IMG/VR virus record: IMGVR_UViG_3300046706_000011
Location: 26,507-90,506 of that record
DNA length: 64,000 bases
Source of the DNA: a virus
Reading direction: 5' to 3' (one strand)
This document shows positions 1 to 64,000 of the stretch, one piece after another (the stretch's first letter is position 1; each line of letters starts with the position of its first letter). The notes beneath the pieces are model-generated. The model was not told the origin of the DNA, did no database searches, and saw only the letters and a list, made by a program, of their open reading frames with translations. A program made the translations under genes and the position numbers.

Positions 1-168
1 CTGCCGGTCCGGGCGGACGGGGCCTACCTGGACCTTCCGAAGCGGACGCTGGGGGCCAACCCGTGGCACGGGGTCCGGCATCCGGTCGAGGGGGAGCCGG
101 TGACCGTGGACGTGGGCCTGGACGGCGGGGCCGAGACGGGCAGATCGCCCGAGCTTATTTCACTTTGA
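1..168 (+). CDS. 3' end of an unidentified gene upstream of the trb operon
   Basis: Reading frame 1 is open from the left edge to a TGA at 166-168 and gives 55 residues, ending in ELISL. The tail is Pro/Gly/Asp rich and has no recognisable domain. In many alphaproteobacterial conjugative elements the coupling protein gene (traG/virD4) lies directly upstream of a small CopG-like gene and trbB, as this gene does, so a coupling-protein C-terminus is a reasonable guess from position alone. The next gene starts 11 bases downstream, which suggests co-transcription. Confidence 0.5.
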   Translation: MPVRADGAYLDLPKRTLGANPWHGVRHPVEGEPVTVDVGLDGGAETGRSPELISL

Positions 169-179
169 CGAGGTACGCG

Positions 180-554
180 ATGAGGAAGGAACGGAAAGAG
201 GAGCGCACGGTGTCGTTCTTCGCGGGCGACCTGGAGTGGCTTGACCGGCAGGCGGCTCGGCGGAAGGCCGGGCGGAGCGCCCTGCTCGCCGAGATGATCG
301 CGGCGGCGCGGGGCGAGGCGGTCGAGGACGACGCGCTGAAGATGGTGGTGGAGCGCCTTGGCCGGGTGGAGGCGATGGTGAAGTCCCTGGCCGGGATCGC
401 GGTCGGGCTCGACCGCCACGCCCGGCGCACGCGGGCGATGGTGTCGCTGGACCAGCAGGTGGCGATCCTGGGCGAGGCGGCGCGGCCCAGGACGCTGGAA
501 CAATTGAAGCTGAGAACCGAGCAACTTGAGGAGGGATACATCCGTGAGATTTAG
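180..554 (+). CDS. small ribbon-helix-helix-like protein upstream of trbB
   Basis: The protein has 124 residues from the ATG at 180; an upstream in-frame GTG at 63 is ignored because it overlaps the preceding gene. The N-terminus is basic (MRKERKEER), followed by a short strand (TVSFF) and two helices around LEWLDRQAARRKAGRSALLAEMI. This strand-helix-helix pattern resembles CopG/MobC-type DNA-binding proteins. The remainder (about residues 45-115) looks like an amphipathic helix or coiled coil. A CopG-like gene just ahead of trbB is common in Trb conjugation loci. It could be an autoregulator of the operon or a relaxosome accessory protein. It overlaps the start of trbB by 11 bases. Confidence 0.75.
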   Translation: MRKERKEERTVSFFAGDLEWLDRQAARRKAGRSALLAEMIAAARGEAVEDDALKMVVERLGRVEAMVKSLAGIAVGLDRHARRTRAMVSLDQQVAILGEAARPRTLEQLKLRTEQLEEGYIREI

Positions 555-1521
555 CCAAACAGCCCGTGCGACGACGTTCAACCTGCTCCTCAAGCTTCTG
601 GGGAGCGAGATCGTCGGCCACATGACGGACCCGCTGGTCGAGGACATCTTCCTGAACTCCAACGGGGCCGGGTTCGTCCGGTACGCCGGCAAGAAAACCA
701 AGCTGGGAGTGAGCGTCGATGGCGAGGCGATGAGCCTGATCATCGGCTATGCCGGGACCCTGGTCGGGATGACGGCGGACGGGGTCGCCCGGTTCGCGGT
801 GGACGGCAAGCTGCCGAGCGGGCAGCGGTTCCACGGGGTCGTCCCGCCCCGCGCGGCCCAGGGTCCGTACATCGTCATGCGAAACCCGCCGCGCACGATC
901 CACACGCTGGGCAGCTATGTCGATCAGGGGGTCATGACGGCGGCGGTGGCGGACCAGCTCCGGAGTGACGTGGACGATGCGAAGACCATCGTGATCGGGG
1001 GCGTCACGGGGGCGGGCAAGACCTCCCTGATGACCTGCCTCGTCAACACGGGCGCGGCGCGGGAAGCGCGCATCGTGCTGCTGGAGGACGCCGAGGAAGT
1101 CAACGTGGACGCCGTCGAGGATCGCATCGTCAAGTCCACGCTGGGCGGGACCATGGACGAGCTGGCCTACGACGCGCTCCGGGAACGGCCCGAGCGTATC
1201 TACATCGGCGAGGTTCGCGACCGGGCCATGAAGACGTGGCTTGAGGTCGTCGGCACGGGGCATCCGGGCTCGATGGTCACGCTCCACGCGGGCAGCCCGA
1301 GGGGTGTGATGGCCAGGGCCGAGCAGCTCGTCTCCGAGGCCGTGGTGGACGTCGCGGGCCAGCGCCCGGTGCTGTGCGACACCATCGACCGGGTCGTGGT
1401 CGTGGCGCTGGGCCGGGACGGGAAGCGCCGCGTGCCGGGCGTCTACGCGCCGGCCGGGCATAAGGACGGCCGCTATGAAATTCGCACTGTCGCGGGGGAC
1501 GAAGGTTGTGCTACAACTTAG
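544..1521 (+). CDS. trbB: TrbB/VirB11 secretion ATPase
   Basis: A 325-residue hexameric AAA-type ATPase of the VirB11/TrbB family, which sits on the inner face of the inner membrane and powers pilus assembly and transfer. The P-loop GGVTGAGKTS has its lysine at about residue 159. The acidic box LLEDAEEV follows, then the Walker B region IYIGEVRD (about 219-226) and the His box VTLHAGSP (His about 248). I chose GTG at 544, since GAGGAGG lies about 8 bases upstream, rather than the in-frame TTG at 526. The start overlaps the preceding gene. It is the first of a canonical trbBCDE..JLFGI order. Confidence 0.95.
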   Translation: MRFSQTARATTFNLLLKLLGSEIVGHMTDPLVEDIFLNSNGAGFVRYAGKKTKLGVSVDGEAMSLIIGYAGTLVGMTADGVARFAVDGKLPSGQRFHGVVPPRAAQGPYIVMRNPPRTIHTLGSYVDQGVMTAAVADQLRSDVDDAKTIVIGGVTGAGKTSLMTCLVNTGAAREARIVLLEDAEEVNVDAVEDRIVKSTLGGTMDELAYDALRERPERIYIGEVRDRAMKTWLEVVGTGHPGSMVTLHAGSPRGVMARAEQLVSEAVVDVAGQRPVLCDTIDRVVVVALGRDGKRRVPGVYAPAGHKDGRYEIRTVAGDEGCATT

Positions 1522-1532
1522 CGGGCTACAAT
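1506..1532 (+). promoter_or_regulatory. candidate promoter ahead of trbC
   Basis: TTGTGC (1506-1511) is separated by 15 bases from TACAAT (1527-1532). The spacing is short for sigma70, but the -10 match is good and it lies just after the trbB stop, about 40 bases before the trbC start. It overlaps the perfect palindrome at 1523-1539, so it is probably regulated. Confidence 0.45.
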
Positions 1533-1539
1533 GTAGCCC
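1523..1539. promoter_or_regulatory. palindromic operator-like site 1 (trb motif)
   Basis: GGGCTACAATGTAGCCC is a perfect inverted repeat with 7-base arms and a 3-base centre, covering the putative -10 box upstream of trbC. It is one of four related 17-bp sites in the transfer region (others at 4947, 8971 and, on the other strand, 11928). This suggests binding by a dimeric regulator. Confidence 0.6.
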
Positions 1540-1573
1540 ATTCCACGCAACACCCTGGAACGAGGATTTCGAC

Positions 1574-1912
1574 ATGCGGAACCTATCCAAGCTCCGTCAC
1601 CGCGAGGCCCTGGCCTGGACCTTCGCCCTGTGCCTGTTCGCGCTGTGGAGCGACCCGGCCTGGGCGCAGGTCGGCGGCGAGATACCCGGCGGGACGTACC
1701 TGATCTCGATGATGGACACGATCGTGTCCTTCATCCGGATGAACCTGGGTCCGATCGTGGTCGTCCTCGTCGTGTTCGCGGGGGTGTTCGGGTGCGCCGC
1801 GGGCGACTGGAACCGCGGCATGGGCCGGGTCGTCATGGGCCTCGTCGCCGGGGCGTTCATCGCCGGCTCGACGCTGTGGTGGCCGTGGGTCAAGACGTGG
1901 TTCACGGCATGA
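1574..1912 (+). CDS. trbC: TrbC/VirB2 pilin precursor
   Basis: A 112-residue precursor of the conjugative pilin. The long signal peptide ends at about residue 38 (DPAWAQ, signal-peptidase-like AWA). Two hydrophobic segments follow (about 55-72 around NLGPIVVVLVVFAGVFG, and about 82-100), the usual two-helix VirB2/TrbC fold. Position directly after trbB and size support the call. ATG at 1574 has GAGG a few bases upstream and follows the palindromic promoter region. The stop overlaps the next start as ATGA. No peptidase or cyclase of the TraF kind is visible in the window, so pilin maturation cannot be deduced. Confidence 0.85.
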   Translation: MRNLSKLRHREALAWTFALCLFALWSDPAWAQVGGEIPGGTYLISMMDTIVSFIRMNLGPIVVVLVVFAGVFGCAAGDWNRGMGRVVMGLVAGAFIAGSTLWWPWVKTWFTA

Positions 1913-2202
1913 TCCGGGACGGCAGCATCCAGATCCTGGGTGCCGGCACCCTGCCCTACGTCTGGGGCGGGGTGCGGTTCTCGGTGTGGACGTTCCTGGC
2001 GCTCTGGGTCGTGGGCGCCGGGGCGGTCCAGCTCTACCTGACGCCGTTCGGGATGCTGAGGGGGCTGTCCGGGATCTTCGTGGTCGGGTCCATGGTCTGG
2101 TTCCTGGGCTGGGTCATGACCCAGAGGAACCCCTTCTTCCCGGAGGTCTTCGCGACGTGGCTCTGGCGCACGGTGCGCCGGGCGCATTCACTGAAGAGCT
2201 GA
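1909..2202 (+). CDS. trbD: TrbD/VirB3 inner-membrane protein
   Basis: A 97-residue protein with two closely spaced hydrophobic segments (about 22-42 and 48-70). The C-terminus is aromatic and basic (PFFPEVFATWLWRTVRR). This is the typical layout of VirB3/TrbD, which associates with the VirB4/TrbE ATPase in the inner membrane. The start overlaps the trbC stop as ATGA, showing translational coupling. The following trbE begins 13 bases after the stop. Confidence 0.85.
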   Translation: MIRDGSIQILGAGTLPYVWGGVRFSVWTFLALWVVGAGAVQLYLTPFGMLRGLSGIFVVGSMVWFLGWVMTQRNPFFPEVFATWLWRTVRRAHSLKS

Positions 2203-2215
2203 GAGGATCTGAGAG

Positions 2216-4735
2216 TTGGGCGTCATCGCAGCGATGAGGGACATGCTCGCCGGAGGCGACTGGTACTTCTGGGACGAGTTGCCGTGGTCGAGCGGGATCG
2301 AGACGGGGGACGGCCCGTGCCGGGTCGTCGAGTGCCGGAACCGGTCCTGGATGTCGTGCCTGAGGCTCGACCCGCCGGACCTGGAGTGCGGGACGGAGGC
2401 GGACCGCCTGCGCCACGCGCTGCTCTTCCACGGCGCCCTGCGGGCCTTGGGCGGCGGGCACGTGGTCTGGATCGACGAGCACCACGACCCGGAGCGACCC
2501 TACCCGGCGGCGAAGCCGGCGAACCCGGCGGCGCGGCGGTTCGAGGAAGCGCGGGACCGGACCTACGGCGAGGTCGTCGGGCACTGGCGCTCGACCCACT
2601 ACCTGACGGTCCAGTGGCGCAAGCCGCCGCAGTGGATCGAGAAGCTGTCCCGGCTGGTCCTCGTGGCGCACCCCGGGGACCGTGCCCGGGACTACGGGCC
2701 GGCCTTCCAGGCGTTCAACGACCGGGTCGCGGGACTGGAGGGGCAGCTCGCCTTCCTCGGCGCGAAGGTGCTGGAGGGGGACGGCCTCGCGGCCTACCTG
2801 CACGACACGGTCAGCCGGGTCCGGCAGCCGGTGAGGTTCGGCAACTGGCAGGACTGGATCTCGCCGCAACTGGTGGACATGCCGATCAACGCCATGGAGC
2901 GGGACGACGGCGGGGCGCTGACCATCGGCGTCGGGGACGACAAGGAATACGTCGTCCCGGTCACGGTCCACAGCTACCCGGCGGGCGTCGATGCCGGGAT
3001 ACTCGACGGGACGGAGGACTTCGCCGGGGTGGCGTCACTGCCGATCACATACCGCCGCGTCACCCGGATCGCGATCCAGGCGAAGACCGAGGCGGTCAAG
3101 GACATGGCCGCGTTGCGCCGCAAGGCGGAGATGACCCGCCAGAACCTCCTGCGGACGACCCTCCAGCAGTTCTACCCGAACGCGCCCCAACGCCTGAACT
3201 ACGAGGCCGACCACGCCGCGCAGGAGGTCGAGGAATGGCTCAAGGACCTTGCGCGGGGCAAGACGCTGCGGTGCCAGAACACGACGACCTTCCTCGTCTA
3301 CCACCGGGACGCGGGGGTCGCGATGGAACAGGCGAGGATGATCCTGATGCACCTCCGGGAGACCGCGGGGCTCGTGGCCCAGGTCGGGCGGCTCGGCGCG
3401 CTGGAGAGCTTCCTGGGGACGGTGCCGGGCAACAGCGACCACGACTTCGTCCGGCCCTACACGAACACCTTGGCGAGCGGCGGTCTGGCGCCGCTGTCGA
3501 ACACCTGGGGCGGGCGGCGGCACGACCCGGTGCTCAAGGGTCCGCCGCTCCTGGTCGGCACGACGAACGAGTCGATCCGGCACCACGTCGTCCTGTCGCC
3601 CGAGGGCGACGGCATGGCGAGCCACGCGGTCATCACCGGCCCGTCCGGGTCGGGCAAGACGGCCGCCATCAACGAAATGTGCTTCGGTTTCCTGAAGTAC
3701 CGGGGCACGCGGGTATTCCGGATCGACAAGGGGCGGTCGGCCTACGTCTCGACCCTGTGCGCCGGGGGGACGATCATCGACCCGGTGCTGTCCGGCGAGG
3801 GTTTCCAGCCCCTGCGTTTCATCGCGGACTGGAAGGAGCGGGTCTGGGCGAAGGCATGGCTGACAGCCTACGTCCGGATGCGCGACCCGGCGCTGGCCAA
3901 CGACCCGGCGGTGGACGCGGCGATCAAGGACACGCTGGAGTGCCTGGGCAAGGCGCTCGACCCGGACGACCTGGACATGTCGGCGTTCGTCAACGCGCTG
4001 TCCCATCCGGGGTTGCAGGCGGCCCTTCGTCCCCTGACCCGCGACGGTTCGCTGGGCTACGTGTTCGACGCCATCGACCGCCGGTCCTACGACGCCGACT
4101 GGACCAGCGTCGAGCTGGACGAGCTGGTCGAGGACGAGGAGGTCGCCGGGCCGCTGATGGCGTACCTGTGGCACATGATCCGGCGGCTGTGCCACCGGGA
4201 CCGCCCGATGCTGATCCCCATCGACGAGGCGTGGATGGCGATGAAGGGACCGTTCAAGGACATGCTGAACAAGGGGATGAGGACGTTCCGGCGGGAGAAC
4301 GCGCGGGTCGTGTTCGCGTCGCAGAGTGCGGTGGACATCGCGTCGAGCGAGCTGGCGGGGATCATCGTGAACTCGTGCTCGCTGAAGATGGTCTTCCCGG
4401 ACAGCGCGATCGCCTCCCCCGAGGTCGCGGCGGCGTACATGGTCCTCCAGGTCCGCCCCCAGTGGATGGATCGGCTGAACTACCGGTTCCAGGGCGGGGA
4501 GCCCCGTTTCTGCCTCGTGATGCAGGACGGGGGCGCGCGGTTCATGCACTTCGACATGGAGGAGGAGACCGACCCGGAGGCGTTCTGGATGTGCTGCGCG
4601 ACCAACAGCGGGGCGGTGGCCGACGCGCTGCGCGTCCGGGACATGGGAGGTTCGTTCCTGGACGACTGGCTCGGCGAGAAGGTGCACGGCAAACGGGCGC
4701 GGCCTCCGGTCCCGGCCCTGGCGGCAGCCGAATGA
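2216..4735 (+). CDS. trbE: TrbE/VirB4 ATPase
   Basis: An 839-residue VirB4-family ATPase, the usual length, which energises pilus biogenesis and substrate transfer at the inner membrane. The Walker A motif GPSGSGKT has its lysine at about residue 481. The Walker B motif LIPIDEAW has its Asp-Glu at about 670-671. The long N-terminal half is the VirB4 N-domain that contacts VirB3. TTG at 2216, preceded by AGAGG-like bases, is the longest plausible start; ATG at 2234 is the alternative. The stop overlaps the next ATG (ATGA). Confidence 0.95.
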   Translation: MGVIAAMRDMLAGGDWYFWDELPWSSGIETGDGPCRVVECRNRSWMSCLRLDPPDLECGTEADRLRHALLFHGALRALGGGHVVWIDEHHDPERPYPAAKPANPAARRFEEARDRTYGEVVGHWRSTHYLTVQWRKPPQWIEKLSRLVLVAHPGDRARDYGPAFQAFNDRVAGLEGQLAFLGAKVLEGDGLAAYLHDTVSRVRQPVRFGNWQDWISPQLVDMPINAMERDDGGALTIGVGDDKEYVVPVTVHSYPAGVDAGILDGTEDFAGVASLPITYRRVTRIAIQAKTEAVKDMAALRRKAEMTRQNLLRTTLQQFYPNAPQRLNYEADHAAQEVEEWLKDLARGKTLRCQNTTTFLVYHRDAGVAMEQARMILMHLRETAGLVAQVGRLGALESFLGTVPGNSDHDFVRPYTNTLASGGLAPLSNTWGGRRHDPVLKGPPLLVGTTNESIRHHVVLSPEGDGMASHAVITGPSGSGKTAAINEMCFGFLKYRGTRVFRIDKGRSAYVSTLCAGGTIIDPVLSGEGFQPLRFIADWKERVWAKAWLTAYVRMRDPALANDPAVDAAIKDTLECLGKALDPDDLDMSAFVNALSHPGLQAALRPLTRDGSLGYVFDAIDRRSYDADWTSVELDELVEDEEVAGPLMAYLWHMIRRLCHRDRPMLIPIDEAWMAMKGPFKDMLNKGMRTFRRENARVVFASQSAVDIASSELAGIIVNSCSLKMVFPDSAIASPEVAAAYMVLQVRPQWMDRLNYRFQGGEPRFCLVMQDGGARFMHFDMEEETDPEAFWMCCATNSGAVADALRVRDMGGSFLDDWLGEKVHGKRARPPVPALAAAE

Positions 4736-5022
4736 GGGGGTCGGAATACCTTGCGCTGCGCGTCGCGGCCTGCACCGCGGTGATGGCGCTGGGCGGCGGC
4801 TTCGTGTTCGCGGTGGCGCGCTGGGTCCTGCCGTGGCTGATGGGTCGGGTTTCGCAGGCGTATCCGGGACCGCTCGCGGCGTTCGCCGGGATCGTGTTCG
4901 GGATGGGGGTGATTGTCCTTGTGAGTCATGGACTTCGGGTGATAGTGGGCTATACTCTACTACGCATCGACCGGCTGGCGGACGGCGGGTCGCGGATCAC
5001 CGACGAGGATGGGGGGGATTGA
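4732..5022 (+). CDS. small two-helix membrane protein between trbE and trbJ
   Basis: A 96-residue protein starting at an ATG that overlaps the trbE stop. Two hydrophobic stretches (about 10-35 and 47-70, around FAGIVFGMGVIVLVSHG) are followed by an acidic tail (DEDGGD). I do not recognise a family. In standard Trb loci trbJ directly follows trbE, so this gene and the next are additions at the trbE/trbJ junction. Roles in entry exclusion or machine assembly are possible, but nothing in the sequence decides. The operator-like site at 4947 lies within its 3' coding part. Confidence 0.75.
   Translation: MRGSEYLALRVAACTAVMALGGGFVFAVARWVLPWLMGRVSQAYPGPLAAFAGIVFGMGVIVLVSHGLRVIVGYTLLRIDRLADGGSRITDEDGGD
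4947..4963 (+). promoter_or_regulatory. operator/promoter-like site 2 (trb motif)
   Basis: GGGCTATACTCTACTAC differs from site 3 (8971) at only two positions. It contains a TATACT -10-like box at 4951-4956. The -35 region (ATGGAC at 4928) is poor. The site lies inside the upstream gene and about 60 bases before the ATG at 5024, so it may drive the low-GC gene there and trbJ. Confidence 0.5.
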
Positions 5023-5023
5023 C

Positions 5024-5371
5024 ATGGATTGGCAGAAAATCAAGGCAACGGCTGGAGCCGTGACGGGGTCGGTTTGGCGGAATGGCCGCAATGTCCTGGC
5101 GTTTGCCGGCGCGGTATCCATCGGGGTCGATGCCTTGGTGCGTTCACAATTGGACGTGGCAACGGTCCCGTCGGTAACAATCGAACTAGGCAAATTCCTG
5201 GAGCTGAAGTACCAGATCGTGGCGATCACCTTGATTCCGTTGTTGGCGTTGATTGCGTTGTTGGCGTTCATTTCCATTACGCGCGGGTTCTGGGATGGGT
5301 TCATCGCCTTCACCGAGTCCACCGCATGGGACGCAACGAAGTGCGCGTTGGCGAAGCGGTTCCGCCGGTGA
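5024..5371 (+). CDS. small membrane protein of atypical composition
   Basis: A 115-residue protein from ATG 5024, which follows a G-rich ribosome-binding stretch; an in-frame start at 5009 is less likely. It has a weak N-terminal hydrophobic patch and one strong membrane segment at about 65-88 (YQIVAITLIPLLALIALLAF). A basic C-terminus (ALAKRFRR) follows. Its codon use is visibly less GC-rich than all neighbouring trb genes, hinting at a separate origin. The last bases overlap the GTG of trbJ. Function unknown. Confidence 0.75.
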   Translation: MDWQKIKATAGAVTGSVWRNGRNVLAFAGAVSIGVDALVRSQLDVATVPSVTIELGKFLELKYQIVAITLIPLLALIALLAFISITRGFWDGFIAFTESTAWDATKCALAKRFRR

Positions 5372-6687
5372 CGACGGTTTCGCGCCTTGCCGCGGCGCTC
5401 ATCGCGGGGACGGTCCTCGCCGGGAGCGGCCCCGCCCTGGCACAGTTCCGGGTCGGCGGGCTCGTCCCGGTCGGAGCCGAGGACGTGGCCGCCATCGACG
5501 CGGCGCTGGACGAGATGCGGAGCGCCGGATGGACGGCGGAGGAAATGGACATCCGGCTTCGTCGGGAAGGCTACGTGCTGGACCGGGCGGTCCTGGACGG
5601 CGACGTGGCCGTGGCGGACGGCCGGGTCCGGGGCATGGTCGCCGAGGTGGCCGGCGCCGGGGACCCGGCGGGCGGGGACCCGGCGGGCGGGGACGGCCGG
5701 GCGCCGAACCGGCAGCCGACCCCCTTCGAGCGCGGACTCGCGGGCGTCGCGGGCAACGTCGGGAACACCGACGAGGAAATCCTGCGGGCGATGCAGGGCG
5801 GGAACTCCCAGCTCTGGGCGCGGATGACCGGCATCCTGTCGGGACGCTCGGTCACGAACCGGGCCAACCAAGTGATCGACGGAGCGACCGGTGCCGCCAC
5901 GCGCCCGATCCGGGAAGCCGGCGACGCCGCCGTGAACACCGTCATGCAGCCGATCGAGGACACCGTTGACACCGCCGCCCAGTCGGCCATGTGTTCCCTC
6001 GGCTCCGCCGCCCTGGGGGCTGCCGCCTCGCTCGTCAGCGCCGTGTTCAGCGGGGGCAAGGCCACGTACGGCGCCCAGGTCGCGCAATGGCTGACGGGGA
6101 TCAGCAGTCAAGTCTGCCTGGGCCAGCAGCTCGCGGTGCAGAAGCGCATGGTGGCGCTCCAGCAGCGCATGGTGGCGCCAATCGGACGTAACGTGGTCGG
6201 TCAGGCGGGCGGCGTCAGCGGCGTGGTGCTGGATTCCATCGGCCTCCTCGACGCGGAAGAGGTCGCCAGGGGCTACCAGGACGGCGCCAGCGCCGACCTC
6301 GCCCCCGGCGCCTCCCTGGCGATGCAGCGCCTCCTTCGCGCCCGGACGGATCAGGCGCGGCGTGCCGCGCTGGAGACGGCGGCGCTCAACGTCGCGGCGG
6401 AGCGGGCCTATTCGGATATGGCCGACCGGGCGCTCGACCTGAGCCAGTCGGCCCGGGGACAGACCTCGGCCGTCCAGGCGCTGGCCCAGTTGCAGCGGGC
6501 CAATGAGGGGGCGGCGGCGGCGCGGCATTCTTCCCAGATGGCCTTCAGCAACGCGGCCCTGGTAGCGGAAGAGGAGGACCGCGCGAGCGAGCGCCTTGCC
6601 GCCGCCCGCCGGGCGCGGTTCTATTCGGGCCTCGGCCCGTCCGGCAGCCAGGAAGCGGCGGCGCCGGGTTTCAACCTTTTCCAGTGA
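5368..6687 (+). CDS. trbJ: TrbJ/VirB5-like exported protein
   Basis: A 439-residue protein from a GTG overlapping the preceding stop. The signal peptide is clear (VTTVSRLAAALIAGTVLAG.., cleavage after PALA at about residue 24). Proline- and glycine-rich, then alanine-rich helical regions follow, including a long charged helix at about 330-420. TrbJ/VirB5 proteins are periplasmic, alpha-helical and minor pilus components. Position between trbE and trbL fits, though the protein is longer than the usual 240-270 residues and may carry an extra N-terminal domain. Near its C-terminus it has RARFYSGLG, matched in the next gene. Confidence 0.65.
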   Translation: MTTVSRLAAALIAGTVLAGSGPALAQFRVGGLVPVGAEDVAAIDAALDEMRSAGWTAEEMDIRLRREGYVLDRAVLDGDVAVADGRVRGMVAEVAGAGDPAGGDPAGGDGRAPNRQPTPFERGLAGVAGNVGNTDEEILRAMQGGNSQLWARMTGILSGRSVTNRANQVIDGATGAATRPIREAGDAAVNTVMQPIEDTVDTAAQSAMCSLGSAALGAAASLVSAVFSGGKATYGAQVAQWLTGISSQVCLGQQLAVQKRMVALQQRMVAPIGRNVVGQAGGVSGVVLDSIGLLDAEEVARGYQDGASADLAPGASLAMQRLLRARTDQARRAALETAALNVAAERAYSDMADRALDLSQSARGQTSAVQALAQLQRANEGAAAARHSSQMAFSNAALVAEEEDRASERLAAARRARFYSGLGPSGSQEAAAPGFNLFQ

Positions 6688-6696
6688 GGAGTCGTC

Positions 6697-6963
6697 ATGC
6701 GTGTTCGAACATGGGTCTTTGCGGCCGGTCTAGCCTTCTCTGGCATCTCGCCGGCCCTGGCCGGGGACCGGGATGTCCGGGAGCCGGCGCGGGAACGCGC
6801 GGCGCAGGCGGACCGGGCGGCGGACGCGCTGCCGGACCGGGAAGCGCGGGACGACGCGGAGGACCGCCGCGTCCTGGCCAACCGGGCTCGGTTCTACCAG
6901 GGCCTCGGCCGGCTTCGGGGCGGCGGGCGGCGGATCGACCCGTTCCCCGCCCGGGGGAACTGA
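6697..6963 (+). CDS. small exported protein at the trbK position
   Basis: An 88-residue protein with a signal peptide (MRVRTWVFAAGLAFSGISPALAGD, likely cleaved after ALA). The rest is highly charged and ends with NRARFYQGLGRL. Its place between trbJ and trbL is that of trbK, the entry-exclusion gene of RP4, but it has no lipobox cysteine, so the equivalence is only positional. The RARFYxGLG tail is nearly identical to one at the end of the preceding TrbJ-like protein. This suggests a duplicated C-terminal element or a shared interaction motif. Confidence 0.7.
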   Translation: MRVRTWVFAAGLAFSGISPALAGDRDVREPARERAAQADRAADALPDREARDDAEDRRVLANRARFYQGLGRLRGGGRRIDPFPARGN

Positions 6964-6966
6964 CCC

Positions 6967-8238
6967 GTGGACGAGTTGCCGGGGTTCACGCTGACCCCCG
7001 ACCTCGGGTCCGGGGTCGGGAGCGCGGCGGCGGCCAGCCTCGACGCCATCGACCACGCCTACCTCATGGTCCAGGACCTGCTCAACGCCGGGTTCCCGTA
7101 CCTGGAGGGCGTGGTCTGGGCCTTGTTCGGGATGGCGGCCGGCTGGGCGGTGCTGGTGGGCGTCATCGACGTGGCGTCGGGCGGGAGCAACCCGGTCGCC
7201 CTGGTCACCGGGGCCTTCCTGCGCCTGGGGATCTTCGTGTGGCTGGCGGGGGTGTGGAAGACCTTCATCGACGCGGTCGGCAACTTCGCGCTCGACCTGG
7301 GCGTCCGGATCAGCGGATCGACGGTGCCGCGCGACCAACTGATGGTGCCGAGCCGCCTGTTCGCGCAGGGAAACGAGCAGGCCGCGAAGGTGATGGCGGC
7401 GAAGGACGCGCTGTGCGACGCCTGGAAGAGCTGCCTCATGACGTTCGGCGACCAGCTCCTGCTGGAGATCATCGCCATCGCGATCTGGGTGATGTTCGGG
7501 GTCCTGGTCCTGGCCATGGTCATGGCCGCGCTGTGGCTGAAGAAGGCCGGGCTGTTCAGCTTCCTGTTCCTGCCGGCGAGCCAAGTGAAGGCGACGGCGT
7601 TCCTGGCCGAGGGGTCCATCGCCGGGGTGTTCCAGGCGTTCATGTGGCTGGTCTTCATAACCTTGGTCGCGGGATGGGGGACCCAGGTCCTGGGGCTCCT
7701 GGCGCTGCCGGAGCACCCGGACGCGGCGAGCCTCGTCCCGGCGGTGCTGGTGGTGTCGTTCATGGCGGTGATGGCGTGGCAGTCCCGGAGCTACGCCTCG
7801 GGGCTGGTCTCGGGGGTCCCTCGGATCGGCGGCGAGGCGGTGACGGCGGCGGCGCGCAACGCGCTGGGCTGGGCGACCGGAGGGACGGCCATCGCGTCGC
7901 GCATGGAGTCCGTCGCCCATCGCGAGCGAAACAGCGTCCTGGGCGCGGCGCGGGACGGCTTCTCGGCCGCCCGCAGCCTCCCGGGCCGGGCGATGCAGGC
8001 GACGCGGGGCCGGGCGGCGGGGGCCGCTCCGGGTGGTGCACGGGCAGGAACGGCGGCGGCGCGGACCACGTCCCCCGGCGGTGGCGGAGGCAGCGCCTGG
8101 AACAACGGGCCGACGCCGAAGCAACAGCTTGCCGCCCGGCACCGGGGCGTTGACATCTCCGGGATGTCGCGGGGACAGGCGTCGCAGGCCCTGCATCGTC
8201 AGGGGAACATGGACCAGAGCTGGTACGAGGGGAAGTAA
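6967..8238 (+). CDS. trbL: TrbL/VirB6 polytopic membrane protein
   Basis: A 423-residue protein starting at GTG 6967, three bases after the previous stop. It has about six hydrophobic segments between residues 40 and 275, including LLEIIAIAIWVMFGVLVLAM and GVFQAFMWLVFITLVAG. A hydrophilic, Ala/Gly-rich C-terminal tail of roughly 150 residues follows. This is the TrbL/VirB6 layout, which forms part of the inner-membrane translocation channel. A Cys pair (LCDAWKSCL) lies in a periplasmic loop. Position before trbF confirms the call. Confidence 0.9.
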   Translation: MDELPGFTLTPDLGSGVGSAAAASLDAIDHAYLMVQDLLNAGFPYLEGVVWALFGMAAGWAVLVGVIDVASGGSNPVALVTGAFLRLGIFVWLAGVWKTFIDAVGNFALDLGVRISGSTVPRDQLMVPSRLFAQGNEQAAKVMAAKDALCDAWKSCLMTFGDQLLLEIIAIAIWVMFGVLVLAMVMAALWLKKAGLFSFLFLPASQVKATAFLAEGSIAGVFQAFMWLVFITLVAGWGTQVLGLLALPEHPDAASLVPAVLVVSFMAVMAWQSRSYASGLVSGVPRIGGEAVTAAARNALGWATGGTAIASRMESVAHRERNSVLGAARDGFSAARSLPGRAMQATRGRAAGAAPGGARAGTAAARTTSPGGGGGSAWNNGPTPKQQLAARHRGVDISGMSRGQASQALHRQGNMDQSWYEGK

Positions 8239-8240
8239 CC

Positions 8241-8951
8241 ATGGGCATGCCGAAGATCGTCACGCTGTTGACCAACCGCCTGCGCCTGGACCGCCCCCGG
8301 CGCGTCTTCTCGGTGCGCGCCGACGAAGTCCGCTCGACCCGCAGCGTCGGGCGGATGTGGATGGCGGCGGGCCTCGTGTTCGCCTACCTCTACGTGGACG
8401 AGCGCCATGCGCACCAGGAAACCCTGTCGCGGGCGCAACCCGTGCTGGTGTCGGTCCTGGGGCCGGACAGCCGCCCGGTGGCGACGTTCGCCGCGGACCA
8501 CATGGCGGACGACGGATGGGTCTCGGTCGCCAAGGCGGTCGCGGCGCAGCACGTCGTCCGGATGCGCGAGATGACGAACCCGATCGACGTGTCGCTGGCC
8601 CGGCTGGACGAAGGGCGGTACTTCGTGAAAGACGCCGCCGCCGCGAAATACGCGCGCTTCGTCGGCTCGCACCCCTACGACGACCTGGCGAAGCGCCGCC
8701 TGAACCGCCAGGTCCGGCTGGAGGAGGTCGGGCCGTCGCTGGAGTCCAGCCAGTCCCCGTCGTCCCGGCGGCTGCGGGTCATCGTCCAGTGGCCGGAGCG
8801 GACCTGGAGCGGGACCAAGCTGGAGCAGCAGGCGACGCGCGTCGGCTGGGTGGACGTCGAGCGGGTGGACCGCGTGCCGCCGGATTACCGGAAGGCCAAC
8901 CCGCTGGGGATCTTCGTGGTCGATTACGACACGGACACGCCCACGGGCTGA
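8241..8951 (+). CDS. trbF: TrbF/VirB8 inner-membrane assembly protein
   Basis: A 236-residue bitopic protein with a cytoplasmic N-terminus, one membrane segment (about 36-50, RMWMAAGLVFAYLYV) and a periplasmic domain of about 180 residues. This matches TrbF/VirB8, the scaffold of the inner-membrane complex. The RRLRVIVQWPERTW strand region fits the NTF2-like periplasmic fold of VirB8. The ATG follows the trbL stop by two bases. Downstream is the promoter-like gap at 8952-8987. Confidence 0.85.
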   Translation: MGMPKIVTLLTNRLRLDRPRRVFSVRADEVRSTRSVGRMWMAAGLVFAYLYVDERHAHQETLSRAQPVLVSVLGPDSRPVATFAADHMADDGWVSVAKAVAAQHVVRMREMTNPIDVSLARLDEGRYFVKDAAAAKYARFVGSHPYDDLAKRRLNRQVRLEEVGPSLESSQSPSSRRLRVIVQWPERTWSGTKLEQQATRVGWVDVERVDRVPPDYRKANPLGIFVVDYDTDTPTG

Positions 8952-8987
8952 TTGCGCCGGCCCGCTGAGCGGGCTATAATGTACTAC
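8952..8987 (+). promoter_or_regulatory. sigma70-like promoter with operator site 3 ahead of trbG
   Basis: TTGCGC (8952-8957), a 17-base spacer and a perfect TATAAT (8975-8980) form the best promoter seen in the window. The spacer contains the inverted repeat GCCCGC-TGA-GCGGGC (8961-8975). The 17-bp motif GGGCTATAATGTACTAC occupies 8971-8987. It would give trbG and trbI their own regulated transcript. Confidence 0.7.
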
Positions 8988-9009
8988 ACTTTCAAAGGCG
9001 GGACGGAAC

Positions 9010-10020
9010 GTGAAGAAACCCCTGGTTCTGATGACGGCCGGGTTGCTCGGGGCCTGCGCGTCGGGCTCGACCGCGCCGCCGCCGCTGGTGACCTACGTCC
9101 CGGCGATCCCGATCCCCCTGGCCCAGCCGGCGGCCCAGGCGGGCGCGGCGGGACCCCCGGCGACCCTGGTGAACCCCATCCCGACCCCGGAGCCGACCCG
9201 CTACAAGAGCCACGAGGCGGCGACGGCGGCGGCATCGCGCGCGGCGGTCGTCGATGCCCGCAGCGGGACGTTCGAGGGCGAGACCCTGAACTACCTGTAC
9301 CGGACGGGGCAGCGGTACAAGCTGGTGCTCGACGCGCCGAGCCACGAGGAATGGCAGGACGCCGGGGTGACCCAACTGTTCCTGGGACCGGGCGACGGGT
9401 CCGAGCCGGGGGTCTTCTTCGACGATCCGACGTGGTTCACGCAGGAGAAGCTGGCGAGCGGGATCGACCAGACCTCGATGCGGGCCAAGCGGGACCGGGC
9501 CCGGCAGGTCAGCGACGGCAAGTACCAGACCATCGTGACCCTCAAGTGCTGGAAGCCGGGCGCGGTGACGAACGCCTCGGTCACGACGCCGCAGCGCCCA
9601 TACCTGCTCCGGCTCCACTGCGCGACGCGCAAGGGGACCGGGGGCTACAACGCCACGGTCCAGTTCACCAGCGTCGGGGAGCAGGGCGTGCCCCCGGCCG
9701 AGGCCTTCGCGTCGGCCGAGGCGCCTGTCCCGGCCGGGTCGGGCCCGGTCGTGAAGGACACGGGCTACGCCGTGAGCGGTCCCGCCGAGTTCCGGCCGAG
9801 GGAATGGGCGGCGTGGAACGACGGGGCGGACACCCACGTCCGCCCGCCGGACTCGATACGGACCCGTCCGGTCCCGATGCTGCCGCCCGCGTCGCAGTTC
9901 GGCGTGGACCCGCAGACCGGCGAGTATTTCATCCGGGGGCTGCCGGCCGAGATCCGGTTCCCGTGGGGGCCGGAGCAACAGGTCGTCGTGAGAAGGACCA
10001 CCCAGGGAGAACCGCCGTGA
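9010..10020 (+). CDS. trbG: TrbG/VirB9 outer-membrane complex protein
   Basis: A 336-residue lipoprotein from GTG 9010, with the signal LVLMTAGLLGACAS (lipobox cysteine at about residue 17). A proline-rich linker and a beta-rich domain follow. VirB9/TrbG proteins line the periplasmic and outer-membrane core of the secretion channel with VirB10. VirB9 itself is not normally a lipoprotein, but many TrbG homologues have an N-terminal lipobox, and here it may substitute for a separate VirB7. The C-terminal Tyr-Phe-Ile-Arg-Gly stretch (DPQTGEYFIRGLPAEIRF) resembles the family's VirB7-binding region. The stop overlaps trbI. Confidence 0.8.
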   Translation: MKKPLVLMTAGLLGACASGSTAPPPLVTYVPAIPIPLAQPAAQAGAAGPPATLVNPIPTPEPTRYKSHEAATAAASRAAVVDARSGTFEGETLNYLYRTGQRYKLVLDAPSHEEWQDAGVTQLFLGPGDGSEPGVFFDDPTWFTQEKLASGIDQTSMRAKRDRARQVSDGKYQTIVTLKCWKPGAVTNASVTTPQRPYLLRLHCATRKGTGGYNATVQFTSVGEQGVPPAEAFASAEAPVPAGSGPVVKDTGYAVSGPAEFRPREWAAWNDGADTHVRPPDSIRTRPVPMLPPASQFGVDPQTGEYFIRGLPAEIRFPWGPEQQVVVRRTTQGEPP

Positions 10021-11288
10021 ACGACACCGACAGGGAAGACGCCGTGACCAAGGGCTCGGCACCGCTGGAGCGCCGGAAGCGGGGCGGGTGGGGCAGCGTG
10101 GTCAACCTGAAGGGGGTCGGCCTGATCGGGGCCGTCCTCGCCACCGGAGGCGTGGGCCTGTGGGCGGCCTGGGGCGTCCACGGGGAGGAGGAGCCGAAGA
10201 CGGTGGAAGCGAAGATCAATTCCGTGCCGTTCAACGCGGCGACCGCCCGTCCGATGCTGCCGCCCCCGATGGCGACCTCGGCGGAACCGGGGGCGTTGCC
10301 CCCCGCCGCCGGCCGCCCGGAGGACCGAGGGGGAGGGCGCGCGCCGCCGCCGCCCAAGCCGCCGCCGCCGCCCGTCCCGCGCCAGAACCGCCCGAAGTCC
10401 CTGGTGGCGGCGCCGGGGAACTGGGGGTCCGGGGCCACGCAGGCGACGGCGGTCTCACAGGCCCAGGCCGGGCGGGCGCGGGGTCGAGGCATGGACGACG
10501 ACGGGAACGACGACGGGGCCGCGATGGGATATTCCGGCGACGGCGAGGGAATGGACGACGGGGACGGTCACGGCGGCAGCCTGCGGTCCGAGCGGCGGCC
10601 AAGCGCCCCGGAGCGCGGGCGGGCCGGAAAGGAGCGGTTCTTCCGGGGCGAAGGGATGGGCGGGACGGCGCTCGACGTCCCCGGCGAGCTTCTTCCCGAG
10701 GTGGGCGGCTGCGTCCTGAAATCGGAGGAGTTCATCCCGGTCCAGGCCGAGCGGTTCACCAGCACCGCGCTGCCGGGCCGCATCCGGGTCCGCATCCCGC
10801 AGCCGGTCATGGGCCAGCACTTCCTCGGGAACGGGCGGGTCGAGGCGTGCGAGGCGATCCCGGCGTTCTCGACGATGTCGCTGGCGATCAACACGGCCGG
10901 GACGGCGCGCGGCGACACGCGGGTCCAGGCCTGCGCGCTGCGCCTGGACCTGAACGGCGGGGGGCGGCGGGTCCTGGGTTGCCAGCCGTCCCACGGCGGG
11001 GATGGGGCCGGCGGCATCGAGGCCGGGGTGGACTACGACCTGACCGGCCTGGGGGCGGCGATCCTGCTCGATGCGACGATGTCGGTCATAAATTCGCTCG
11101 GGGACCTGATCGCGGGCATTCCGGGCATCGCGCTCCAGGTCGGCGGCGAGCGGGTGGGTGCGATGGGAGACGAGATCATCCGGCAGGAGTTCGAGCGCCC
11201 CCCGACACTAACGATAGAGGCTGGTGCGTTGTTCGGAATTCAGCTAAATGCTGACCTGTCAATGCCACTGCGCAGGCGAGTCCGCTGA
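10017..11288 (+). CDS. trbI: TrbI/VirB10 energy-sensing channel protein
   Basis: A 423-residue protein from a GTG overlapping the trbG stop. It has a short cytoplasmic N-terminus and one membrane helix (about 30-52, VGLIGAVLATGGVGLWAAWG). A long proline-rich periplasmic region (PPPPKPPPPPVPRQ) follows, then a C-terminal beta-barrel domain ending FERPPTLTIEAGALFGIQLN and DLSMPL. These are hallmarks of VirB10/TrbI, which spans both membranes and couples ATPase activity to the outer pore. It closes the canonical trb gene order; the next gene starts immediately after the stop. Confidence 0.93.
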   Translation: MNDTDREDAVTKGSAPLERRKRGGWGSVVNLKGVGLIGAVLATGGVGLWAAWGVHGEEEPKTVEAKINSVPFNAATARPMLPPPMATSAEPGALPPAAGRPEDRGGGRAPPPPKPPPPPVPRQNRPKSLVAAPGNWGSGATQATAVSQAQAGRARGRGMDDDGNDDGAAMGYSGDGEGMDDGDGHGGSLRSERRPSAPERGRAGKERFFRGEGMGGTALDVPGELLPEVGGCVLKSEEFIPVQAERFTSTALPGRIRVRIPQPVMGQHFLGNGRVEACEAIPAFSTMSLAINTAGTARGDTRVQACALRLDLNGGGRRVLGCQPSHGGDGAGGIEAGVDYDLTGLGAAILLDATMSVINSLGDLIAGIPGIALQVGGERVGAMGDEIIRQEFERPPTLTIEAGALFGIQLNADLSMPLRRRVR

Positions 11289-11636
11289 ATGCCCCGGAGA
11301 ACCGGAAAGATCACCGCCGATACGTCGTTCACGGGATTGCCGAGGGAGATGATCGACGCCGCCCTTGAGATTGCGGACAAGGAGTGGACCTACCCGAAAT
11401 ATGTATACGCGGACGCCATCCAGGAGTTGATCGACCGGCTGGACCGGGGCGAGGTGATCCAATGGCCCGCGTCTCGACCGAACACGGGGAAGAGGCCCTA
11501 CCATGTCCGGATCGATGTCGGGCTGATCAATCGGCTTCGTGAGACGTGCGAGAAACACAACGTCCGAAAGAACATCTTCTTCCTGGTTGCGCTGCGGGAG
11601 CACCTGAACCGCAACGGGTACCGCTTCGAGACTTGA
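11289..11636 (+). CDS. ribbon-helix-helix-like protein closing the transfer operon
   Basis: A 115-residue basic protein whose ATG directly follows the trbI stop. The C-terminal part YHVRIDVGLINRLRETCEK plus FLVALREHLNR reads as strand-helix-helix, the ribbon-helix-helix pattern. A first similar pattern (TSFTGLPREMIDAALEIADK) precedes it. It may be the regulator acting on the four 17-bp operator-like sites of the locus, or a relaxosome component. Many Trb loci in integrative elements end with a small extra gene here (a DUF2274-type protein), but I cannot show homology to that family. Confidence 0.7.
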   Translation: MPRRTGKITADTSFTGLPREMIDAALEIADKEWTYPKYVYADAIQELIDRLDRGEVIQWPASRPNTGKRPYHVRIDVGLINRLRETCEKHNVRKNIFFLVALREHLNRNGYRFET

Positions 11637-11661
11637 CCGGGACCGGTCGCCCCTGAGCGGT

Positions 11662-11877
11662 TCAGCCCGGCCCGGGGCGGACCGCGAGACGGCGTCGGAT
11701 GCGGCGGGGGGGCCGGTTCTCCCACCGGTCGAGCCAGCCGTCCACCGCGACGCCGACCCGGAAGGACAGCAGGCACACCAGCGCCGCCATGCCGGCGTCG
11801 ATGCCGGGCCTCAGGGACGGATCGACCTTCCAGGCCGTGCCGGCGACGGCGAGGGCGAACACCAAGACCAAATACAT
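11662..11877 (-). CDS. small membrane protein, divergently transcribed
   Basis: A 71-residue protein. ATG at 11877 is preceded by TAGGAGAG at good spacing, the best evidence that it is real. The N-terminus MYLVLVFALAVAGTAW and the segment GMAALVCLLSFRVGVAV make two membrane helices, with a basic tail (PPRRIRRRL). It converges with the gene ending at 11636 and diverges from the regulatory region to its right. Function unknown. Confidence 0.65.
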   Translation of the reverse strand: MYLVLVFALAVAGTAWKVDPSLRPGIDAGMAALVCLLSFRVGVAVDGWLDRWENRPPRRIRRRLAVRPGPG

Positions 11878-11888
11878 AACGGCTCTCC

Positions 11889-11944
11889 TAAGGTCATATA
11901 TCGAACGTTTGCGGTGGCGTTCAAACTGGAGTACAATGTAACCC
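11889..11944. promoter_or_regulatory. divergent promoter region with inverted operator site 4
   Basis: On the + strand TTGCGG (11909-11914), 17 bases, then TACAAT (11932-11937) make a good sigma70 promoter for the genes to the right. On the - strand TTGAAC, 18 bases and TATATG precede the small membrane gene at 11877. The 17-bp trb motif lies here in reverse orientation at 11928-11944 (reading GGGTTACATTGTACTCC on the - strand). It therefore spans the + promoter's -10 box. Confidence 0.55.
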
Positions 11945-11983
11945 ACGGCGGGCCGGCGGGCGAACGAAATCCCTCGCGCAGGG

Positions 11984-12169
11984 GTGGACACAAAGTTGCC
12001 GCATTTGCTAAGGGAAGACGGATCGGAAGAATATTCGGTGACGGAGGAAGAAATGGTCCTGAATGGACGCCAATTGAGAAGACTTTTCAACACAGACGGT
12101 ATAGTTGGAAACCTGTCCGGACCGGGCGAATTCAGGACCGGGAACCTCGGAGGCCTGCGGCATGGCTGA
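11984..12169 (+). CDS. possible short leader gene
   Basis: An open frame of 61 residues from GTG 11984, or 38 residues from ATG 12053. The latter is preceded by GGAGGAAG five bases away, so it is the better start. It lies in the AT-richer stretch after the promoter and overlaps the next gene by eight bases. No similarity is recognised; it may be a translated leader rather than a functional protein. Confidence 0.3.
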   Translation: MDTKLPHLLREDGSEEYSVTEEEMVLNGRQLRRLFNTDGIVGNLSGPGEFRTGNLGGLRHG

Positions 12170-12851
12170 CGACGCGCCGGGAGGCGACCCGTTCGAGGAC
12201 GGCGACGACGGGGGGTACATCCGGATCGAGGGCAGGGTCCCCAGCGTGGAGGACCGCGAGAAGATCGGGGCGGCGGCGGCGGCCATGGGAATGAGCAAGT
12301 GGCGCTTCGTCGGCCTCGCGGCGCTGGAACGGGCGACCGGGACGAGCCTGGACCCGGCCCGCCTTGAGCACGTCCTGGCGATCCAGGAATACGTCGAGGT
12401 CACCGGCCGAGCGCTGGTCCGGGGACTTGATGCCGTCCGGCGCGAGCTGGCGCTGTCCTCGACCGTCAGCGCCGGGCAGCACGACAAGATCCACGTCCGG
12501 CTGGGGCGGGCGCTGGACGCGCTTGAGGACGCGCGCCAACAGCTCGACGCATCGATGGCCGCGCACGCCCGCACCCAGGAGCTGCTTCTCGGGAAGGAGA
12601 CCCTGGTCGCGAAGCAGGCGCAGCACAACGGCGACCTGCTGGAGATCCTGCTGGAACGCCTGCCGAAGGCTGGCATCCCCGAGGCGGGGGGGCGGTATTC
12701 CTCGGCGCTGGCATCCACCGCCAGCCGCTTGGCGGAGCTCGTGAAGCAGTCGGACGGGAACTTCCGGCCTGCCTCGGCGGCGAGGTCGGACGACGGGGCC
12801 GACGGGTGCGTGGGTTGCCCGATGGCGACGCTGTCAACAACCGCCAGCTAA
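12162..12851 (+). CDS. RHH-plus-coiled-coil protein, possible relaxosome or partition accessory
   Basis: A 229-residue protein from ATG 12162 with GGAGG ten bases upstream; earlier in-frame codons lack this. The N-terminus is acidic. Residues about 25-60 (RVPSVEDREKIGAAAAAMGMSKWRFVG..) resemble a helix-turn or ribbon-helix DNA-binding module. Residues 70-190 are long amphipathic helices (DALEDARQQLDASMAAHARTQ). The layout recalls the small protein at 180-554, enlarged. Candidates are a MobC-like relaxosome protein or a partition accessory factor; nothing seen settles it. A CxxC pair (GCVGCP) lies near the C-terminus. Confidence 0.7.
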   Translation: MADDAPGGDPFEDGDDGGYIRIEGRVPSVEDREKIGAAAAAMGMSKWRFVGLAALERATGTSLDPARLEHVLAIQEYVEVTGRALVRGLDAVRRELALSSTVSAGQHDKIHVRLGRALDALEDARQQLDASMAAHARTQELLLGKETLVAKQAQHNGDLLEILLERLPKAGIPEAGGRYSSALASTASRLAELVKQSDGNFRPASAARSDDGADGCVGCPMATLSTTAS

Positions 12852-12910
12852 AGCAGGCGGCTTGTGAACTGAACCGTCGCGCACCTTTGCGCACAAATTA
12901 GAAGGCAGCC

Positions 12911-13543
12911 ATGGAAGACATCGCCCAAGAAAAGAAGCCGAGGCGGGGCCGGCGTCGGGGCCGCGTGGCCGACCCTGGGGGTCCGGGGGACGATGCCAAG
13001 ACCACGCAGACCACGACGATGCCGCGCTCCTTCTACTACGGCTTCGTCGTGCCCTACCTCGCCAAGAGGGCCGAGGCGGGGCTGCCGTCCACTTGGAACT
13101 GGCTGTCGATCGAGGCCGTGAGGCAGTTCATCGAGGACGACGACGGGGAGCCGGGGCCGGCTCCCGAGGCCGTCCACAACACGGACCGGCGGTTCGCGAC
13201 CCTGGAGCACGGCGGCGTGGCGCGCACGGTCTCGGAGTGGTCCAAGGTCCGGGGCATCCCCCGCCAGAAGATCCTCGCCCGGATGTCCCGGGGCTGGACC
13301 AGCGCCCAGGTGCTCGGCCTGGAGGAGGCGCCGACCCAGGCGAGGACGCTCACCGTCAACGGGGAGCGGGGCACCCTCGCGCACTGGACGAGCCGGTATC
13401 CGGTCAGTGCCGATCAGGTCAAGTATCGGCTCCGGCACGGCTGGAGCGACGAGGACGCGGTCCTGACGCCCCCCGGCGAACCCAGGGGGACGCGGGCGGC
13501 GTGGTCGCCGGCCGACATCAAGGCCTCCGGGGACGGCGCCTAG
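12911..13543 (+). CDS. protein with two helix-turn-helix-like repeats
   Basis: A 210-residue protein, ATG 12911 preceded by GAAGG. A very basic N-terminus (KKPRRGRRRGR) leads to a helical middle part. Two copies of a pattern seen in phage-associated proteins follow: VSEWSKVRGIPRQKILARMSRGWTSAQVLG and AHWTSRYPVSADQVKYRLRHGWSDEDAVL. This W..(R/Y)....I..R...GWS.E.AL repeat often accompanies HNH endonucleases and is presumed to bind DNA. No nuclease motif is present here. The gene ends tail-to-tail with the lysis genes, four bases overlapping. Confidence 0.75.
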   Translation: MEDIAQEKKPRRGRRRGRVADPGGPGDDAKTTQTTTMPRSFYYGFVVPYLAKRAEAGLPSTWNWLSIEAVRQFIEDDDGEPGPAPEAVHNTDRRFATLEHGGVARTVSEWSKVRGIPRQKILARMSRGWTSAQVLGLEEAPTQARTLTVNGERGTLAHWTSRYPVSADQVKYRLRHGWSDEDAVLTPPGEPRGTRAAWSPADIKASGDGA

Positions 13544-13749
13544 TCGTCCGAGTTCAGGATGCGGGTGTTCTCCTCGATCCGGCGCGTGAACCGCTCAAGG
13601 TCCTTCGCGGTGGGCTGGCGCCCCTCCTCCTGCATCGTCTCCAGTTCCCGCCGCCATTCGTCGTAGGAGCGCTTCGCGTGCGGGTAGGCCTTCAGCGCGG
13701 CGATGGTCAGGTCCATGGCGCCGAGGATCAGGGCGACGGGGACGGTCAT
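13540..13749 (-). CDS. small membrane-associated protein ending the lysis group
   Basis: A 69-residue protein whose ATG overlaps the stop of the upstream lipoprotein gene. A short hydrophobic N-terminus (MTVPVALILGAMDLTIAALK) precedes a charged helical tail (SYDEWRRELETMQEEG). Similar small phage proteins sit beside lysozyme genes, where holin or spanin-related roles are possible. The sequence alone does not identify it. Confidence 0.65.
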   Translation of the reverse strand: MTVPVALILGAMDLTIAALKAYPHAKRSYDEWRRELETMQEEGRQPTAKDLERFTRRIEENTRILNSDD

Positions 13750-14207
13750 GGGGCGGGTTCCTTCTCCGGGCCGTTCTCCGGGCCGTCCTCCAGGTCGGCG
13801 ACGACCTTGGCCTCCAGGTCGGCGCGCAGGCTGTCCAGCTCCTCGGTCACGCTCGCCAGGAAAGCGTCGTCGCCCTGGTCGAGCGCCATGTCCCCGAGTT
13901 CCTTCCAGCCGAGCGCCTCGTCGTTGACGCCCCTCAGGTCCAGGACGACCGCCCGGCACCGGGACTGGAGGGCCTTGGGCTTGCGCGAGCAGTCGCGCCG
14001 GTACTCCGCCGCGGCGGCGAGGGCGGCGTCGTAGGCGGCGACCGCCGTGTACCACGACTCGCGCGGGGTCCGCGGGGCCGGCGGGGCGGCGGCGCAGCCG
14101 GCCACCAGCAGGAAGACGGCGCAGGCGACGGCCAGGGCGAGCAGCGCCCACGGGGCGCTTCGGTCGGGCTCTCTCACGGGGGCCTCCGGGTTCGGGCGGG
14201 ACGGCAT
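13746..14207 (-). CDS. lipoprotein beside the muralytic gene, possible o-spanin-like
   Basis: A 153-residue lipoprotein. The hydrophobic segment WALLALAVACAVFLLVAGCAAAP gives a lipobox with Cys at about residue 38. An alanine-rich helical domain with a Cys pair (RDCSRKPKALQSRCR) and an acidic C-terminus follow. The ATG overlaps the stop of the muralytic gene by one base. Location in the lysis block makes an outer-membrane spanin-like function possible, though it lacks the short proline-rich form of classical Rz1. Confidence 0.65.
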   Translation of the reverse strand: MPSRPNPEAPVREPDRSAPWALLALAVACAVFLLVAGCAAAPPAPRTPRESWYTAVAAYDAALAAAAEYRRDCSRKPKALQSRCRAVVLDLRGVNDEALGWKELGDMALDQGDDAFLASVTEELDSLRADLEAKVVADLEDGPENGPEKEPAP

Positions 14208-15022
14208 CAATACTCCGGATAGTCCGGGTAGGCCGGGCGAGGCGGCGGGTACGGCGACCGGTTGCGCGTGAAGTAGGCCGCGAGGTAGGCGGTGCCGGTG
14301 GACGCGAGGGACGCGAAGAAGATCGCGGTCTCGGCGTCCATGGGGGTCTCGGGCATCCACTTGTCCCACAGGGCCTTGGCGACCCACGCGACCGGGACGC
14401 CCGCGAGGCCGCCCAGCGGGATGGCCTTGACCTTGCGCGTGGGCTCCGACGACGGCTGGTCCACGAGCGGCGGGACCGGGCGCTCCCCGGTCACGGGGTC
14501 CGATGCGGCCACGGCCGGTGACGGTGAGGGGGCCGGGGCCGGCACCCCGGGGACCGGCCGCGGGGCGGGGCGGGGCGGGGCCTCGTTCGACCCGCCGTAG
14601 GCCGCGTTGACCGCCGTCAGGATGGTCTCGTTGTCGTAGGGCACCGACCCGCACTCGACGCGGATCATCGCCGTGACGAGGGCGGCGAGCACGGACGGGT
14701 TCTCCAGGTCGAGCGCGTCCTCGGCGGCGACGCCGAGCGCCGCGCAGACGCTGGAGACGTAGGCCCCGGTGTCGTTGTCGTCCTCCGGCGGCGCCCACCG
14801 GGAGACGATGCCCTGGACGGTGCACAGCTTGTATTTCCGGTGGTAGGTCAGCAGGTTCCGGGCGCCGGCCCGGATGCCGTGGTGCGCATCGACGAAGGAC
14901 AGGAACTCGGCGTCGGCCTGGACCGGGGAGAGACCCTGCCAGCGGTCGGATGACTTCCTCAGGTTGAGCGGGTTCTGATTCCTTATACCCCTAGGGATGC
15001 CCTTGGTCTGGTATGCTTTCAA
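14207..15022 (-). CDS. P5-type phage lysozyme/transglycosylase-like protein with C-terminal membrane segment
   Basis: A 271-residue protein. The N-terminal domain has the signature of phage structural lytic proteins of the P5 type: GIRNQNPLNLR, DAEFLSF, GIRAGARNLLTYHRKY, TVQGIVSRWAPP, DNDTGAYVSSV. A proline-rich linker follows at about 160-200. The C-terminus (about 215-262, GGLAGVPVAWVAKALW and AIFFASLASTGTAYLAAYF) is hydrophobic and probably membrane-spanning, an unusual enzyme/membrane fusion. I chose TTG 15022, which has GGAGG eight bases upstream. It may be the endolysin or a virion-associated muralytic enzyme. Confidence 0.8.
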   Translation of the reverse strand: MKAYQTKGIPRGIRNQNPLNLRKSSDRWQGLSPVQADAEFLSFVDAHHGIRAGARNLLTYHRKYKLCTVQGIVSRWAPPEDDNDTGAYVSSVCAALGVAAEDALDLENPSVLAALVTAMIRVECGSVPYDNETILTAVNAAYGGSNEAPPRPAPRPVPGVPAPAPSPSPAVAASDPVTGERPVPPLVDQPSSEPTRKVKAIPLGGLAGVPVAWVAKALWDKWMPETPMDAETAIFFASLASTGTAYLAAYFTRNRSPYPPPRPAYPDYPEY

Positions 15023-15531
15023 CGGACGTACCTCCGGAGCCCGATGCCGTCCGCCCTTCGGTCGATGAGGAAGGGCACGTCGGGCGGGTCCACGATGATG
15101 GGGAAGATCCTTTGCAGCGGGTTGCACGCGAAGGTCATGCGGATGCGGTAGGCTCCCGCGCCGTCATGGAGGTCGGGGGGCACCGGGATCGAGACCCGCC
15201 ACGTCATGACCTTCCCGATGTTGGACGCGGGCTCGGGCGGGTGGACGGCGCTCGCGAGCTGCGTGATGTAGCCGTCGATGATCCACCGGTAGGAGAAGCC
15301 GTCGCACAGCCTGAGGCGCCGGCCCGTCCACTCGACCAGGACCGTGGCGGCGCCGTCGTCGCGGACATCGACCGAGATGGCGCGGCCCACCATGTTCTCG
15401 ATGGGGGGCTCGTCGTCGGCGGCCCAGGCCGCGAACAGCACCGCCAGCCCCGCGAGGGCGGCGAACAGCAGCGGGGCGAGGACCTGGAACCGGCGTTCCG
15501 CGTACCCGATGCCCCTGGGACAAGCGGTCAT
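15019..15531 (-). CDS. membrane-anchored protein, paralogue 1 of a tandem pair
   Basis: A 170-residue protein with one N-terminal membrane segment (about 20-42, VLAPLLFAALAGLAVLFAAWAA) and a beta-rich outer domain. It shares RWIIDGYIT, the paired Cys context and CNPLQRIFPIIVDPPDVPF with the next gene; these stretches are almost identical at DNA level too (about 15075-15125 against 15558-15606). The start overlaps the paralogue's stop (ATGA). Lysis-block position suggests a membrane function, but I do not recognise the family. Confidence 0.75.
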   Translation of the reverse strand: MTACPRGIGYAERRFQVLAPLLFAALAGLAVLFAAWAADDEPPIENMVGRAISVDVRDDGAATVLVEWTGRRLRLCDGFSYRWIIDGYITQLASAVHPPEPASNIGKVMTWRVSIPVPPDLHDGAGAYRIRMTFACNPLQRIFPIIVDPPDVPFLIDRRADGIGLRRYVR

Positions 15532-16097
15532 CGCGGTCGGCTCGACCGGTCGATCGCGAACGGCACGTCGGGCGGGTCGATGACGATGGGGAAGATCCTT
15601 TGCAGCGGGTTGCACGTGTACTCGACGTGGACCCGGTAGACGCCGACGTCATGGAAGTCCTTCGGGACGGTTATGGGGACCCTCCACCGGATGACCTGCC
15701 CGATCTCGCCGACTTGGGGCGGCGGGTACTGGATGTCCGGCAGGGGGGTTATGTACCCGTCGATGATCCACCGGACGGAGTTTCCGTGGCAGAGGCGCCG
15801 CCGGATCGCCATCCACTCGACGACCAGCCTGGCCGAGCCGTCCGGGGCGACCTCGGCGGAGACGACCTTGCCGGTCATGTTCTCCACGGGCGGGCTGGAG
15901 TCGAGCGCCCAGTAGGCGAACAGGCCGGAGAGCATCGCGAAGGCGCTGAGCAGCAGCGGGGCAAGGAACCGGAAGCGATGCTCGCCCCGGCCCAGGACCG
16001 GGACGTCCTTCGCCTCGGCCGGGGGATCGCCCGCGGGCAAGCCGGCGGGATGGGTGGGAAGGTCGGCGGGATGGGTGTGACCGGTTGGATCGCTCAT
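15528..16097 (-). CDS. membrane-anchored protein, paralogue 2 of a tandem pair
   Basis: A 189-residue protein with a His/Pro-rich cytoplasmic N-terminus (GHTHPADLPTHPAGLPAGD) that the neighbouring paralogue lacks. One membrane segment follows (about 47-68, FLAPLLLSAFAMLSGLFAYWAL). The beta-rich domain contains ENMTGKVVSAEV, RWIIDGYIT and CNPLQRIFPIVIDPPDVPF. The upstream and downstream starts and stops overlap by ATGA. Two divergent copies kept side by side suggest a heteromeric complex or dose effect. Function unknown. Confidence 0.75.
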   Translation of the reverse strand: MSDPTGHTHPADLPTHPAGLPAGDPPAEAKDVPVLGRGEHRFRFLAPLLLSAFAMLSGLFAYWALDSSPPVENMTGKVVSAEVAPDGSARLVVEWMAIRRRLCHGNSVRWIIDGYITPLPDIQYPPPQVGEIGQVIRWRVPITVPKDFHDVGVYRVHVEYTCNPLQRIFPIVIDPPDVPFAIDRSSRPR

Positions 16098-16438
16098 GGC
16101 ATCGGGGCTCCCTTGAACAGCAGGGTGACGAGGCTCCCGAGGAACAGGGTGACCAGGACGCCCAACGGCGCCAGCATGTAGGTCTCGATCCTCTGGAACC
16201 GCTTCTCGGACGAGTCGCCGATCTCCCGGAGCTCCTTGTCGTAGTGCTCGCGGATCGCCTTGATCTCGCGGTCGTACTGCTCGCGGATCGCCCGGCAGTC
16301 CCGCTCGTTCTGGTCCCGGCAGGACTTGAGGTCGGCCTCGGCCCGCCGCTCGATCTCCTTCATCCGCCATTGGAGGAGGGAGAACTCGGCGGGTGACCCG
16401 GGGGATATCCCGGACCGGTCGTCGTCTCGGTCTGGCAT
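16094..16438 (-). CDS. coiled-coil protein with C-terminal membrane helix, XhlA/holin-like
   Basis: A 114-residue protein. An acidic N-terminus precedes a long charged coiled coil (about 28-85, heptads such as RAIREQYDREIKAIREHYDK). One membrane segment (about 90-110, APLGVLVTLFLGSLVTLLF) then ends the protein. This layout matches XhlA-type holin-accessory proteins of phages. It is the first gene of the lysis block in transcription order. A strong hairpin lies just upstream of its GGAGAG ribosome-binding site. Confidence 0.7.
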   Translation of the reverse strand: MPDRDDDRSGISPGSPAEFSLLQWRMKEIERRAEADLKSCRDQNERDCRAIREQYDREIKAIREHYDKELREIGDSSEKRFQRIETYMLAPLGVLVTLFLGSLVTLLFKGAPMP

Positions 16439-16448
16439 GGCGCTCTCC

Positions 16449-16470
16449 GGCCGCGGGGGTGCCCGCGGCC
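16449..16470 (-). other. perfect GC hairpin upstream of the XhlA-like gene
   Basis: GGCCGCGGG and CCCGCGGCC flank a four-base loop. On the - strand the hairpin is followed at once by the GGAGAG Shine-Dalgarno of the gene at 16438. There is no U-run, so it is better seen as an attenuating, mRNA-end or translation-control structure between fibre and lysis genes than as a classical terminator. Confidence 0.45.
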
Positions 16471-16511
16471 CTCGTGTTCGTCGGGTTGGGACGGTCCCGC
16501 CCGGCCGCCGG

Positions 16512-19500
16512 CTAGGCGACGGTGACCGTCCCGATGGCGTTGCCCAGGACGCAGCCGAACGCCGTCCCGGCCACCAGCTCGATCCGGAAGGTCTCCCCCG
16601 GGTCGGCCGCGGCGTCGGAGGAAACCTGGACGGGGATGTTGACGACCGTGTCGGACGACCCGAACGACACCGTCTGGTCCACGGCGGTATAGTCGGCGCC
16701 GGGGGTCGCGGCATGGGCGACGGTCCGGAAGCGCACCGAGCAGGCGCCGGCCCCGGCCTTGGTGACCGGGACCGTCACGGTGCCCCCCTCCGCCGCGGAC
16801 AGCGCGGCCGGGATGCCGACGAGCGGCGGGGGCTCCTCCGGCGGGGGCGCGGCGTAGGCGAGGTTCCCCGACCGCGGGGCGGCGTCGGCGTCGGGCAGCG
16901 CGGCGGTCCACTGGCGGACCGCCTGGACGAGGAGGCTCGCGGGGTTGGCCCCGGTCGGCTCGCCCGCCCCGATGCGCAGCGACGTGACCGTGAGCGGCGA
17001 GGCCGCGCCCGCGACGCCGACCGGGGTCTCGCCCCGCTTGGCGCCCGCGTCGAACAGGGCGAACCGGGCGGCGTGGTCCACGACCAGGAGCGCGGTGTGC
17101 GGGGCGCCCCGGACGTTGGCCCCGCCGACCAGGGTCGGCAGGTCCGCTCCCGCGGTGTGGAGGCGGGCGAGGACCACGCCGCCCTCCACGTTGACGACGT
17201 CGTTGTCCACGCCGCCGCTGGGGATGTCCTTGGACTGGAAGACGCGCTGGACCGTGGGCACGTCGCGCAGCCGGGCGAACCGGATGCCGAGGCTGTAGGT
17301 CCGCCGCTGGAACCACGTCCCGGTCGCGCGCAGGACGTCGGCGGCGCGCACGGTCTTGGCGGTCGCCCCCGGCGCGGGCACGATGGGCGAGCTGTACCCG
17401 GCGCCCGGCTCGACCTGGAGGTGGGCGACGTCGATGCCCGGCGGTTCGGACGGGGCGCCGAACTCCGCCGTGAAGTCGCCGGAGAACTCGTTCCCCGCCG
17501 CGACCGCGGCGGGGTTGCCCAGGGCGTCGGAGGGGAACAGCTCGATCTCGGCCCCGACCCCGGCCGACCCCGCCTGGGCGCGGTCCATGGAGACCGTGTA
17601 CCATCCGGGAAGGATCGGGTCGGCCTCGACGGCGGCGACGGTGCCGGTGTCGGACAGCACGACCGACCCGGCCCCGGACAGGCCGTAGACGGCCAGCATC
17701 CAGACGTTGTCGATGCCCTTGGTGCGCAGGGTCCAGTACGGGAGGCCGCCGACCGGCCGGACGATGGCCGAGAGCGTGAACTCCCCGGTCGGCATGTCGC
17801 TGTTCGACGCGGACAGCGCGAGCGTCATCTTGTGCGCGGTCGCGGTCCCGTCGATGCGCCAGCGCAGGGACCGGGTCCCGGTCGGGACCGCCGTCGCGGT
17901 GTCCAGGGCCTTGGTCGATGCCGTCGCGACGAAGCCGGGATCGACGCCGTCGTACAGGCGCTGCTCGGCGGCGGCCGGCTCGACCAGGAGTCCCGACGCG
18001 GCGGGGGTGAGGAAGTGGTGGCGGGGGGCGTTGGCCGCGACCGCCACCCAGGCCCCGGCGGCGTTCCGGGCGCGGGCGGCGCCGCCGCGGGTCAGGGACC
18101 ACTCGGCGGGGAGGGCGGCGCCGAACGTGTTCGCCACCGCCGCGACGGGTTCCTGACGGGCGGCGCGCCGCAGCGTGACGGCGCAGCGGCGCGGCCCCAG
18201 CACGGCCCCGGCCGGTCCGATCAGGTCGATGAAGAACGTCCGGTCCGCGGCCGTGGAGCGGGAGGCCAGCGCGACGTCGATCCGCGCCGCGTAGGACCCC
18301 GGCGCGAAGGTGACGGCGCCCCGCGCGCCGACGTAATCGACCCCGGCGACGGCGGTGGCGTCCACGGTGCGCCAGGAGACGCCGGGGCCGGTCGGCACCC
18401 CGGTCAGGCCGACGACCAGCGCGACGGTGGTCTCGGACGGCGGGACGGCGCGGGTCGGCTGGATGTCCAGGGCCGGCCGCACCACCTCCCGCCCCGCGGC
18501 GGACAGGTCGGTCGAGAACACCCGGGCCTCCGGGCCGGACAGGGACCGACGCCAGTACTTGAGCCGCCGGAGGACCACGGCCCCGGCGTTCGCGCCGGAC
18601 GGCTCCGCGCCGATCCGCAGGGCCGACAGGCTCGACGGGACGGCCCCGGCGCTGTCGGTGGCGAGCACCGTCCCGTCGCTCACGAGCCGGAACTCGTCGG
18701 GTCCGGCGACGACGACGACGGTCCGTTCCGAGCGCACGGCGGGGGACGGCCCGCTGAGTTGCGCCGAGAGGTTGACCTGCCCCGCCGCCGCCCCCGCGGT
18801 CGCGGCGGTGAAGGTCAGGCCGGTGGGTTCCTGGCGCAGGTCCAGCAGGTCCGGGCCGAAGCCGCTCAGGATGGCGGTCGGGGCGTCCGACAGGGGGGTG
18901 TACTGGAGGCCGAAGGTCTTCGCCCCCGGCCCCAGCCAGTCCGGGGCGCAGGCCAGCGCGTCGGGCGCGCGGGTGACGGCGACCGTCCCGTCGGTGAGGA
19001 TCGGCGAGGTGCAGTCCGGGCCGATCTCGGCGCCGAGGTAGGCGACCAGGATGCCCGACGTCCCGTCGCCCGCGTGGCTGCGCGTCCCGGACGCCGGCAG
19101 GAGCAGGAGGTTGCAGGCCGGGGCGGTGGTCCCGGCTTGGTAGGCCATGGTCATGCGCAGTTCCCAGAACCCGTCCCGGTCGGGCTCCAGGGACGCCGCG
19201 ACCCGGCTTCCGCCGGGCGTCGCGGCCCCGCCCCCGGCGGTCGTGAACAGGACGGTGGCGGTGGTGTTGGTCCGGTCGGTCAGGATGAACAGGCCGGTCT
19301 CGTACTGGGGGCCGAAGAACCGGAAGACGAACCGGAAGCTGACGGTCGCGTTGTCGCCGATCGGCGACATCAGCGCGGAACCGGAGGGCAGGCCGAAGCC
19401 GTGCTCCGCGGCGGCGGTCGTCGGGACGATCCGGGTGGCCCCGAGCCCGAACGGCGTCTGGACGGCGGGGTCGGTGCCGGCTGTGGCGGCGACCGGGGCG

Positions 19501-19784
19501 ATCCCGACCGTGCCGTCCGCCGCGCGGGAGCGGTGGACGAGCTGGGTGCGGGCCTGGGACTCGACCAGGGTCCCCAGGTAGTCGAAGGACGTCGGGTGCG
19601 TGTAGGGCCGCGGGACGTTGGCGGCGAAGGACGCCCAACGCCCGTCCCCGCCGCGCCCGAGCGCCGGCCCGGCCCGCGACAGCGTCCACTCCAGGGGCAC
19701 GGTCCCGTCCGCGAACCAGTCCTCGTCGGCGGGCGGCACGGTCGCGGCGGTCGGGAGCGACCCGATGAACAGCCAGGGCGTCAT
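16512..19784 (-). CDS. large virion protein with Calx-beta-like and LamG-like domains
   Basis: A 1090-residue, entirely beta-rich protein with no membrane segment. Two regions fit the Calx-beta pattern (VSWRTVDATAVAGVDYV... and, at the C-terminus, VRFRTVAHAATPGADYTAVD with PGETFRIELVAG). The WSLTRGGAARAR and WTLSRAGPALGRG repeats and several RIGAEPSGAN/RIGAGEPTGAN turns suggest lectin-like jellyroll repeats. It is separated by three bases from the fibre gene upstream and ends the structural operon. It is probably a tail fibre or baseplate adhesin that contacts host glycans. Confidence 0.8.
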   Translation of the reverse strand: MTPWLFIGSLPTAATVPPADEDWFADGTVPLEWTLSRAGPALGRGGDGRWASFAANVPRPYTHPTSFDYLGTLVESQARTQLVHRSRAADGTVGIAPVAATAGTDPAVQTPFGLGATRIVPTTAAAEHGFGLPSGSALMSPIGDNATVSFRFVFRFFGPQYETGLFILTDRTNTTATVLFTTAGGGAATPGGSRVAASLEPDRDGFWELRMTMAYQAGTTAPACNLLLLPASGTRSHAGDGTSGILVAYLGAEIGPDCTSPILTDGTVAVTRAPDALACAPDWLGPGAKTFGLQYTPLSDAPTAILSGFGPDLLDLRQEPTGLTFTAATAGAAAGQVNLSAQLSGPSPAVRSERTVVVVAGPDEFRLVSDGTVLATDSAGAVPSSLSALRIGAEPSGANAGAVVLRRLKYWRRSLSGPEARVFSTDLSAAGREVVRPALDIQPTRAVPPSETTVALVVGLTGVPTGPGVSWRTVDATAVAGVDYVGARGAVTFAPGSYAARIDVALASRSTAADRTFFIDLIGPAGAVLGPRRCAVTLRRAARQEPVAAVANTFGAALPAEWSLTRGGAARARNAAGAWVAVAANAPRHHFLTPAASGLLVEPAAAEQRLYDGVDPGFVATASTKALDTATAVPTGTRSLRWRIDGTATAHKMTLALSASNSDMPTGEFTLSAIVRPVGGLPYWTLRTKGIDNVWMLAVYGLSGAGSVVLSDTGTVAAVEADPILPGWYTVSMDRAQAGSAGVGAEIELFPSDALGNPAAVAAGNEFSGDFTAEFGAPSEPPGIDVAHLQVEPGAGYSSPIVPAPGATAKTVRAADVLRATGTWFQRRTYSLGIRFARLRDVPTVQRVFQSKDIPSGGVDNDVVNVEGGVVLARLHTAGADLPTLVGGANVRGAPHTALLVVDHAARFALFDAGAKRGETPVGVAGAASPLTVTSLRIGAGEPTGANPASLLVQAVRQWTAALPDADAAPRSGNLAYAAPPPEEPPPLVGIPAALSAAEGGTVTVPVTKAGAGACSVRFRTVAHAATPGADYTAVDQTVSFGSSDTVVNIPVQVSSDAAADPGETFRIELVAGTAFGCVLGNAIGTVTVA

Positions 19785-19787
19785 CGG

Positions 19788-21239
19788 TCACGCCGTCCGG
19801 TAGTAGATGGCGAACGCAAGGTCGGCGCAGTCGGCGGACGGGTTGGACAGGGTCAGGGACAGCTCGCTGCCGGCCGGGGTCGGGATGACCTGGGAGACCA
19901 CGGCCTCGCCCGGCGTGGCGGAGGCGGTCCCCGCCAGCCCGCCCGCGCCCTGGGCGTCGGAACCGACGACCACGCCGCCGGCCCGGACCTGGAAGGCGAC
20001 GGTGCCGGACGCGGTCCGGGTCCGCACGCTGGTGACGGCGACGTCGGCGGGCGTGCCGAGGACGAGGACGTAGTCCTTGGCCTCCGGGCTCCCGACGAGC
20101 CCGGGGACCACCCCCGGCAGGCCGAGGATGCGCCGCCCGTTGGTCTCCAGGTCGTTGCCGAGCCGGGGCGCGGGGTCCTGCACGAGGGCCGCGAGGCCGG
20201 CGGGCGGGACGTCGGAGCCGCGCCACGTCCCGTCGTCGGAGCGCCGGAGGTACTGGCCGGGGGTGGCGTCGGCGGACAGGACGCCCGCGAGGTCGGACAG
20301 GGCGGGCGGGCGGAACGTGACGCTGTAGGAGGTGCCGTCCGCCGACAGCGTGGTGGCGAAGCGGGCGGCCTCCAGGGACAGGGTCCGGAACTGGAGGTCG
20401 GCGCCGGACTTCTGGCGGAAGAGCTGGACCGCGCCGGTCCCGACGTTGGACGCGGTGTTGGCCTCGCCGCCGGGGGTCCCGGCCCCCGTGGCGCTGACGA
20501 CGACGTCGTTGGCGTCCTGGGTGACGGTGATGCCGACGCCGGGCCGGATGCCGCGGAACTCCAGGTTGGCGCCGGACTTGCGCGCGAACACGCCGACCGA
20601 GGTGCCCGACCCGGCGTTGGAGGCGGTGTTGGCCTCGCCCGGCGCGGGGACGGTGATCGTCACGTCGTCCGGGTTCTCGGCGATGCTCACCGAGCCGTTG
20701 GCCTTGAGGCGGCGGAACTCCAGGGTCGAGCCGTTCCGCTGCTTGAAGACCGTGGCGCCGCCCGTGCCGACGTTGGCCCCGTCCACCGACCCGCCCCCGG
20801 CCGCGCCCGGCCCCCAGCTCCCGTCCGCGAACCGGGTCAGCACCTGCCCGTTCGACGCGCCCGACACGGCGACGTCCTGGAGGTCGTCGAGCAGCCGGAC
20901 GCCGCCGCCGGTCGAGGGGATGTCGGCGTCGATCTCCTGGATCGCGCGGGCGATGACGAGGACGGCGTCCACGTCGCCCGGCTCCGGGACCGGATAGCCG
21001 CGCAGGGGCGTGAAGCTGGTCGTGATCCAGTAGGACGCCCCCGCCCGCGTGACGCCCTGGTACGGCGCGGAGAGCACGACCTCGGTGTCGGACGGGACGG
21101 AGGCGACCGTGTACGAGGCCCGCTCGCCCGACAGGACGAGCATGGCGCCGGGCTCGACGGCGGCCGTCCAGGCGGTCCCGTCGCCCCGGACCGTCGAGGA
21201 GTTGCTGGTGACCGAGACGGTGCCGGCGCGGTATTGCAT
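19788..21239 (-). CDS. tail fibre protein
   Basis: A 483-residue fibre protein from ATG 21239, with GGAG seven bases upstream (a TTG sits one codon before). The N-terminus resembles virion-attachment domains (YRAGTVSVTSNSSTVRGDGTAW...). Three repeats of about 60-70 residues follow, each with a core like NTASN.G.G..(L/V)F..KSGA.LEFR. A C-terminal beta domain ends AIYYRTA. Located after the J, small tail and assembly genes, as tail fibres are in lambda-like phages. The three repeats suggest a trimeric shaft. Confidence 0.85.
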   Translation of the reverse strand: MQYRAGTVSVTSNSSTVRGDGTAWTAAVEPGAMLVLSGERASYTVASVPSDTEVVLSAPYQGVTRAGASYWITTSFTPLRGYPVPEPGDVDAVLVIARAIQEIDADIPSTGGGVRLLDDLQDVAVSGASNGQVLTRFADGSWGPGAAGGGSVDGANVGTGGATVFKQRNGSTLEFRRLKANGSVSIAENPDDVTITVPAPGEANTASNAGSGTSVGVFARKSGANLEFRGIRPGVGITVTQDANDVVVSATGAGTPGGEANTASNVGTGAVQLFRQKSGADLQFRTLSLEAARFATTLSADGTSYSVTFRPPALSDLAGVLSADATPGQYLRRSDDGTWRGSDVPPAGLAALVQDPAPRLGNDLETNGRRILGLPGVVPGLVGSPEAKDYVLVLGTPADVAVTSVRTRTASGTVAFQVRAGGVVVGSDAQGAGGLAGTASATPGEAVVSQVIPTPAGSELSLTLSNPSADCADLAFAIYYRTA

Positions 21240-21297
21240 CAAATCACTCCGGACAGGGGGAGGCCCGCCCCGGGGAGCGGGTCCGGGATGGGGGAGG

Positions 21298-21741
21298 TCA
21301 CGCCTTCGGGGGCTCCGGGGGCGGCGTGCCGATGCCGTCGAGGACCGCGGCGGCCTGGGCCACGGCGGCGTCGATGGCGGCGGCGCCGGGGGCGGCGCGC
21401 ACCTGGGCCTTGGCCGCGACGCTGACCTGCTCGACGGCGGCGGCGACCTGCTGCCACTGGCGGTTCATGTCCAGCCACAGGGCGGCGAGGTCCCCGGCGG
21501 TCGGCGCCGTGGCGCCGGTCTCCGCCGCGAGGTAGGGGAAGCGGTCCATGTCGATGGGGGTCCCGGCGGCCTGGGCGGCGAGGTAGGCTTCCGCCTCGGC
21601 GCGCTTGTCCGCGTAGATCTGGTGCTTGCCGGGGGTCGCGAACCGGGCGCGGGTGCGGTCGGCGGCTTGGTCGATGGCGACCTCGCCGCGGTGGCGCAGC
21701 AGGGCGAGGTTCTTGGCGGCGACGATGCGGGACAGGGTCAC
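21298..21741 (-). CDS. tail-fibre-associated protein, possible fibre assembly factor
   Basis: A 147-residue alanine-rich, mostly helical protein starting at a GTG that overlaps the stop of the gene upstream. It contains PYLAAETGATAPTAGDLAALWLDMNRQW, reminiscent of the small fibre-assembly proteins (DUF4376-like) often found next to tail fibre genes. The tail ends PPPEPPKA. Its place between the small tail protein and the fibre gene supports an assembly role. Identity at family level is not certain. Confidence 0.65.
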   Translation of the reverse strand: MTLSRIVAAKNLALLRHRGEVAIDQAADRTRARFATPGKHQIYADKRAEAEAYLAAQAAGTPIDMDRFPYLAAETGATAPTAGDLAALWLDMNRQWQQVAAAVEQVSVAAKAQVRAAPGAAAIDAAVAQAAAVLDGIGTPPPEPPKA

Positions 21742-22199
21742 GTCGCGGTGATCTCCACGCGATAGGGCAGGAACGGGAAGTGCCGGACCTCGACCACGTA
21801 GGTGCCCGGATCGGCGGCGGCGAACACGAAGCCGCCGCCCTCGACCTCCTGGACGGTCGTCTCGACCAGCGGGTCCGGGGCGTCGATGACGATCGTGCAG
21901 GGATCGGGCAGGCCGGTCAGGACGGACTCGTCCACGCCGCCCGCCTCGACGGCGGCCTTGGAGACCTGGACCTGCATCGCGGGGCGGTCGAGCACGGCCA
22001 GCCGCCCGGCGAGCGTCCCGACGTAGTGGAGGTCCGGGTCGGCGGCCCGATCGATGATGGCGTGCTCCTCCCCGCCCCAGACGGCGAGGTTGGCGGCGAG
22101 CTGCGCGTCGAGCATGTCCGTCCCGCCGGAGATCCCGCCGGCCGACACGACGAGCCCGCTGTCGATGCGGTAGACGGCGAAGGGGACGGCCCCGGTCAA
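21738..22199 (-). CDS. small tail protein following J
   Basis: A 153-residue protein most likely starting at TTG 22199, which overlaps the TGA of the tail-tip gene; no other start codon is available nearby. It contains GGTDMLDAQLAANLAVWGGEEHAIID and a beta-rich C-terminus ending PFLPYRVEITAT, as in small phage tail proteins coded just after the host-specificity gene. Possibly a fibre cap or adaptor. Confidence 0.65.
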   Translation of the reverse strand: MTGAVPFAVYRIDSGLVVSAGGISGGTDMLDAQLAANLAVWGGEEHAIIDRAADPDLHYVGTLAGRLAVLDRPAMQVQVSKAAVEAGGVDESVLTGLPDPCTIVIDAPDPLVETTVQEVEGGGFVFAAADPGTYVVEVRHFPFLPYRVEITAT

Positions 22200-25100
22200 C
22201 GCTTGTACTCCACGACGGTGATGGTGGCGCCCGCCACCGTCGTCCAGACGCTTCCGGTGTCGAGCTTCTGGTAGATGAAGGTGGTCGTGCTGCCGGCGGG
22301 GCGGTTGGTGACGGCTTGGTCCATGATGACGGTGCCGGACGCGCCGGAGGCGACGGCGATCTGCGCCCCGTTGGCGACGATGCGGACGGACTCCACGGTG
22401 ATGTTCGGGGTCGCGACCAGCCCGTTGGCGATGACGTGCATGGGGCCGCCCGTGGTGCTGACCATGGCGACGGCCCCGGACCGGGAATAGGCCATGGCCG
22501 TGACGGCCCCGGCGCGGATCTTGCCGGTGCTGACGGCCTCGCCGTTGATGTTGAACTCGCCGACGATGTTGACGCCCAGCCCGTTGGCGGTCAGCACCTC
22601 CTGGCCGAAGCGGTTCCGGACGTAGAGGCCGTCGAGGTCGAGGTTCGGCGTCTGGCTGATCTGCCCGACGATCACGCGGTCGATGCCGTTCGCGTCGATG
22701 AAGAGGAAGCGGCGCCAGCCCGCCCGCCCGCCCTGGATGTGCAGGTGGCCGTAGCCCGGCATGACCTGCCCGACGATGACGTCGTCGGCCTGGATGGTCC
22801 CGCCCCACAGCTTGTCGAAGGCCATGTTTATGATGTGGCCGTCGTGCAGGACGGCGTTGGCGATGTGCGCCCCGTTGATGGTGGCGGTGCCGATCTGGGC
22901 GCTGTTGGTGATGAGCGTCCCGGTGCTCAGTTCCCGCGCGCTGATGGTGTTGGCCTGGATGCGGTTGGCGTGGACCGTGCCGGTCCGGATGGTGTCCCCG
23001 TCGATCACGGTCAGGCCGAAGTGGCAGTACAGGAAGACGCCGCCCGCGTAGTAGCCCACGACGACGTTGCTGGGGGATGCCTGGACGGCCGGGTCGGTCG
23101 TCGCGGCGATGCCCCCGGCGCCGGGATACCAGTAGAGGTACAGGAGCGGGCCGGTGAACTGGGCGCTGCCGGCGACGATGCCCTCCGTCGCGTTGCCGGT
23201 CCCGGCGTCGTTCGGATAGGTCGCGAAGCCGGCCGACCACGCGACGGTGTTGGTCTCCTTGCGGGCCTCGAACTGGATGCCGACGAAATCGACGGCCCGG
23301 CTCCCGACGGCGAGGCTGTTGGCGCGGATGCTCCCGGTCGCGATGGTGCCGCCGTTGATCTTGGTGTTGTCGCCGCCGAAGCGCCAGCTCGCCAGCGTCG
23401 TCCCGCCGGATATGGCGATCCGGCCGGGGTCGATCTGGGTGGTGCCGGCGTTGATGGCCAGCGCCGGGTCGCCGCCGCCCTGGACGATCTGCGACAGTTG
23501 CCGCCCGTCCACGGTGACCGAGCCCGAGAGCACCGAGCCCGCCCGGATCTTGGAGGCGTCGAGGCTCGCGATCTTGGCGTCGTCGATCGTGCCGTCCTTG
23601 ATGAAGGCGTTGGATATGCTGAGTTCCTGGTAGTCGGCTTCCTCGACCTTGCGGGCGCGGCCCAGGACGCCGCCGGTCGTCGATGCCGGGTAGAAGCCCG
23701 ATCGGTTCCCGGAGCGGTCCACCGCGCGTATCCAGTACCAGCGGGTCTCCCCGGCCGGCATTCCCTCGCGGGCGAAGGTGGTCCCGGGCGCATGGGCGAC
23801 GAGTCCGGACTGCGCGCGGTCGTCGGCCGGCGCCTCCCAGACCTCCATGTGGCTGAAGTCGGGGGCCGGGTGCCGGGCCCATTGGAGCCAGACGGTCCGG
23901 AAGCTGGAGACCGCGGCCAGCGTCTCGGGGGTGGCCGGGGCCTCGGTGTCGCCGCCGATGGTGATGGAGACCGGGTCGCTGTAGGGCGAGGCGTTCGAGA
24001 TGTTGTCCGTGGCGCGGACCTTGACCGAGTAGGTCGCCCCCGCGTCCACGACCCACTCGTAGGCCGGCTGGTCGGCGAGGTAGTAGACATAGTCGCCGCC
24101 GGCCTGGGCGATGGCGACGCCGTACTGGAGGAAGTCGCCCTCGGTGTTCGCGTTCCAGGTGGCGCGCAGCCGGTACGTCGGGGTGCCGTCCGGGCCGACC
24201 GTCGCGGAGGTCGTGAGCGCGATGCCGGTCGGGACGGCGGGCGGGATGAAGTCGGGCGGCTTGACACCGCCCACGGCGACCCGGAACTCGGCCGAGACGT
24301 TGAGCCCGGTCTTGCCGAAGCTGTCGTAGGCCGCGACGCGGACGAACCGGACGGAGGACTCCGGGACCCGGACCACGGCGTAGGTGCTGTCGCCCTCGTA
24401 GGCCAGGGTCGCGGGGCCGGGGGCGTATCCCGTGGCCTCGCCGAGCCACACCAGGGTGCCGGCGTAGTCCAGGTCCCCGGGGCGGTCGAAGCTGACGAAG
24501 ATGCTCCCGACGCCGGGCAGGATCTGGAGGTTGGTCGGCTGCGCGGGCGCCGGGTTGCTGACGTCGAGGTCGGCGGGGCGCGAGTAGTTTCCCCACTTGT
24601 CGCGCATCAGCACTTCGAACCGGAAGGCCCGGTAGGGTCCCCCGGCGGACCGGGCGTTCTTCTCGAAGGTGAAGGCGTAGCGGGTCTCGTTCGTGTGGTC
24701 GGTGAAGACGAGCGCCCCGGAGGGGCCGTAGACCCGGACCTCGAAGTCCCGGAAGATCGCGTCGAGGTACCCGGCGCCGGCCGCCGGTTCCTGGCCGACC
24801 GGGTAGGCGCCGCGGATCGCGGTCGCGCGCCACACGAAGACGGGGTCGCGCCCGCCGAAGACGGTGTCGTTGCCCTGGCCCTCAAGCTCAAGCCCGGTCG
24901 GGCGCAGCAGGGTGATGGGGGACTCGTTGAGGATGTCCACCCGGAGGATGGCGGGCAGGCTCATGGAGCCCGCGAAGTTGACCGCCAGGACGTGGAAGGT
25001 GTAGGAGCCGGCGCCCTCGCCGTAGATCGTCGCGGTGGTCGAGGGGTTCTCGGGAAGGGCCTGCCACGCGCCGAGGTTCTTCTGCCAGCGGACGACGTAG

Positions 25101-27103
25101 CCGCGCACGAAGGGGTCGGGGGAACCGGTCCAGGTGACCTGGAGGGCGTCGGTGAAGCCGGTCGGGGTCGAGATGTACTCGCGGGTGACGTTGACGTCGG
25201 AGGGCGGCGCGACGACGCCGGGGTTCGGCAGGCGGGTGAACGGGGGGCGCTCGAACTGGATGCCCTGCTCGACGCGGGCGTACTTGGTCGGGTCGTGGAT
25301 GATGGCGCTGACCGAGAACTCCAGGTCGTCGTCTTCCTTGATGCCCAGGATCTTGAACGGCCTCGGGGCGAGGAGCGTGGAGGTGACGATCCAGCTCGAC
25401 TCGGGGAGGGGTGCGGCGCTGAAAGCCGGCGATACCGTCAGGCTCTCGTGGGTGCCGGGTCCGAGCGCGACGTTGCGGGTCTCGACCGTGCCGTTCGGCA
25501 GGGTCGCCATCAGCTTGTAGCTGCTGCCCGCCTCGATGGGGAAGGGCGCGTCGAGCCGGACGACGGACGGGCTGGCGCTGACGACCTTGCCGCCCGAGCG
25601 GAGGTTGGCGTAGTCGGGGTCCGCGACCGCCGCGACGGTGCCGGGATTGACGTTCAGGTGGTTGAGCGAGCACTTGTACCCAAGTCCCTCCGACTGGGTC
25701 TTCTCGGTGTCGAGCGTCCACTTGCCGAGCCGGTGGGCCTGCCCGCGCGAGGTGCAGGCGAAGGCGTTGATCTCGACGGGGTTCCAGCCGTAGCGCTCGA
25801 TGCCGTCGGCGTCCTCGACGGTCTCGATGCTCTGCTCGTAGCTCGCCTCCTTGTCGAGGTAGCTGACCAGGGCGACCGTGTGGCGGGCCTTGAGCGCCGC
25901 GCCCGTGTACTCGAAGCCGTCCACGGTGTCGGCCTGGGAGACCAGGACGTCCGGGTCGCGCGGCATGTCGGCGACGACCGAGACGGCCCCGGCGCTCCAG
26001 TAGGTCATGGCGCGGAAGCTGGAGGCCAGCGCGTTGATGACCGAGTACGCCTCGGTCCGGGAATTCAGGACGAAGTTCGCGGAGAAGCGGGGCTCGAACC
26101 CGCCGAACCCGTCCGGGACGCGCTCGGTGCAGTAGCGCGAGATCTCGTAGAGCGCCCACTTGTCCACCTGCGAGTCCTGCATCCCCGCGCCGGCCGGGTG
26201 GGTGAGGAGGTGGTAGTAGAGCCACGCCGGGTCGTCGGTCCACTGCCGCTTGAAGGCGCCGTCCCAGAAGGACGACAGGTAGGTGCGCGTCTCGCCGTCC
26301 AGGATGGTCGGGACGCGGACGATCCAGCCCTTCCAGTCGTACGCGCGGCTGGGCACGTTGTTGCCGAACAGCTCGCCGTCCACCTGGACGCCGACGAGCG
26401 CGGTGCGCCGGTAGGTCAGCGCGAGGTCCACCAGCTCCGTGAAGCTGTCGAAGTTCAGCGTGTTCTGCTCGGTGGCGAGCGTGCTGTCGGGGGTCAGGCG
26501 CCAGACCTGGACGTCCCAGGGGCCGGCGCCGCCGAGCGGGAGGCGGTAGGACTCCTGGTACGCCCCCATGTTCTTGCCGTCGATGGCCTGGGGGTAGTCG
26601 GTCCAGGAGGCGGTCGGGGTGACGCGGCGGATGCGGACGACGAAATCGACGCGGCTGCCGTTGGTGTCGCCCGTGACGGTGTCCTGCCGGAAGATCGACG
26701 GCAGGCCGACCGTGACCCGCACGGCGTTGGCGTCGAGGTTGCTGATGCGGCGGGTGACGGCGAAGGCGGCGCCGGCCTTGACGGTGACGCCGACCGAATG
26801 GGGGGTCTCGACCGCCGGGAAGCCCCGGACCCAGTCCTGGTCGGACGTGCCCGTCCGCTGCTCCCACGAGACGCCGGTGAAGTTGAAGCTGCCGTCGATG
26901 TTCTGGAGCGGGGTCCGGTCGAAGAAGATCGACTTGGCACCGTTGGCGAGCCCGACGCACTCGCCCTCGCAGATCGCGTCGAGGATGCGCGCGGTGGCCT
27001 TCGACCGGAGGGTGTTCGCGGCCTCGATCGGAGTTCTTGGCGCCGTGCTTCCGCTCGACGACGACCCGCCCTTGGCGCCGTGGATGCGGTAGCCGTCCGT
27101 CAT
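22196..27103 (-). CDS. tail tip host-specificity protein J
   Basis: A 1635-residue protein with the organisation of lambda gpJ. The N-terminus (AANTLRSKATARILDAICEGECVGL, then KSIFFDRTPLQN) is the conserved tip-assembly domain. The middle contains the ring-forming region and several fibronectin type III-like modules (around TEGDFLQYGVAIA and APDFSHMEVW). The C-terminal third (ALAINAGTTQIDPGRIAISGG onwards) is a fibre-like shaft with DUF1983-type features. It forms the central tail spike that contacts the receptor. The ATG overlaps the stop of the I gene, and the order K-I-J is that of lambda. Confidence 0.95.
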   Translation of the reverse strand: MTDGYRIHGAKGGSSSSGSTAPRTPIEAANTLRSKATARILDAICEGECVGLANGAKSIFFDRTPLQNIDGSFNFTGVSWEQRTGTSDQDWVRGFPAVETPHSVGVTVKAGAAFAVTRRISNLDANAVRVTVGLPSIFRQDTVTGDTNGSRVDFVVRIRRVTPTASWTDYPQAIDGKNMGAYQESYRLPLGGAGPWDVQVWRLTPDSTLATEQNTLNFDSFTELVDLALTYRRTALVGVQVDGELFGNNVPSRAYDWKGWIVRVPTILDGETRTYLSSFWDGAFKRQWTDDPAWLYYHLLTHPAGAGMQDSQVDKWALYEISRYCTERVPDGFGGFEPRFSANFVLNSRTEAYSVINALASSFRAMTYWSAGAVSVVADMPRDPDVLVSQADTVDGFEYTGAALKARHTVALVSYLDKEASYEQSIETVEDADGIERYGWNPVEINAFACTSRGQAHRLGKWTLDTEKTQSEGLGYKCSLNHLNVNPGTVAAVADPDYANLRSGGKVVSASPSVVRLDAPFPIEAGSSYKLMATLPNGTVETRNVALGPGTHESLTVSPAFSAAPLPESSWIVTSTLLAPRPFKILGIKEDDDLEFSVSAIIHDPTKYARVEQGIQFERPPFTRLPNPGVVAPPSDVNVTREYISTPTGFTDALQVTWTGSPDPFVRGYVVRWQKNLGAWQALPENPSTTATIYGEGAGSYTFHVLAVNFAGSMSLPAILRVDILNESPITLLRPTGLELEGQGNDTVFGGRDPVFVWRATAIRGAYPVGQEPAAGAGYLDAIFRDFEVRVYGPSGALVFTDHTNETRYAFTFEKNARSAGGPYRAFRFEVLMRDKWGNYSRPADLDVSNPAPAQPTNLQILPGVGSIFVSFDRPGDLDYAGTLVWLGEATGYAPGPATLAYEGDSTYAVVRVPESSVRFVRVAAYDSFGKTGLNVSAEFRVAVGGVKPPDFIPPAVPTGIALTTSATVGPDGTPTYRLRATWNANTEGDFLQYGVAIAQAGGDYVYYLADQPAYEWVVDAGATYSVKVRATDNISNASPYSDPVSITIGGDTEAPATPETLAAVSSFRTVWLQWARHPAPDFSHMEVWEAPADDRAQSGLVAHAPGTTFAREGMPAGETRWYWIRAVDRSGNRSGFYPASTTGGVLGRARKVEEADYQELSISNAFIKDGTIDDAKIASLDASKIRAGSVLSGSVTVDGRQLSQIVQGGGDPALAINAGTTQIDPGRIAISGGTTLASWRFGGDNTKINGGTIATGSIRANSLAVGSRAVDFVGIQFEARKETNTVAWSAGFATYPNDAGTGNATEGIVAGSAQFTGPLLYLYWYPGAGGIAATTDPAVQASPSNVVVGYYAGGVFLYCHFGLTVIDGDTIRTGTVHANRIQANTISARELSTGTLITNSAQIGTATINGAHIANAVLHDGHIINMAFDKLWGGTIQADDVIVGQVMPGYGHLHIQGGRAGWRRFLFIDANGIDRVIVGQISQTPNLDLDGLYVRNRFGQEVLTANGLGVNIVGEFNINGEAVSTGKIRAGAVTAMAYSRSGAVAMVSTTGGPMHVIANGLVATPNITVESVRIVANGAQIAVASGASGTVIMDQAVTNRPAGSTTTFIYQKLDTGSVWTTVAGATITVVEYKR

Positions 27104-27729
27104 ACCGGCATCTTCTCGGTGTAGATGCCGGCGCTGATCACCAATCCGCCCACCAGCATCCTCCCGCCCACGATGGGAATGGGGTTGCCCTGGAGGGTGG
27201 TGTTGACCTGCCCGCCGAGGAGGAAGGAGGGCCGGTCCTCGGGACGCTCATACCCGCTCAGGCTGGGCGTCTTGGGGATCGGCGTCAGGAGCTGGGCGAT
27301 GCCCCCGAAGGTGAGGGCAGCCCCGAACAGGGCGACGGTGCCCCAGGAGAGCGAGGAGAAGACGCCGCCGGTGAGGCCCGCGATGGCGCCGAACGTGCCG
27401 CCCGACGCGATGGCCGCGACCGAGATCAGGGCGATGCCGAGGATGGTCTTTCCCAGGCCGCTGCGCTTGCGGCCCGTGACGGTCGGGACGATGTGGACGG
27501 GCCTTCCCGGCGGCAGTTGGAAAGCCAGCAGGTCCTCGGTCAGCCTCTCGCCGGTCCTCGCGGCGCCGACGACGATGCGGTAGGCGCCCTTGGCGAGTTC
27601 GGCGCGGAAGCCGGGCAGGTTGGCGGCCAGCGCGCGGACGACCTCCTGGACGGACGAGGCTTCGAACGAGAAGGGTCCCTTGAACCGGGACCGGAGGCGG
27701 CCGTGCAGGAAGACCCGTCGAAGCGTCAT
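27100..27729 (-). CDS. tail assembly protein I
   Basis: A 209-residue protein similar in layout to lambda gpI. The N-terminal ubiquitin-like part (FEASSVQEVVRALAANLPGF) precedes two hydrophobic Gly-rich helices (about 90-150, LGIALISVAAIASGGTFGAIAG). The C-terminal motif SFLLGGQVNTTLQGNPIPIVGGRMLVG is typical of this family. It acts in tail-tip assembly together with K, L and J. Its stop overlaps the start of J (ATGA). Confidence 0.9.
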   Translation of the reverse strand: MTLRRVFLHGRLRSRFKGPFSFEASSVQEVVRALAANLPGFRAELAKGAYRIVVGAARTGERLTEDLLAFQLPPGRPVHIVPTVTGRKRSGLGKTILGIALISVAAIASGGTFGAIAGLTGGVFSSLSWGTVALFGAALTFGGIAQLLTPIPKTPSLSGYERPEDRPSFLLGGQVNTTLQGNPIPIVGGRMLVGGLVISAGIYTEKMPV

Positions 27730-27737
27730 CGGGACCC

Positions 27738-28538
27738 TTACCCTTCGTAACGGAGGTAGTTCGTGACGTACTCAAGCCACGGCGCGGCGGGCTCGCGGCG
27801 GGACAGGCGGCGGCGCAGGTGGTGAAGTATTGTCCCGTCCCCAAGGTAGACGCCGCCGTGGTTGGTGACCGGGGCCTGGACCTGGGCGAGGAACACGTCG
27901 CCCGCGCGCAGCTCGTCGCGCCCGATGGGGCGGAACCCGGCGGCGGCGAAGTTCTCCAGGTACAGGTTCTTGGGCACCAGGGGGTTCCCCGCGTCGTCCC
28001 GGTCGGTCCACCATGCGAAGTCGCGCGGGAAGTCGGGCAGGGCGACGGGGGCGCCGAACGCCTGGGCGACGATGCCGAACTCGTCGGCCCGGTAGAAGTC
28101 CCGGATCAGGGAATAGCAGTCGAGGATGCCGTGGACGAAGGGGCGCCCGACCAGAGGCGCCACGGGGATGCCGTCCCCCCACCACAGGACGGTCTCGTGG
28201 CTGAGTTTGTCAATAACCGTAACCAGCCCCCAGGGGCAAGACATTTGTGCCTGCTGGGCCATGTCGGCGGCGGACGGGCCGGCGAGCAGGGGACCGTCCT
28301 GGGGGTCGAAGTCGCCCGCGGCCAGCGCGTGGGAGTGGATGACGGCCCTGACTTCGCCCCGGTAGCGGTCCTCGTCGGCGGTGGCGATCGCGAACGCCTC
28401 GGTGGGCTCGGGGTGGACGTTGTCGAGCGGGACGTACTCCCCGTCCTCGATGACGATGCCGACCGACTCCCGCGGCGCCTCGATCTCGGCATGGTGGCGG
28501 GCGGCGGCGGACGCGGCCGGGAAGATGGCGTCGAACAT
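27738..28538 (-). CDS. tail tip protein K: JAB-like plus NlpC/P60 peptidase
   Basis: A 266-residue protein with the two domains of lambda gpK. The N-terminal JAB/MPN-like metallopeptidase has HSH at about 86-88 and a later PSAAD in place of the usual nearby SxxD, so the motif is stretched. The C-terminal NlpC/P60 cysteine peptidase has DCYSLIRDFYR with the catalytic Cys and NHGGVYLGDG with the His. It probably trims tip proteins or cuts murein peptides during DNA entry. ATG 28538 is the first sensible start. The adjacent gene in transcription order (L) is separated from it by the inverted cassette. Confidence 0.92.
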   Translation of the reverse strand: MFDAIFPAASAAARHHAEIEAPRESVGIVIEDGEYVPLDNVHPEPTEAFAIATADEDRYRGEVRAVIHSHALAAGDFDPQDGPLLAGPSAADMAQQAQMSCPWGLVTVIDKLSHETVLWWGDGIPVAPLVGRPFVHGILDCYSLIRDFYRADEFGIVAQAFGAPVALPDFPRDFAWWTDRDDAGNPLVPKNLYLENFAAAGFRPIGRDELRAGDVFLAQVQAPVTNHGGVYLGDGTILHHLRRRLSRREPAAPWLEYVTNYLRYEG

Positions 28539-28657
28539 GGCGGGCTTTCTGGCTGCCGGTGGGTGATACCCCTTTATCCTCCGGGGCGTGGGCAAAAAAA
28601 ACGGGTTTTCCGTGAAAAAAGTCCTTGGCGCTTCGACATTGTGGGGGTAACGTCCAT

Positions 28658-28680
28658 TTGTTCATTGATTCATTGAACAA
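28658..28680. promoter_or_regulatory. 23-bp palindromic operator upstream of the inserted cassette
   Basis: TTGTTCAtTGAtTCAtTGAACAA is symmetric except for three A/T positions (the arms are TTGTTCA.TGA and TCA.TGAACAA). It lies 21 bases before the first cassette gene, in an AT-rich gap between the oppositely oriented gpK gene and the cassette. It is the expected position for a dimeric repressor site; the cassette's own HTH protein (30427-30624) is a candidate ligand. Confidence 0.6.
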
Positions 28681-28701
28681 TCTGTACCCAGGAGAAACAC
28701 G

Positions 28702-29202
28702 ATGAAGACGGCCACCGCAGCATCTTCCGCCCCGAACAGGCTCATCGCCCCCGCCCTGGCCGCCTGCCTTCTGGCCGCGTGCCAGCCCCCTGCCGAGCGG
28801 GTCGCCACCACCCAGGACACCGTCACCCTCGACGGCGTGACCATGCACTCCATCGCGTCCCCGCCCCCGGCCGGCGAAGGGCTGACCGGGGCCGCCGCCG
28901 GGACCCTGCTCTCGGCGCTGACGCCCCCCGCCGTCGCCGCCGCGCTGCCCCCGTCGGACATCCCTCTTGTCCAGCGTGCCTTGATCCGCGCCCACTCGGC
29001 GTCGCCGGGAGAGCGCATCGAATGGAGCAACGGCGACACCGGCAACCACGGCGCGGTGATCCCGTCCGCGATGTTCCGCGACGGCTCCGGCGGCCCCTGC
29101 CGCGCGGTCGTCCACCTAGCCCATGTGGCGGGGCGCGAGCTGTGGGGCGACGCGACGGCGTGCCGGCAGCCGGACGGGACCTGGGCGCGGGGGCTGTCGT
29201 GA
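28702..29202 (+). CDS. cassette lipoprotein with surface-antigen-like C-terminus
   Basis: A 166-residue lipoprotein, ATG preceded by CCAGGAGAAA. The signal peptide ends in a lipobox (CLLAACQPP, Cys about 27). The C-terminal domain GERIEWSNGDTGNHGAVIP...CRAVVHLAHV...ACRQPDGTW matches the pattern of RT0821/Lpp0805-type surface proteins (17-kDa antigen family). A virus-encoded outer-membrane lipoprotein is a common means of blocking superinfection by shielding a receptor. That role is inferred. It is the first gene of the inverted cassette. Confidence 0.75.
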   Translation: MKTATAASSAPNRLIAPALAACLLAACQPPAERVATTQDTVTLDGVTMHSIASPPPAGEGLTGAAAGTLLSALTPPAVAAALPPSDIPLVQRALIRAHSASPGERIEWSNGDTGNHGAVIPSAMFRDGSGGPCRAVVHLAHVAGRELWGDATACRQPDGTWARGLS

Positions 29203-29264
29203 CCGCCCCGGCGCCCAGGCCCTTGCGAACGTCCAGACAAACATCCATGCAGGGAAACGCAGCC

Positions 29265-29435
29265 ATGATCGACATATTCATCGGCAAGCTCGCGGAGATC
29301 GTCACCGGCCTCCTGTGGGCGATCCTGGCGGTCGCCGCGGCTTGGCTCCTGGCGCGATGGCTCCTGGCCCCCGACTACGTGGCCCTGGTCGCTGCCGACG
29401 CGGTGAGGGGTTCGTTCGTCGGGGTCGGGCGTTGA
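29265..29435 (+). CDS. small single-pass membrane protein
   Basis: A 56-residue protein, ATG 29265, with CAGGGAAA upstream; another ATG at 29247 is in frame. One long hydrophobic helix (EIVTGLLWAILAVAAAWLLARWLL) is followed by a short outer tail. It lies in the cassette between the lipoprotein and another membrane protein. Unknown function; superinfection-exclusion peptides often look like this. Confidence 0.6.
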   Translation: MIDIFIGKLAEIVTGLLWAILAVAAAWLLARWLLAPDYVALVAADAVRGSFVGVGR

Positions 29436-29539
29436 CCGCGCATCGCCGCGGGATCGGGGGCTCCGGCCCCCTTCCCACGGGAGGAACAAACGAATTTCCC
29501 GTTCACAAACGCCCTCGGGCCTCCCACGGAGAAAATCTG

Positions 29540-29854
29540 GTGACGCACATTCCACGGTACGACGACGAGATCCCGGACGCGGCGACGGCGCTGTCCAACC
29601 TGCTGTCGCGGGTCGAGTCCGAGGTCTGCGACCCGGCCGCCTACGGCTTCCGGATCGAGGACCCGGAGCATCCCTGGCACAGGGACGTGATGGAGGCGCG
29701 CGACGCCCTGTACAAGGCCGAGCGCGACCGGGACCGGAAACGATCCGGCCTGGACGAGACCGTCGATTGGGCGGGACGGGTGATGATGGCGGCCACGGGA
29801 CTGCTCGCCGGGATGCTCCTCGGCGGGATCGTGAACGCGATGATGGCGGGCTGA
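29540..29854 (+). CDS. small membrane protein with helical N-domain
   Basis: A 104-residue protein from GTG 29540, preceded by ACGGAGAAAA. An acidic helical N-terminus (IPDAATALSNLLSRVESEV) is followed by a charged linker and a C-terminal hydrophobic helix (VMMAATGLLAGMLLGGIVNAMMAG). It is codirectional with its cassette neighbours, ten bases from the next gene. No family recognised. Confidence 0.6.
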   Translation: MTHIPRYDDEIPDAATALSNLLSRVESEVCDPAAYGFRIEDPEHPWHRDVMEARDALYKAERDRDRKRSGLDETVDWAGRVMMAATGLLAGMLLGGIVNAMMAG

Positions 29855-29864
29855 GGGGGAAGAC

Positions 29865-30047
29865 ATGACGGGAATGGCACGGGTTCGCTCGGCCGCCGCG
29901 TATTGGCGGGCTCGGGCGCTGGAGCACCTGGACCGCATCGAGAAGTTCAGGTTGGATGAGACGACCGAGGACTATCACAACGGCGAGGCCGCGTTCTGCC
30001 TCGCCAACGCCGAACGGCTTGAGCGGATGGGGGACGGGAGTCGATGA
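29865..30047 (+). CDS. small helical cassette protein
   Basis: A 60-residue hydrophilic protein from ATG 29865 with GAGGGGGAAG just upstream, a strong ribosome-binding site. The sequence is helical and charged (AYWRARALEHLDRIEKFRLDE), with no motif recognised. Its stop overlaps the next start (ATGA), so it belongs to the same transcript. Confidence 0.6.
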   Translation: MTGMARVRSAAAYWRARALEHLDRIEKFRLDETTEDYHNGEAAFCLANAERLERMGDGSR

Positions 30048-30430
30048 GACGGATCGCGATCGCCGCCCTGGTCCTGGCCGCGTGGCCGGGACCGGGAACC
30101 GCCGCCCCGCGCGAGAGCCTGGGCAAGGAGGCCTACCGGTGCCTCACCAAGGGGGAGGCCGTCGATATCATGGAGGAGACGGGGAAGCTGATGGTCCTGC
30201 TCGACCGCGAGATCCCGAGGGCGCGGCGGACGGAGCGGGCGGCGGTGCGCCGGGAGATCGAGGGCGCGTGCCTGGAGTCCGGCGCCGAGGCCGACTGGTG
30301 CCGCAGGATCGTGCTCGGGGGCGACGCCGCCCTGGAGCGCCGCGCGTGCCTGGAGGACGGCCTGGACCCGGACTCCTGCGGGACCGTTTCCCATTCGGGG
30401 ACGCCGGGCGAGGAGGAGGTTCCGCGATGA
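30044..30430 (+). CDS. exported small helical protein of the cassette
   Basis: A 128-residue protein with a signal peptide (MRRIAIAALVLAAWPGPGTAAP, cleaved after TAA/ or GTA). The mature part is charged and helical, with five cysteines (YRC, GAC, DWC, RAC, DSC) that could form disulfides in the periplasm. Both ends overlap neighbouring genes by ATGA. A periplasmic disulfide-rich protein could act in exclusion of incoming phage DNA, but this is speculation. Confidence 0.65.
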   Translation: MRRIAIAALVLAAWPGPGTAAPRESLGKEAYRCLTKGEAVDIMEETGKLMVLLDREIPRARRTERAAVRREIEGACLESGAEADWCRRIVLGGDAALERRACLEDGLDPDSCGTVSHSGTPGEEEVPR

Positions 30431-30624
30431 CATCGACGTGGACGGCGGACGACGTGGTGACGCTCCGGCGGATGCACCACTGGACCCAGGAGGACCTTGC
30501 GGCGGTGTCCGGGTACAGCACCAAGACCATCGTCGCGTTCGAGACCGACCGCAGGACCATTCAGAAACGGCACGAGATCCTGTTCGGCTTCCTCCAGAGA
30601 TTTGGACCGCTTTGTGATGGCTAA
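30427..30624 (+). CDS. XRE-family HTH regulator
   Basis: A 65-residue protein that is little more than a helix-turn-helix of the XRE/Cro type: DDVVTLRRMHHWTQEDLAAVSGYSTKTIVAFE. The classical TQEDLA...S..TI..FE core is intact. It overlaps the previous stop and the following methyltransferase start. It probably represses or balances expression of the cassette, perhaps via the 23-bp palindrome at 28658, in the manner of controller proteins next to methyltransferases. Confidence 0.8.
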   Translation: MTSTWTADDVVTLRRMHHWTQEDLAAVSGYSTKTIVAFETDRRTIQKRHEILFGFLQRFGPLCDG

Positions 30625-31552
30625 ACCATTGGAAAACAACGAAACCGTTTCAACGGCTGTTCCCCAGCCGTTGGTCCGGCCGGACCCACGGGCATACCGG
30701 CGAACCATGGACGATGATGACCAGGACCTCTTCCCCGGCATGTCCACCGCACCGGCCCTGGGGCTGCCGGCCGATGGTGACATTGTTCACTCCGACGCCT
30801 TGGATATCCTGGCGGGGCTCGCCGCGGGGACTGCATCCCTCATCGTCACGGACCCGCCTTACGGAATTGCCTACCACTCAAACTACTATAGGGGAAGAAA
30901 CCCGCATGCGCCCATCTCGCAGGATTGGGATTTCCAGATCGGCGCCTTCTTTGCGGAGGCCTCCCGTGCCCTTGTCGATGGCGGGGCCATCTACCTGTTC
31001 ACTCGCTGGGATGTATACCCGTTGTGGTATAAGGAAATTCCAAAGGCCCTCTCCTTGAAGAATGCCATCGTCTGGAAGAAAGACAACTGGTCGAGCGGCG
31101 ATCTGTACGGCAACTTTGGCAATCAGTATGAAATCGTCATGTTCTTGACCAAGGGGCGGCACAGCCTGCGCGGCAAGCGATGGCCGAATATCTGGGAGTT
31201 TCCGCGTATCCCCGCCAAACGACTGAGAATGCCGGCGGAGAAGCCGGTCGGCCTGTACGAACGCGCCATCCTGTCATCCAGCGACAAGGGGGACTTGGTC
31301 GTGGACCCGTTCTGCGGCTCCGGGACGGCGGCCGAGGCCGCCCGCCGAGCAGGCCGGCGCTTTCTCCTCGGTGACATCGACCCGAAGATGGTCAGCATGG
31401 CGCGGGAACGTGTCGGTCTCTCCACCCCGACGGTCCAGGACGAACCGGGACGCAAGGCGCCGCCATGCCCGGTATTCTCGGTGGAACCGCCCGATATCTC
31501 GCTATGGGGGTTGCATCCGGAAGATGTTCTGCACTCGCGAACGGGGCGGTGA
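30617..31552 (+). CDS. solitary amino-group DNA methyltransferase
   Basis: A 311-residue enzyme (ATG 30617; ATG 30708 also possible). Motif IV DPPYGIAY comes early, at about residue 86, and the SAM-binding motif I VVDPFCGSGT late, at about 228. This order is typical of the beta class of N6-adenine or N4-cytosine methyltransferases. LLGDIDPKMVSMAR completes the SAM pocket. No restriction enzyme gene lies beside it, so it is probably an orphan that protects the element's DNA or alters host gene control. Composition is clearly lower in GC than the flanking tail genes, indicating separate acquisition. Confidence 0.9.
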   Translation: MAKPLENNETVSTAVPQPLVRPDPRAYRRTMDDDDQDLFPGMSTAPALGLPADGDIVHSDALDILAGLAAGTASLIVTDPPYGIAYHSNYYRGRNPHAPISQDWDFQIGAFFAEASRALVDGGAIYLFTRWDVYPLWYKEIPKALSLKNAIVWKKDNWSSGDLYGNFGNQYEIVMFLTKGRHSLRGKRWPNIWEFPRIPAKRLRMPAEKPVGLYERAILSSSDKGDLVVDPFCGSGTAAEAARRAGRRFLLGDIDPKMVSMARERVGLSTPTVQDEPGRKAPPCPVFSVEPPDISLWGLHPEDVLHSRTGR

Positions 31553-31602
31553 AACGCGACGGGCTCCATCAAGCGGGGGAGGAGCGGGAACCCTCGATAG
31601 GG

Positions 31603-32307
31603 TTACGACTTTCCGCTACCGATACCTGGGAAGCCTCCGTACGGAAGTGGTATAGCCCCGAACCGCTTGCGGCAATCCGAAAGGCGTTTCCCGCACCGAT
31701 CCTGGGCGGGGTCGCCAGTCGGGTTGCCGTTCGGCAGGAACATGGCGGCGCCGGCGTAGGGACAGGCATGTGGATCGGATGAATAGGTGAAGCTACCACC
31801 GTTCCAAAAGCGGTACCTCCATGGGCAGTGGTTCTTGGTCGCGACCCGGCCCGGTATCTGGCGGCCCTGCTGGTCGAGGTCGGCGGCCAGCTCCCACCGG
31901 ATCATCGTCTTGTTCTGGAGGACCTTGCGCTCGATGCGGAAGATGTCGGGCGGGAAGTGCTGGTTCGGGTCGGCCTGGGGCTGGCCGTCGAGGTACTTGA
32001 CGAAGGTCCGCCAGCGGATCACCCGCGCGCCGCGCAGGTCGTCGAAGGACACGACCGCCGCCGCGATGAGCACGTCCTTGGCGACGGTCAGGGTCGGGGT
32101 CGGCAGCGAGCCCTGGGCGGCCTTCTCGAAGCCGTCCGCGTCGATCGGCAACGGGATGTATTGCTGTCCCTTCCAGCGCACGGCTTGGCCGTCCAGGGTT
32201 CCGGGGACGTAGTTCAGGACGCCGCCCCCGATGCTGGTCATGTCGATTTGATAGAGCCGGATCTCGGCGCCGGGGTCGAGGCGTTGGATGTCTGCGGCGA
32301 TGGGCAT
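31603..32307 (-). CDS. minor tail protein L
   Basis: A 234-residue protein like lambda gpL, part of the tail-tip complex. The N-terminal barrel domain (AADIQRLDPGAEIRLYQIDMT, TPTLTVAKDVLIAA, IFRIERKVLQ) is followed by a C-terminal domain with four cysteines (NHCPW, HACPY, DRCGKRLSDC). In lambda the equivalent cysteines hold a [4Fe-4S] cluster. It lies eight bases from M upstream. Downstream the inverted cassette separates it from K. A small hairpin (31589-31604) overlaps its stop. Confidence 0.92.
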   Translation of the reverse strand: MPIAADIQRLDPGAEIRLYQIDMTSIGGGVLNYVPGTLDGQAVRWKGQQYIPLPIDADGFEKAAQGSLPTPTLTVAKDVLIAAAVVSFDDLRGARVIRWRTFVKYLDGQPQADPNQHFPPDIFRIERKVLQNKTMIRWELAADLDQQGRQIPGRVATKNHCPWRYRFWNGGSFTYSSDPHACPYAGAAMFLPNGNPTGDPAQDRCGKRLSDCRKRFGAIPLPYGGFPGIGSGKS

Positions 32308-32314
32308 GGTGGGC

Positions 32315-32671
32315 TTAGGTTCCGAGGTCGTGGACTTGTTCGAGGGAGGCGTCGATGTCCCAGCGGCCTGGCACGTCCTTGACCGGCGACCACGAGTACT
32401 GCGGGCACACCCACTTCTGGGCGGTCGAGTAGCCGGTGGGGACCCACCAGAACCACGTGACGCCCTGGTGGGTCGCGAAGAAGTTCCGCAGCGTCTGCAT
32501 CTCCTGGGTGGAGCGCGCCCGCCACTGGACGGAGACCTTGGTGGTGAGGGCGTTCAGGCCGTCCAGGGATCGCAGGCTGTAGCCGTCCTGGAACGAGACG
32601 ACCCGGCGACGCGGCTCCTCCTGGAACGAGGGGCTGTAGGCCATCGGGATTGAGGGAAGGGTCAGCGCCAT
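32315..32671 (-). CDS. minor tail protein M
   Basis: A 118-residue protein of the phage minor tail family (lambda gpM). Features include FQEEPRRRVVSFQDGYSLRS, LTTKVSVQWRARSTQEMQTLRNFFATHQGVTWFWW and the aromatic C-terminal stretch WSPV. It forms part of the tail-tip hub between the tape measure and L. It is preceded by the tape measure gene and an AT-rich gap of about 20 bases. Confidence 0.9.
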   Translation of the reverse strand: MALTLPSIPMAYSPSFQEEPRRRVVSFQDGYSLRSLDGLNALTTKVSVQWRARSTQEMQTLRNFFATHQGVTWFWWVPTGYSTAQKWVCPQYSWSPVKDVPGRWDIDASLEQVHDLGT

Positions 32672-32692
32672 GGATTGATCTACCGTATTTTA

Positions 32693-35600
32693 TTAGGAAT
32701 TGCTTAAAAGGCCACCGTTCCTACGCTCCTTAATCAGCTTATCGTTCATCGCCTGCTCGATCTGGCGCGCGATGGCCCGGCCCTGGCGCTCGGCGGCGCC
32801 CTGGTCCATGCCCTGCTGGGCGGTGACGTTCACGGTGATGTTGTTGGTCGCCCCGCCTCCGCCGGCCGGCGCGAGGTTGGCCATCTGGCCCGGCGTGAAC
32901 ACCCCCTCGCCCTTCTTCAGCACGGCGGGGACCTCGTTGCCGGCGAGCCCGCCCGCGTGGTATCGGATCAGAGACGACACCGACGGCATGGGCCGGAGAC
33001 CGGGGACCTCGCGCCCGACGACCCCGCCGGCATGGAACGAGGGGATGGCGCGAAGCGGCCCGCCCTCGACGCCGATGATCCCGCCCCCGTGCTTCTGCGA
33101 CATCATCATGCCGCCGCCCATCACCGCCGCGTTGGCGGCGAACATGCCCCCGCCGCCGCCGAACATCATGGCCAGGGGTTGGATGATCGCCATCCGGATC
33201 GCCATGCGCGCGAGGTCGGCCGCGATGGACTTCGCCATGTCCGCGAACGCCTCCCGCGCGGACTTCGCCCCCGTGACGATGTCCACGAGCGCGTCCTCGA
33301 AGTGCATCAGCCCGCCGTAGGCCGCCTGCCGCATCGCCTCGTTGCCGGTCATCATCGAGTTGGCGAGCTGGTCGAGCGAGTCGTTCATGCGGGACAGGCG
33401 GTCGGCCGACACCGCGGTGTCGCCGGCAAGCCGGATCTGGCTCTGGCTCAGTTCGTCGGTCGCCGCCCCGTTGGCCGCGATGAGTTCGTTCTCCTTCTGG
33501 ATCTCGGCCATGCGGCGGAGCCGTTCCTCGCCGAACAGGCTCATCGCCTCCATCTGCCGGTTGGTGCCCTCGACCTCCAGTTGGCCGAGGCGGATGCGAT
33601 CCTCGGACTCGCGGGTCCAGTCCCCCATGGCGCGATCGCCCGCGGAGGCGACGAACTGCCGGCCCCGGTCGCTCTCCGGGTCGGCGCCCTGGCCGAGCAG
33701 GTCCTGCCGCGCCCCGGCCTCGGCCAGGGCGCGGATGCGAGCCTCGCCCACCTTATCGTAGGCGGCCCGCACCTCGTCGAGGGAACCAACGTAGCGTCGG
33801 TTGGCCGCGACTTCGCCCGCGATGCGCTCGTCCTGGGCGGCCTCGCGCCGCTTCTCGATCAGTTCCTCCAGGCTCCGGACGGCGGCTTGGTCGGAGGAGA
33901 TCCCGAGGTCGGCCGCCATGCGGCGGGCCTCGATGGCGTCCTTCTCGCGGTTGACGGCGTCCACGCCCTGGTCGTGGGCGGCGGCGAGTTCCAGGACCGC
34001 CTTGGTATCCTCGCGCAGGCCGAACTTCGCGGCCTCGAACTTCGTCGCCTTCTGGACGTCGTAGAGGGTCCCGACCAAGCCCTCCAGCGCGGCCTTCTGG
34101 TCCTTGGTCAGCTTCTCGGAGAAGCCGTGGACCTTGTTCATGATCTCCTGGGACCGCGTCGCCTGCTCGACGGCGCTGGCCGTGCCCCCGTAGGCGGAGG
34201 CGAGCTGGCGCTGCGCGTCGATGGACTGCCCGAGTTCTCGGCTCTTTTCCCCGAAGGTGTCCTGGGGCGTCCGGCCGGTCTTGTTCTGCTGGCGGATGCG
34301 GTACTGGAGCCCCGCCCGCTCCCCGCGCTGCTCGACGATCTTCTGGTCCGCCGCGCTCAGCGGTGCGTCCGGGCCGTAGCCCCGTTCGCGCCGGAGGTCG
34401 CCGATCGCGTCCTCGCGGCCCGCCTTGACCGCGGCGGCGACCGACTTGATGCCGCCGACGCCGGCCTGCCGAGCCACCGCGCGGGTCTGGATGACCTCGT
34501 CCTCAAGCTGCTTCTGGGCCTGGAGGTCGAGGTCGGAAAGCGCCTTTCTTCCCTGCATCATGAACGGCAGGTTCTCGGGCCGGGGACCCGGCCTGTTGCC
34601 GGCGGCGACCTGGGCCGGGAACTGGGCGAGCGCCGCGATGCGCTCCGGCCCCTGCGTGGTCGCCTGGATCTGCGACGCCATGGCGTTGGAGTCGATCTCG
34701 CGCTGCTGGCTCGCGACCTTGAGCTGGATCGCCTCCAGTTCCTCAGCGCGGTTGTGCGCGGCCACCAAGGCGTAGATGGCCGACGCGGCGCGACCCGTGA
34801 TGTCGATCCCGGCCTCCAGGACCTTGTTGCGCGCGTCCTGGGCGTCCTTCTCGTCCTGGACCGCGTCGGTGCCCTTCTTGTGGGCCTCGGCCATCCGGTT
34901 GGACAGCTCGATCTCGGAGCGCAGCGTCTGGAGGATCGGGCCGGCCGACAGCATGTCGCGCGCCGCGTTGAGCTGCCGGTAGGACTCGCGAAGCTTGTCC
35001 ACGTCCTCGGGCAGCATCTGGCCCTCGGGCAGGCGCTGCTTGCCGGCCACTTCCCCCTGCATGCGCGAGATGTCGCCGCGCAGGGCGTCGTTGCCGGGAT
35101 CGGCCCGGAGCTTCGCCTGGGTCTCCTCGATCCGGACGTTCAGGTCCGCGATCTCCTTCTTGGTCTGCTCGGAGACGCGGAACTCAAGCGGCTTGGTCTG
35201 GGAGATGATCTCAAGCTCGCGCTTGACCCCGACCATCGCCTCCTTGCTGGACTGGAACTGCCGCCCGAGCCTTTCCTGGCCCTCGATCTGTTTCCGGATC
35301 TCGGCGGTCTGCTTCTCCAGTTCCTTGGTGGACCGCTGCTGGTCGGTGAGCGCGTCGGCGGCGGGCGAGGCCGCGCCGCTCCCGCCCAGGGCCTTCTCGG
35401 CGGCCTTGCGGCGTTCCTCGGCCTCGCGGATCTGCCGTTCGACCTGGGCGGTGTTGTACATCGCCGCCCGGCTGTCCTCCTGGGTCGGCCCGAAGGTGGA
35501 CTGCCCGCCAGGCGAGGCGCGCCGCTCGACGGACGCCTCGGACTCCATCAGGGCGCGGCGCTGCGCCAGCTCTTTCTCAAGCTCCGCCTGGACATCCCTG

Positions 35601-37189
35601 GACGAGTCCACGATGGCCTTTGCCCGGTCCACCGCCGCCTTCTTCTCGTCGCCGGAGGCCGACGCGATCTGCCGATGGAGCTGCTCGATGTCGGCGAGCG
35701 ACTTGGCGTGCCCCTTGGCGGTGGCGTCAACCGCCTGGAGGCCCTTGTTGGTCTGGACCAACGCGAGGACGCCGGCCGCCAGGGCGGCGGCGAGGGCGAG
35801 CAGGGGATGGCCTGCGAGGGCGACGCCGAGGCTGGCCAGCGAGGTCGCAAGGCCGCCGATCGCGCCGACGACACCGATCACCCAGCCGGCCAGCTTGATG
35901 GCGATGAGCCCCTCGACCACCAGCATGACGGTCTGGATGTTCTCGGCGAGGACCTTGAATGCCGCCACGAGGTTCTCGACGGCGGTCTTGAGCATGCCGC
36001 CCAGTTCCTCCGAGAGCTTGCGGCCCTCGATCCCGTTGAGGAAGCGCGCAAGGTCCTGGGCGCCCTCTGCGGCGGCCTTGAGGAAACCCGCCTCCGAGAC
36101 GCGGTTCTTGAACTCATCGAAGGCGTTGGACAGCCGGTTGAACGCCGCCCCGGCCCCGTCCAGCGCCCCGGTGAGCGGGAACTTCTCGGCCACGGCCCGA
36201 CCGAAGGTGTCGAAGAACGCGCGCGCGGAGACCTGCCCCTGGTCCATCGCCTTGCCGAGCTGCTCGACGCTCATGCCCATGGCGCGGGCGGCGAGGTTGA
36301 CCGCCCCCGGAAGCTGCTCCCCGAGCTGTTCCTTCAGCTCCCCAGCCTGGACGGTGCCGCGGCTGGCGATCTGGGCCAGGGCCAGGAACGCCCGGCTCGC
36401 GTCTTCCGGGCTCTTGCCCAGCACGGACATCGCCTGGGCCACCGCGAAGAACGTGTCCTTGGCCTTGGCCATGTCCACGTTGGACCCCGCCACCGCCGCC
36501 GTGAAGCCGACATACTGCTTGCCGGTCGAGAGCAGGTTGAGGCCGAGGCGCTGGCTCTCGGCGCGCAGGCGCTCCATCTCCTGGGCGCCCTTGGCGCTTG
36601 ACCCGGTGGCGACGTCGAGCCCGGTCCGAAGGCTCTGGAAGGCCATGCCGACCTGGGCGACGTCCCGCACCAGGACGCCGGCCCCGATTCCGGCCAGGAC
36701 GCCTTTGAGCGACACGACGGAATCCTCAAGGCGTCCAAAGGCATTCCGCAGGTTGTTGACGTGCTGGACGGCGCCGGAGGTGTCCAGGTTCAGCCTGGGG
36801 ACGGACGTGGCGGCATCCGCGCCGCTGGTCCTCGGCGGGCGGGGCGCCGTGAGGACCCGCGCGGCGTCGGCCCGCCTCTCGGTGGCGCGGCTCTCGGCGT
36901 TCAGGGCTTCCTGCCGGGCGGCCGACTCCCGCCGCACCGCGTCCGTCTTGCGCTGCTCGGCCTGCTCGACGGAACGCGCCTCCGCCTCGGCCGCGCGGCT
37001 GGCCTGCCCGGCGCCGGGCGCCGGGTCCGGCCGGCGCATGGGGCGGATCGCGTTCAGCTTCTCGACCGCCGCCACGGCCGCCTCGGCGCGGGCCTTGATG
37101 GCGTCGAGCGCACCCTGGACCATGCGGGACCCCGTCAGCGCTCGCGAGGAGTCGATGACGATCTGAAGGGTCTCTTGCCTATCGGCCAT
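32693..37189 (-). CDS. tape measure protein
   Basis: A 1498-residue protein that sets tail length. The N-terminal tape-measure domain (about 140-390) contains LLSTGKQYVGFTAAVAGSN and LKEQLGEQLPGAVNLAARAMGMSVEQLG. Hydrophobic helices follow at about 440-500 (VMLVVEGLIAIKLAGWVIG). A very long coiled-coil stretch leads to a Gly-rich end with AVLKKGEGVFTPGQMANL, a motif typical of tape-measure C-termini. At about 1.5 angstroms per residue the tail would be roughly 220 nm. The start lies 11 bases inside the chaperone frame upstream. Confidence 0.95.
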   Translation of the reverse strand: MADRQETLQIVIDSSRALTGSRMVQGALDAIKARAEAAVAAVEKLNAIRPMRRPDPAPGAGQASRAAEAEARSVEQAEQRKTDAVRRESAARQEALNAESRATERRADAARVLTAPRPPRTSGADAATSVPRLNLDTSGAVQHVNNLRNAFGRLEDSVVSLKGVLAGIGAGVLVRDVAQVGMAFQSLRTGLDVATGSSAKGAQEMERLRAESQRLGLNLLSTGKQYVGFTAAVAGSNVDMAKAKDTFFAVAQAMSVLGKSPEDASRAFLALAQIASRGTVQAGELKEQLGEQLPGAVNLAARAMGMSVEQLGKAMDQGQVSARAFFDTFGRAVAEKFPLTGALDGAGAAFNRLSNAFDEFKNRVSEAGFLKAAAEGAQDLARFLNGIEGRKLSEELGGMLKTAVENLVAAFKVLAENIQTVMLVVEGLIAIKLAGWVIGVVGAIGGLATSLASLGVALAGHPLLALAAALAAGVLALVQTNKGLQAVDATAKGHAKSLADIEQLHRQIASASGDEKKAAVDRAKAIVDSSRDVQAELEKELAQRRALMESEASVERRASPGGQSTFGPTQEDSRAAMYNTAQVERQIREAEERRKAAEKALGGSGAASPAADALTDQQRSTKELEKQTAEIRKQIEGQERLGRQFQSSKEAMVGVKRELEIISQTKPLEFRVSEQTKKEIADLNVRIEETQAKLRADPGNDALRGDISRMQGEVAGKQRLPEGQMLPEDVDKLRESYRQLNAARDMLSAGPILQTLRSEIELSNRMAEAHKKGTDAVQDEKDAQDARNKVLEAGIDITGRAASAIYALVAAHNRAEELEAIQLKVASQQREIDSNAMASQIQATTQGPERIAALAQFPAQVAAGNRPGPRPENLPFMMQGRKALSDLDLQAQKQLEDEVIQTRAVARQAGVGGIKSVAAAVKAGREDAIGDLRRERGYGPDAPLSAADQKIVEQRGERAGLQYRIRQQNKTGRTPQDTFGEKSRELGQSIDAQRQLASAYGGTASAVEQATRSQEIMNKVHGFSEKLTKDQKAALEGLVGTLYDVQKATKFEAAKFGLREDTKAVLELAAAHDQGVDAVNREKDAIEARRMAADLGISSDQAAVRSLEELIEKRREAAQDERIAGEVAANRRYVGSLDEVRAAYDKVGEARIRALAEAGARQDLLGQGADPESDRGRQFVASAGDRAMGDWTRESEDRIRLGQLEVEGTNRQMEAMSLFGEERLRRMAEIQKENELIAANGAATDELSQSQIRLAGDTAVSADRLSRMNDSLDQLANSMMTGNEAMRQAAYGGLMHFEDALVDIVTGAKSAREAFADMAKSIAADLARMAIRMAIIQPLAMMFGGGGGMFAANAAVMGGGMMMSQKHGGGIIGVEGGPLRAIPSFHAGGVVGREVPGLRPMPSVSSLIRYHAGGLAGNEVPAVLKKGEGVFTPGQMANLAPAGGGGATNNITVNVTAQQGMDQGAAERQGRAIARQIEQAMNDKLIKERRNGGLLSNS

Positions 37190-37517
37190 CGGCGGCCTCC
37201 TGTGTGGGCGGGTCCGGGGGCGGCGGGGCCTCGCCGCGGCCGGTCGGGCGGACCCTCATGAGCGCGGCCTTCAGGTTCTCGGCGAGGGCGGCCCTGTCGT
37301 CCGTCGTCTTGGCGGGCCTCCGGAGCAGGTCGTCGAGCCTCGGGAAGTGCTTGGCGTCGCAGCGCTGCATGTACGCGCCGTGCCACGCGGCCCACAGGTC
37401 CCTCTCGCGCGCGGCCCCCTCGGCATCGACGTGGGCCTCGACGCAGATGCGCGTCTCGTTCGGGGTGAGGGACCAGAACGCGCCGGGCTGGATGCCCGCG
37501 CGGAAGGCCGCCTTCAT
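37179..37517 (-). CDS. tail assembly chaperone, T part of a G-T frameshift pair
   Basis: An open frame of 112 residues from its own ATG 37517. It contains GIQPGAFWSLTPNETRICVEA, typical of tail assembly chaperones, and a proline-rich end. The frame is open further upstream without a start (..PSGDGGEDGLIRAM), exactly back to the slippery heptamer at 37556-37562. It is therefore most likely translated as the C-terminal part of a 228-residue G-T fusion, as in lambda. Independent initiation at 37517 is possible. The fusion would bind the tape measure, whose gene follows. Confidence 0.8.
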   Translation of the reverse strand: MKAAFRAGIQPGAFWSLTPNETRICVEAHVDAEGAARERDLWAAWHGAYMQRCDAKHFPRLDDLLRRPAKTTDDRAALAENLKAALMRVRPTGRGEAPPPPDPPTQEAADGR

Positions 37518-37525
37518 GGCGCGGA

Positions 37526-37864
37526 TCAGGCCGTCTTCCCCGCCGTCCCCGGAGGGTTTCCCGGGTCCTCCACCTTGGCCGGCGGGTCCTTGGCGCCGAA
37601 CCAGCAGTAGTTGATCGCGTCGGTCACCGCCTCGATGGCCGGGGCGAGGGGGGGGGACATCTCCATGATGCGCTCTGGCGTCATGTCCGGATGGCGGCCC
37701 GCCATGGCGACGGCCATGACGACCGACAGGTGGGACGGGTTGGTCAGGTTGTAGCCGTCCGGGAACTTCTCCCGGATCTCGGCGACGGCGTTCCAGTCGA
37801 GCCGCATCGTGTAGGGGATGCCGTCGATCTCGTGCGTGACGGTGCCGCGGGTGGGGTTCGTCAT
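37526..37864 (-). CDS. tail assembly chaperone, G-like
   Basis: A 112-residue protein starting MTNPTRGTVTHEIDGIPY, with LDWNAVAEIREKF and PSHLSVVMAVAMAGRHPDMTPERI in the middle. The profile is that of small tail assembly chaperones encoded between major tail protein and tape measure. A -1 slip at 37556-37562 would replace its last residues (PPGTAGKTA) with the T-frame extension. In lambda, G and GT are made in a fixed ratio and coat the tape measure. Confidence 0.85.
   Translation of the reverse strand: MTNPTRGTVTHEIDGIPYTMRLDWNAVAEIREKFPDGYNLTNPSHLSVVMAVAMAGRHPDMTPERIMEMSPPLAPAIEAVTDAINYCWFGAKDPPAKVEDPGNPPGTAGKTA
37556..37562 (-). other. programmed -1 frameshift slippery heptamer
   Basis: On the - strand the sequence is G GGA AAC, in the correct X XXY YYZ phase relative to the G-like gene (codons CCG GGA AAC). 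Slipping back one base joins the G frame to the T frame without a stop. Lambda's own G-T slip site is the nearly identical GGGAAAG. Confidence 0.85.
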
Positions 37865-37949
37865 GGACCTTCGGGGTTCGGGTTGGCGGGCTGGGCGTGG
37901 ACGGGTCCCACGCCCGGTTCTCGTGGCCGGGGGATCGTCGCGCATGCGG

Positions 37950-38351
37950 TCAGATCTGTTGGAGGAGGTGGAGCTTCCAGGTCGGCATGTCGAAGCGCCG
38001 GGGCTCGGCGACCTCGCCTAGGCCCTCGACCGGGTCGGCCGGGACCATGACGGTCGCGTGCTCGACGCCGCCCCGGTCGGCCAGCGCGACGACGTTCCCG
38101 GTGCGCCCGGTCACGCGGACCGGGTCGCCGACCGAGAACGGGACCAGCGGGTCCCCCGGCGATAGTTCCCAGGGCTCGCAGATGTACGACGCCGGCATGC
38201 CGGTGTCGAGGTCGAGGCCGTACAGGAAGACGACGTAGAGCACGTCCACCGGCCCGCCCCGGACGTCGAACACGATGCCGGGGCCGCGGCCGATGACGTG
38301 GACCGGGTCGCCCACGGAGAGGCGGACCCGGCCGGGGAGGGTGCCGGTCAT
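37950..38351 (-). CDS. tail-region protein with duplicated SH3-like segment
   Basis: A 133-residue protein with two related halves: VRLSVGDPVHVIGRGPGIVFDV near the N-terminus and VPFSVGDPVRVTGRTGNVVALAD near the middle. Both suggest small barrel (SH3/KOW-like) folds. It lies between the major tail protein and the G chaperone. I do not recognise a family; such genes may code for minor tail or tail-decorating proteins. Confidence 0.7.
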   Translation of the reverse strand: MTGTLPGRVRLSVGDPVHVIGRGPGIVFDVRGGPVDVLYVVFLYGLDLDTGMPASYICEPWELSPGDPLVPFSVGDPVRVTGRTGNVVALADRGGVEHATVMVPADPVEGLGEVAEPRRFDMPTWKLHLLQQI

Positions 38352-38361
38352 GGGGTTGGCC

Positions 38362-38790
38362 TTACGGAGGTGTCGTGCCCCAAGTGATCGCGTTGGTGAT
38401 CTCCAGCGTGACCGCAAGTGTTGAAAGTGCATCAACACCACCACTTACGGTATACTGGGATACGAACGCCAGGAATGTCGCCGTCGTATGCGCGACGTCC
38501 GAGAACGTGATCCGGTAGTTTCGGCGGGTCTGCGCCGCGCGGTCTGATCGCAACTGGACCTGCCCTGGGTCGGCGGGGGCGAAGTTCATCTCCAACGAGA
38601 TGTTCCCTTCGTCCATCAGGCCGAGGACTTTTTCCTTACCCGTGCTGCTGAGGGTGGTGGCGTCGATCACCGTGGCGGTGCCGCCGGGGCCGGTGAAGGA
38701 GCGGATTTCCGCTATGGGTGTATAGGTGCCGGGAGTCGCGGTCTCGTAGGCTATGACCGTGCCCTGTGCGTTGAAAGCTGCCGAGGGAAT
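38362..38790 (-). CDS. major tail (tube) protein with probable ATT start
   Basis: A 142-residue protein with the profile of siphovirus tail tube subunits: GTVIAYETATPGTYTPIAEIRSFTG, then IDATTLSSTGKEKVLGLMDEG and FAPADPGQVQLR. No ATG, GTG, TTG or CTG lies between the in-frame TAA upstream and the GTG at 38670, a codon already inside the conserved region. GGAGG at 38797-38801 is six bases from ATT 38790, so an AUU start is the simplest reading. A shorter GTG-started product would lose the conserved first 40 residues. Confidence 0.85.
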   Translation of the reverse strand: MPSAAFNAQGTVIAYETATPGTYTPIAEIRSFTGPGGTATVIDATTLSSTGKEKVLGLMDEGNISLEMNFAPADPGQVQLRSDRAAQTRRNYRITFSDVAHTTATFLAFVSQYTVSGGVDALSTLAVTLEITNAITWGTTPP

Positions 38791-38801
38791 AATAGGCCTC
38801 C

Positions 38802-38829
38802 ATTACAATCGGTGGTGATTTTCGGGCAA
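38802..38829 (-). promoter_or_regulatory. possible promoter for the major tail protein
   Basis: TTGCCC (38829-38824), 16 bases and TGTAAT (38807-38802) lie on the - strand right after the intrinsic terminator. They would restart transcription for the tail genes, but the start point would fall almost at the ATT codon. Either the mRNA is leaderless or read-through is used. Confidence 0.3.
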
Positions 38830-38830
38830 C

Positions 38831-38854
38831 AAAAAACCCCGCCGAAGCGGGGTT
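38831..38854 (-). terminator. intrinsic terminator after the HNH remnant
   Basis: On the - strand AACCCCGC-TTCG-GCGGGGTT is followed by TTTTTT. The stem is stable with a UUCG tetraloop. It would stop transcripts coming from the HNH remnant before the major tail protein gene. Confidence 0.85.
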
Positions 38855-38899
38855 CTCTGCCTTCTGACCAGCCTGGGATCAGGCCAGATGTTTCCAATG

Positions 38900-39130
38900 C
38901 TACCTTGACTTGATCTTGCCGACCGAAGTGGGGCACAAGCCATAGTCGGCGGCGATTTTTCGGTCTGACCGAGGATCTTCTCGGATCGCGAGCACCTGAT
39001 GCTCAGTCAGCTTTGCCTGACCAGCCGTTTCTCCTCGCGCACCCCGACCCTTGGACACCATGTCATCCACGTTGTCCTGATGGCACCCAAACGGGTTTCC
39101 CGTGTTAACGCAATTCCGTCCGGCGTCCGC
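38900..39130 (-). pseudogene. decayed HNH homing endonuclease, C-terminal remnant
   Basis: The - strand frame reads NCVNTGNPFGCHQDNVDDMVSKGRG, then AKLTEHQVLAIREDPRSDRKIAADYGLCPTSVGKIKSR and a stop. This is the end of an HNH endonuclease: the C-V-N...DN..DM..KGR tail of the nuclease and the AKLTE..V..IR helix-turn-helix. The N-terminal catalytic part is missing, and the frame upstream runs through a terminator hairpin without sensible sequence. Base composition is lower in GC than the surroundings. HNH genes commonly insert between structural genes of phages, and this one has lost its function. Confidence 0.75.
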
Positions 39131-39132
39131 AT

Positions 39133-39157
39133 AAAAAAACCCCGCTTGCAGGCGGGG
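39133..39157 (-). terminator. intrinsic terminator after the tail terminator gene
   Basis: On the - strand CCCCGC-CTGCAA-GCGGGG is followed by TTTTTTT. It lies about 115 bases after the gene ending at 39272, within a non-coding gap that also holds two other inverted repeats (GGGCAAGGA/TCCTTGCCC and CACACGG/CCGTGTG). Confidence 0.85.
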
Positions 39158-39271
39158 CGTGGCGAGGCTCGGACAGGGCAAGGAACCCTGGATGTGACAA
39201 ACCTGTCCTTGCCCACACTGTAAAGCACACGGGGTTTCCGTGTGAAGCGATTTCCTCGGCAAGGAACCACG

Positions 39272-39676
39272 TCAGGCGTGGCTGTCAGTGTACTCGAAGG
39301 GCACGCGGACGACGGTCTGCCGATTGCCGTAGTCGTCGCGCCCGGCGTCGCTGATGGCGGCGGCACCCAGGCGCAGGCCCCCGGCGAACGCCTTGCCCTC
39401 CAGGATCTGGACGGCGGCGACGGACAGGGCGTCGGCCTCGGCCGTGCCCTTGCCGCCCTGGACGAGCACCTGGACGACGACGAACCCGAACCGAGCCCAG
39501 TGCACGACGTTGCCGGTCCACGACTGCGGGACCGAGCCGTTGTGCTGGAGCGCGACCCGGACGAAGGGCGCCACGGGGGTCTGGCCGGCGTCCTCGTCGT
39601 GGTCGATGGGGGTGCGGGCGGCCCACTGGGTCGTGAACAGGCCGACGACGGCGGCGCGGGCCTCGGCGGGGGTCAT
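39272..39676 (-). CDS. tail terminator/completion-like protein
   Basis: A 134-residue protein with the pattern of siphovirus tail terminators: EARAAVVGLFTTQW, DAGQTPVAPFVRVALQHNGS, WARFGFVVVQVLVQGGKGTAEADALSVAAVQILEGK and a final VVRVPFEYTD. It caps the tail tube and joins it to the head. It overlaps the stop of the preceding small gene and is the last of the connector group before the major tail protein. Confidence 0.8.
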   Translation of the reverse strand: MTPAEARAAVVGLFTTQWAARTPIDHDEDAGQTPVAPFVRVALQHNGSVPQSWTGNVVHWARFGFVVVQVLVQGGKGTAEADALSVAAVQILEGKAFAGGLRLGAAAISDAGRDDYGNRQTVVRVPFEYTDSHA

Positions 39677-39882
39677 CCGTCCACGTCCCGGTCCCGGTCC
39701 CCGTCCCCGTCCCTGGTCCCGTCCCGGAGGGCTTCGTCCTCGACCTCCGCCTCCAGGGCCTCCAGCTCCGTCCGCTCGGCGTCGGTGAACTCCGTCGGCA
39801 TGGTCCCGGAGGAGATGAAGGTGACGCCCTCGTGGTCGAAGACGTGGCGGATGTATTTCTTCAGCAGCGCCTTGTAATCCAT
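39673..39882 (-). CDS. small acidic phage protein
   Basis: A 69-residue protein starting MDYKALLKKYIRHVFDHEGVTFI, a form that recurs in phage connector regions. A Glu-rich helix (DAERTELEALEAEVEDEAL) and an Asp/Arg/Gly repeat tail (DGDGDRDRD) follow. The stop overlaps the tail-terminator start. Unknown role. Confidence 0.7.
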   Translation of the reverse strand: MDYKALLKKYIRHVFDHEGVTFISSGTMPTEFTDAERTELEALEAEVEDEALRDGTRDGDGDRDRDVDG

Positions 39883-39896
39883 GTCGTCGTTCTCCC

Positions 39897-40364
39897 CTAT
39901 CTCTTCAGTACCGTGCGGACCCCGACCTGGATCGCGCCTTGAACGAACCCGGCCGGCGCCTGGGACGAATGCCCCTCATTCAACCTCTGGATGTAGTCCA
40001 GGTTGTTGCACACCCATATCTTTTGCCCGATGCGGAACCGGGCGGTGACCTGCCCCATCCTCGCCATGGTCTGGGTCCCGGACGGGTCGGGCTGGTCCAC
40101 GGTATCGTTGCTCGGCACCTCCAGGGATGGAAGCCAGTTCGCCCGCGCCCGGCCCCCGGTGTAGTTGCGGCCCACGAACCCCCGGTCGCCGCGCTTCTTC
40201 CCCCGGTTGGCCGCCCACAGCTCCGGGTTTCCCACGGGCGTGCGCAGGACCAGCTCGCGGTCGATGGCGAAGGCCAGTTGGCGGACCGTCTTGGACACGT
40301 CCTCCAGGACCTTGGCGTTCCAGGCGTCGAGGCCGACGATGAACTGGGACAGGTTGCCTGCCAT
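39897..40364 (-). CDS. HK97 gp10-like head-tail/tail component
   Basis: A 155-residue protein of the gp10-like neck or tail completion group. It contains VSKTVRQLAFAIDRELVLRTPVGNPELW, GRARANW and YIQRLNEGHSSQAPAGFVQGAI. The TPV.TG..R.NW...N....Y...LN.G.S..AP.G.V sequence pattern is characteristic. It is placed between the connector and terminator genes as expected. Confidence 0.9.
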   Translation of the reverse strand: MAGNLSQFIVGLDAWNAKVLEDVSKTVRQLAFAIDRELVLRTPVGNPELWAANRGKKRGDRGFVGRNYTGGRARANWLPSLEVPSNDTVDQPDPSGTQTMARMGQVTARFRIGQKIWVCNNLDYIQRLNEGHSSQAPAGFVQGAIQVGVRTVLKR

Positions 40365-40365
40365 A

Positions 40366-40563
40366 TCAGCCGTCCTCCCCGTCGTCCACGGCCGGGGCCT
40401 CGTGGACCTGCCGGGGCTTCTCCCTGCGGAAAGAGTCCAGTTCGTCCCACAGGGCCATCAGGAGCGATGCCGGGCAGGCGTGCCCGGCCTCGACCAGCCA
40501 GCGCGCCTCCCGCTCCACGTCGTCTCGGGTGATCCGGGTCGCTTCCGTGTCGGCCATGGTCAT
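40366..40563 (-). CDS. small acidic protein of the connector group
   Basis: A 65-residue protein starting at ATG 40563, which overlaps the stop of the preceding gene, with ATG 40557 two codons later. It is helical and charged (RDDVEREARWLVEAGHACPASLLMALWDEL), with no recognised family. Tight packing on both sides supports its being translated. Confidence 0.6.
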   Translation of the reverse strand: MTMADTEATRITRDDVEREARWLVEAGHACPASLLMALWDELDSFRREKPRQVHEAPAVDDGEDG

Positions 40564-40919
40564 CTCCGCAGGACGAGGTCGTAGTAGAAGTCCGGGTCGC
40601 CGCGCACCGCCGCGACGTTCCAGACGATGCCCCGGTGGTCGGTGAGTCGGTCGCCCTCGTCGGCCGCCGCGAGGTCGCGGGCGCGGACCAGGGCGCGCAG
40701 GTCGCTCGACAGGACGTCGGTGCCGGCGATCTCGGCCAGCTCGAAGTCCAGCAGGAAGCAGTCGAGCACGGTGACGGCGACGGTGCGGGGCACGGTCCCG
40801 GTCGCGGGGTCGTAGGCGCCCTGGGTGATGTGTTGGTAGGTCACGGTCTTCAGGCGGGAGGCGAGCCGGGTCCAGGCTTGGTCCAGCCCGTTCCGGATCG
40901 CGGCGTCGATGTCGGCCAT
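40560..40919 (-). CDS. head-tail joining protein-like
   Basis: A 119-residue protein with helical N-terminus (AAIRNGLDQAWTRLASRLKTVTY) and a beta-rich remainder (YDPATGTVPRTVAVTVLDCFLLDFELAEI). The order gp6-like, this gene, small gene, gp10-like, terminator places it as a head-closure or stopper protein. Assignment rests on position and overall pattern. Confidence 0.65.
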   Translation of the reverse strand: MADIDAAIRNGLDQAWTRLASRLKTVTYQHITQGAYDPATGTVPRTVAVTVLDCFLLDFELAEIAGTDVLSSDLRALVRARDLAAADEGDRLTDHRGIVWNVAAVRGDPDFYYDLVLRR

Positions 40920-40938
40920 GGCGTCGGGCTCCCGGAGG

Positions 40939-41529
40939 TCAGCGGAGGATGGGTCCGAGGGACGCCCCCGAGCCGGACCCGACGTAGTCGCCCCAATGGC
41001 GCAGCATGGCGGCGACCTCCGCCGGGACGAGGCGGGTCGCGGCGGCCGTCGCCTCGGCCTGGGCCTGGATGGTCGCGGCGGTCGCGGTCGCCATCTTGAT
41101 CCCGATGGGGCCGAGGGTGATCTCCTGGACCTGCTGCTCGGTGCTCCCGGCCGCGGCGCCGGTCCCGGCGGCCTGGGCGTCGAGGAGGGCGACCTGGTCC
41201 TGGGCGAGCCTGAGGGCGAGGACGGCGGCGGCGAGCCGCACCGCGTCGGGCACCTTGTCGAGGGGGAATGCGCGGTAGTCCGGGCCGACCACCCCCCGGC
41301 GCGGCCAGCCGAGCGGCTGGTCGCCGTGGAGCGGCCGGCCGCGCCAGGACATGGTGGCGTCGAGCAGGCGGGTGGCGGACACCAGCGCCCGCTCCTGGTC
41401 CGGGGGATCGATCAGGTCCCAGGCGTCGGCGTTGACGCCGGCCGCGTGGAACGCGGTCGCGAAGGTGCGGCTGGCATAGGACGAGGCGGTCGGGTCGCGC
41501 CCGGTCCCGGTTTCGACGACGAGCGCCAT
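40939..41529 (-). CDS. DnaT-like/gp6-type connector protein
   Basis: A 196-residue protein beginning MALVVETGTGRDPTASSYASRTFATAFHAA, with RALVSATRLLDATMSWRGR and LGWPRRGV. This is the family annotated as DnaT-like ssDNA-binding, but in phages it acts as head-tail adaptor. The C-terminus is alanine-rich and helical. It probably forms the ring below the portal. Confidence 0.85.
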   Translation of the reverse strand: MALVVETGTGRDPTASSYASRTFATAFHAAGVNADAWDLIDPPDQERALVSATRLLDATMSWRGRPLHGDQPLGWPRRGVVGPDYRAFPLDKVPDAVRLAAAVLALRLAQDQVALLDAQAAGTGAAAGSTEQQVQEITLGPIGIKMATATAATIQAQAEATAAATRLVPAEVAAMLRHWGDYVGSGSGASLGPILR

Positions 41530-41545
41530 GGCCGGCCCCGCCCGG

Positions 41546-41737
41546 TCAATTGCCGACGCGGACGGTGTCGAGGCCGCCGACGCCGAGCACCACGCCGACC
41601 AGCCACAGCGCGACCAGGACGACGACCGCGATGTTCAGCAGGTTCTTCAGGCGCGGTTCCATCGGGACGTAGGCGTTGACCAGCCACATGGCTATTCCGA
41701 CCACGACGACGGTGATGATCAGGGAGATGATGGACAC
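41546..41737 (-). CDS. small two-helix membrane protein (Thivi_2564-like)
   Basis: A 63-residue protein from GTG 41737, with AAGGAG at ideal spacing. It has two hydrophobic helices (SIISLIITVVVVGIAMWLV and LLNIAVVVLVALWLVGVVL) around a YVPMEPRLKNLL turn. That turn is typical of the Thivi_2564 family, found in bacteria and phages. It could serve as a second holin-like protein; its place among structural genes is unusual. Confidence 0.75.
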   Translation of the reverse strand: MSIISLIITVVVVGIAMWLVNAYVPMEPRLKNLLNIAVVVLVALWLVGVVLGVGGLDTVRVGN

Positions 41738-41807
41738 GGGACGGACTCCTTGTTCAGGGTGCGAAGGGAGGGGGGCTCGGGATCGGCCGGGACCGGCCGC
41801 CTGGAAC

Positions 41808-42155
41808 CTAGGGGATGAGGTTGCGCAGGACCCGGAACTCCCCGGTGAAGGCGGTCGCGACGTCCCCGGCGGCGTCGGAGATCTGGACCTCGTGGTAGTA
41901 GGACCCGGACAGCGCGCTGGTGTCGGCCGGGTCGAGGTCCACCGTGAAGGCCCCGTTGAAGGCGTCCGTGACGGTGATCCCGGCGCCGACCGCCTTGGCC
42001 AGGACGGGTGTCCGGGAAAACCGCGCGACGGTTCCCCTGGACGCCTGCCACGACACGGCGGCGTCGGTGATGTCGAGCGGGACCGGCGGCGACGCGCCGT
42101 TGGTGATGGTGAAGTGCAGGCGCTTGGTGTCGCCCGCGAACATCTGGAACGTCAT
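41808..42155 (-). CDS. beta-rich structural protein, BppU-like
   Basis: A 115-residue protein starting MTFQMFAGDTKRLHFTITNG, with PLDITDAAVSWQASRG, GAFTVDLDPADTSALSGSYYHEVQISDAAG and GEFRVLR. This is the pattern of BppU-type N-terminal domains that attach receptor-binding proteins to phage baseplates. It overlaps the stop of the large repeat protein upstream, suggesting that the two assemble together. Confidence 0.75.
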   Translation of the reverse strand: MTFQMFAGDTKRLHFTITNGASPPVPLDITDAAVSWQASRGTVARFSRTPVLAKAVGAGITVTDAFNGAFTVDLDPADTSALSGSYYHEVQISDAAGDVATAFTGEFRVLRNLIP

Positions 42156-45100
42156 GCAACCTTGACCTCGCCCTGGAGTTCGATGTCGTAGGCCACGGTC
42201 CCCGTCAGCCAGACCACGCCGGACACGTCGGCGGCGTGCGGGCTGATGGCCCGGCCGGCGAGCGCCGTCCGGCACGGGGGAAGGCGCGCCGCCGAGAGCA
42301 CGGTGAACTGGGGCCGGGCGGCGGACCCGACGGACGCGACCGCCGTCCGGGGAACGGTCGCCGTGGAGGTCCCCTGGAACTGCGGGGTGGTCGCGGTCCC
42401 GGTGGCCGAGGCCCTGGCCGGGGGCACGGCGGCGGCCGACGCGGCGGTGACCGGGACGGGGCGGCGGGTCGCCGCGGCGGACGACCGCGCGAACGGGACG
42501 ACGTTGGACCCGGCGCCCGACCGGTCCGGGATGGTGCGCGCGGCCGAGGCCTCGGCCCGGGCCTTCGGCACCGTCGCGGACGACGGGCCGGAGGTCCCGG
42601 GAAGCGCCGCGAAGCCGGTGGCGGCGGCCGAGGGCCGGGGAAGCGTGGACGGCGACGAACCGGTGCGGGCCGGGTGCGCACGCAGGGCGGTCGCGGCCGA
42701 CCGGGCGGCCGGGACGGCGGCGGCGGCGGCGGCGGTCCTGGGGGGTATCGTGCGCGCCGCGGCGGCGGTCGCCCCCGCCCTCGGGACGGTTCCCTGGGAG
42801 GTGCCGGCGATGCCCGGCGATGTCCGGGACCCCGTCGCGGCGGCCGAGGGCCGGGGAAGCGTGGACGGCGACGAACCGGTCCGGGCGGGGATGGTGCGCA
42901 GGGCGGTCGCGGCCGACGCCGCCGCCGGCACGGTTCCCTGGGAGGCCCCGGAGATGCCGGGGGCCGACCGGGACGCGGTCGCCGACGTCGCGGCCCGCGG
43001 CACGGCGGACGGGGACGTGCCGGTGACGGGCGGGATGGTCCTCAGGGCGGCGGACGCCGTCGTCGGGACCGGCACGGCGGCGGACGCGGCCCCGGTGCGG
43101 GCCGGGGCGGCGCGCGTCGCCGTCGCCGCGGCCGAGGCCTTCGGGAGGGTGGCCGCCCCGGTCGCCGTGCGGGCCGGGATGGTGCGCAGGGCGGTCGCGT
43201 CCGCCTGGGCGGCCGGGACGGCGGAGGCCGCGACGCCCGTGGTGTTCGTCGGCGCCGCCCCGGCCGCCGCCGCGAGGTGGGCGGCCATGCGGCCGGTGGA
43301 CAGGACCTTGTCGTAGACCGCGAGTTCCGCGACCAGGCCGACCCAGGGCCGGAAGTCGAGGTAGCCGGCGAGGAGCGGGTTGGCCGTCCCGAGGTTGACC
43401 GTGGTCGCGGAGGCCAGGACTTGGCTCGCGTTCACGTACGCCTTGAGCGGCGTGGTCGCGTCGGTCGGGTCGTAGGTGACGTGGACGAGCTGCCAGACCC
43501 CGTGCCCGGGGCCGGTCCACGTCGCGTTGGGACCGTAGGTGTTGACCGAGTACGCCGTCGCGCTGTCCGTGTGGCACAGCGCCATGTACTGGCCGCCGCT
43601 CTTGCTCCCGATCTCCCAGGCGCCGACGTAGGTGGAGCCGAGGCCGTCCGCCCGGACCCAGCACTCGATGGTCTTGGCCTTCGTGCCGTCGATGCCGAGC
43701 GCGGTCGCGGTCGCGGAGGTGGAGGTGACGTAGTCGCCGTCGCCGACGAACTCGAAGGCGGTCGAGGCGGTGGGCTGCCCGGACAGGGGGCCGGCGGCGG
43801 ATCGGTTCGCCGTCGTCAACCCGCTGGTCGTGGCCGTGAACCCGTTCCCGGAAGCGTCGGGGACCGTCCCGGTCGTGGTATCGAAGCGCCAGAACAGGCG
43901 CGGGGCGTCGGCGAGGACTTCGGCGGCGTAGCCCTGGGACGGCGGGGCCGACCGGGCGCCGAGGGTCGAGGTGGTCGCCTTGGGGACCGTCGCGGGCGAT
44001 GCCGCCGTGCGCGCCGGGATGGTGCGTGTCGCCGCCGAGGCCGTGGACGCCATGGGGACGGTCGCCCCGGATGACGCCGTGCGCGTCGGGACTGCACGGG
44101 CCGCCGTCGCCGCCGTGGAACCCCTGGGGAGGATGGACTGGACCGACCCCACGGTGCCGGGGACTCCCCGGAGACCGGTCGCCGAGGCCCTGGCCGGGGG
44201 CGCGGCGGCGGACGACGCGGCGGTGCGGGCCGGGATCGTGCGGGTCGCCGCCGAGGCCGTGGAACCCATGGGGGCCGTGGCGCTCCCCGTGCCGGTCCGG
44301 GCCGGGACCGTCCGGGCCGCCGCCGCCGTGGCCGTGGCCTTCGGCGCGGTCGCGGCCCCGGTCGCCGTGCGGGCCGGGATGGTGCGGGACCCGGTCGCGG
44401 CGGCCGTCGCCTTGGGCACGGTCGCGGCACCCGTCGCGACTCGGCCCGTCGCGCCCAAGGTGCCGAACTCCGACGTGAACTCGCTGGTGAACTCGTCGCC
44501 CGTCCCGGAGCCGGAGAGCCGGAGGACCGGGTCGGCGTCGTAGGCCGCGACCTGGGAGGCGTCCCAGGCGACCCCGGGGACGACGCCGACCTCGTAGATC
44601 CGGCCCTGGAAGTTCCAGCGGTCGGCGGCGATGGCCATGCGGCCGATGTCGAACGCGGCGGTGTCGAGGGTGTTGAGCGCGGCGACGAACTGCTGGCGCA
44701 GCGTCCCGTCCACGTAGGTCCTCAGCGTGGTCCCGTCGTAGGTCAGGACCGCCGTGTGGACGGTGTTGACCGTCGGCGTGATTGCGATCTCGGCGTTCTG
44801 CGGGGTCGTGCCGGTGTTCGCCAGCCACAGGTCGGACGGCGGGTTGGTCGGGCTGGCCTGCCGGAAGGAGAGGAAGCTGCCGGCGCCGCTTCCGCCGTAG
44901 TGGAACAGGCCGCCCGTGTAGGTCCCCAGCGTCGCGTCGTTGGCGTAGGCCTGGCTGCTCGCCCTGAACCGGCAGAACACGGTCCGCGTCGCGCCGCCGC
45001 CGGCACCGAGCGCGGTCCCGGACAGGCCGGTGGCGGCGTAGCTGTTGATGTTCTTGGCGCAGGACAGGTAGGCGCCGAGGGCGTCGGTCGCGCGCGCGGC

Positions 45101-46129
45101 GGCGGACTGGATCGTGGCGTTCCCGGTCCCCGGGGCGGCGAGGTTGACGGCGGCGCCGGAAGTCTCCTGGAAGGCCCAGTAGCCGGTCGCGCCGGCCATC
45201 TGCCCGGTGCGGGCCAGCACCAGGGTCCCGGCCGGCTTGGCGGCCGAGCGGTTGGGAACCCCCGTCCGGGCGGCGGCGCCGGCGGCGGACGGGCGCGGGC
45301 AGGAGGCCGCCGCCGCGCCGCTCCTCGCGGACGACAGGGCGAGGGCGGCGAACGAGAACGACCGGGCCGAGACCGGGCGGAGGAACTGGTAGGGCGCCCT
45401 GTGGAGTTCCCGGTGCTCGGCGTCGGACAGGGTCCGGTTCCACAGCCCGGCCCAGTACAGCATGCCGTTCACGCTCTCGCCGGGGGACTTGGCGCTGCGG
45501 TTGAGCAGCGAGACGGTGTCCCCGGTGCTGAACAGGACCGGCCCGGAGGTCAGCGAGTTGACGTCGATGGGGAGCGGGACGCCGTTCTGGTAGAAGGCGG
45601 CGGCGGTCCCGTTGGCCGACGCCGCGAGGGTCGAGCGCCCGGTCAGCGCGACCGCGCCGTCCGCCGGGGCGAAGGTGGTGTTGGATGTCGTGTTCTGGGC
45701 GACGAACACGCCGATGCGCGACCCCGTGCTGCTGCGCACCAGGGCGAGGGTCGAGAACGGCGCCGTGAACGTGTTGAACCGGTACGGGATCGACAGGTAC
45801 TTCGTCGTGACCGCCGAGGTCCGCACGTCGGCGTGGACCGCGATCGTGTAGGCGGTCGCGATCGTCTTGGCCGTCGCCGACAGCGGGTGGTACCAGCCCG
45901 TGGTGCTGGCGGACGACGGGCTGTTGAACCCCCGCCCCCCGGCCCCGGTCGCGATGCGCGACGTGGTCGAGATCGGGAGCGCCGGGGACCCCGACACGAG
46001 GTCGGGCGCGTTGGCCTCGTTCCCGACCGCGAAGTACACGAGGCCGCGCGCCAGCGGGTGCGCCCAGTCCACCTGGACGGGACCCTGGGGCTGCTGCGCC
46101 CAGCGGGACGGGAGGATCAGGGCGGGCAT
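42152..46129 (-). CDS. giant LamG and 24-residue-repeat virion protein
   Basis: A 1325-residue protein. Two LamG/concanavalin-like domains fill about 1-260 (WAHPLARGLVYFAVGN..) and 300-560. A first block of six exact 24-residue repeats spans about 582-725. A third LamG-like domain (LADAPRLFWRFDTTTG..) lies at about 730-965. A second block of twelve such repeats covers about 982-1269. The repeat consensus is near RTIPARTG..SATVPRA.A.ATA. No membrane segment is present. It is probably a long fibre or decoration protein binding glycans on the host or in the medium. Confidence 0.85.
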   Translation of the reverse strand: MPALILPSRWAQQPQGPVQVDWAHPLARGLVYFAVGNEANAPDLVSGSPALPISTTSRIATGAGGRGFNSPSSASTTGWYHPLSATAKTIATAYTIAVHADVRTSAVTTKYLSIPYRFNTFTAPFSTLALVRSSTGSRIGVFVAQNTTSNTTFAPADGAVALTGRSTLAASANGTAAAFYQNGVPLPIDVNSLTSGPVLFSTGDTVSLLNRSAKSPGESVNGMLYWAGLWNRTLSDAEHRELHRAPYQFLRPVSARSFSFAALALSSARSGAAAASCPRPSAAGAAARTGVPNRSAAKPAGTLVLARTGQMAGATGYWAFQETSGAAVNLAAPGTGNATIQSAAARATDALGAYLSCAKNINSYAATGLSGTALGAGGGATRTVFCRFRASSQAYANDATLGTYTGGLFHYGGSGAGSFLSFRQASPTNPPSDLWLANTGTTPQNAEIAITPTVNTVHTAVLTYDGTTLRTYVDGTLRQQFVAALNTLDTAAFDIGRMAIAADRWNFQGRIYEVGVVPGVAWDASQVAAYDADPVLRLSGSGTGDEFTSEFTSEFGTLGATGRVATGAATVPKATAAATGSRTIPARTATGAATAPKATATAAAARTVPARTGTGSATAPMGSTASAATRTIPARTAASSAAAPPARASATGLRGVPGTVGSVQSILPRGSTAATAARAVPTRTASSGATVPMASTASAATRTIPARTAASPATVPKATTSTLGARSAPPSQGYAAEVLADAPRLFWRFDTTTGTVPDASGNGFTATTSGLTTANRSAAGPLSGQPTASTAFEFVGDGDYVTSTSATATALGIDGTKAKTIECWVRADGLGSTYVGAWEIGSKSGGQYMALCHTDSATAYSVNTYGPNATWTGPGHGVWQLVHVTYDPTDATTPLKAYVNASQVLASATTVNLGTANPLLAGYLDFRPWVGLVAELAVYDKVLSTGRMAAHLAAAAGAAPTNTTGVAASAVPAAQADATALRTIPARTATGAATLPKASAAATATRAAPARTGAASAAVPVPTTASAALRTIPPVTGTSPSAVPRAATSATASRSAPGISGASQGTVPAAASAATALRTIPARTGSSPSTLPRPSAAATGSRTSPGIAGTSQGTVPRAGATAAAARTIPPRTAAAAAAVPAARSAATALRAHPARTGSSPSTLPRPSAAATGFAALPGTSGPSSATVPKARAEASAARTIPDRSGAGSNVVPFARSSAAATRRPVPVTAASAAAVPPARASATGTATTPQFQGTSTATVPRTAVASVGSAARPQFTVLSAARLPPCRTALAGRAISPHAADVSGVVWLTGTVAYDIELQGEVKVA
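42323..43186 (-). repeat. 12 tandem 72-bp units (24-residue repeats, block 2)
   Basis: The coding sequence from 43186 down to 42323 divides exactly into twelve 72-base units, each beginning at the R(T/A/S)xP position. Some units are near-identical (those around 42615 and 42840 share long runs), while others have diverged. Confidence 0.85.
43955..44386 (-). repeat. 6 tandem 72-bp units (24-residue repeats, block 1)
   Basis: Six contiguous 72-base units from 44386 down to 43955 encode variants of RTIPARTAxxxAxxPKAxAxAAA. They are separated from block 2 by a LamG-like domain. Confidence 0.85.
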
Positions 46130-46135
46130 GGGCGC

Positions 46136-46564
46136 CTACGCCGACTGGGCCGAGGCGCCCAGGTAGGAGGCCGTCCCGGCGGTCAGGGCCGCGCCGGTCG
46201 AGTTCTTCACGCGGACCTGGAGGTAGGGCGGCACCGTTCCGCCGAAGGCCGTGGCGACGGGCAGGATGCGCTTGTAGGTCCCGGCCCCGGCGGCGGCCAG
46301 CGCGAGCGAGCCGAGCCAGCGGTCGTTGGCGTCGTCGTCGAAGTCGCTGTTGTCGATCGACGCCTTGCCGTAGACCTCGACGATGCCGGTGGCCGTGGCG
46401 CCGCTCGCGGTCGTCACGACGACCTCGACCAGGAGGTCCACGTACAGGTTCGCGGTGTTGTCGATGGCGGCCGAGGTCGCCGAGCTGCCGTTGGCGAGCG
46501 TGGCGAGGCCGGTGACGGTGAGGGACTGGGCGGCGGCGTACTGGAGCTTAAGCGTCTGGGGCAC
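46136..46564 (-). CDS. small beta-rich virion protein
   Basis: A 142-residue protein from GTG 46564 that contains DNTANLYVDLLVEVVVTTASG and GTVPPYLQVRVKNSTG. It resembles small beta-sandwich virion or head-decoration proteins of phages. It overlaps the C-terminus of the preceding gene by 17 bases and is followed after six bases by the giant LamG protein. Confidence 0.7.
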   Translation of the reverse strand: MPQTLKLQYAAAQSLTVTGLATLANGSSATSAAIDNTANLYVDLLVEVVVTTASGATATGIVEVYGKASIDNSDFDDDANDRWLGSLALAAAGAGTYKRILPVATAFGGTVPPYLQVRVKNSTGAALTAGTASYLGASAQSA

Positions 46565-47018
46565 GGCGGGCCTCCGCGACGTCGAGGTGGTGGACCGGGC
46601 CGAGGCCGAGCTCGGCGGCGCGGCTGACCGTCGCGTCGCCGAGCGCCATCATGTCGGCCTTGTGCTGCGCCGTCATGGCCCCGGCCGCCACCATCGTGTC
46701 GAGCATGCCGGACACGGCGGCGCGGATCTCGGGCTCGTCCATGCGGATCTCGTCGAAGCTGTTGGGCGCGAGGGTCTGGAGGATGGTGACCGCGGTTCCC
46801 CGGTGGAAGTCGTCGGGGGCGTTGGCCGCGACCGCCTGGACGGCGGGCCAGATGCCGTGGAGCAGGACGTAGCGACGGACGTCCACCGTGCGCACGACCT
46901 GCCGGCCGGGCCGGGACGGGGCGTTGAGGGCGTCCGCCGCCTCGGCGTCGGACAGGGCGGCGTAGCCGAGGCCCAGGGGGTCGTCGGCCAGCTCTCGGGC
47001 CAGGGCGGGGATGTCCAT
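46548..47018 (-). CDS. helical virion-region protein
   Basis: A 156-residue mainly helical protein: MDIPALARELADDPLGLGYAALSDAEAADALN, then VDVRRYVLLHGIWPAVQAVA. The starting pattern (D.LGLGYA..SD...A..LN) is common in phage genes next to tail fibres, of unknown function. It lies between the beta-helix spike and the beta-rich protein. Confidence 0.7.
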   Translation of the reverse strand: MDIPALARELADDPLGLGYAALSDAEAADALNAPSRPGRQVVRTVDVRRYVLLHGIWPAVQAVAANAPDDFHRGTAVTILQTLAPNSFDEIRMDEPEIRAAVSGMLDTMVAAGAMTAQHKADMMALGDATVSRAAELGLGPVHHLDVAEARRAPDA

Positions 47019-47030
47019 GCGGGGATGGTC

Positions 47031-48599
47031 CTAGGTTTCGGTGTAGGTGACGTTGCCGGCGAGGGCGTTCCCGGTCCCGCCGCCGTTGGCGACGCCGCCC
47101 GCGTTCCGGATGACGTTGTAGGCGCAGGCGGTGTAGGTGCAGCCGAACAGGTCGATGCCGTCGCCGGTCGTGTCGCTGACGGCGTTGCCGACGACGCTGA
47201 GGCCGACGAGGTTGATGGCGAGGATGCCGGGGTCGGCCCCCGTGCCGGAGACGACGTTGTTGGCGACGGTGCCGACCTTGATCCCGACGCCCAGGTCCTC
47301 CAGCCGGATGCCGGCGGCGGCGGTGCCGGACACCTTGTTGGCGGCGACGACGACCTCGGTGGAGTCGTTGACGAGGATGCCGTTCGCGCCGACGCCGTCG
47401 ATCACGTTGCCGGTCACCGTGACGCCGTCCGCGTTGCCGACGTAGATGCCTTCCAGGGAGGCCGCGTTGCCCCGGACCGTGTTGCCGGTGATCGCGTAGT
47501 GCTTGGCGCGGACGGTGCCGTCCACCCCGGAGGTGCCGATGCCGCGCCCGACGCCGGTCAGGTCGATGGTGTTCCCGGTGATCGAGACCATCTCGACGGC
47601 GCCCCAGGTCGAGATGGCGGCTTGGTCGGGCGAGTACGACCCGCCCGAGTGGTCGGTGGCGGCGCGGTCGAAGATGACGGTGTTCCCGGTGATCGCGACG
47701 CCGTGGGTGGTGATGGCGCAGATGCCCCACCAGGAGTTCCCCGCGACGACGTTCCCGGAGATCGAGACGTCGGCGACGCTCTCGGTGACGATGCCGCGCC
47801 GGTAGTGCCCGAGGACGACGTTCCCGGCGATGGTGGTCGCGCGGTCCCGGTAGGTCGGCGTCTGGTCCGGGCTGGCCTCCGGGAGCGCCTCGGTGTGGAT
47901 GCCGATGCGCCCGTCCTGCCCGGCCTTGAGCGAGACGACGTTGTTGGTGATGGTCGCGCCGTAGCCCCAGGTGACGATGCCGTCGCCCCGGTCCTCGCCG
48001 TCGGTGTCGGTGGTGTCCGCGGGACCCAGCCCGGCGCCGAGCATGTCGAGCAGGAAGTTGCCCGAGATGACGTGCCCGCCGTGCTCGCCCGTGTAGGGAT
48101 CGACCGCGATGCCGTCGATCCAGCTGACGATGGTGTTGTCCACGACCCGGACGTTCGACGCGAAGATGCGGATGCACGAGGCGTTGCCGAACGCGGTGGT
48201 CCGGTCGGACAGCAGGTCGGGGTTCTCGAAGCGGAGGCCCTGGACGGTGCAGCCGGCGGCGCGGACCTCCAGGGCGTGGGTGGTGGCCATGGTGGACGTG
48301 CGGACCTGGATGACGCCGCCCGCGCCGAGGAACCTCTGCTTGGCGGTGGCCATGGTCAGCTTGTTGGTGATCCGGTAGGTCCCGGCGGGCAGGACCACGT
48401 CCTTGCCGGTGGCGAGCGCGGCGTTGACGGCCGCCGTGTCGTCGGTCGTGCCGTCGCCCGCCGCGCCGTGGCTCCGGACGGAGACCGCGCCCAGCCCCTC
48501 CGCCGTGTCGAGGAAGTCCTGGATGTCGCCGGCCGAGATGCCGCCGGCCACGCCGGTCGGCATCAGGGCCTTGAGTTCGGCGAAGGTCCTGGCGGTCAT
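47031..48599 (-). CDS. right-handed beta-helix tailspike-like protein
   Basis: A 522-residue protein. The N-terminus (about 1-35, FAELKALMPTGVAGGISAGDIQDFLD) looks like a virion-attachment helix. From about residue 40 it is a pectate-lyase type parallel beta-helix: VRSHGAAGDGTTDDTAAVNAAL is the usual entry motif, and many ITGNTV/ISGNVV turns mark successive coils. Such proteins commonly bind or cleave capsular polysaccharide or LPS. No catalytic residues can be assigned from sequence alone. Confidence 0.88.
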   Translation of the reverse strand: MTARTFAELKALMPTGVAGGISAGDIQDFLDTAEGLGAVSVRSHGAAGDGTTDDTAAVNAALATGKDVVLPAGTYRITNKLTMATAKQRFLGAGGVIQVRTSTMATTHALEVRAAGCTVQGLRFENPDLLSDRTTAFGNASCIRIFASNVRVVDNTIVSWIDGIAVDPYTGEHGGHVISGNFLLDMLGAGLGPADTTDTDGEDRGDGIVTWGYGATITNNVVSLKAGQDGRIGIHTEALPEASPDQTPTYRDRATTIAGNVVLGHYRRGIVTESVADVSISGNVVAGNSWWGICAITTHGVAITGNTVIFDRAATDHSGGSYSPDQAAISTWGAVEMVSITGNTIDLTGVGRGIGTSGVDGTVRAKHYAITGNTVRGNAASLEGIYVGNADGVTVTGNVIDGVGANGILVNDSTEVVVAANKVSGTAAAGIRLEDLGVGIKVGTVANNVVSGTGADPGILAINLVGLSVVGNAVSDTTGDGIDLFGCTYTACAYNVIRNAGGVANGGGTGNALAGNVTYTET

Positions 48600-48624
48600 C
48601 GGCCCGCTCCCGCGTGCGCCGCCG

Positions 48625-49038
48625 TCACGCGGTCGGCTGGGTGATGGTCAGGGACGAGATCGAGACGTTGCCGCCCGCGATGATGTCGGTGGCGTTCAGG
48701 TTGAGCTGCTGGCCGGTGGTCCCCGCGGTGCCCTGGTAGACGACGGTCGTCCCGTTGGACTGGAAGAGGCGGAAGAAGCTCGCGGTCCCGGAGGAATCGG
48801 CCGAGCTGTCGGCGGTGATGGCGTTGGCGGTCGCGACCCGGTCCGAGCCGCTGGCGGCGGGCGCCCCGAAGGCGGTCGCGGACAGGGTCAGCTCGGCGAG
48901 CAGGGTGTTGCCCGAGAGCGCGGTGTTGGCGGTCGCGGGCTCGGTCCCGGAATAGATGCGCAGGAGGCCGCTGTTGCACAGCGCGGTCAGGGCGTTGAGC
49001 ATGGCGTCGGCGGCGGTGGTGGTCAGCTTCATGGCCAT
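48625..49038 (-). CDS. small beta-rich virion protein
   Basis: A 137-residue protein with TAADAMLNALTALCNSGLLRIYSGTEPATANTALSG, then RLFQSNGTTVVYQGTAGTTG and ISSLTITQPTA. This pattern recurs in phage genomes as a short structural protein. ATG 49038 is preceded by CGGAG. A hairpin terminator lies just upstream. Confidence 0.75.
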   Translation of the reverse strand: MAMKLTTTAADAMLNALTALCNSGLLRIYSGTEPATANTALSGNTLLAELTLSATAFGAPAASGSDRVATANAITADSSADSSGTASFFRLFQSNGTTVVYQGTAGTTGQQLNLNATDIIAGGNVSISSLTITQPTA

Positions 49039-49059
49039 GGTGGCGGGCTCCGGTCATGG

Positions 49060-49080
49060 AAAAGGCCGCCGGGGGCGGCC
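49060..49080 (-). terminator. hairpin terminator candidate
   Basis: On the - strand GGCCGCC-CCC-GGCGGCC is followed by TTTT. It sits between the gene ending at 49107 and the start at 49038 and may reduce expression of the genes to the left. Confidence 0.55.
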
Positions 49081-49106
49081 TCGGGGGTGGAGGAAGGGGC
49101 CTGGGC

Positions 49107-49484
49107 TCAGGGTTGCGGGTCCGGTCCCGGCGGGACGGGGTCCGCCTGGCCTACCAGCGGTAGGCCACTGGGCGGCTCGGGCGAGCAGACCAGCCGCAGG
49201 TACCGGCCGCGCAGGACCGGGTCGGCGGCGCGCGGGTCGGTGACGTGCCGGACCCGGTAGGTCGTGCCGTCGAACTCGACCGCCATGCCGGGCTTGGCGC
49301 CGCGCACGGCCGCGCAGACGATCTGGTGCGAGGCGCCGAAGCGCGCGGCGTCCTCGGGCTTGAGGGGCGTGCACGACGCGCCGACCCGGCGGCCGGCGAG
49401 CGTGATCTCGCGCCGGCCGCTGTCGGCGTAGCGCTGGTCCTGGACCGGGACCGAGTAGGGGACGGGAGCTTGGTCGTCGGTCAT
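49107..49484 (-). CDS. small virion-region protein carrying the palindromic element
   Basis: A 125-residue protein starting MTDDQAPVPYSVPVQDQRYADSG, with a predicted beta-rich domain (GMAVEFDGTTYRVRHVTD, GRYLRLVCSPEP). Near the C-terminus is SGLPLVGQADP followed by a proline tail. This segment is encoded by the 21-bp palindrome at 49147-49167 and is shared by two other proteins at 62-63 kb. Family unknown. It overlaps the preceding gene's stop. Confidence 0.7.
   Translation of the reverse strand: MTDDQAPVPYSVPVQDQRYADSGRREITLAGRRVGASCTPLKPEDAARFGASHQIVCAAVRGAKPGMAVEFDGTTYRVRHVTDPRAADPVLRGRYLRLVCSPEPPSGLPLVGQADPVPPGPDPQP
49147..49167. repeat. in-frame palindromic element copy 1
   Basis: TGGCCTACC-AGC-GGTAGGCCA has perfect nine-base arms and a three-base centre. 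On the - strand it codes for part of SGLPLVGQA. Flanking bases (GCC before, CTGGGC after) match the other copies. Confidence 0.85.
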
Positions 49485-49957
49485 GTCGTCGCCTGCCCGA
49501 GCTGGCGGATGGGGAGGGACACGGTCCGCTCGAAGACCTGGCCGCCCATGGCGGTGACGGTGCTGGTCAGGCGGTGGGTCTCGCCGGCGCCGTTCCAGCG
49601 CGGACTGGCCTTCTCGGCGTCGGCGACCTTGAACCAGACCGAGACGTTCTTCTGGTCGTTGGTGGTCGCGTGGATGAGCAGGCCGGCGGTGACCGCGACC
49701 GGGTCCAGGGCCAGGACGGAGGTCGCGATGCGGTCCCCGATGCCGTCCATCTCGACCGCCCAGTTGATCGTGTAGACCTTCAGCTCGGACGGGTCGAGGG
49801 GCGAGGGGAAGGCGACCGTCCCGGTGCCGTTTCCGGCGTCGGCGGTGCGCCACGGGGGGGCTAGGACGTGGACCACGGCTCCGTCGTCTCCTGTCAACAA
49901 GATCTTGCCGGCTGTCTGGGTGCGCAGGTATCCGCCCTGGAGGAGCAGCAGTGCCAT
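49481..49957 (-). CDS. beta-rich virion-region protein
   Basis: A 158-residue protein from ATG 49957 that starts MALLLLQGGYLRTQTAGKILL. A predicted all-beta domain follows, with INWAVEMDGIGDRIATSVLALDP and VSVWFKVADAEKASPRWNGAG. It resembles phage proteins with Ig-like domains next to fibres. Its stop overlaps the following gene (ATGA). Function unknown. Confidence 0.7.
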   Translation of the reverse strand: MALLLLQGGYLRTQTAGKILLTGDDGAVVHVLAPPWRTADAGNGTGTVAFPSPLDPSELKVYTINWAVEMDGIGDRIATSVLALDPVAVTAGLLIHATTNDQKNVSVWFKVADAEKASPRWNGAGETHRLTSTVTAMGGQVFERTVSLPIRQLGQATT

Positions 49958-50007
49958 GGTGCGCGTCCTTCGGCAGTGGTCCCCGCCCACCGGGGCCGGG
50001 GAGGATG

Positions 50008-53000
50008 TCAGACGATGATGATGTCCATGGGCGACGGCACCGCCGGGACGGCGGGCGTCGCGGAGGCCGGCCCCACGGCGAGGAGCGGGGCCGAGACCGC
50101 CGTCAGGGTGGCCGCGCCCGCGATCGAGGGCTCGGCCGCGCCCTCCTGCGACATCGGCCAGTGGTAGGTCGGGAAGAACCCGGGCACCTCGTTGGGCCGG
50201 GTCCCGGCGGCGAGCGCCTGGAGCTGCGCGTCGGTCGGGATGGTCCCGGAGCACCAGATCCAGTCCGAGTAGCTGGCCGGCGCGAACCCGGAGGCCGGGT
50301 TTCCGACCCGCGCGCCGAGCTGGAGGACTTGGCAGACCGAGGTGGCCTGGAGGCTCGGGACCGTGCCGGTCCTGGTCGTCGGCTTGGTCGCGCCCCAGAC
50401 GACCTGGACGTCGGCGGTGGACGTGGCGATGACGCCGATGTAGTACCAGGAGCCCACGGCGACGTCGGCGGTGCCGGAGCTTTCCCGGTAGCTCGACCCG
50501 TCCGGGAGGATCGAGGAGGCGAAGACCTTGGTGGCGGTCCCGGTCCCGGTGACGAGGCGGACCCGCCCGGCCCCGGCCCCGCCGGGCGCCGCCGTCAGCC
50601 CGAAGTCGGCGACGTAGACGCCCCCGACCGTCGCGGTGTCGAACCGTATCCAGCCCCCGACGTACCACGAGTAGTTCGCGGTCCGCAGCCCGAGCGACAG
50701 GGCGTTGAGCTGGAAATACTGGGTCGTGCCGTTGAGCCGGCGCGCGGTCCGCGAGGACGGGAGCACCCGCTCGACCGACACGGCGTTGACGGAGGACGTC
50801 CCGGTGCCGGTCCGTTGGAACTGGACCCAGGTCGTCGAGGCCGCGGCGGTGAACGCGACGCGGTTCGACCCCGCGGCGGCCGAGGCCGCCGCCACGGTCT
50901 CGGCGCCGCCCGCCGTCGTCCCGACCGAGACCACGGGCAGGACCGCGGCGGCCAGCACCTCGAACGTCAGCCAGTAGGTCCCCCCGGGCACGGTCGCGAA
51001 CGACTGGCGGGCGTAGGTCGCGCCGGTCGCGACCCCGTTGATCGTCACGGTCGCGCCGCCCGTGGCGGTCCCCGCGCCGCCGGTCGTCCAGCTCCCGGCC
51101 GCGACCAGGTTCCCGCTCGGCGCGTCGCGCAGGAGCCGGATCTCGACGATCCGCACGGTCCCGGACACCGGCAGGGTGAACGCGCCGTCCGTCACGGCCA
51201 GGGGCGTCAGGGCGGTGCCGACGTTGGGCTGGTTGACCGAGGCCGCCGCCATGCCCGGCACGGCGACGGTGACCGACTGGTCGGCGGCGACGCTCTCCAC
51301 CTTGGTGTCCGGGTTGTATTCCTGCTTGCCGAGCCAGAGCGCGAGGTAGTAGTTCCCGTTCCGCTTCTGCATGAGCGCGGTGTAGGCGTCGGTGGTGGCG
51401 CCGGTCACGGCGACGTCGAGCGGGACCGTGGCGAAGGACGCCCCGGGGTCGCGCAGGAGGGCGGTCAGGTTCTTGACCGCGGCGAAGGCCGCCTTGGGCG
51501 TCCCGTCGGGCTGGAGCAGGCCGAAGTTGTGGGCGAAGTTCAGCGGGTCGGTGCCCTGGTCGAGGAGGTCGTAGAGGTAGGAGCGGACGATGTCGCGGTG
51601 GAAGTAGTTGAAGAGGAACAGGCGCGGCATGTACTTCGCGACCACGGCCTCCGGGGCGCCCTTGTGGCCCGAGGTCGAGTCCACCGCGTCGTGCCAGCCG
51701 CACTCGCAGTTGAACAACGGCTTCGCCGGGCCGCAGGCCACGCGGGCGACGTTGTGGATCTGGTAGTCGATGCCGCCGTTGGCGTATCCGTTGAGCACCG
51801 AGCCGAAGCCGCCGCCCTCCGGGTGGCGCCCGCTGTAGGCGATGCGGAGGTTCCCGTAGTCCAGGGAGGCCGACAGGTTCCCGACCGCGGCGGCGGTGGC
51901 CGGGTCGGGCAGGCTCGGGCCGACGACGGGGATCGCGGCGGTCGCGGCGTCGCCCTTGAGCCGGGCGTAGAGGGACTGCTGGTAGGCGGCGGACGTGGCG
52001 GCGAGGTTGTTCGTGGTCGTTATGTAGTTGCCCTCGACGCTCGACGCCCGGGGCGCGCCGATGGTGGCGGCGACGAAGCCGTGGACCTGGTCTGCGGTCT
52101 GGAGGGTTGAGTCGGCGAGGAATCCGGCCCGGACCCCGGAGTTGGCGTTGAGGTCCTGGACGCGGGTGGCGAGCGTGGCGTTGGCGAGGGCGACGGGCTC
52201 CCGGACGTGCCGGATGCCGGCCTCGGCCAGCCGGGGCTTGACGACGGTCTCGTAGACCGGGCTGTAGGCGGCGGCCGTCATCCGGGTGTTGACCCCGATG
52301 GAGTCCACGAAGGCGTCGGCCGGGCCGAACGCCCTCGGGGCGGCGGTGCGCAGGCGGACGATCCGGACGTTGCCGTCCAGGGACAGGGGGACCGAGGCGT
52401 TCGCGATCGTCAGGTTGGCGAAGTTGGCGTCGGTGTTGGGCACGTTGACCGCGGCGGCGGCGAGGCCGGGGACGGCCAGCGTGACGGCCTGGGGCGCGGC
52501 GGCCGTCTCGACCTTGGTGTCGGGGTTGCTTTCCTGCTTGCCGACCCAGAGCGCGAGGTAGAACAGGCCGGTGCGCTTCTGCATGAGCGCCGAGAACACG
52601 TTCGTGGTGACGCCGGACAGGGTGAAGGCGAGCGGGTCGGGGACGAATTCCGGCCCTGGGTCCTTCAGGACGGCGATCAGGTTCTTGAGCGCGGTCCCGG
52701 AGGCCTTGAGCGTGCCGTCCGAGCGGACGAGCCCGAAGGCGCGCTCGATGTCGAGGCTCCGGGACGGCTCGTCGAGCAGCTCGTACATGTAGGACCGGAC
52801 GACGGCCTTGTGGAAGTAGTGGTAGAGGAACATGCGCGGCATGTAACGCGCGACCAGGTTCGCCGGGGTGCCCGTGTGGCCGCTGGTGGAGTTGATCGCG
52901 TCGTGCCAGCCGCACTCGGTGGCGATGATCGGCTTGTTCCCGCAGGTGACCCGCCCGACGTTGATGACCGTGTAGTCGAGCGAGCCGTTGGCGACCCCGT

Positions 53001-54795
53001 TGAGCACCGATCCCCAGCCGCTGGTCTCCGGGTTCCGGCCGCCGTAGTAATGGTGGACGTTGCCGAAGTCCATGTGGGCGGACAGGTCGCCGGCCGTGTT
53101 CGCCGCCGTCCGGTCGGTGAAGCTCGGCCCGATGACGGGGACGCCGGCCGTCGATGGCGCCCCCTTGACCCTGGCGTAGAGGGCGGGCTGGTGCGCCTGG
53201 ACGGTCGCGGGGACGCCGTTCGGCTCGTTCATGCCCTCGAAGCAGCGGACCTGGGGCAGGCCGACGTTGGCGGCGGCGTAGGTCCAGGCTTGGTCCACGG
53301 TCTGCTGGAGGGCGTTGGTCACGAGGCTCGCGGTGATGCCCTGCTGGGCCTTGAGTTCCTGGAGGCGGGGCGGGACGATCGTGGTGTCGGACATGACGAT
53401 GCCCTCGCGCACGTTGCGCACGCCGATCTCCGCGAGCCGGGGCTTGACGACGGTCTCGTAGGTCGTGGCGTAGTCGGTGCTGGCGAGGTGGACGTTGACC
53501 CCGATGGAGTCCACGAAGGCGTCGGCCATGGTGGCGCGGCCGGTGGCGGTGGGGGGCGTCGTGGGGGTCGGGGCGGCGGTGGCCTGGGCGATCTGGACGA
53601 TGCGGACGAAGCCGTCCACGGAGAGCGAGAAGGTGTCGGCGACCGGATCGACGGCCAGCGCCGAGAAGTTTGCGTCGGTGTTGGGCCGGTTGACGGACGC
53701 CGAGGCGATGCCGGGGACGGCGACCGTGACGGCCTGCGCGGCGGCGGGCTGCTCGACCCTGGTGTCCGGGTTGCTTTCCTGCTTGCCGAGCCAGAGCGCG
53801 AGGTAGAACCGGCCGTCGCGCTTCTGCATCAGCGCGGAGTAGACGTCGGCGGTGCTGCCCGACAGCGTGAAGTTGAGCGACCCCGGCGTGAACGCCGCGC
53901 CGGGGTCCTGGAGGACCTGGATCATGTTCCGGAGCGCGGTCCCGGACGCCTTGAGGGTCCCGTCCGAGCGGACGAGCCCGAACTTGCGCTCGATGTCGAT
54001 GCTCGCCTGGGCCTCGTCCAGCAGCTCGTACACGAACGATCGGACGACGGCCTTGTGGAAATAGTGGAAGAGGAGCATGCGCGGCATGTACTTGGCGACG
54101 AGCGGCGCCGGGGTGCCGAGGTGGCCGCTCGTGGAGTTGACCTCGTCGTGCCAGCCGCATTCGGTGGCGATGATCGGCTTGTTCCCGCAGGTCGCCCGGG
54201 CCGTGTTGATGATCGAGTAGTCGAGGGAGCCGTTGGCGACCCCGTTGCGGATCGATCCCCAGCCGCCGGTCTCGGGGTTCCGGCCGCCGTAGTACTGGTG
54301 GACGTTCCCATAGTCCATGTAGGCGCTGATGTCGCCGCACTGCTCGGCGGGACCCCAGTCGGTGAAGCTCGGGCCGATGACGGGCAGGTTGGCGGTCGCG
54401 GCCGTGTTCCGGAACCGGTTGAACAGGGCCTGCTGGTGCGCCCCGACCGTGAGCGTCTGGCCGTTGGAGTTCGGCTCGTTGGTCCCCTCGATGTAGGCGA
54501 TCTGCGGATACCCGACCGTGGCCGCCCAGGTCCAGGCCTGGTCCACGGTCTGCTGCGCGCCGTTGGAGAGGAGGCTGGCGGTTATGCCGTAGTTGTCGCG
54601 GAGTTCCTGGAGCCGCGGGGGAATGGTCGTGTTGGTGTGCTGGATGCCCTCGCGGACGTAGCGGACGCCGATCTCGTCGAGCCGGGGCTTGACGACGGTC
54701 TCGTAGACCGGGTTGTACGAGGCGTTGATGAGGTGGACGTTGACCCCGATGGAGTCAACGAAGGCGTCCGCGGCCCGCGCGGCGACGACAGGCAT
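50008..54795 (-). CDS. triplicated clan GH-A-like glycosidase virion protein
   Basis: A 1595-residue protein. Three tandem copies of a TIM-barrel glycosidase-like domain with its C-terminal beta part start at about 9, 423 and 826, each with (A)DAFVDSIGVN near its beginning. Copies 1 and 2 keep both candidate catalytic glutamates: NEP (Glu about 107 and 524) and TECGWHD (Glu about 212 and 627). Copy 3 keeps ECGWHD (about 1031), but the NEP is replaced by EGNYITT, so it is probably inactive. A LamG-like domain (about 1300-1540) ends the protein. Probably a polysaccharide depolymerase of the virion. Confidence 0.88.
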   Translation of the reverse strand: MPVVAARAADAFVDSIGVNVHLINASYNPVYETVVKPRLDEIGVRYVREGIQHTNTTIPPRLQELRDNYGITASLLSNGAQQTVDQAWTWAATVGYPQIAYIEGTNEPNSNGQTLTVGAHQQALFNRFRNTAATANLPVIGPSFTDWGPAEQCGDISAYMDYGNVHQYYGGRNPETGGWGSIRNGVANGSLDYSIINTARATCGNKPIIATECGWHDEVNSTSGHLGTPAPLVAKYMPRMLLFHYFHKAVVRSFVYELLDEAQASIDIERKFGLVRSDGTLKASGTALRNMIQVLQDPGAAFTPGSLNFTLSGSTADVYSALMQKRDGRFYLALWLGKQESNPDTRVEQPAAAQAVTVAVPGIASASVNRPNTDANFSALAVDPVADTFSLSVDGFVRIVQIAQATAAPTPTTPPTATGRATMADAFVDSIGVNVHLASTDYATTYETVVKPRLAEIGVRNVREGIVMSDTTIVPPRLQELKAQQGITASLVTNALQQTVDQAWTYAAANVGLPQVRCFEGMNEPNGVPATVQAHQPALYARVKGAPSTAGVPVIGPSFTDRTAANTAGDLSAHMDFGNVHHYYGGRNPETSGWGSVLNGVANGSLDYTVINVGRVTCGNKPIIATECGWHDAINSTSGHTGTPANLVARYMPRMFLYHYFHKAVVRSYMYELLDEPSRSLDIERAFGLVRSDGTLKASGTALKNLIAVLKDPGPEFVPDPLAFTLSGVTTNVFSALMQKRTGLFYLALWVGKQESNPDTKVETAAAPQAVTLAVPGLAAAAVNVPNTDANFANLTIANASVPLSLDGNVRIVRLRTAAPRAFGPADAFVDSIGVNTRMTAAAYSPVYETVVKPRLAEAGIRHVREPVALANATLATRVQDLNANSGVRAGFLADSTLQTADQVHGFVAATIGAPRASSVEGNYITTTNNLAATSAAYQQSLYARLKGDAATAAIPVVGPSLPDPATAAAVGNLSASLDYGNLRIAYSGRHPEGGGFGSVLNGYANGGIDYQIHNVARVACGPAKPLFNCECGWHDAVDSTSGHKGAPEAVVAKYMPRLFLFNYFHRDIVRSYLYDLLDQGTDPLNFAHNFGLLQPDGTPKAAFAAVKNLTALLRDPGASFATVPLDVAVTGATTDAYTALMQKRNGNYYLALWLGKQEYNPDTKVESVAADQSVTVAVPGMAAASVNQPNVGTALTPLAVTDGAFTLPVSGTVRIVEIRLLRDAPSGNLVAAGSWTTGGAGTATGGATVTINGVATGATYARQSFATVPGGTYWLTFEVLAAAVLPVVSVGTTAGGAETVAAASAAAGSNRVAFTAAASTTWVQFQRTGTGTSSVNAVSVERVLPSSRTARRLNGTTQYFQLNALSLGLRTANYSWYVGGWIRFDTATVGGVYVADFGLTAAPGGAGAGRVRLVTGTGTATKVFASSILPDGSSYRESSGTADVAVGSWYYIGVIATSTADVQVVWGATKPTTRTGTVPSLQATSVCQVLQLGARVGNPASGFAPASYSDWIWCSGTIPTDAQLQALAAGTRPNEVPGFFPTYHWPMSQEGAAEPSIAGAATLTAVSAPLLAVGPASATPAVPAVPSPMDIIIV

Positions 54796-54903
54796 TCTGG
54801 ATGTCCTTCGATGGTCCTGGGGGTTGCGGCGCTGAGGCGTTGCGGCGCGACGGTGCCGCGGCGTTGCGACGTTACGGCGCCGCGGCGTTGAGGCGTTGCG
54901 ACG

Positions 54904-57606
54904 TTACGGCGCGACGGCGCTGAGGCCGCGCAGGTCGTAGCCGCCGCCGCGCGCGACCTTGAGCGCCTTGAGCTTCTGGCGGGCGAGGCGGACGCGGGCG
55001 TCGGTCGGGGCGCAATAGTGCTGGTACATGTCGAGGGCGAACATGATCTGGATGAAGTAGGCGGTCGCGCCGGTCGAGACGTTGGCGGCGGTGCGCATGA
55101 CGTGGCCGGGCGCCCCGAACACGCTGTTGTGCGACAGGTGGCCGGAGATGGCGGCGCCGCCCGCGTCGAAGGTGACCGGGGGTCCGTTCAGCGTGGTGGA
55201 GAGCTTGGCGGTGGTCCCGGAGGCCTGGACCGTGTAGTAGACCTGCCCCCGGACCAGCCCCGCCGGGATCTTGGTCATGTCGATGACCGTGGCGGGCTCG
55301 TCGAACTTGTGGACCCCGGTTATGGTGACGACCTGCCCGTTGGCGACGGTGAAGTGCGGGAAGAGCGGGGTCCCGAAGTCGATGGTCTGGTTGTCGGTCG
55401 TGAAGGTGACGCGGTGCGGCCCGCCGCCCCACTGGATGTGGTAGGCCCAGATCCGGCGGTCCTGGTTGGTCGCCCCGGTCCCGGCGCTGTCGGTGATGTG
55501 GTAGTACTCGTCGATCTGCGCCGGGTCGGGCTTCATCAGGTACACGTCGTCGTCGTGCCACCCGCCCGCGAGCACGGTCGGGGTGTGCGCCCACCACTCG
55601 GCCCACTCGCGCACCCTCGGGTTCTCGGTGATGCCGTGGCCGTAGGCGAGCGCGTGCAGCCCGAAGGCGTGCATCCAGACCTTGGTCTCGGGCTCCTGGC
55701 TGGAGCTGTAGGGCAGGGTCCTGACGTCGGTGAAGTTGCGCCCGTCCGGGTTGGGCCAGATGGTGGTCCTCCAGCGGTCCTGCTCGTAGACCTGCTCGGG
55801 GATGACCTCGTGCCAGTGGTTCCACATCGCCGTGACGAGCTGGTGGTGCGGGTCGGCCGGGTTGCCGATGGCCATGGCGTTGACGATGGGGCGGACGCCG
55901 TGGGCGACGCCGCGGACCTGCCCGCTCTTGACGATGCCGCCGACCTGGAGGTTGGGGCCGGCGCGGGTGATCAGGGTGGTGAAGAAGCCGAAGGCGGGGT
56001 CCGAGAAGGCGCCGGGCAGGGTCGCCTCGGCGTAGACGAGGTCGAGCATGTGCTGGTCGCCCTCGGTGAGGTAGGTCCACCACGCGACCTGCGGGAAGTG
56101 CGCGGCGTCCTGGTTCCGGATGTAGGCGTTGAGGTTCTTGTCGGTCGGCCCGCTGGGGCGCGCGCCGCTCCAGACCGAGGCGCCCAGGACGGTCGGGTTC
56201 GGGTTGCGGGCGGGCGGCAGGTAGCAGATGATCTTGCGCGTCGTGCGGTTGAAGGCATGGCCGCCGAGCGCGGCCATGCCCCAGGCGTTGACGCGGGCGA
56301 GCTGGGACTGGCTGACGGCCTCGGCGACCGGCCGGCGGGCGTGGGCGACCATGGCCCAGCAGAAGGGCAGGCTGGTGGTCCAGCTCAGGTTGGCGTTGTC
56401 GCCGACCTCGTCCTGGTCCGGGTTCAGGATGCCGCGGCCCTGGGGCGCGAAGGTCGGGGCGGCCTGGGCGGCGTAGGACGGGTTGTTGGTGTCGTAGGGC
56501 GGGAAGAACCTGGTCGCCACGCCGTAGGCGGTGTTCTGCCGGTAGACCAGGACCGGCGGGGTGACGAAGCTGTCGGTCGCGACGTCGTACCAGTCCATCC
56601 TCCCGGTCGGGCCGGGCGAGGCGTAGAAGCCGCCGACGTAGCTGTCCCGGTTGGCCCACCCGGCGGTCGGGGAGGCCAGCGAGGCGCCCCGGACCACGGT
56701 CCCGTTGACCTTGAGGTCGATGCTGGCCTGGACGCCCTGCTCGTCGGCCGGGATCGCGCCGTCCGACCAGCCGAACATCGAGCGGAAGACGAACTCGATG
56801 CGGGCCGGGCTGTTGGCGGTCCCCCTCCAGGCGCGGGCATAGAGGAACGCGCCGAGGTTGGCGTCGGCCGATCCGTCCGCCTTGGCCGCCATGGCGGTGG
56901 CCCGCCACTCGGTGACCAGCCGCCCGGCCATGACGGTCTCGATCCACGCGGCGTTGCCGGCGCCGAGCATGTCGGCCGACCGGAAGTACTTCGGCCCGCG
57001 CTGCGCGGTCAGGACCCCGGCGACGGTTCGCCCGGTCCAGGAGGTGAACGCCCATTCGAGCGCGACCCTGGATGTGACGGCGGACGGGGCGGTGTGGAGC
57101 GGCGCGTCGTGGGCGGTCCACGGCCCGGAGACGCGGCGCCAGGAGAGCGTCTTGGTCCCGCCGACCGGGATGGAGGCGGGGACGACCATGCGGACCTGGG
57201 CGTGCTTGAGGGAACCGTCCGTCCAGAACACGCGGTTGGAGACCTGGAGCGGGATGGCCGCGCCGTCGATGGTGGCGGTCAGGCTGGTCCCGTCCGGGAC
57301 GTCGCCCTTCGCGAAGGCCTGCCCGGCGCTGAGTTCCTGGTTGGCCCAGGTCGGGACCGTGTCGCCGTTCTCGACGGTCGTGCTGAACAGCAGCGTCCCG
57401 CCGGCCGGATCGACGGGGGCCGGGGCGGGGACGGCCCGGGACCCGGCGGCGGCCGTCCGCGCCATGGGGACGGCGGACGGGGACGTCGAGGGCGGCGGGA
57501 CGGGCGGGGGCGGGACGACCGGGGGCGGCCCGGCGGCGACGCGCAGGACGCCGCCCCCGGGGCCGCGGAACAGGCCGCCGCCGGGGGACCGGACGAGCCG
57601 GGGCAC
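54904..57606 (-). CDS. RIFT-barrel/(alpha/alpha)-toroid-like polysaccharide enzyme candidate
   Basis: A 900-residue protein from GTG 57606. A proline-rich N-terminus (about 20-60) contains TSPSAVPMARTAAAGSRAVP, close to the 24-residue repeat of the giant LamG protein. The next domain (VENGDTVPTWANQELSAGQ, AIPLQVSNRVFWTDGSLKHAQV) resembles the RIFT-barrel start of YetA/PL26-type rhamnogalacturonan lyases. A large Trp/His-rich helical region (about 350-700, WNHWHEVIPEQVY, MHAFGLHALAYGHGI) follows, as in toroid polysaccharide enzymes. Substrate and activity cannot be stated; a structural role is also possible. Confidence 0.7.
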   Translation of the reverse strand: MPRLVRSPGGGLFRGPGGGVLRVAAGPPPVVPPPPVPPPSTSPSAVPMARTAAAGSRAVPAPAPVDPAGGTLLFSTTVENGDTVPTWANQELSAGQAFAKGDVPDGTSLTATIDGAAIPLQVSNRVFWTDGSLKHAQVRMVVPASIPVGGTKTLSWRRVSGPWTAHDAPLHTAPSAVTSRVALEWAFTSWTGRTVAGVLTAQRGPKYFRSADMLGAGNAAWIETVMAGRLVTEWRATAMAAKADGSADANLGAFLYARAWRGTANSPARIEFVFRSMFGWSDGAIPADEQGVQASIDLKVNGTVVRGASLASPTAGWANRDSYVGGFYASPGPTGRMDWYDVATDSFVTPPVLVYRQNTAYGVATRFFPPYDTNNPSYAAQAAPTFAPQGRGILNPDQDEVGDNANLSWTTSLPFCWAMVAHARRPVAEAVSQSQLARVNAWGMAALGGHAFNRTTRKIICYLPPARNPNPTVLGASVWSGARPSGPTDKNLNAYIRNQDAAHFPQVAWWTYLTEGDQHMLDLVYAEATLPGAFSDPAFGFFTTLITRAGPNLQVGGIVKSGQVRGVAHGVRPIVNAMAIGNPADPHHQLVTAMWNHWHEVIPEQVYEQDRWRTTIWPNPDGRNFTDVRTLPYSSSQEPETKVWMHAFGLHALAYGHGITENPRVREWAEWWAHTPTVLAGGWHDDDVYLMKPDPAQIDEYYHITDSAGTGATNQDRRIWAYHIQWGGGPHRVTFTTDNQTIDFGTPLFPHFTVANGQVVTITGVHKFDEPATVIDMTKIPAGLVRGQVYYTVQASGTTAKLSTTLNGPPVTFDAGGAAISGHLSHNSVFGAPGHVMRTAANVSTGATAYFIQIMFALDMYQHYCAPTDARVRLARQKLKALKVARGGGYDLRGLSAVAP

Positions 57607-57607
57607 C

Positions 57608-59197
57608 CTAGACCTCGTACCCGGTGAAGGTGACCTGGAGGCCGAGCGCCCCGGTGCCGGCGGCGCTGACGTTGATCTGGCAGACGGCGGATTTGGCGAC
57701 GGTCTGCTGGACGAAGGACGTGGCGGTGGCCGTGCTGGTGTTGGCGGCGACGGTCTGGGGAGCGCTGAAGATCGAGGTGCCGACGACGACGTCCAGGGTC
57801 GTGGCGGTGCTGCCGACCGTGGGCGTGTAGACCTCGACCGAGGTCAGGCGCATGGCGAGCGGCCACTTGAACTTGCGGATCGCGATGCCGGTGGCGACGG
57901 GCGTGCTCTCGCCGAACACCGGGACGAGGACGGCGCGCGTGGACAGGAAGGCGACGGCGTCGCCGGCCGCGTTGAAGCGGACGACCTGCCCCTCGGTCCC
58001 GGCGAGCTCGTTGGTCGTGGCGTAGGAGCCGATGGTATCGACGGTGCGCGCCGGGTTCATGTAGACGGCGGTGGAGGTGCCGGCGACCGCCTCGGCCTGG
58101 GTCGCGAAGGTGCCGGCGGTCCCGCCGCCGCCGCCGGCCGCGGACAGGACGCCGGCCCCGTCGATGGCGAGGCCGGTGCCGACCTTGACGCCGCCGAGCA
58201 CCGAGGCCGTGGCGGCGGGCAGGGTGTAGGGGGTGGCCGGGACGACGGAGAGGGTTCCGGAGCCGTCCGAGGTCAGGCCGGTCCCGACCCGGACGATGCC
58301 GGCGGTAGTGGTGCTGGCGACCGGCTGGGCCGAGGACAGGACGCCCGCGCCGTCGATGGCGAGGCCGGTGCCGACCTTGACGCCGCCGAGCACGGACGCC
58401 GTCGCGGTGGGCAGCGCGTAGGCGGCGGCGAGCAGGCCGTTGACGTCCACGGTGAGCCCGGCGCCGACCCGGACCCCGCCGAGCGTCGCGGCGGATGCGG
58501 GCGGCAGGACGTAGGTCCCGCCCGAGAGCAGCGAGGCGCGGACCTTGCGCAGGCCGCCGGCCGCGCTGTCCAGGCTGACGAGGTAGTGGTTGTTGAGGTT
58601 GGGGGCGGTGTCCTCGGACTGGCCGGCGATGTCCAGGGAGACGGCCCGGTCGGCGGCCTGGGTCCCGCCGCCGGCCAGGCCGGGGCCGGCGGCGACCGAC
58701 CGGGAGGCCGGGACGAGGCCGGTGGCCGCGACGGTGACCGTGCTGGTCGCGGCGTTGGTGCTGACGGCGATGTTGGCGCCGGGGGCGACGTTGAGGGTCT
58801 GGGCGGGCGCGGTCGCCGTGACCGAGGACTGGCCGGGGACCGCCACGGTGCCGAAGGTGTTGGGCGGGACGGCGGTCGCGGCGGGCAGGCGGTCGAGGCG
58901 GACGCGGCGGGCGGCGTTGGCGCTGGCGTCCAGGGTGACGACGTAGTCGGCCGAGGCGGACGGGGCGGTGTCCTCGGTCAGGGCGGCGACGTCGAGGCGC
59001 AGGGTCCGGTCGGCGGTGAGGTCGCCGCCGCCCGCGATGCCGCCCTCGGTCAGGATCGACCGGGTCTCCGGGGCGAGGCCGTCCACCAGGACGCCGCGCA
59101 GCATCTTCCGGTCGGCGCCGTTGCGCACGACGTAGAGCGTGTCGCCGTCGTCCGGGGAGATCTCCTCGGGAAGCTGGTCGAGCCTCTGGTCAGCCAT
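57608..59197 (-). CDS. repeat-rich tail fibre 1
   Basis: A 529-residue fibre protein. The N-terminus MADQRLDQLPEEISPDDGDTLYVVR is shared with the fibre at 59243-62062 and is a likely attachment module. The shaft has repeats built on SVLGGVKVGTGLAIDGAGVLS (and variants), three to five times, interspersed with PATAS or PTATAS. The C-terminal domain (GTEGQVVRFNAAG to TGALGLQVTFTGYEV) is beta-rich. Repeats of this G-rich hexad kind form trimeric triple beta-structures in phage fibres. Confidence 0.85.
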   Translation of the reverse strand: MADQRLDQLPEEISPDDGDTLYVVRNGADRKMLRGVLVDGLAPETRSILTEGGIAGGGDLTADRTLRLDVAALTEDTAPSASADYVVTLDASANAARRVRLDRLPAATAVPPNTFGTVAVPGQSSVTATAPAQTLNVAPGANIAVSTNAATSTVTVAATGLVPASRSVAAGPGLAGGGTQAADRAVSLDIAGQSEDTAPNLNNHYLVSLDSAAGGLRKVRASLLSGGTYVLPPASAATLGGVRVGAGLTVDVNGLLAAAYALPTATASVLGGVKVGTGLAIDGAGVLSSAQPVASTTTAGIVRVGTGLTSDGSGTLSVVPATPYTLPAATASVLGGVKVGTGLAIDGAGVLSAAGGGGGTAGTFATQAEAVAGTSTAVYMNPARTVDTIGSYATTNELAGTEGQVVRFNAAGDAVAFLSTRAVLVPVFGESTPVATGIAIRKFKWPLAMRLTSVEVYTPTVGSTATTLDVVVGTSIFSAPQTVAANTSTATATSFVQQTVAKSAVCQINVSAAGTGALGLQVTFTGYEV

Positions 59198-59242
59198 GCG
59201 GGGGCCTCGCTGGGCTGGGGGGCGGGGACGGGCGCGGCGGCA

Positions 59243-62062
59243 TCAGGTCGTCTTGGTCTTCTCGACCAGCGTCCAGTTCGCCGTGTCCATCACGAACAGG
59301 GCGCTCTCCCCGGCGCCGGCCAGGGTGGTCAGGACGGTCCCGTTGTGGTTGGCGATGCTCAGGGCGAAGGCACCGGTCGAGGACGGGGTCCGCGAGACCT
59401 TCATGACGGCCCCGGCGGGAACGCGGGGGATGGCGTAGGCGGCGTCGAACACGTCGTCGATGGTGCGCGCGAGCGTGACGGTCCGGACCGCGGTGAGCGG
59501 GCTGACGAAGCGCTGCCAGCTCCCGTGCTTGAGCAGGTACAGGGTGTTGGCCGGGGTCCCGGCGGTGACCGGGACGGCCTCGTCGCCGCCCCAGGCGCAG
59601 TAGCCGCCGGAGACGCCCCCGACGACGTTGTTGAAGGTGCGCAGCGGCCCCTGGTAGGTCGAGTCCGACTTGCCCAGCGCATGCCAGCACAGGTCGTCGA
59701 GGTTGTAGTGCTCGGTCGATCCGGTGCGGCGCAGGGTGATGTTGTGGAAGTGGCCGTAGGCGCCGTCCATGGTCACGTTGCCGTCGCAGCCGAACAGGGA
59801 GGTGCGCACGGTGCCGGTCTTCTTGACCATGGAGATGTGCATGCCGCGCACCTCCAGGTGGGCTTGGGCGAAGGAGGAGAACAGCACGCCGTTGGCGACC
59901 CCGTTGGCGGTCTGGTCGAACCGGGTGTCGGCCATGGTGCCGCCGTTGAAGGTGGTGGTGGCGAGGCTGTCGGTGTGGACGACGACGCCGAAGCCGGCGG
60001 CGTTGGCGGTCGGGGTGATGCCCTCGAAGTTGACCGAGTTGATGACGGTGCCGTTGCACGAGGAAAGGTGGATGGCGCGGCGGCACTTGATCCACTCGAC
60101 GTTGAGCTGGTTGAACGTGGTCTGGCCGGTCGAGAGCATGAGCACGCCGCCGTTGCAGGGCGCGCTGGTGCCGTTGCCGGTGATGTACATGTTGTTGATC
60201 TGCGACCCGGTGCCGCGCCGGGAGCAGAAGCCCCAGCCGGTGTTGGCCGCGACGTTGATCTCGATGTGGTTGTACTGGTTGCTGTAGGAGCCGCCGCCGC
60301 TCGCCCCGGTCGGGTCCGGGCTGTCCTGGCAGATGCCGATCCAGGCGTTGCGGATGGTGATGTTGTCGAACCGGTTGAACAGCGCGTCGCGCAGGCGGAG
60401 CGCGGCGTGGGGGTCGGTGATCGTGTAGTCGAAGGTGGCGCCGGTCGTCTGGATCGCGGCGTACTCCAGCTCCAGGTTCATGACCGTGTTGTGCCGGCAG
60501 CCGTTGAGCCGGATGATCGAGACGCCCGAGGCCTGCTGGACCAGGGTGGCGCCCTCGCCGTCGAGGACGCGGACGTCGGCGTGGCCGCCGGCCAGGGTCA
60601 GCTCGCCGCTGATCTCGACGGTCCCGCCGCCGAGCGCGACCTTGCCGGAGCCCTGGGCCTGCATCGCGTTGATCGCGGCCTGGATGGCGGCGGTGTTGGC
60701 GGTCCGGACGGCGGCGGACTGGCCGGTGCCGCGGGTGACGCCGGTCGGGCGGATGACGCCGTCGCTCGGGGTCCCGCCGGACGACGCGACGCTGATCGTG
60801 CCGTCCACCGCGGCGATGATCCCGGACCCGACCTTGACGCCGCCCAGGACGGAGGCGGTGGCGGGCGGCAGGGTGTAGCTCGATCCCCCGGTGACCGTGA
60901 CGCTGCCGGCGCCGTCGATGGCGAGGCCCGCGCCGAGCTTGATCCCGCCGAGGACCGAGGCGCTGGCGGTGGGCAGGGAATACGGGGCGGCGACCGAGAT
61001 CGCGCCGTCCCCGGCGATCGTGACGTTGGCGCCCTGGCGGACGCCGCCGAGCGTCGTGGTGGTGGCGATGGGCAGGACGTAGGCGGAGCCCTGGGGCGGG
61101 GCGGACAGGACCCCGGCGCCGTCGATGGTCAGGCCGGTCCCGACCTTGACGCCGCCGAGCACGCTCGCGGAGGCCGTGGGCAGGGAATAGGGCGCCCCGG
61201 CGCTGATCGTGCCGTCCCCGGACACGGCGATGTTGGCGCCGACCTTGACGCCGCCCAGGCTGACCGAGGTCGCGGGCTGGATGGTGTAGTTGAGGGTCAG
61301 GACGCCGTTGGCGTCCACGGCGAGGCCGGACCCGGCGATGACGCCGCCGAGCGCGCTGCCGGTGGCCTTGGGCAGGACGTAGGTCCCGCCGGAGAGCAGC
61401 GAGGCGCGCAGCTTCCGGACCGTGCCGGTGCCCGTGTCGAGCGAGACGAGGTAGTGGTTGGCGAGCGTCGGCGCCGTGTCCTCGGACTGGCCGGCGATGT
61501 CGAGGGCGATCGAGCGGTTGGCGGAGAGGTCGCCGCCGCCGGTCAGGCCCGGCCCGGCCGACACGCTGAGCGCGGTCGGGACGACCCCGGTCGCGGCGAT
61601 GGTCACGGTGTCGGTGACGCTGCTGGTGGTGATGGCGATGTTGGCGCCGGGGGCGAGGTTGAGGGTGTCGGTGTTGCCGTCCGCGATGATGGTGGGCTGG
61701 CCGGCGACGGCGACGCGGTCGAAGGTCTGCTGGGACTGGGTCGTCACCGGCAGTCGGTCGATGCGGACCTTGCGGGGCTGCCCGGCGGCGGTCTCGTGGA
61801 CGAGCACGAAGTCGGCGGCGGCGACCGGCGACAGGTTCTCGGCGAGGCCCGGCACGTCGAGCGCGACGGTGCGGTCGGCCGACAGGTTCCCGCCGCCGGA
61901 CAGGCCGGGGCCGGTCGCGACGGCGCGGGACTCGCGGACGAGGCCCGAGACCAGGGTCCCGCGCTTGACCTTGATGTCGCCCCCCTCACGCACGGCGTAC
62001 AGGAAGTCGCCGTCCTGGGGGAGCAGTTGCTCGGGAAGCTGGTCGAGGGTCTGGTCCGCCAT
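59243..62062 (-). CDS. repeat-rich fibre with beta-helix (pectate-lyase-like) head
   Basis: A 939-residue protein. The N-terminal MADQTLDQLPEQLLPQDGDFLYAVR matches the neighbouring fibre. The shaft (about 200-420) contains at least six SVLGG(V/I)K(V/L)G.GL.IDGAG repeats. From about 430 on it is a parallel beta-helix of the pectate lyase/tailspike kind: TANTAAIQAAINAMQAQGSGKVALGGGTVEI and INVAANTGWGFCSR. A C-terminal beta region (IANHNGTVLTTL) ends the protein. It is a modular tailspike that likely binds or cuts surface polysaccharide. Confidence 0.87.
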   Translation of the reverse strand: MADQTLDQLPEQLLPQDGDFLYAVREGGDIKVKRGTLVSGLVRESRAVATGPGLSGGGNLSADRTVALDVPGLAENLSPVAAADFVLVHETAAGQPRKVRIDRLPVTTQSQQTFDRVAVAGQPTIIADGNTDTLNLAPGANIAITTSSVTDTVTIAATGVVPTALSVSAGPGLTGGGDLSANRSIALDIAGQSEDTAPTLANHYLVSLDTGTGTVRKLRASLLSGGTYVLPKATGSALGGVIAGSGLAVDANGVLTLNYTIQPATSVSLGGVKVGANIAVSGDGTISAGAPYSLPTASASVLGGVKVGTGLTIDGAGVLSAPPQGSAYVLPIATTTTLGGVRQGANVTIAGDGAISVAAPYSLPTASASVLGGIKLGAGLAIDGAGSVTVTGGSSYTLPPATASVLGGVKVGSGIIAAVDGTISVASSGGTPSDGVIRPTGVTRGTGQSAAVRTANTAAIQAAINAMQAQGSGKVALGGGTVEISGELTLAGGHADVRVLDGEGATLVQQASGVSIIRLNGCRHNTVMNLELEYAAIQTTGATFDYTITDPHAALRLRDALFNRFDNITIRNAWIGICQDSPDPTGASGGGSYSNQYNHIEINVAANTGWGFCSRRGTGSQINNMYITGNGTSAPCNGGVLMLSTGQTTFNQLNVEWIKCRRAIHLSSCNGTVINSVNFEGITPTANAAGFGVVVHTDSLATTTFNGGTMADTRFDQTANGVANGVLFSSFAQAHLEVRGMHISMVKKTGTVRTSLFGCDGNVTMDGAYGHFHNITLRRTGSTEHYNLDDLCWHALGKSDSTYQGPLRTFNNVVGGVSGGYCAWGGDEAVPVTAGTPANTLYLLKHGSWQRFVSPLTAVRTVTLARTIDDVFDAAYAIPRVPAGAVMKVSRTPSSTGAFALSIANHNGTVLTTLAGAGESALFVMDTANWTLVEKTKTT

Positions 62063-62077
62063 GGCCCGCGCCCGCCG

Positions 62078-62581
62078 TCACGGGGCGGTCGGTTCGGCCT
62101 GGCCTACCAGCGGTAGGCCACTGGCCGGCGTCGCGGGGGCGGGCTCGGCCTGGCCTACCGCTGGTAGGCCACTGGGCGGTTCCGGGGCCGGCGGCTGCGC
62201 AGGGGCCGGTTCCGGGGGGGGCGGTTCGGTCGGGGCGGCGGCGCGGGCCGGCTCGGCGGGTCCCTTCGGCTCGGCAGCGGCCGGGTTCAGGGCGATGAGC
62301 ACGGCCTCGCCGCCGACGACCTCGACGTCCAGGACGCCGACCAGCTCGCGCACGCCGTCGCCCACGTCGGCGTCGCAGCGCACGGTGACCTGGGCGGTCC
62401 CGGGGCGGCCCACGGCGACGATGTCCCCGGCCATCCCGGCGTCGAGGGTGGAGACGGTGACGACGCCGGGGTCGCTGGTCTCCCAGCGCGGGTCGCCGTC
62501 GATGGTGGCTGCGTTGCCGTAGCGGTCCTGGAGGGAGACGGCGACTCGGGTCTTCTGGTCGGCGGTCAGTACGAACGGCAT
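62078..62581 (-). CDS. Ig-like (BIG2) protein with two palindromic element copies
   Basis: A 167-residue protein. The N-terminal domain (MPFVLTADQKTRVAVSLQDRYGN, WETSDPGVVTVS, GTAQVTVRCD) is the bacterial Ig-like group 2 type common in phage virion proteins. From about 110 it is a proline/alanine/glutamate tail. The tail carries SGLPAVGQAEP and SGLPLVGQAEP, encoded by the palindromes at 62151-62171 and 62100-62120. The tail looks like a disordered linker that tolerates insertions. Confidence 0.78.
   Translation of the reverse strand: MPFVLTADQKTRVAVSLQDRYGNAATIDGDPRWETSDPGVVTVSTLDAGMAGDIVAVGRPGTAQVTVRCDADVGDGVRELVGVLDVEVVGGEAVLIALNPAAAEPKGPAEPARAAAPTEPPPPEPAPAQPPAPEPPSGLPAVGQAEPAPATPASGLPLVGQAEPTAP
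62100..62120. repeat. in-frame palindromic element copy 2
   Basis: TGGCCTACC-AGC-GGTAGGCCA, identical to copies 1 and 4, coding on the - strand for SGLPLVGQA near the end of the Ig-like protein. Confidence 0.85.
62151..62171. repeat. in-frame palindromic element copy 3, inverted core
   Basis: TGGCCTACC-GCT-GGTAGGCCA: the arms match the other copies, but the three-base centre is inverted, giving SGLPAVGQA. The flanks (GCC before, CTGGGC after) are in the same orientation as copies 1 and 4. The pattern is what a flip of the core would leave. Confidence 0.85.
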
Positions 62582-62587
62582 GGGGCG

Positions 62588-62758
62588 TCATCCTTTCGAG
62601 CGGACCGGGCCGACCGTGAACGTCACGGTCGGCGGCGGGTCCTCGGGGGAAGGGGGAGGGGGATCGGGCGGCCGGGGCTTCACGACCGCCTCGACGCGCA
62701 GGCCTTCGATCGCGCCCGCGCGGAGCAGGGCGGCGAAGGCCTCGGCGAGGTCCGTCAT
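62588..62758 (-). CDS. very small protein with proline-rich middle
   Basis: A 56-residue frame from ATG 62758 to TGA 62590-62588: MTDLAEAFAALLRAGAIEGLRVEAVVK, then a PRPPDPPPPSPEDPPPT stretch and VTFTVGPVRSKG. It fills the gap between two genes. An 11-base-arm palindrome (62609-62633) lies within it. No strong ribosome-binding site is visible; coupling to the gene upstream is likely. Function unknown. Confidence 0.6.
   Translation of the reverse strand: MTDLAEAFAALLRAGAIEGLRVEAVVKPRPPDPPPPSPEDPPPTVTFTVGPVRSKG
62609..62633. repeat. 25-bp perfect inverted repeat
   Basis: GCCGACCGTGA-ACG-TCACGGTCGGC has 11-base perfect arms with a three-base centre, inside the coding part of the 56-residue gene. 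It could form a strong RNA hairpin near the end of that gene. It is not related in sequence to the 21-bp elements. Confidence 0.6.
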
Positions 62759-62768
62759 GGCCGCGCGG

Positions 62769-63002
62769 TCAGGACGTCGCGACGGCGGCGCCGAGCAGGA
62801 CGCGCAGCCAGGACGTGCCGTTCGAGTAGGCGAGGCAGGGCGCCCCGGCGGCGCCGTTCGTCACGGAGATGATCCGCCCCTTGTTCTCGGCGGCGGACGG
62901 GACGGTGGCGACCGTGTACTCGGGCGCGGCGAGCGCCTTGGCAAGGGACCTGGAGCCGATCTGGCCCCACCGCGGGTCGTTGGTCAGGGCCATCGCGGTC
63001 AC
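62769..63002 (-). CDS. small virion-region protein
   Basis: A 77-residue protein from GTG 63002 (overlapping the preceding stop) or ATG 62993. The sequence MALTNDPRWGQIGSRSLAKALAAPEYTVATVPSAAENKGRIISVTNGAAGAPCLAYSNGTSW contains the IISVTNGA..G.PC.AYS.G..W pattern found in short phage structural proteins attached to fibres or capsids. Function not known. Confidence 0.7.
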   Translation of the reverse strand: MTAMALTNDPRWGQIGSRSLAKALAAPEYTVATVPSAAENKGRIISVTNGAAGAPCLAYSNGTSWLRVLLGAAVATS

Positions 63003-63832
63003 TCCTGGGACGGCTTGGAGGAACGCGCGGGGGAGCGCCGGGGCGACTCAGCCTTCGGCCTGGGGGCCTTCTCGCCGGGCTCGTCCGGTTCGGGGGCCGG
63101 CTCAGGGGCCGGTTCCGGCTCGGGGGACGGCTCCGGGGCTGGCTCGGGCTCGGGGGGCGGCTCGGGGGACGGCGGCTCGGCCTGGCCTACCAGCGGTAGG
63201 CCACTGGGCTTGACCTCCGGGGTCAGGGACTCCTCCGGGATGTCCCGCTCGGTCGGCACGGCGCCCTCCTCGACGATCCGCCGGACGGTCTCGGGGTCGT
63301 CGTCCAGGGACGGCGCGACCGGGTCCTGCGCGGTCTGCTCGGAGACCGAGGTGTCGGAGTCCGGGCGTTCCTCCCAGGGCTCGGAGACGCGCACGCTCCC
63401 GTCGAGGTTCGGCGAGCGGGGGTCCTCGTAGGGGGCGGACGCCTTCCTGCGGGAGCCTTCCTGGCCCTTCAGGGTGCGGTCGTTGCCGGCCTCGTCATGG
63501 TCGGGGATCGCCTTGGTCTTGGCGTCGCGGAAGTGGGCGTTCTGGAGCTGCCAGCGCTCCTCGTCGGTCGGGACGCGGTCGCGGTTGCGCTCGGCCTGCT
63601 CCATGGCCTTGCGCTCGCGCTCCGGGTCGGCGTCGGCCGGGATGTTGATGAACTGGCCGACGTCGGCGTAGGGCGGGGAGCCGAGCAGGTCGGAGTTCTC
63701 GGTGAACTCCTGGATGCGGTCGGGCGGGTAGCGCTCGGCGAGCGGCTTTTGCTGCTCGGCGTCGTCGCGGGCCTTGGCGTCGGCCTCGGCCTCCTGTTGG
63801 CGGCGGGCGCGGTTGAACGCGGACATTCCCAT
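62999..63832 (-). CDS. acidic, disordered protein carrying the palindromic element
   Basis: A 277-residue hydrophilic protein, mostly charged helix then disorder. The start MGMSAFNRARRQQEAEADAKARDDAEQQKPLAERYPPDRI is typical of small phage proteins near the capsid gene. The C-terminal third has SGLPLVGQAEP (element at 63183-63203) followed by a Pro/Glu repeat (PEPEPAPEPSPEPEPAPEP) and a basic end. It may be a scaffold or capsid-associated protein, suggested only by position. Confidence 0.7.
   Translation of the reverse strand: MGMSAFNRARRQQEAEADAKARDDAEQQKPLAERYPPDRIQEFTENSDLLGSPPYADVGQFINIPADADPERERKAMEQAERNRDRVPTDEERWQLQNAHFRDAKTKAIPDHDEAGNDRTLKGQEGSRRKASAPYEDPRSPNLDGSVRVSEPWEERPDSDTSVSEQTAQDPVAPSLDDDPETVRRIVEEGAVPTERDIPEESLTPEVKPSGLPLVGQAEPPSPEPPPEPEPAPEPSPEPEPAPEPAPEPDEPGEKAPRPKAESPRRSPARSSKPSQE
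63183..63203. repeat. in-frame palindromic element copy 4
   Basis: TGGCCTACC-AGC-GGTAGGCCA, identical to copies 1 and 2, coding on the - strand for SGLPLVGQA just before the Pro/Glu repeat of the acidic protein. Confidence 0.85.
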
Positions 63833-63893
63833 GATGTGCTCCTGTTCCGGTGCTTGGGGCGGGGGACGGGCGGGACGGCCCCGCCCGGACCCG

Positions 63894-64000
63894 TCAGCTC
63901 GCCGCGCTGGTCAAGCGGTGGCGGAACAGCACCATCCTTATTGACTTGGCGTCGTATACCCTGGACCAGCTCGCGCCGGTCGCAAGGACGGTGTTGTCCG
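63894..64000 (-). CDS. 3' end of a gene running off the right edge
   Basis: The - strand frame is open from the right edge to TGA at 63896-63894. It gives about 35 residues (DNTVLATGASWSRVYDAKSIRMVL.. ending TSAAS). Its position before the virion genes would suit a capsid or head protein, but the fragment is too short to identify. Confidence 0.55.
   Translation of the reverse strand, partial: DNTVLATGASWSRVYDAKSIRMVLFRHRLTSAAS

Follow-up and report, generated by a model that had tools for sequence, protein, structure and literature searches.

Trb conjugation genes beside the late genes of a large, probably plasmid-kept siphovirus

Introduction

Phages and conjugative elements are normally viewed as alternative routes of DNA movement, and the phage records in GenBank almost never carry VirB4. 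In the virus record IMGVR_UViG_3300046706_000011 (90.5 kb; hereafter G000), a single linear metagenome contig without terminal repeats, a set of Trb conjugation genes adjoins the lysis and tail genes of a siphovirus. This raises the question of whether the two halves belong to one element or are merely neighbors. A preliminary description had proposed the former, and named an integrative conjugative element beside a prophage as the alternative. The window analyzed in this study is positions 26,507 to 90,506 of the record, 64 kb in length. Our analysis makes it fairly probable that the window belongs to a single element. In this reading, a large siphovirus encodes its own conjugation system and is probably maintained as a plasmid (phage-plasmid), with an Azospirillaceae/Acetobacteraceae-like alphaproteobacterium as its host.

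Results

Conjugation Genes

The window carries genes for TrbB, C, (D), E, J, L, F, G, and I on the plus strand, followed by a convergent lambda-like lysis/tail/connector block. Profile matches identify TrbB, C, E, L, F, G, and I of the mating-channel set; for D and J, the assignment follows from gene position or from relatives. The window opens with the C-terminal end (1..168) of a TraG/VirD4 coupling protein (PF02534, E = 1.3e-36, above the cut-off; NF010450 TraG, E = 1e-40), whose whole gene lies at record positions 25157-26674 on the plus strand. A small protein gene (180..554), recognized by its position before TrbB and by genes likewise placed in the related contig G002 and the Skermanella plasmid pSR-1, encodes what we read as a ribbon-helix-helix protein. 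It is followed by the TrbB ATPase (544..1521; TIGR02782, E = 3.6e-53), the TrbC/VirB2 pilin (1574..1912; PF04956, E = 7e-9), a putative TrbD/VirB3 (1909..2202), which matched no profile and was assigned by its length and its position between TrbC and TrbE, and the TrbE/VirB4 ATPase (2243..4735; NF010447, E = 3e-95; TIGR00929, E = 3.5e-57). The downstream genes encode a TrbJ/VirB5-like protein (5368..6687), which is 39% identical over 150 aa to the product of the pSR-1 gene in the trbJ position and whose G002 homologue matches TrbJ profiles, a small signal-peptide protein placed in the trbK position by location only (6697..6963), TrbL/VirB6 (6967..8238; PF04610, E = 1.4e-9), TrbF/VirB8 (8241..8951; PF04335, E = 2.8e-8), TrbG/VirB9 (9031..10020; TIGR02775, E = 1.6e-8), and TrbI/VirB10 (10017..11288; PF03743, E = 8e-10). 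A small gene after trbI (11349..11636) is kept in G002 and pSR-1 (29-30% identity, E~1e-10). The G000 Trb proteins are divergent, because all their profile scores fall under NCBI's curated cut-offs. Inspection found Walker A and Walker B intact in TrbB and TrbE (GPSGSGKT and IDEAW in the latter), so that the profile-based gene calls and the motifs bear out the Trb set with intact ATPase motifs of the preliminary description.

Just left of the window, the record carries an RlxS-type relaxase, the coupling protein gene, and phage-type replication genes. The nuclease domain of the relaxase matched with E = 2e-28, under NCBI's full-length cut-off, with the HUH motif kept and the tyrosine aligned. 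The relaxase and coupling protein genes lie directly upstream of the Trb genes, in the order usual for plasmids. Similarly, the Trb/RlxS modules of Xanthomonas and of pSR-1 are ordered relaxase-TraG-small gene-TrbBCDEJ-LFGI, but the TrbE of G000 shares no more than some 27-28% identity with plasmid TrbE, and the G000 record has no S26/TraF peptidase. A search for oriT upstream of the relaxase found inverted repeats, none of them distinctive. The TraF-type peptidase (PF10502, S26/TraF) is absent from the incomplete 90.5-kb record and present in G002; membership of the G000 system in the IncP type was considered and rejected, as this pilin peptidase is missing from the incomplete record.

Phage Late Genes

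The phage genes, assigned by PHROGs profile matches, lie on the minus strand. The lysis side includes the endolysin (14207..15022; phrog_873, E = 1.5e-50; 58% identical to that of G002 and 42% to that of a second related contig, G008) and conserved lysis-side/virion genes (15019..16438) with homologues in the same order in G002, G004, G005, and G008. Next are tail and tail-fiber proteins (16512..22199; phrog_5939, E = 2e-33; phrog_1980, E = 3e-13), the central tail fiber/host specificity protein J (22196..27103; phrog_31, E = 8.8e-256), a tail assembly protein with an NlpC/P60 minor tail protein (27100..28538; phrog_32, E = 1e-49; phrog_30, E = 3.5e-71), and minor tail proteins with the tape measure protein (31603..37189; phrog_18, E = 1e-81; phrog_14, E = 5e-19; phrog_2335, E = 2.5e-71; tape measure gene at 32693-37189). 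The tail terminator, neck, head closure, and head-tail adaptor genes (39272..41529; phrog_179, phrog_169, phrog_161, phrog_477) are followed by large fiber-like virion genes conserved in the family (42152..63832), with colinear homologues in G002, G004, G005, and G007. The block runs into the major capsid gene, of which the contig end leaves the last 107 bases, encoding the C-terminal end (63894..64000; 76-88% identity over 33 aa to the capsids of eight relatives); the G002 homologue matches phrog_247 with E = 4e-101. Tail, connector, and capsid-end genes are present in G000, and portal and terminase genes, found in the relatives G005 and G022, presumably lie beyond its contig end.

Junction Between the Halves

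The last T4SS-side gene stops at 11636, the lysis side starts with a gene at 13540-13749, and the tail genes begin at 16512, in agreement with the spacing of less than 2 kb to the lysis genes and about 5 kb to the structural genes given previously. Between them, genes for a 229-aa protein of unknown type and a 210-aa protein like the phage HNH-endonuclease family (phrog_3377, E = 1.5e-10) occupy 12162..13543 on the plus strand, and two small lysis-side genes common to G002 (39-42% identity to G002 17240-17736) occupy 13540..14207 on the minus strand. The stretch from 11.3 to 14.2 kb of the window holds nothing but T4SS-type genes, phage-type genes, and small genes of unknown kind, and no recognizable chromosomal gene. 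No match to a tyrosine integrase (PF00589) was obtained across the 90.5-kb record and no tRNA between the two halves. None of the outcomes that the preliminary description had named as refuting was obtained. The repeat families said to be private to each half are only short, imperfect, GC-rich repeats, and we give them no weight.

Related Phage Contigs

Searches with J and the capsid protein, both conserved, recovered the relatives; the frameshift-ridden contig L150 was left out. The same lysis/tail block adjoins conjugation genes in three related contigs, G000 included, with differing T4SS genes: at the same position G002 carries a Trb cluster, and G008 carries, at its contig edge, a coupling protein unlike that of G000. 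The contigs of G002 and G008, which share a single source metagenome, each break off on the T4SS side. Both G000 and G002 retain the complete late block with its gene order. The TrbE of G002 is 73% identical to that of pSR-1 and 29% to that of G000, and the coupling proteins of G008 and G000 have no significant match to each other; a single T4SS inherited from a common phage ancestor was weighed and set aside on these grounds. The conjugation locus appears to act as a swappable cassette adjoining the lysis genes. The module is not universal, because the contigs of G005 and G003 extend past the lysis block and carry other genes at the T4SS site. Most relatives in the collections contain phage genes only, but they are mostly fragments that fall short of this site.

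Scans of viral contigs with TrbE or the G000 coupling protein as single-protein queries returned no matches, and those with the ATPase cassette described below and with the G002 and pSR-1 TrbE returned no further viral contigs. Against species genomes, the J alignment had no matches, and the capsid alignment recovered just four further capsids, more distantly related (39-52% identity). An isolate host for this phage family was thus not found.

Replication Genes, Composition, and Selection

The genes left of the T4SS in G000 include DnaB, DUF1376, and a gene whose homologues lie close to the head genes in five relatives. G000 also has a three-gene ATPase cassette common to the Skermanella rosea plasmid pSR-4 and other plasmids, and a weak ParA-like profile match was obtained for the pSR-4 copy alone. 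No plasmid replication initiator was recognized in the G000 record. In G002, GC3 is 0.712 for the Trb genes and 0.715 for the tail genes, compared with 0.871 in pSR-1, indicating that its Trb genes resemble their own contig and not their nearest plasmid relative. Tetranucleotide profiles also agreed within contigs. The selection tests took in tail genes of the G000 lineage (dN/dS 0.21-0.24) and Trb genes of G002 (dN/dS 0.12-0.23); both sets are under purifying selection.

Discussion

The evidence favors one element over two neighbors. A mating apparatus and a virion on the same element are supported by the recurrence of this lysis/tail block beside conjugation genes in G002 and G008, by the phage-type replication genes beyond the conjugation module, and by pSR-4 (NZ_CP086115.1), a closed circular 101-kb isolate replicon. 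pSR-4 belongs to the environmental isolate Skermanella rosea KEMB 2255-458 and contains phage head, terminase, and lysozyme genes, alongside a MobF relaxase and the genes of a VirB/VirD4 system. Like the G000 record, it combines phage structural genes with a T4SS, coupling protein, and relaxase, in its case on a closed replicon, and both have the ATPase cassette. However, its phage backbone is unrelated, and its VirB-type T4SS and MobF differ from the Trb and RlxS genes of G000.

Three other explanations were weighed against one element encoding its own conjugation system. Two unrelated neighbors, whether a prophage next to a plasmid or integrative conjugative element or two sequences joined by chimeric assembly, would suit a single metagenome contig whose Trb and phage genes also occur separately. 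But this explanation is hardly credible, as three contigs with differing T4SS genes abut the same block, composition is continuous within contigs, tyrosine integrase was not found, and the closed pSR-4 shows that the combination exists. Capture of a phage block by a conjugative plasmid, with mating as the working mode and the phage part as a remnant or passenger prophage that forms no particles, is unlikely, though less so. The T4SS, relaxase, and ATPase cassette are of plasmid type, and P1-like elements gain mobilization genes while phage genes are lost, the derived plasmids acquiring a relaxase or oriT that gives mobilization only (PMC10879196). P1-like phage-plasmids and their derivatives thus resemble G000 in mixing virus and plasmid traits with conjugation-related genes (PMC10879196), but G000 has a self-made channel beside an intact late block. 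The intact tail genes under purifying selection, the ordered late block of G000 and G002, and phage-type replication genes on the other flank of the T4SS argue against capture.

T4SSs that deliver proteins exist, and G000 has no recognizable TraF peptidase and no defined oriT. A T4SS owned by the phage might thus serve protein delivery, exclusion of rivals, or mobilization of other plasmids, and not move phage DNA. We regard this as very unlikely, given that an HUH-motif relaxase and a coupling protein are encoded immediately before the Trb genes.

In the preferred reading, one phage-plasmid with its own conjugation system, the relaxase would nick oriT and the coupling protein would hand the strand to the Trb channel. 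The element would persist as a plasmid and pass to neighboring cells by mating, and once the lytic program started, the convergent late genes would make virions and lyse the cell. From gene content, elements of this kind may spread by both virus particles and cell-to-cell transfer. Mating could then bypass the receptor limits of virions, and infection could bypass the limits of mating. The wider proposal, that this large-siphovirus lineage, with pSR-4 as an independent case, is stably both a virus and a self-transmissible conjugative element and has beside its lysis genes an exchange site for conjugation systems of different families, stands at about even chances.

Alphaproteobacterial phage-plasmids of ~117 kb (Methylobacterium, Shinella, and Sinorhizobium pLM21S1) and Rhizobium phages such as RHEph10 and L338C have J tail proteins related to that of G000, with about 33-37% identity. 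Unlike G000, the four such plasmids tested had no convincing VirB4, and none of the Rhizobium phages was among the TrbE matches. Since pSR-4 resides in a sequenced isolate, dual transmission is open to bench test. No description of pSR-4 as a phage-plasmid was found in the literature searched. Current typing can miss such dual elements, as exemplified by the MOB-suite label of pSR-4 in PLSDB, which reads 'non-mobilizable'.

Conjugation Module and Its Phage-Type Flanks

A simple codon-usage script was used to call genes in the 90,506-bp IMG/VR virus record (G000; G+C ~71%), of which the window represents bases 26507–90506 (window + 26,506 = record); annotation drew on Pfam, NCBIfam, and PHROGs. 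The preliminary description had read the window as a Trb conjugation locus joined to a siphovirus tail locus, and most of the Trb set, a relaxase, a coupling protein, and the phage genes were confirmed by profiles. The relaxase that it had proposed to look for is of the RlxS/DUF3363 type (record 22918–24930, + strand; nuclease domain E=2e-28), carries the HUH motif HDDTDHPHAH, and has a tyrosine aligning with those in the relaxases of the Skermanella rosea plasmid pSR-1, Xanthomonas, and Paracoccus. It is followed on the + strand by a TraG/VirD4 coupling protein (record 25157–26674), both with starts left of the window, and then, within the window, by a small gene, TrbB, TrbC, TrbD (assigned by position alone), TrbE, TrbJ, a small secreted protein, TrbL, TrbF, TrbG, TrbI, and a small conserved gene. 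On inspection, intact Walker motifs were seen in TrbB, in TrbE, and in the coupling protein. The Trb modules on pSR-1 share this gene order, and Xanthomonas the relaxase–TraG step. A TraF-type peptidase was not found in the 90,506-bp record, and the oriT search in it picked out no single candidate. Between trbE and trbJ, ~630 bp (window 4736–5367) had no called gene and contained an 18-bp tandem repeat (5231–5272).

From window position 13540 to the end, genes lie mostly on the − strand and encode lysis and lambda-like tail proteins, a tape measure, connectors, and many large fibre-like proteins, while the major capsid protein gene is cut off by the contig end. A 97-nt tRNA-Pro called by ARAGORN within a large fibre-like ORF (window 43172–43268) is probably a false positive. 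Left of the conjugation module, the search for replication genes found a DnaB-like helicase and a DUF1376 primosomal-type protein, accompanied by endonucleases; all are phage-type, of families also found outside phages. An 84-aa gene (record 13833–14087) without a PHROG had homologues in five relatives, near head genes in G005 and G022. With phage-type genes to the left and the − strand late block to the right, the module is, by annotation, flanked by phage-type genes on both sides, the left-side evidence being the weaker. Tyrosine integrase, the type searched, was not found in G000, G002, G005, or the plasmid pSR-4. TnpB (OrfB_IS605/Cas12f-like) genes were inserted in phage contigs (L001:8976–9950, also G004 and G007).

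Conjugation Genes Beside the Lysis Block in Related Contigs

Relatives were recruited by searches with J, the central tail fibre/host specificity protein, and capsid. Of 50 late genes in G000, 37 had colinear counterparts in 74-kb G002 (Spearman 0.92) and 37 in 143-kb G005 (Spearman −0.89, the contig being reversed), at a median identity of ~42%. The trb-plus-tail synteny sought elsewhere was recovered in G002, which starts within a coupling protein and continues with a Trb cluster, including a TraF-type peptidase, and the same lysis/tail block. In 24-kb G008, from the same metagenome as G002 (3300045996), a coupling protein (257 bits) at the contig start adjoins this block, and in G005 and G003 other genes occupy the site where the contigs extend beyond the lysis block. 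Among 49 records tested, G000 included, a full VirB4 was found only in G000 and G002 and a coupling protein only in G000, G002, and G008, most records being fragments that cannot exclude one.

Three further features were noted in these contigs. One G002 protein (L010:5566–7479) fuses an N-terminal parallel beta-helix to a TrbJ C-terminal region (NCBIfam TIGR03804 and TrbJ profiles), placing a fold like that of tail spikes on a protein of pilus-tip type. Terminase matches in the 1036-aa large subunit of G005 (L020:11825–14935) are broken by two insertions that we read as intein-like. RTX-like glycine/aspartate repeat proteins (GGxGxD-type) occur in G005 (L017:8435–9622) and G002.

TrbE of G002 was 73% identical to that of pSR-1, with nearly all of the G002 Trb cluster colinear with pSR-1, and no phage structural genes were found within the 49 kb of pSR-1 inspected. 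The G008 coupling protein was 59% identical to VirD4 of pSR-4. In comparison, the G000 Trb proteins are deeply divergent: TrbE shared 29% identity with that of G002 and 27–28% with its best plasmid matches, and the G000 and G008 coupling proteins gave no significant match. That related phages carry different conjugation genes suggests exchange at one site.

A Circular Isolate Replicon with Both Gene Sets

The closed circular Skermanella rosea plasmid pSR-4 (NZ_CP086115.1, L171/L172; 100,864 bp) has phage genes for terminase, portal, protease, capsid, connector, tape measure, and lysozyme. Alongside these it encodes VirB proteins with VirB11 and VirD4 (VirB4 also confirmed), a MobF relaxase, and a second coupling protein, and it has one gene each of the MobA/MobL family and the ParB type; its key proteins were checked separately and confirmed. 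The MOB-suite label of pSR-4 in PLSDB is non-mobilizable. The phage backbone differs from that of G000, although the two elements share a colinear cassette of three genes (record 18834–20636 in G000; 39%, 63%, and 35% identity). From its P-loop, we read the cassette ATPase as StbB/ParA-like, with weak profile support. Plasmids of Skermanella, Roseomonas, Acetobacter, and related genera also carry this ATPase, which points to hosts in these groups, and on Roseomonas p3-AD3 it adjoins a VirB/MobF conjugation region. Between cassette and relaxase, G000 carries three genes in a row with abundant pentapeptide-type repeats (ADLRGADL...; record 20695–22122, L002:695–2122).

A Probable Single Element, Its Rival, and Rarity

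Tetranucleotide profiles agreed within contigs (G000 conjugation vs. tail genes, 0.79; G000 vs. G002 conjugation genes, 0.37), and GC3 was 0.712 for G002 Trb genes, 0.715 for its tail genes, and 0.871 for pSR-1. Such values speak against chimeras or recent cointegrates. As a common host would give the same pattern, their weight falls against chimeras joining different organisms and not in favour of a single replicon. dN/dS was 0.21–0.24 for G000 tail genes vs. the near relative L004, 0.62 for one capsid-side gene vs. G025, and 0.12–0.23 for G002 Trb genes vs. pSR-1 (rough, as dS >1). Both kinds of module look maintained, as judged for the Trb genes from G002.

The preliminary description had set one replicon against an integrative conjugative element beside a prophage. 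We are nearly certain that both halves belong to one DNA element, and consider it quite probable that G000 is a virus resembling phage-plasmids and encoding its own conjugation system; whether it and its relatives truly use both routes is an even call. Of the rival readings, a conjugative plasmid that captured a phage block most deserves testing. In the papers retrieved, P1-like plasmids lose phage genes as they gain a relaxase or oriT (PMC10879196), and what is reported is mobilisation by another element (PMC11652158). Within the literature partially covered, on which novelty was judged, neither a conjugative phage-plasmid nor a conjugative phage with type IV secretion was matched. Four phage-carrying plasmids of alphaproteobacteria (~117 kb), which encode related J proteins, had no convincing VirB4. 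Of 50,697 GenBank phage records, four were hit by G000 TrbE, namely three contigs from faecal metagenomes and a Salmonella record, and five, all faecal-metagenome contigs, by the pSR-4 coupling protein.
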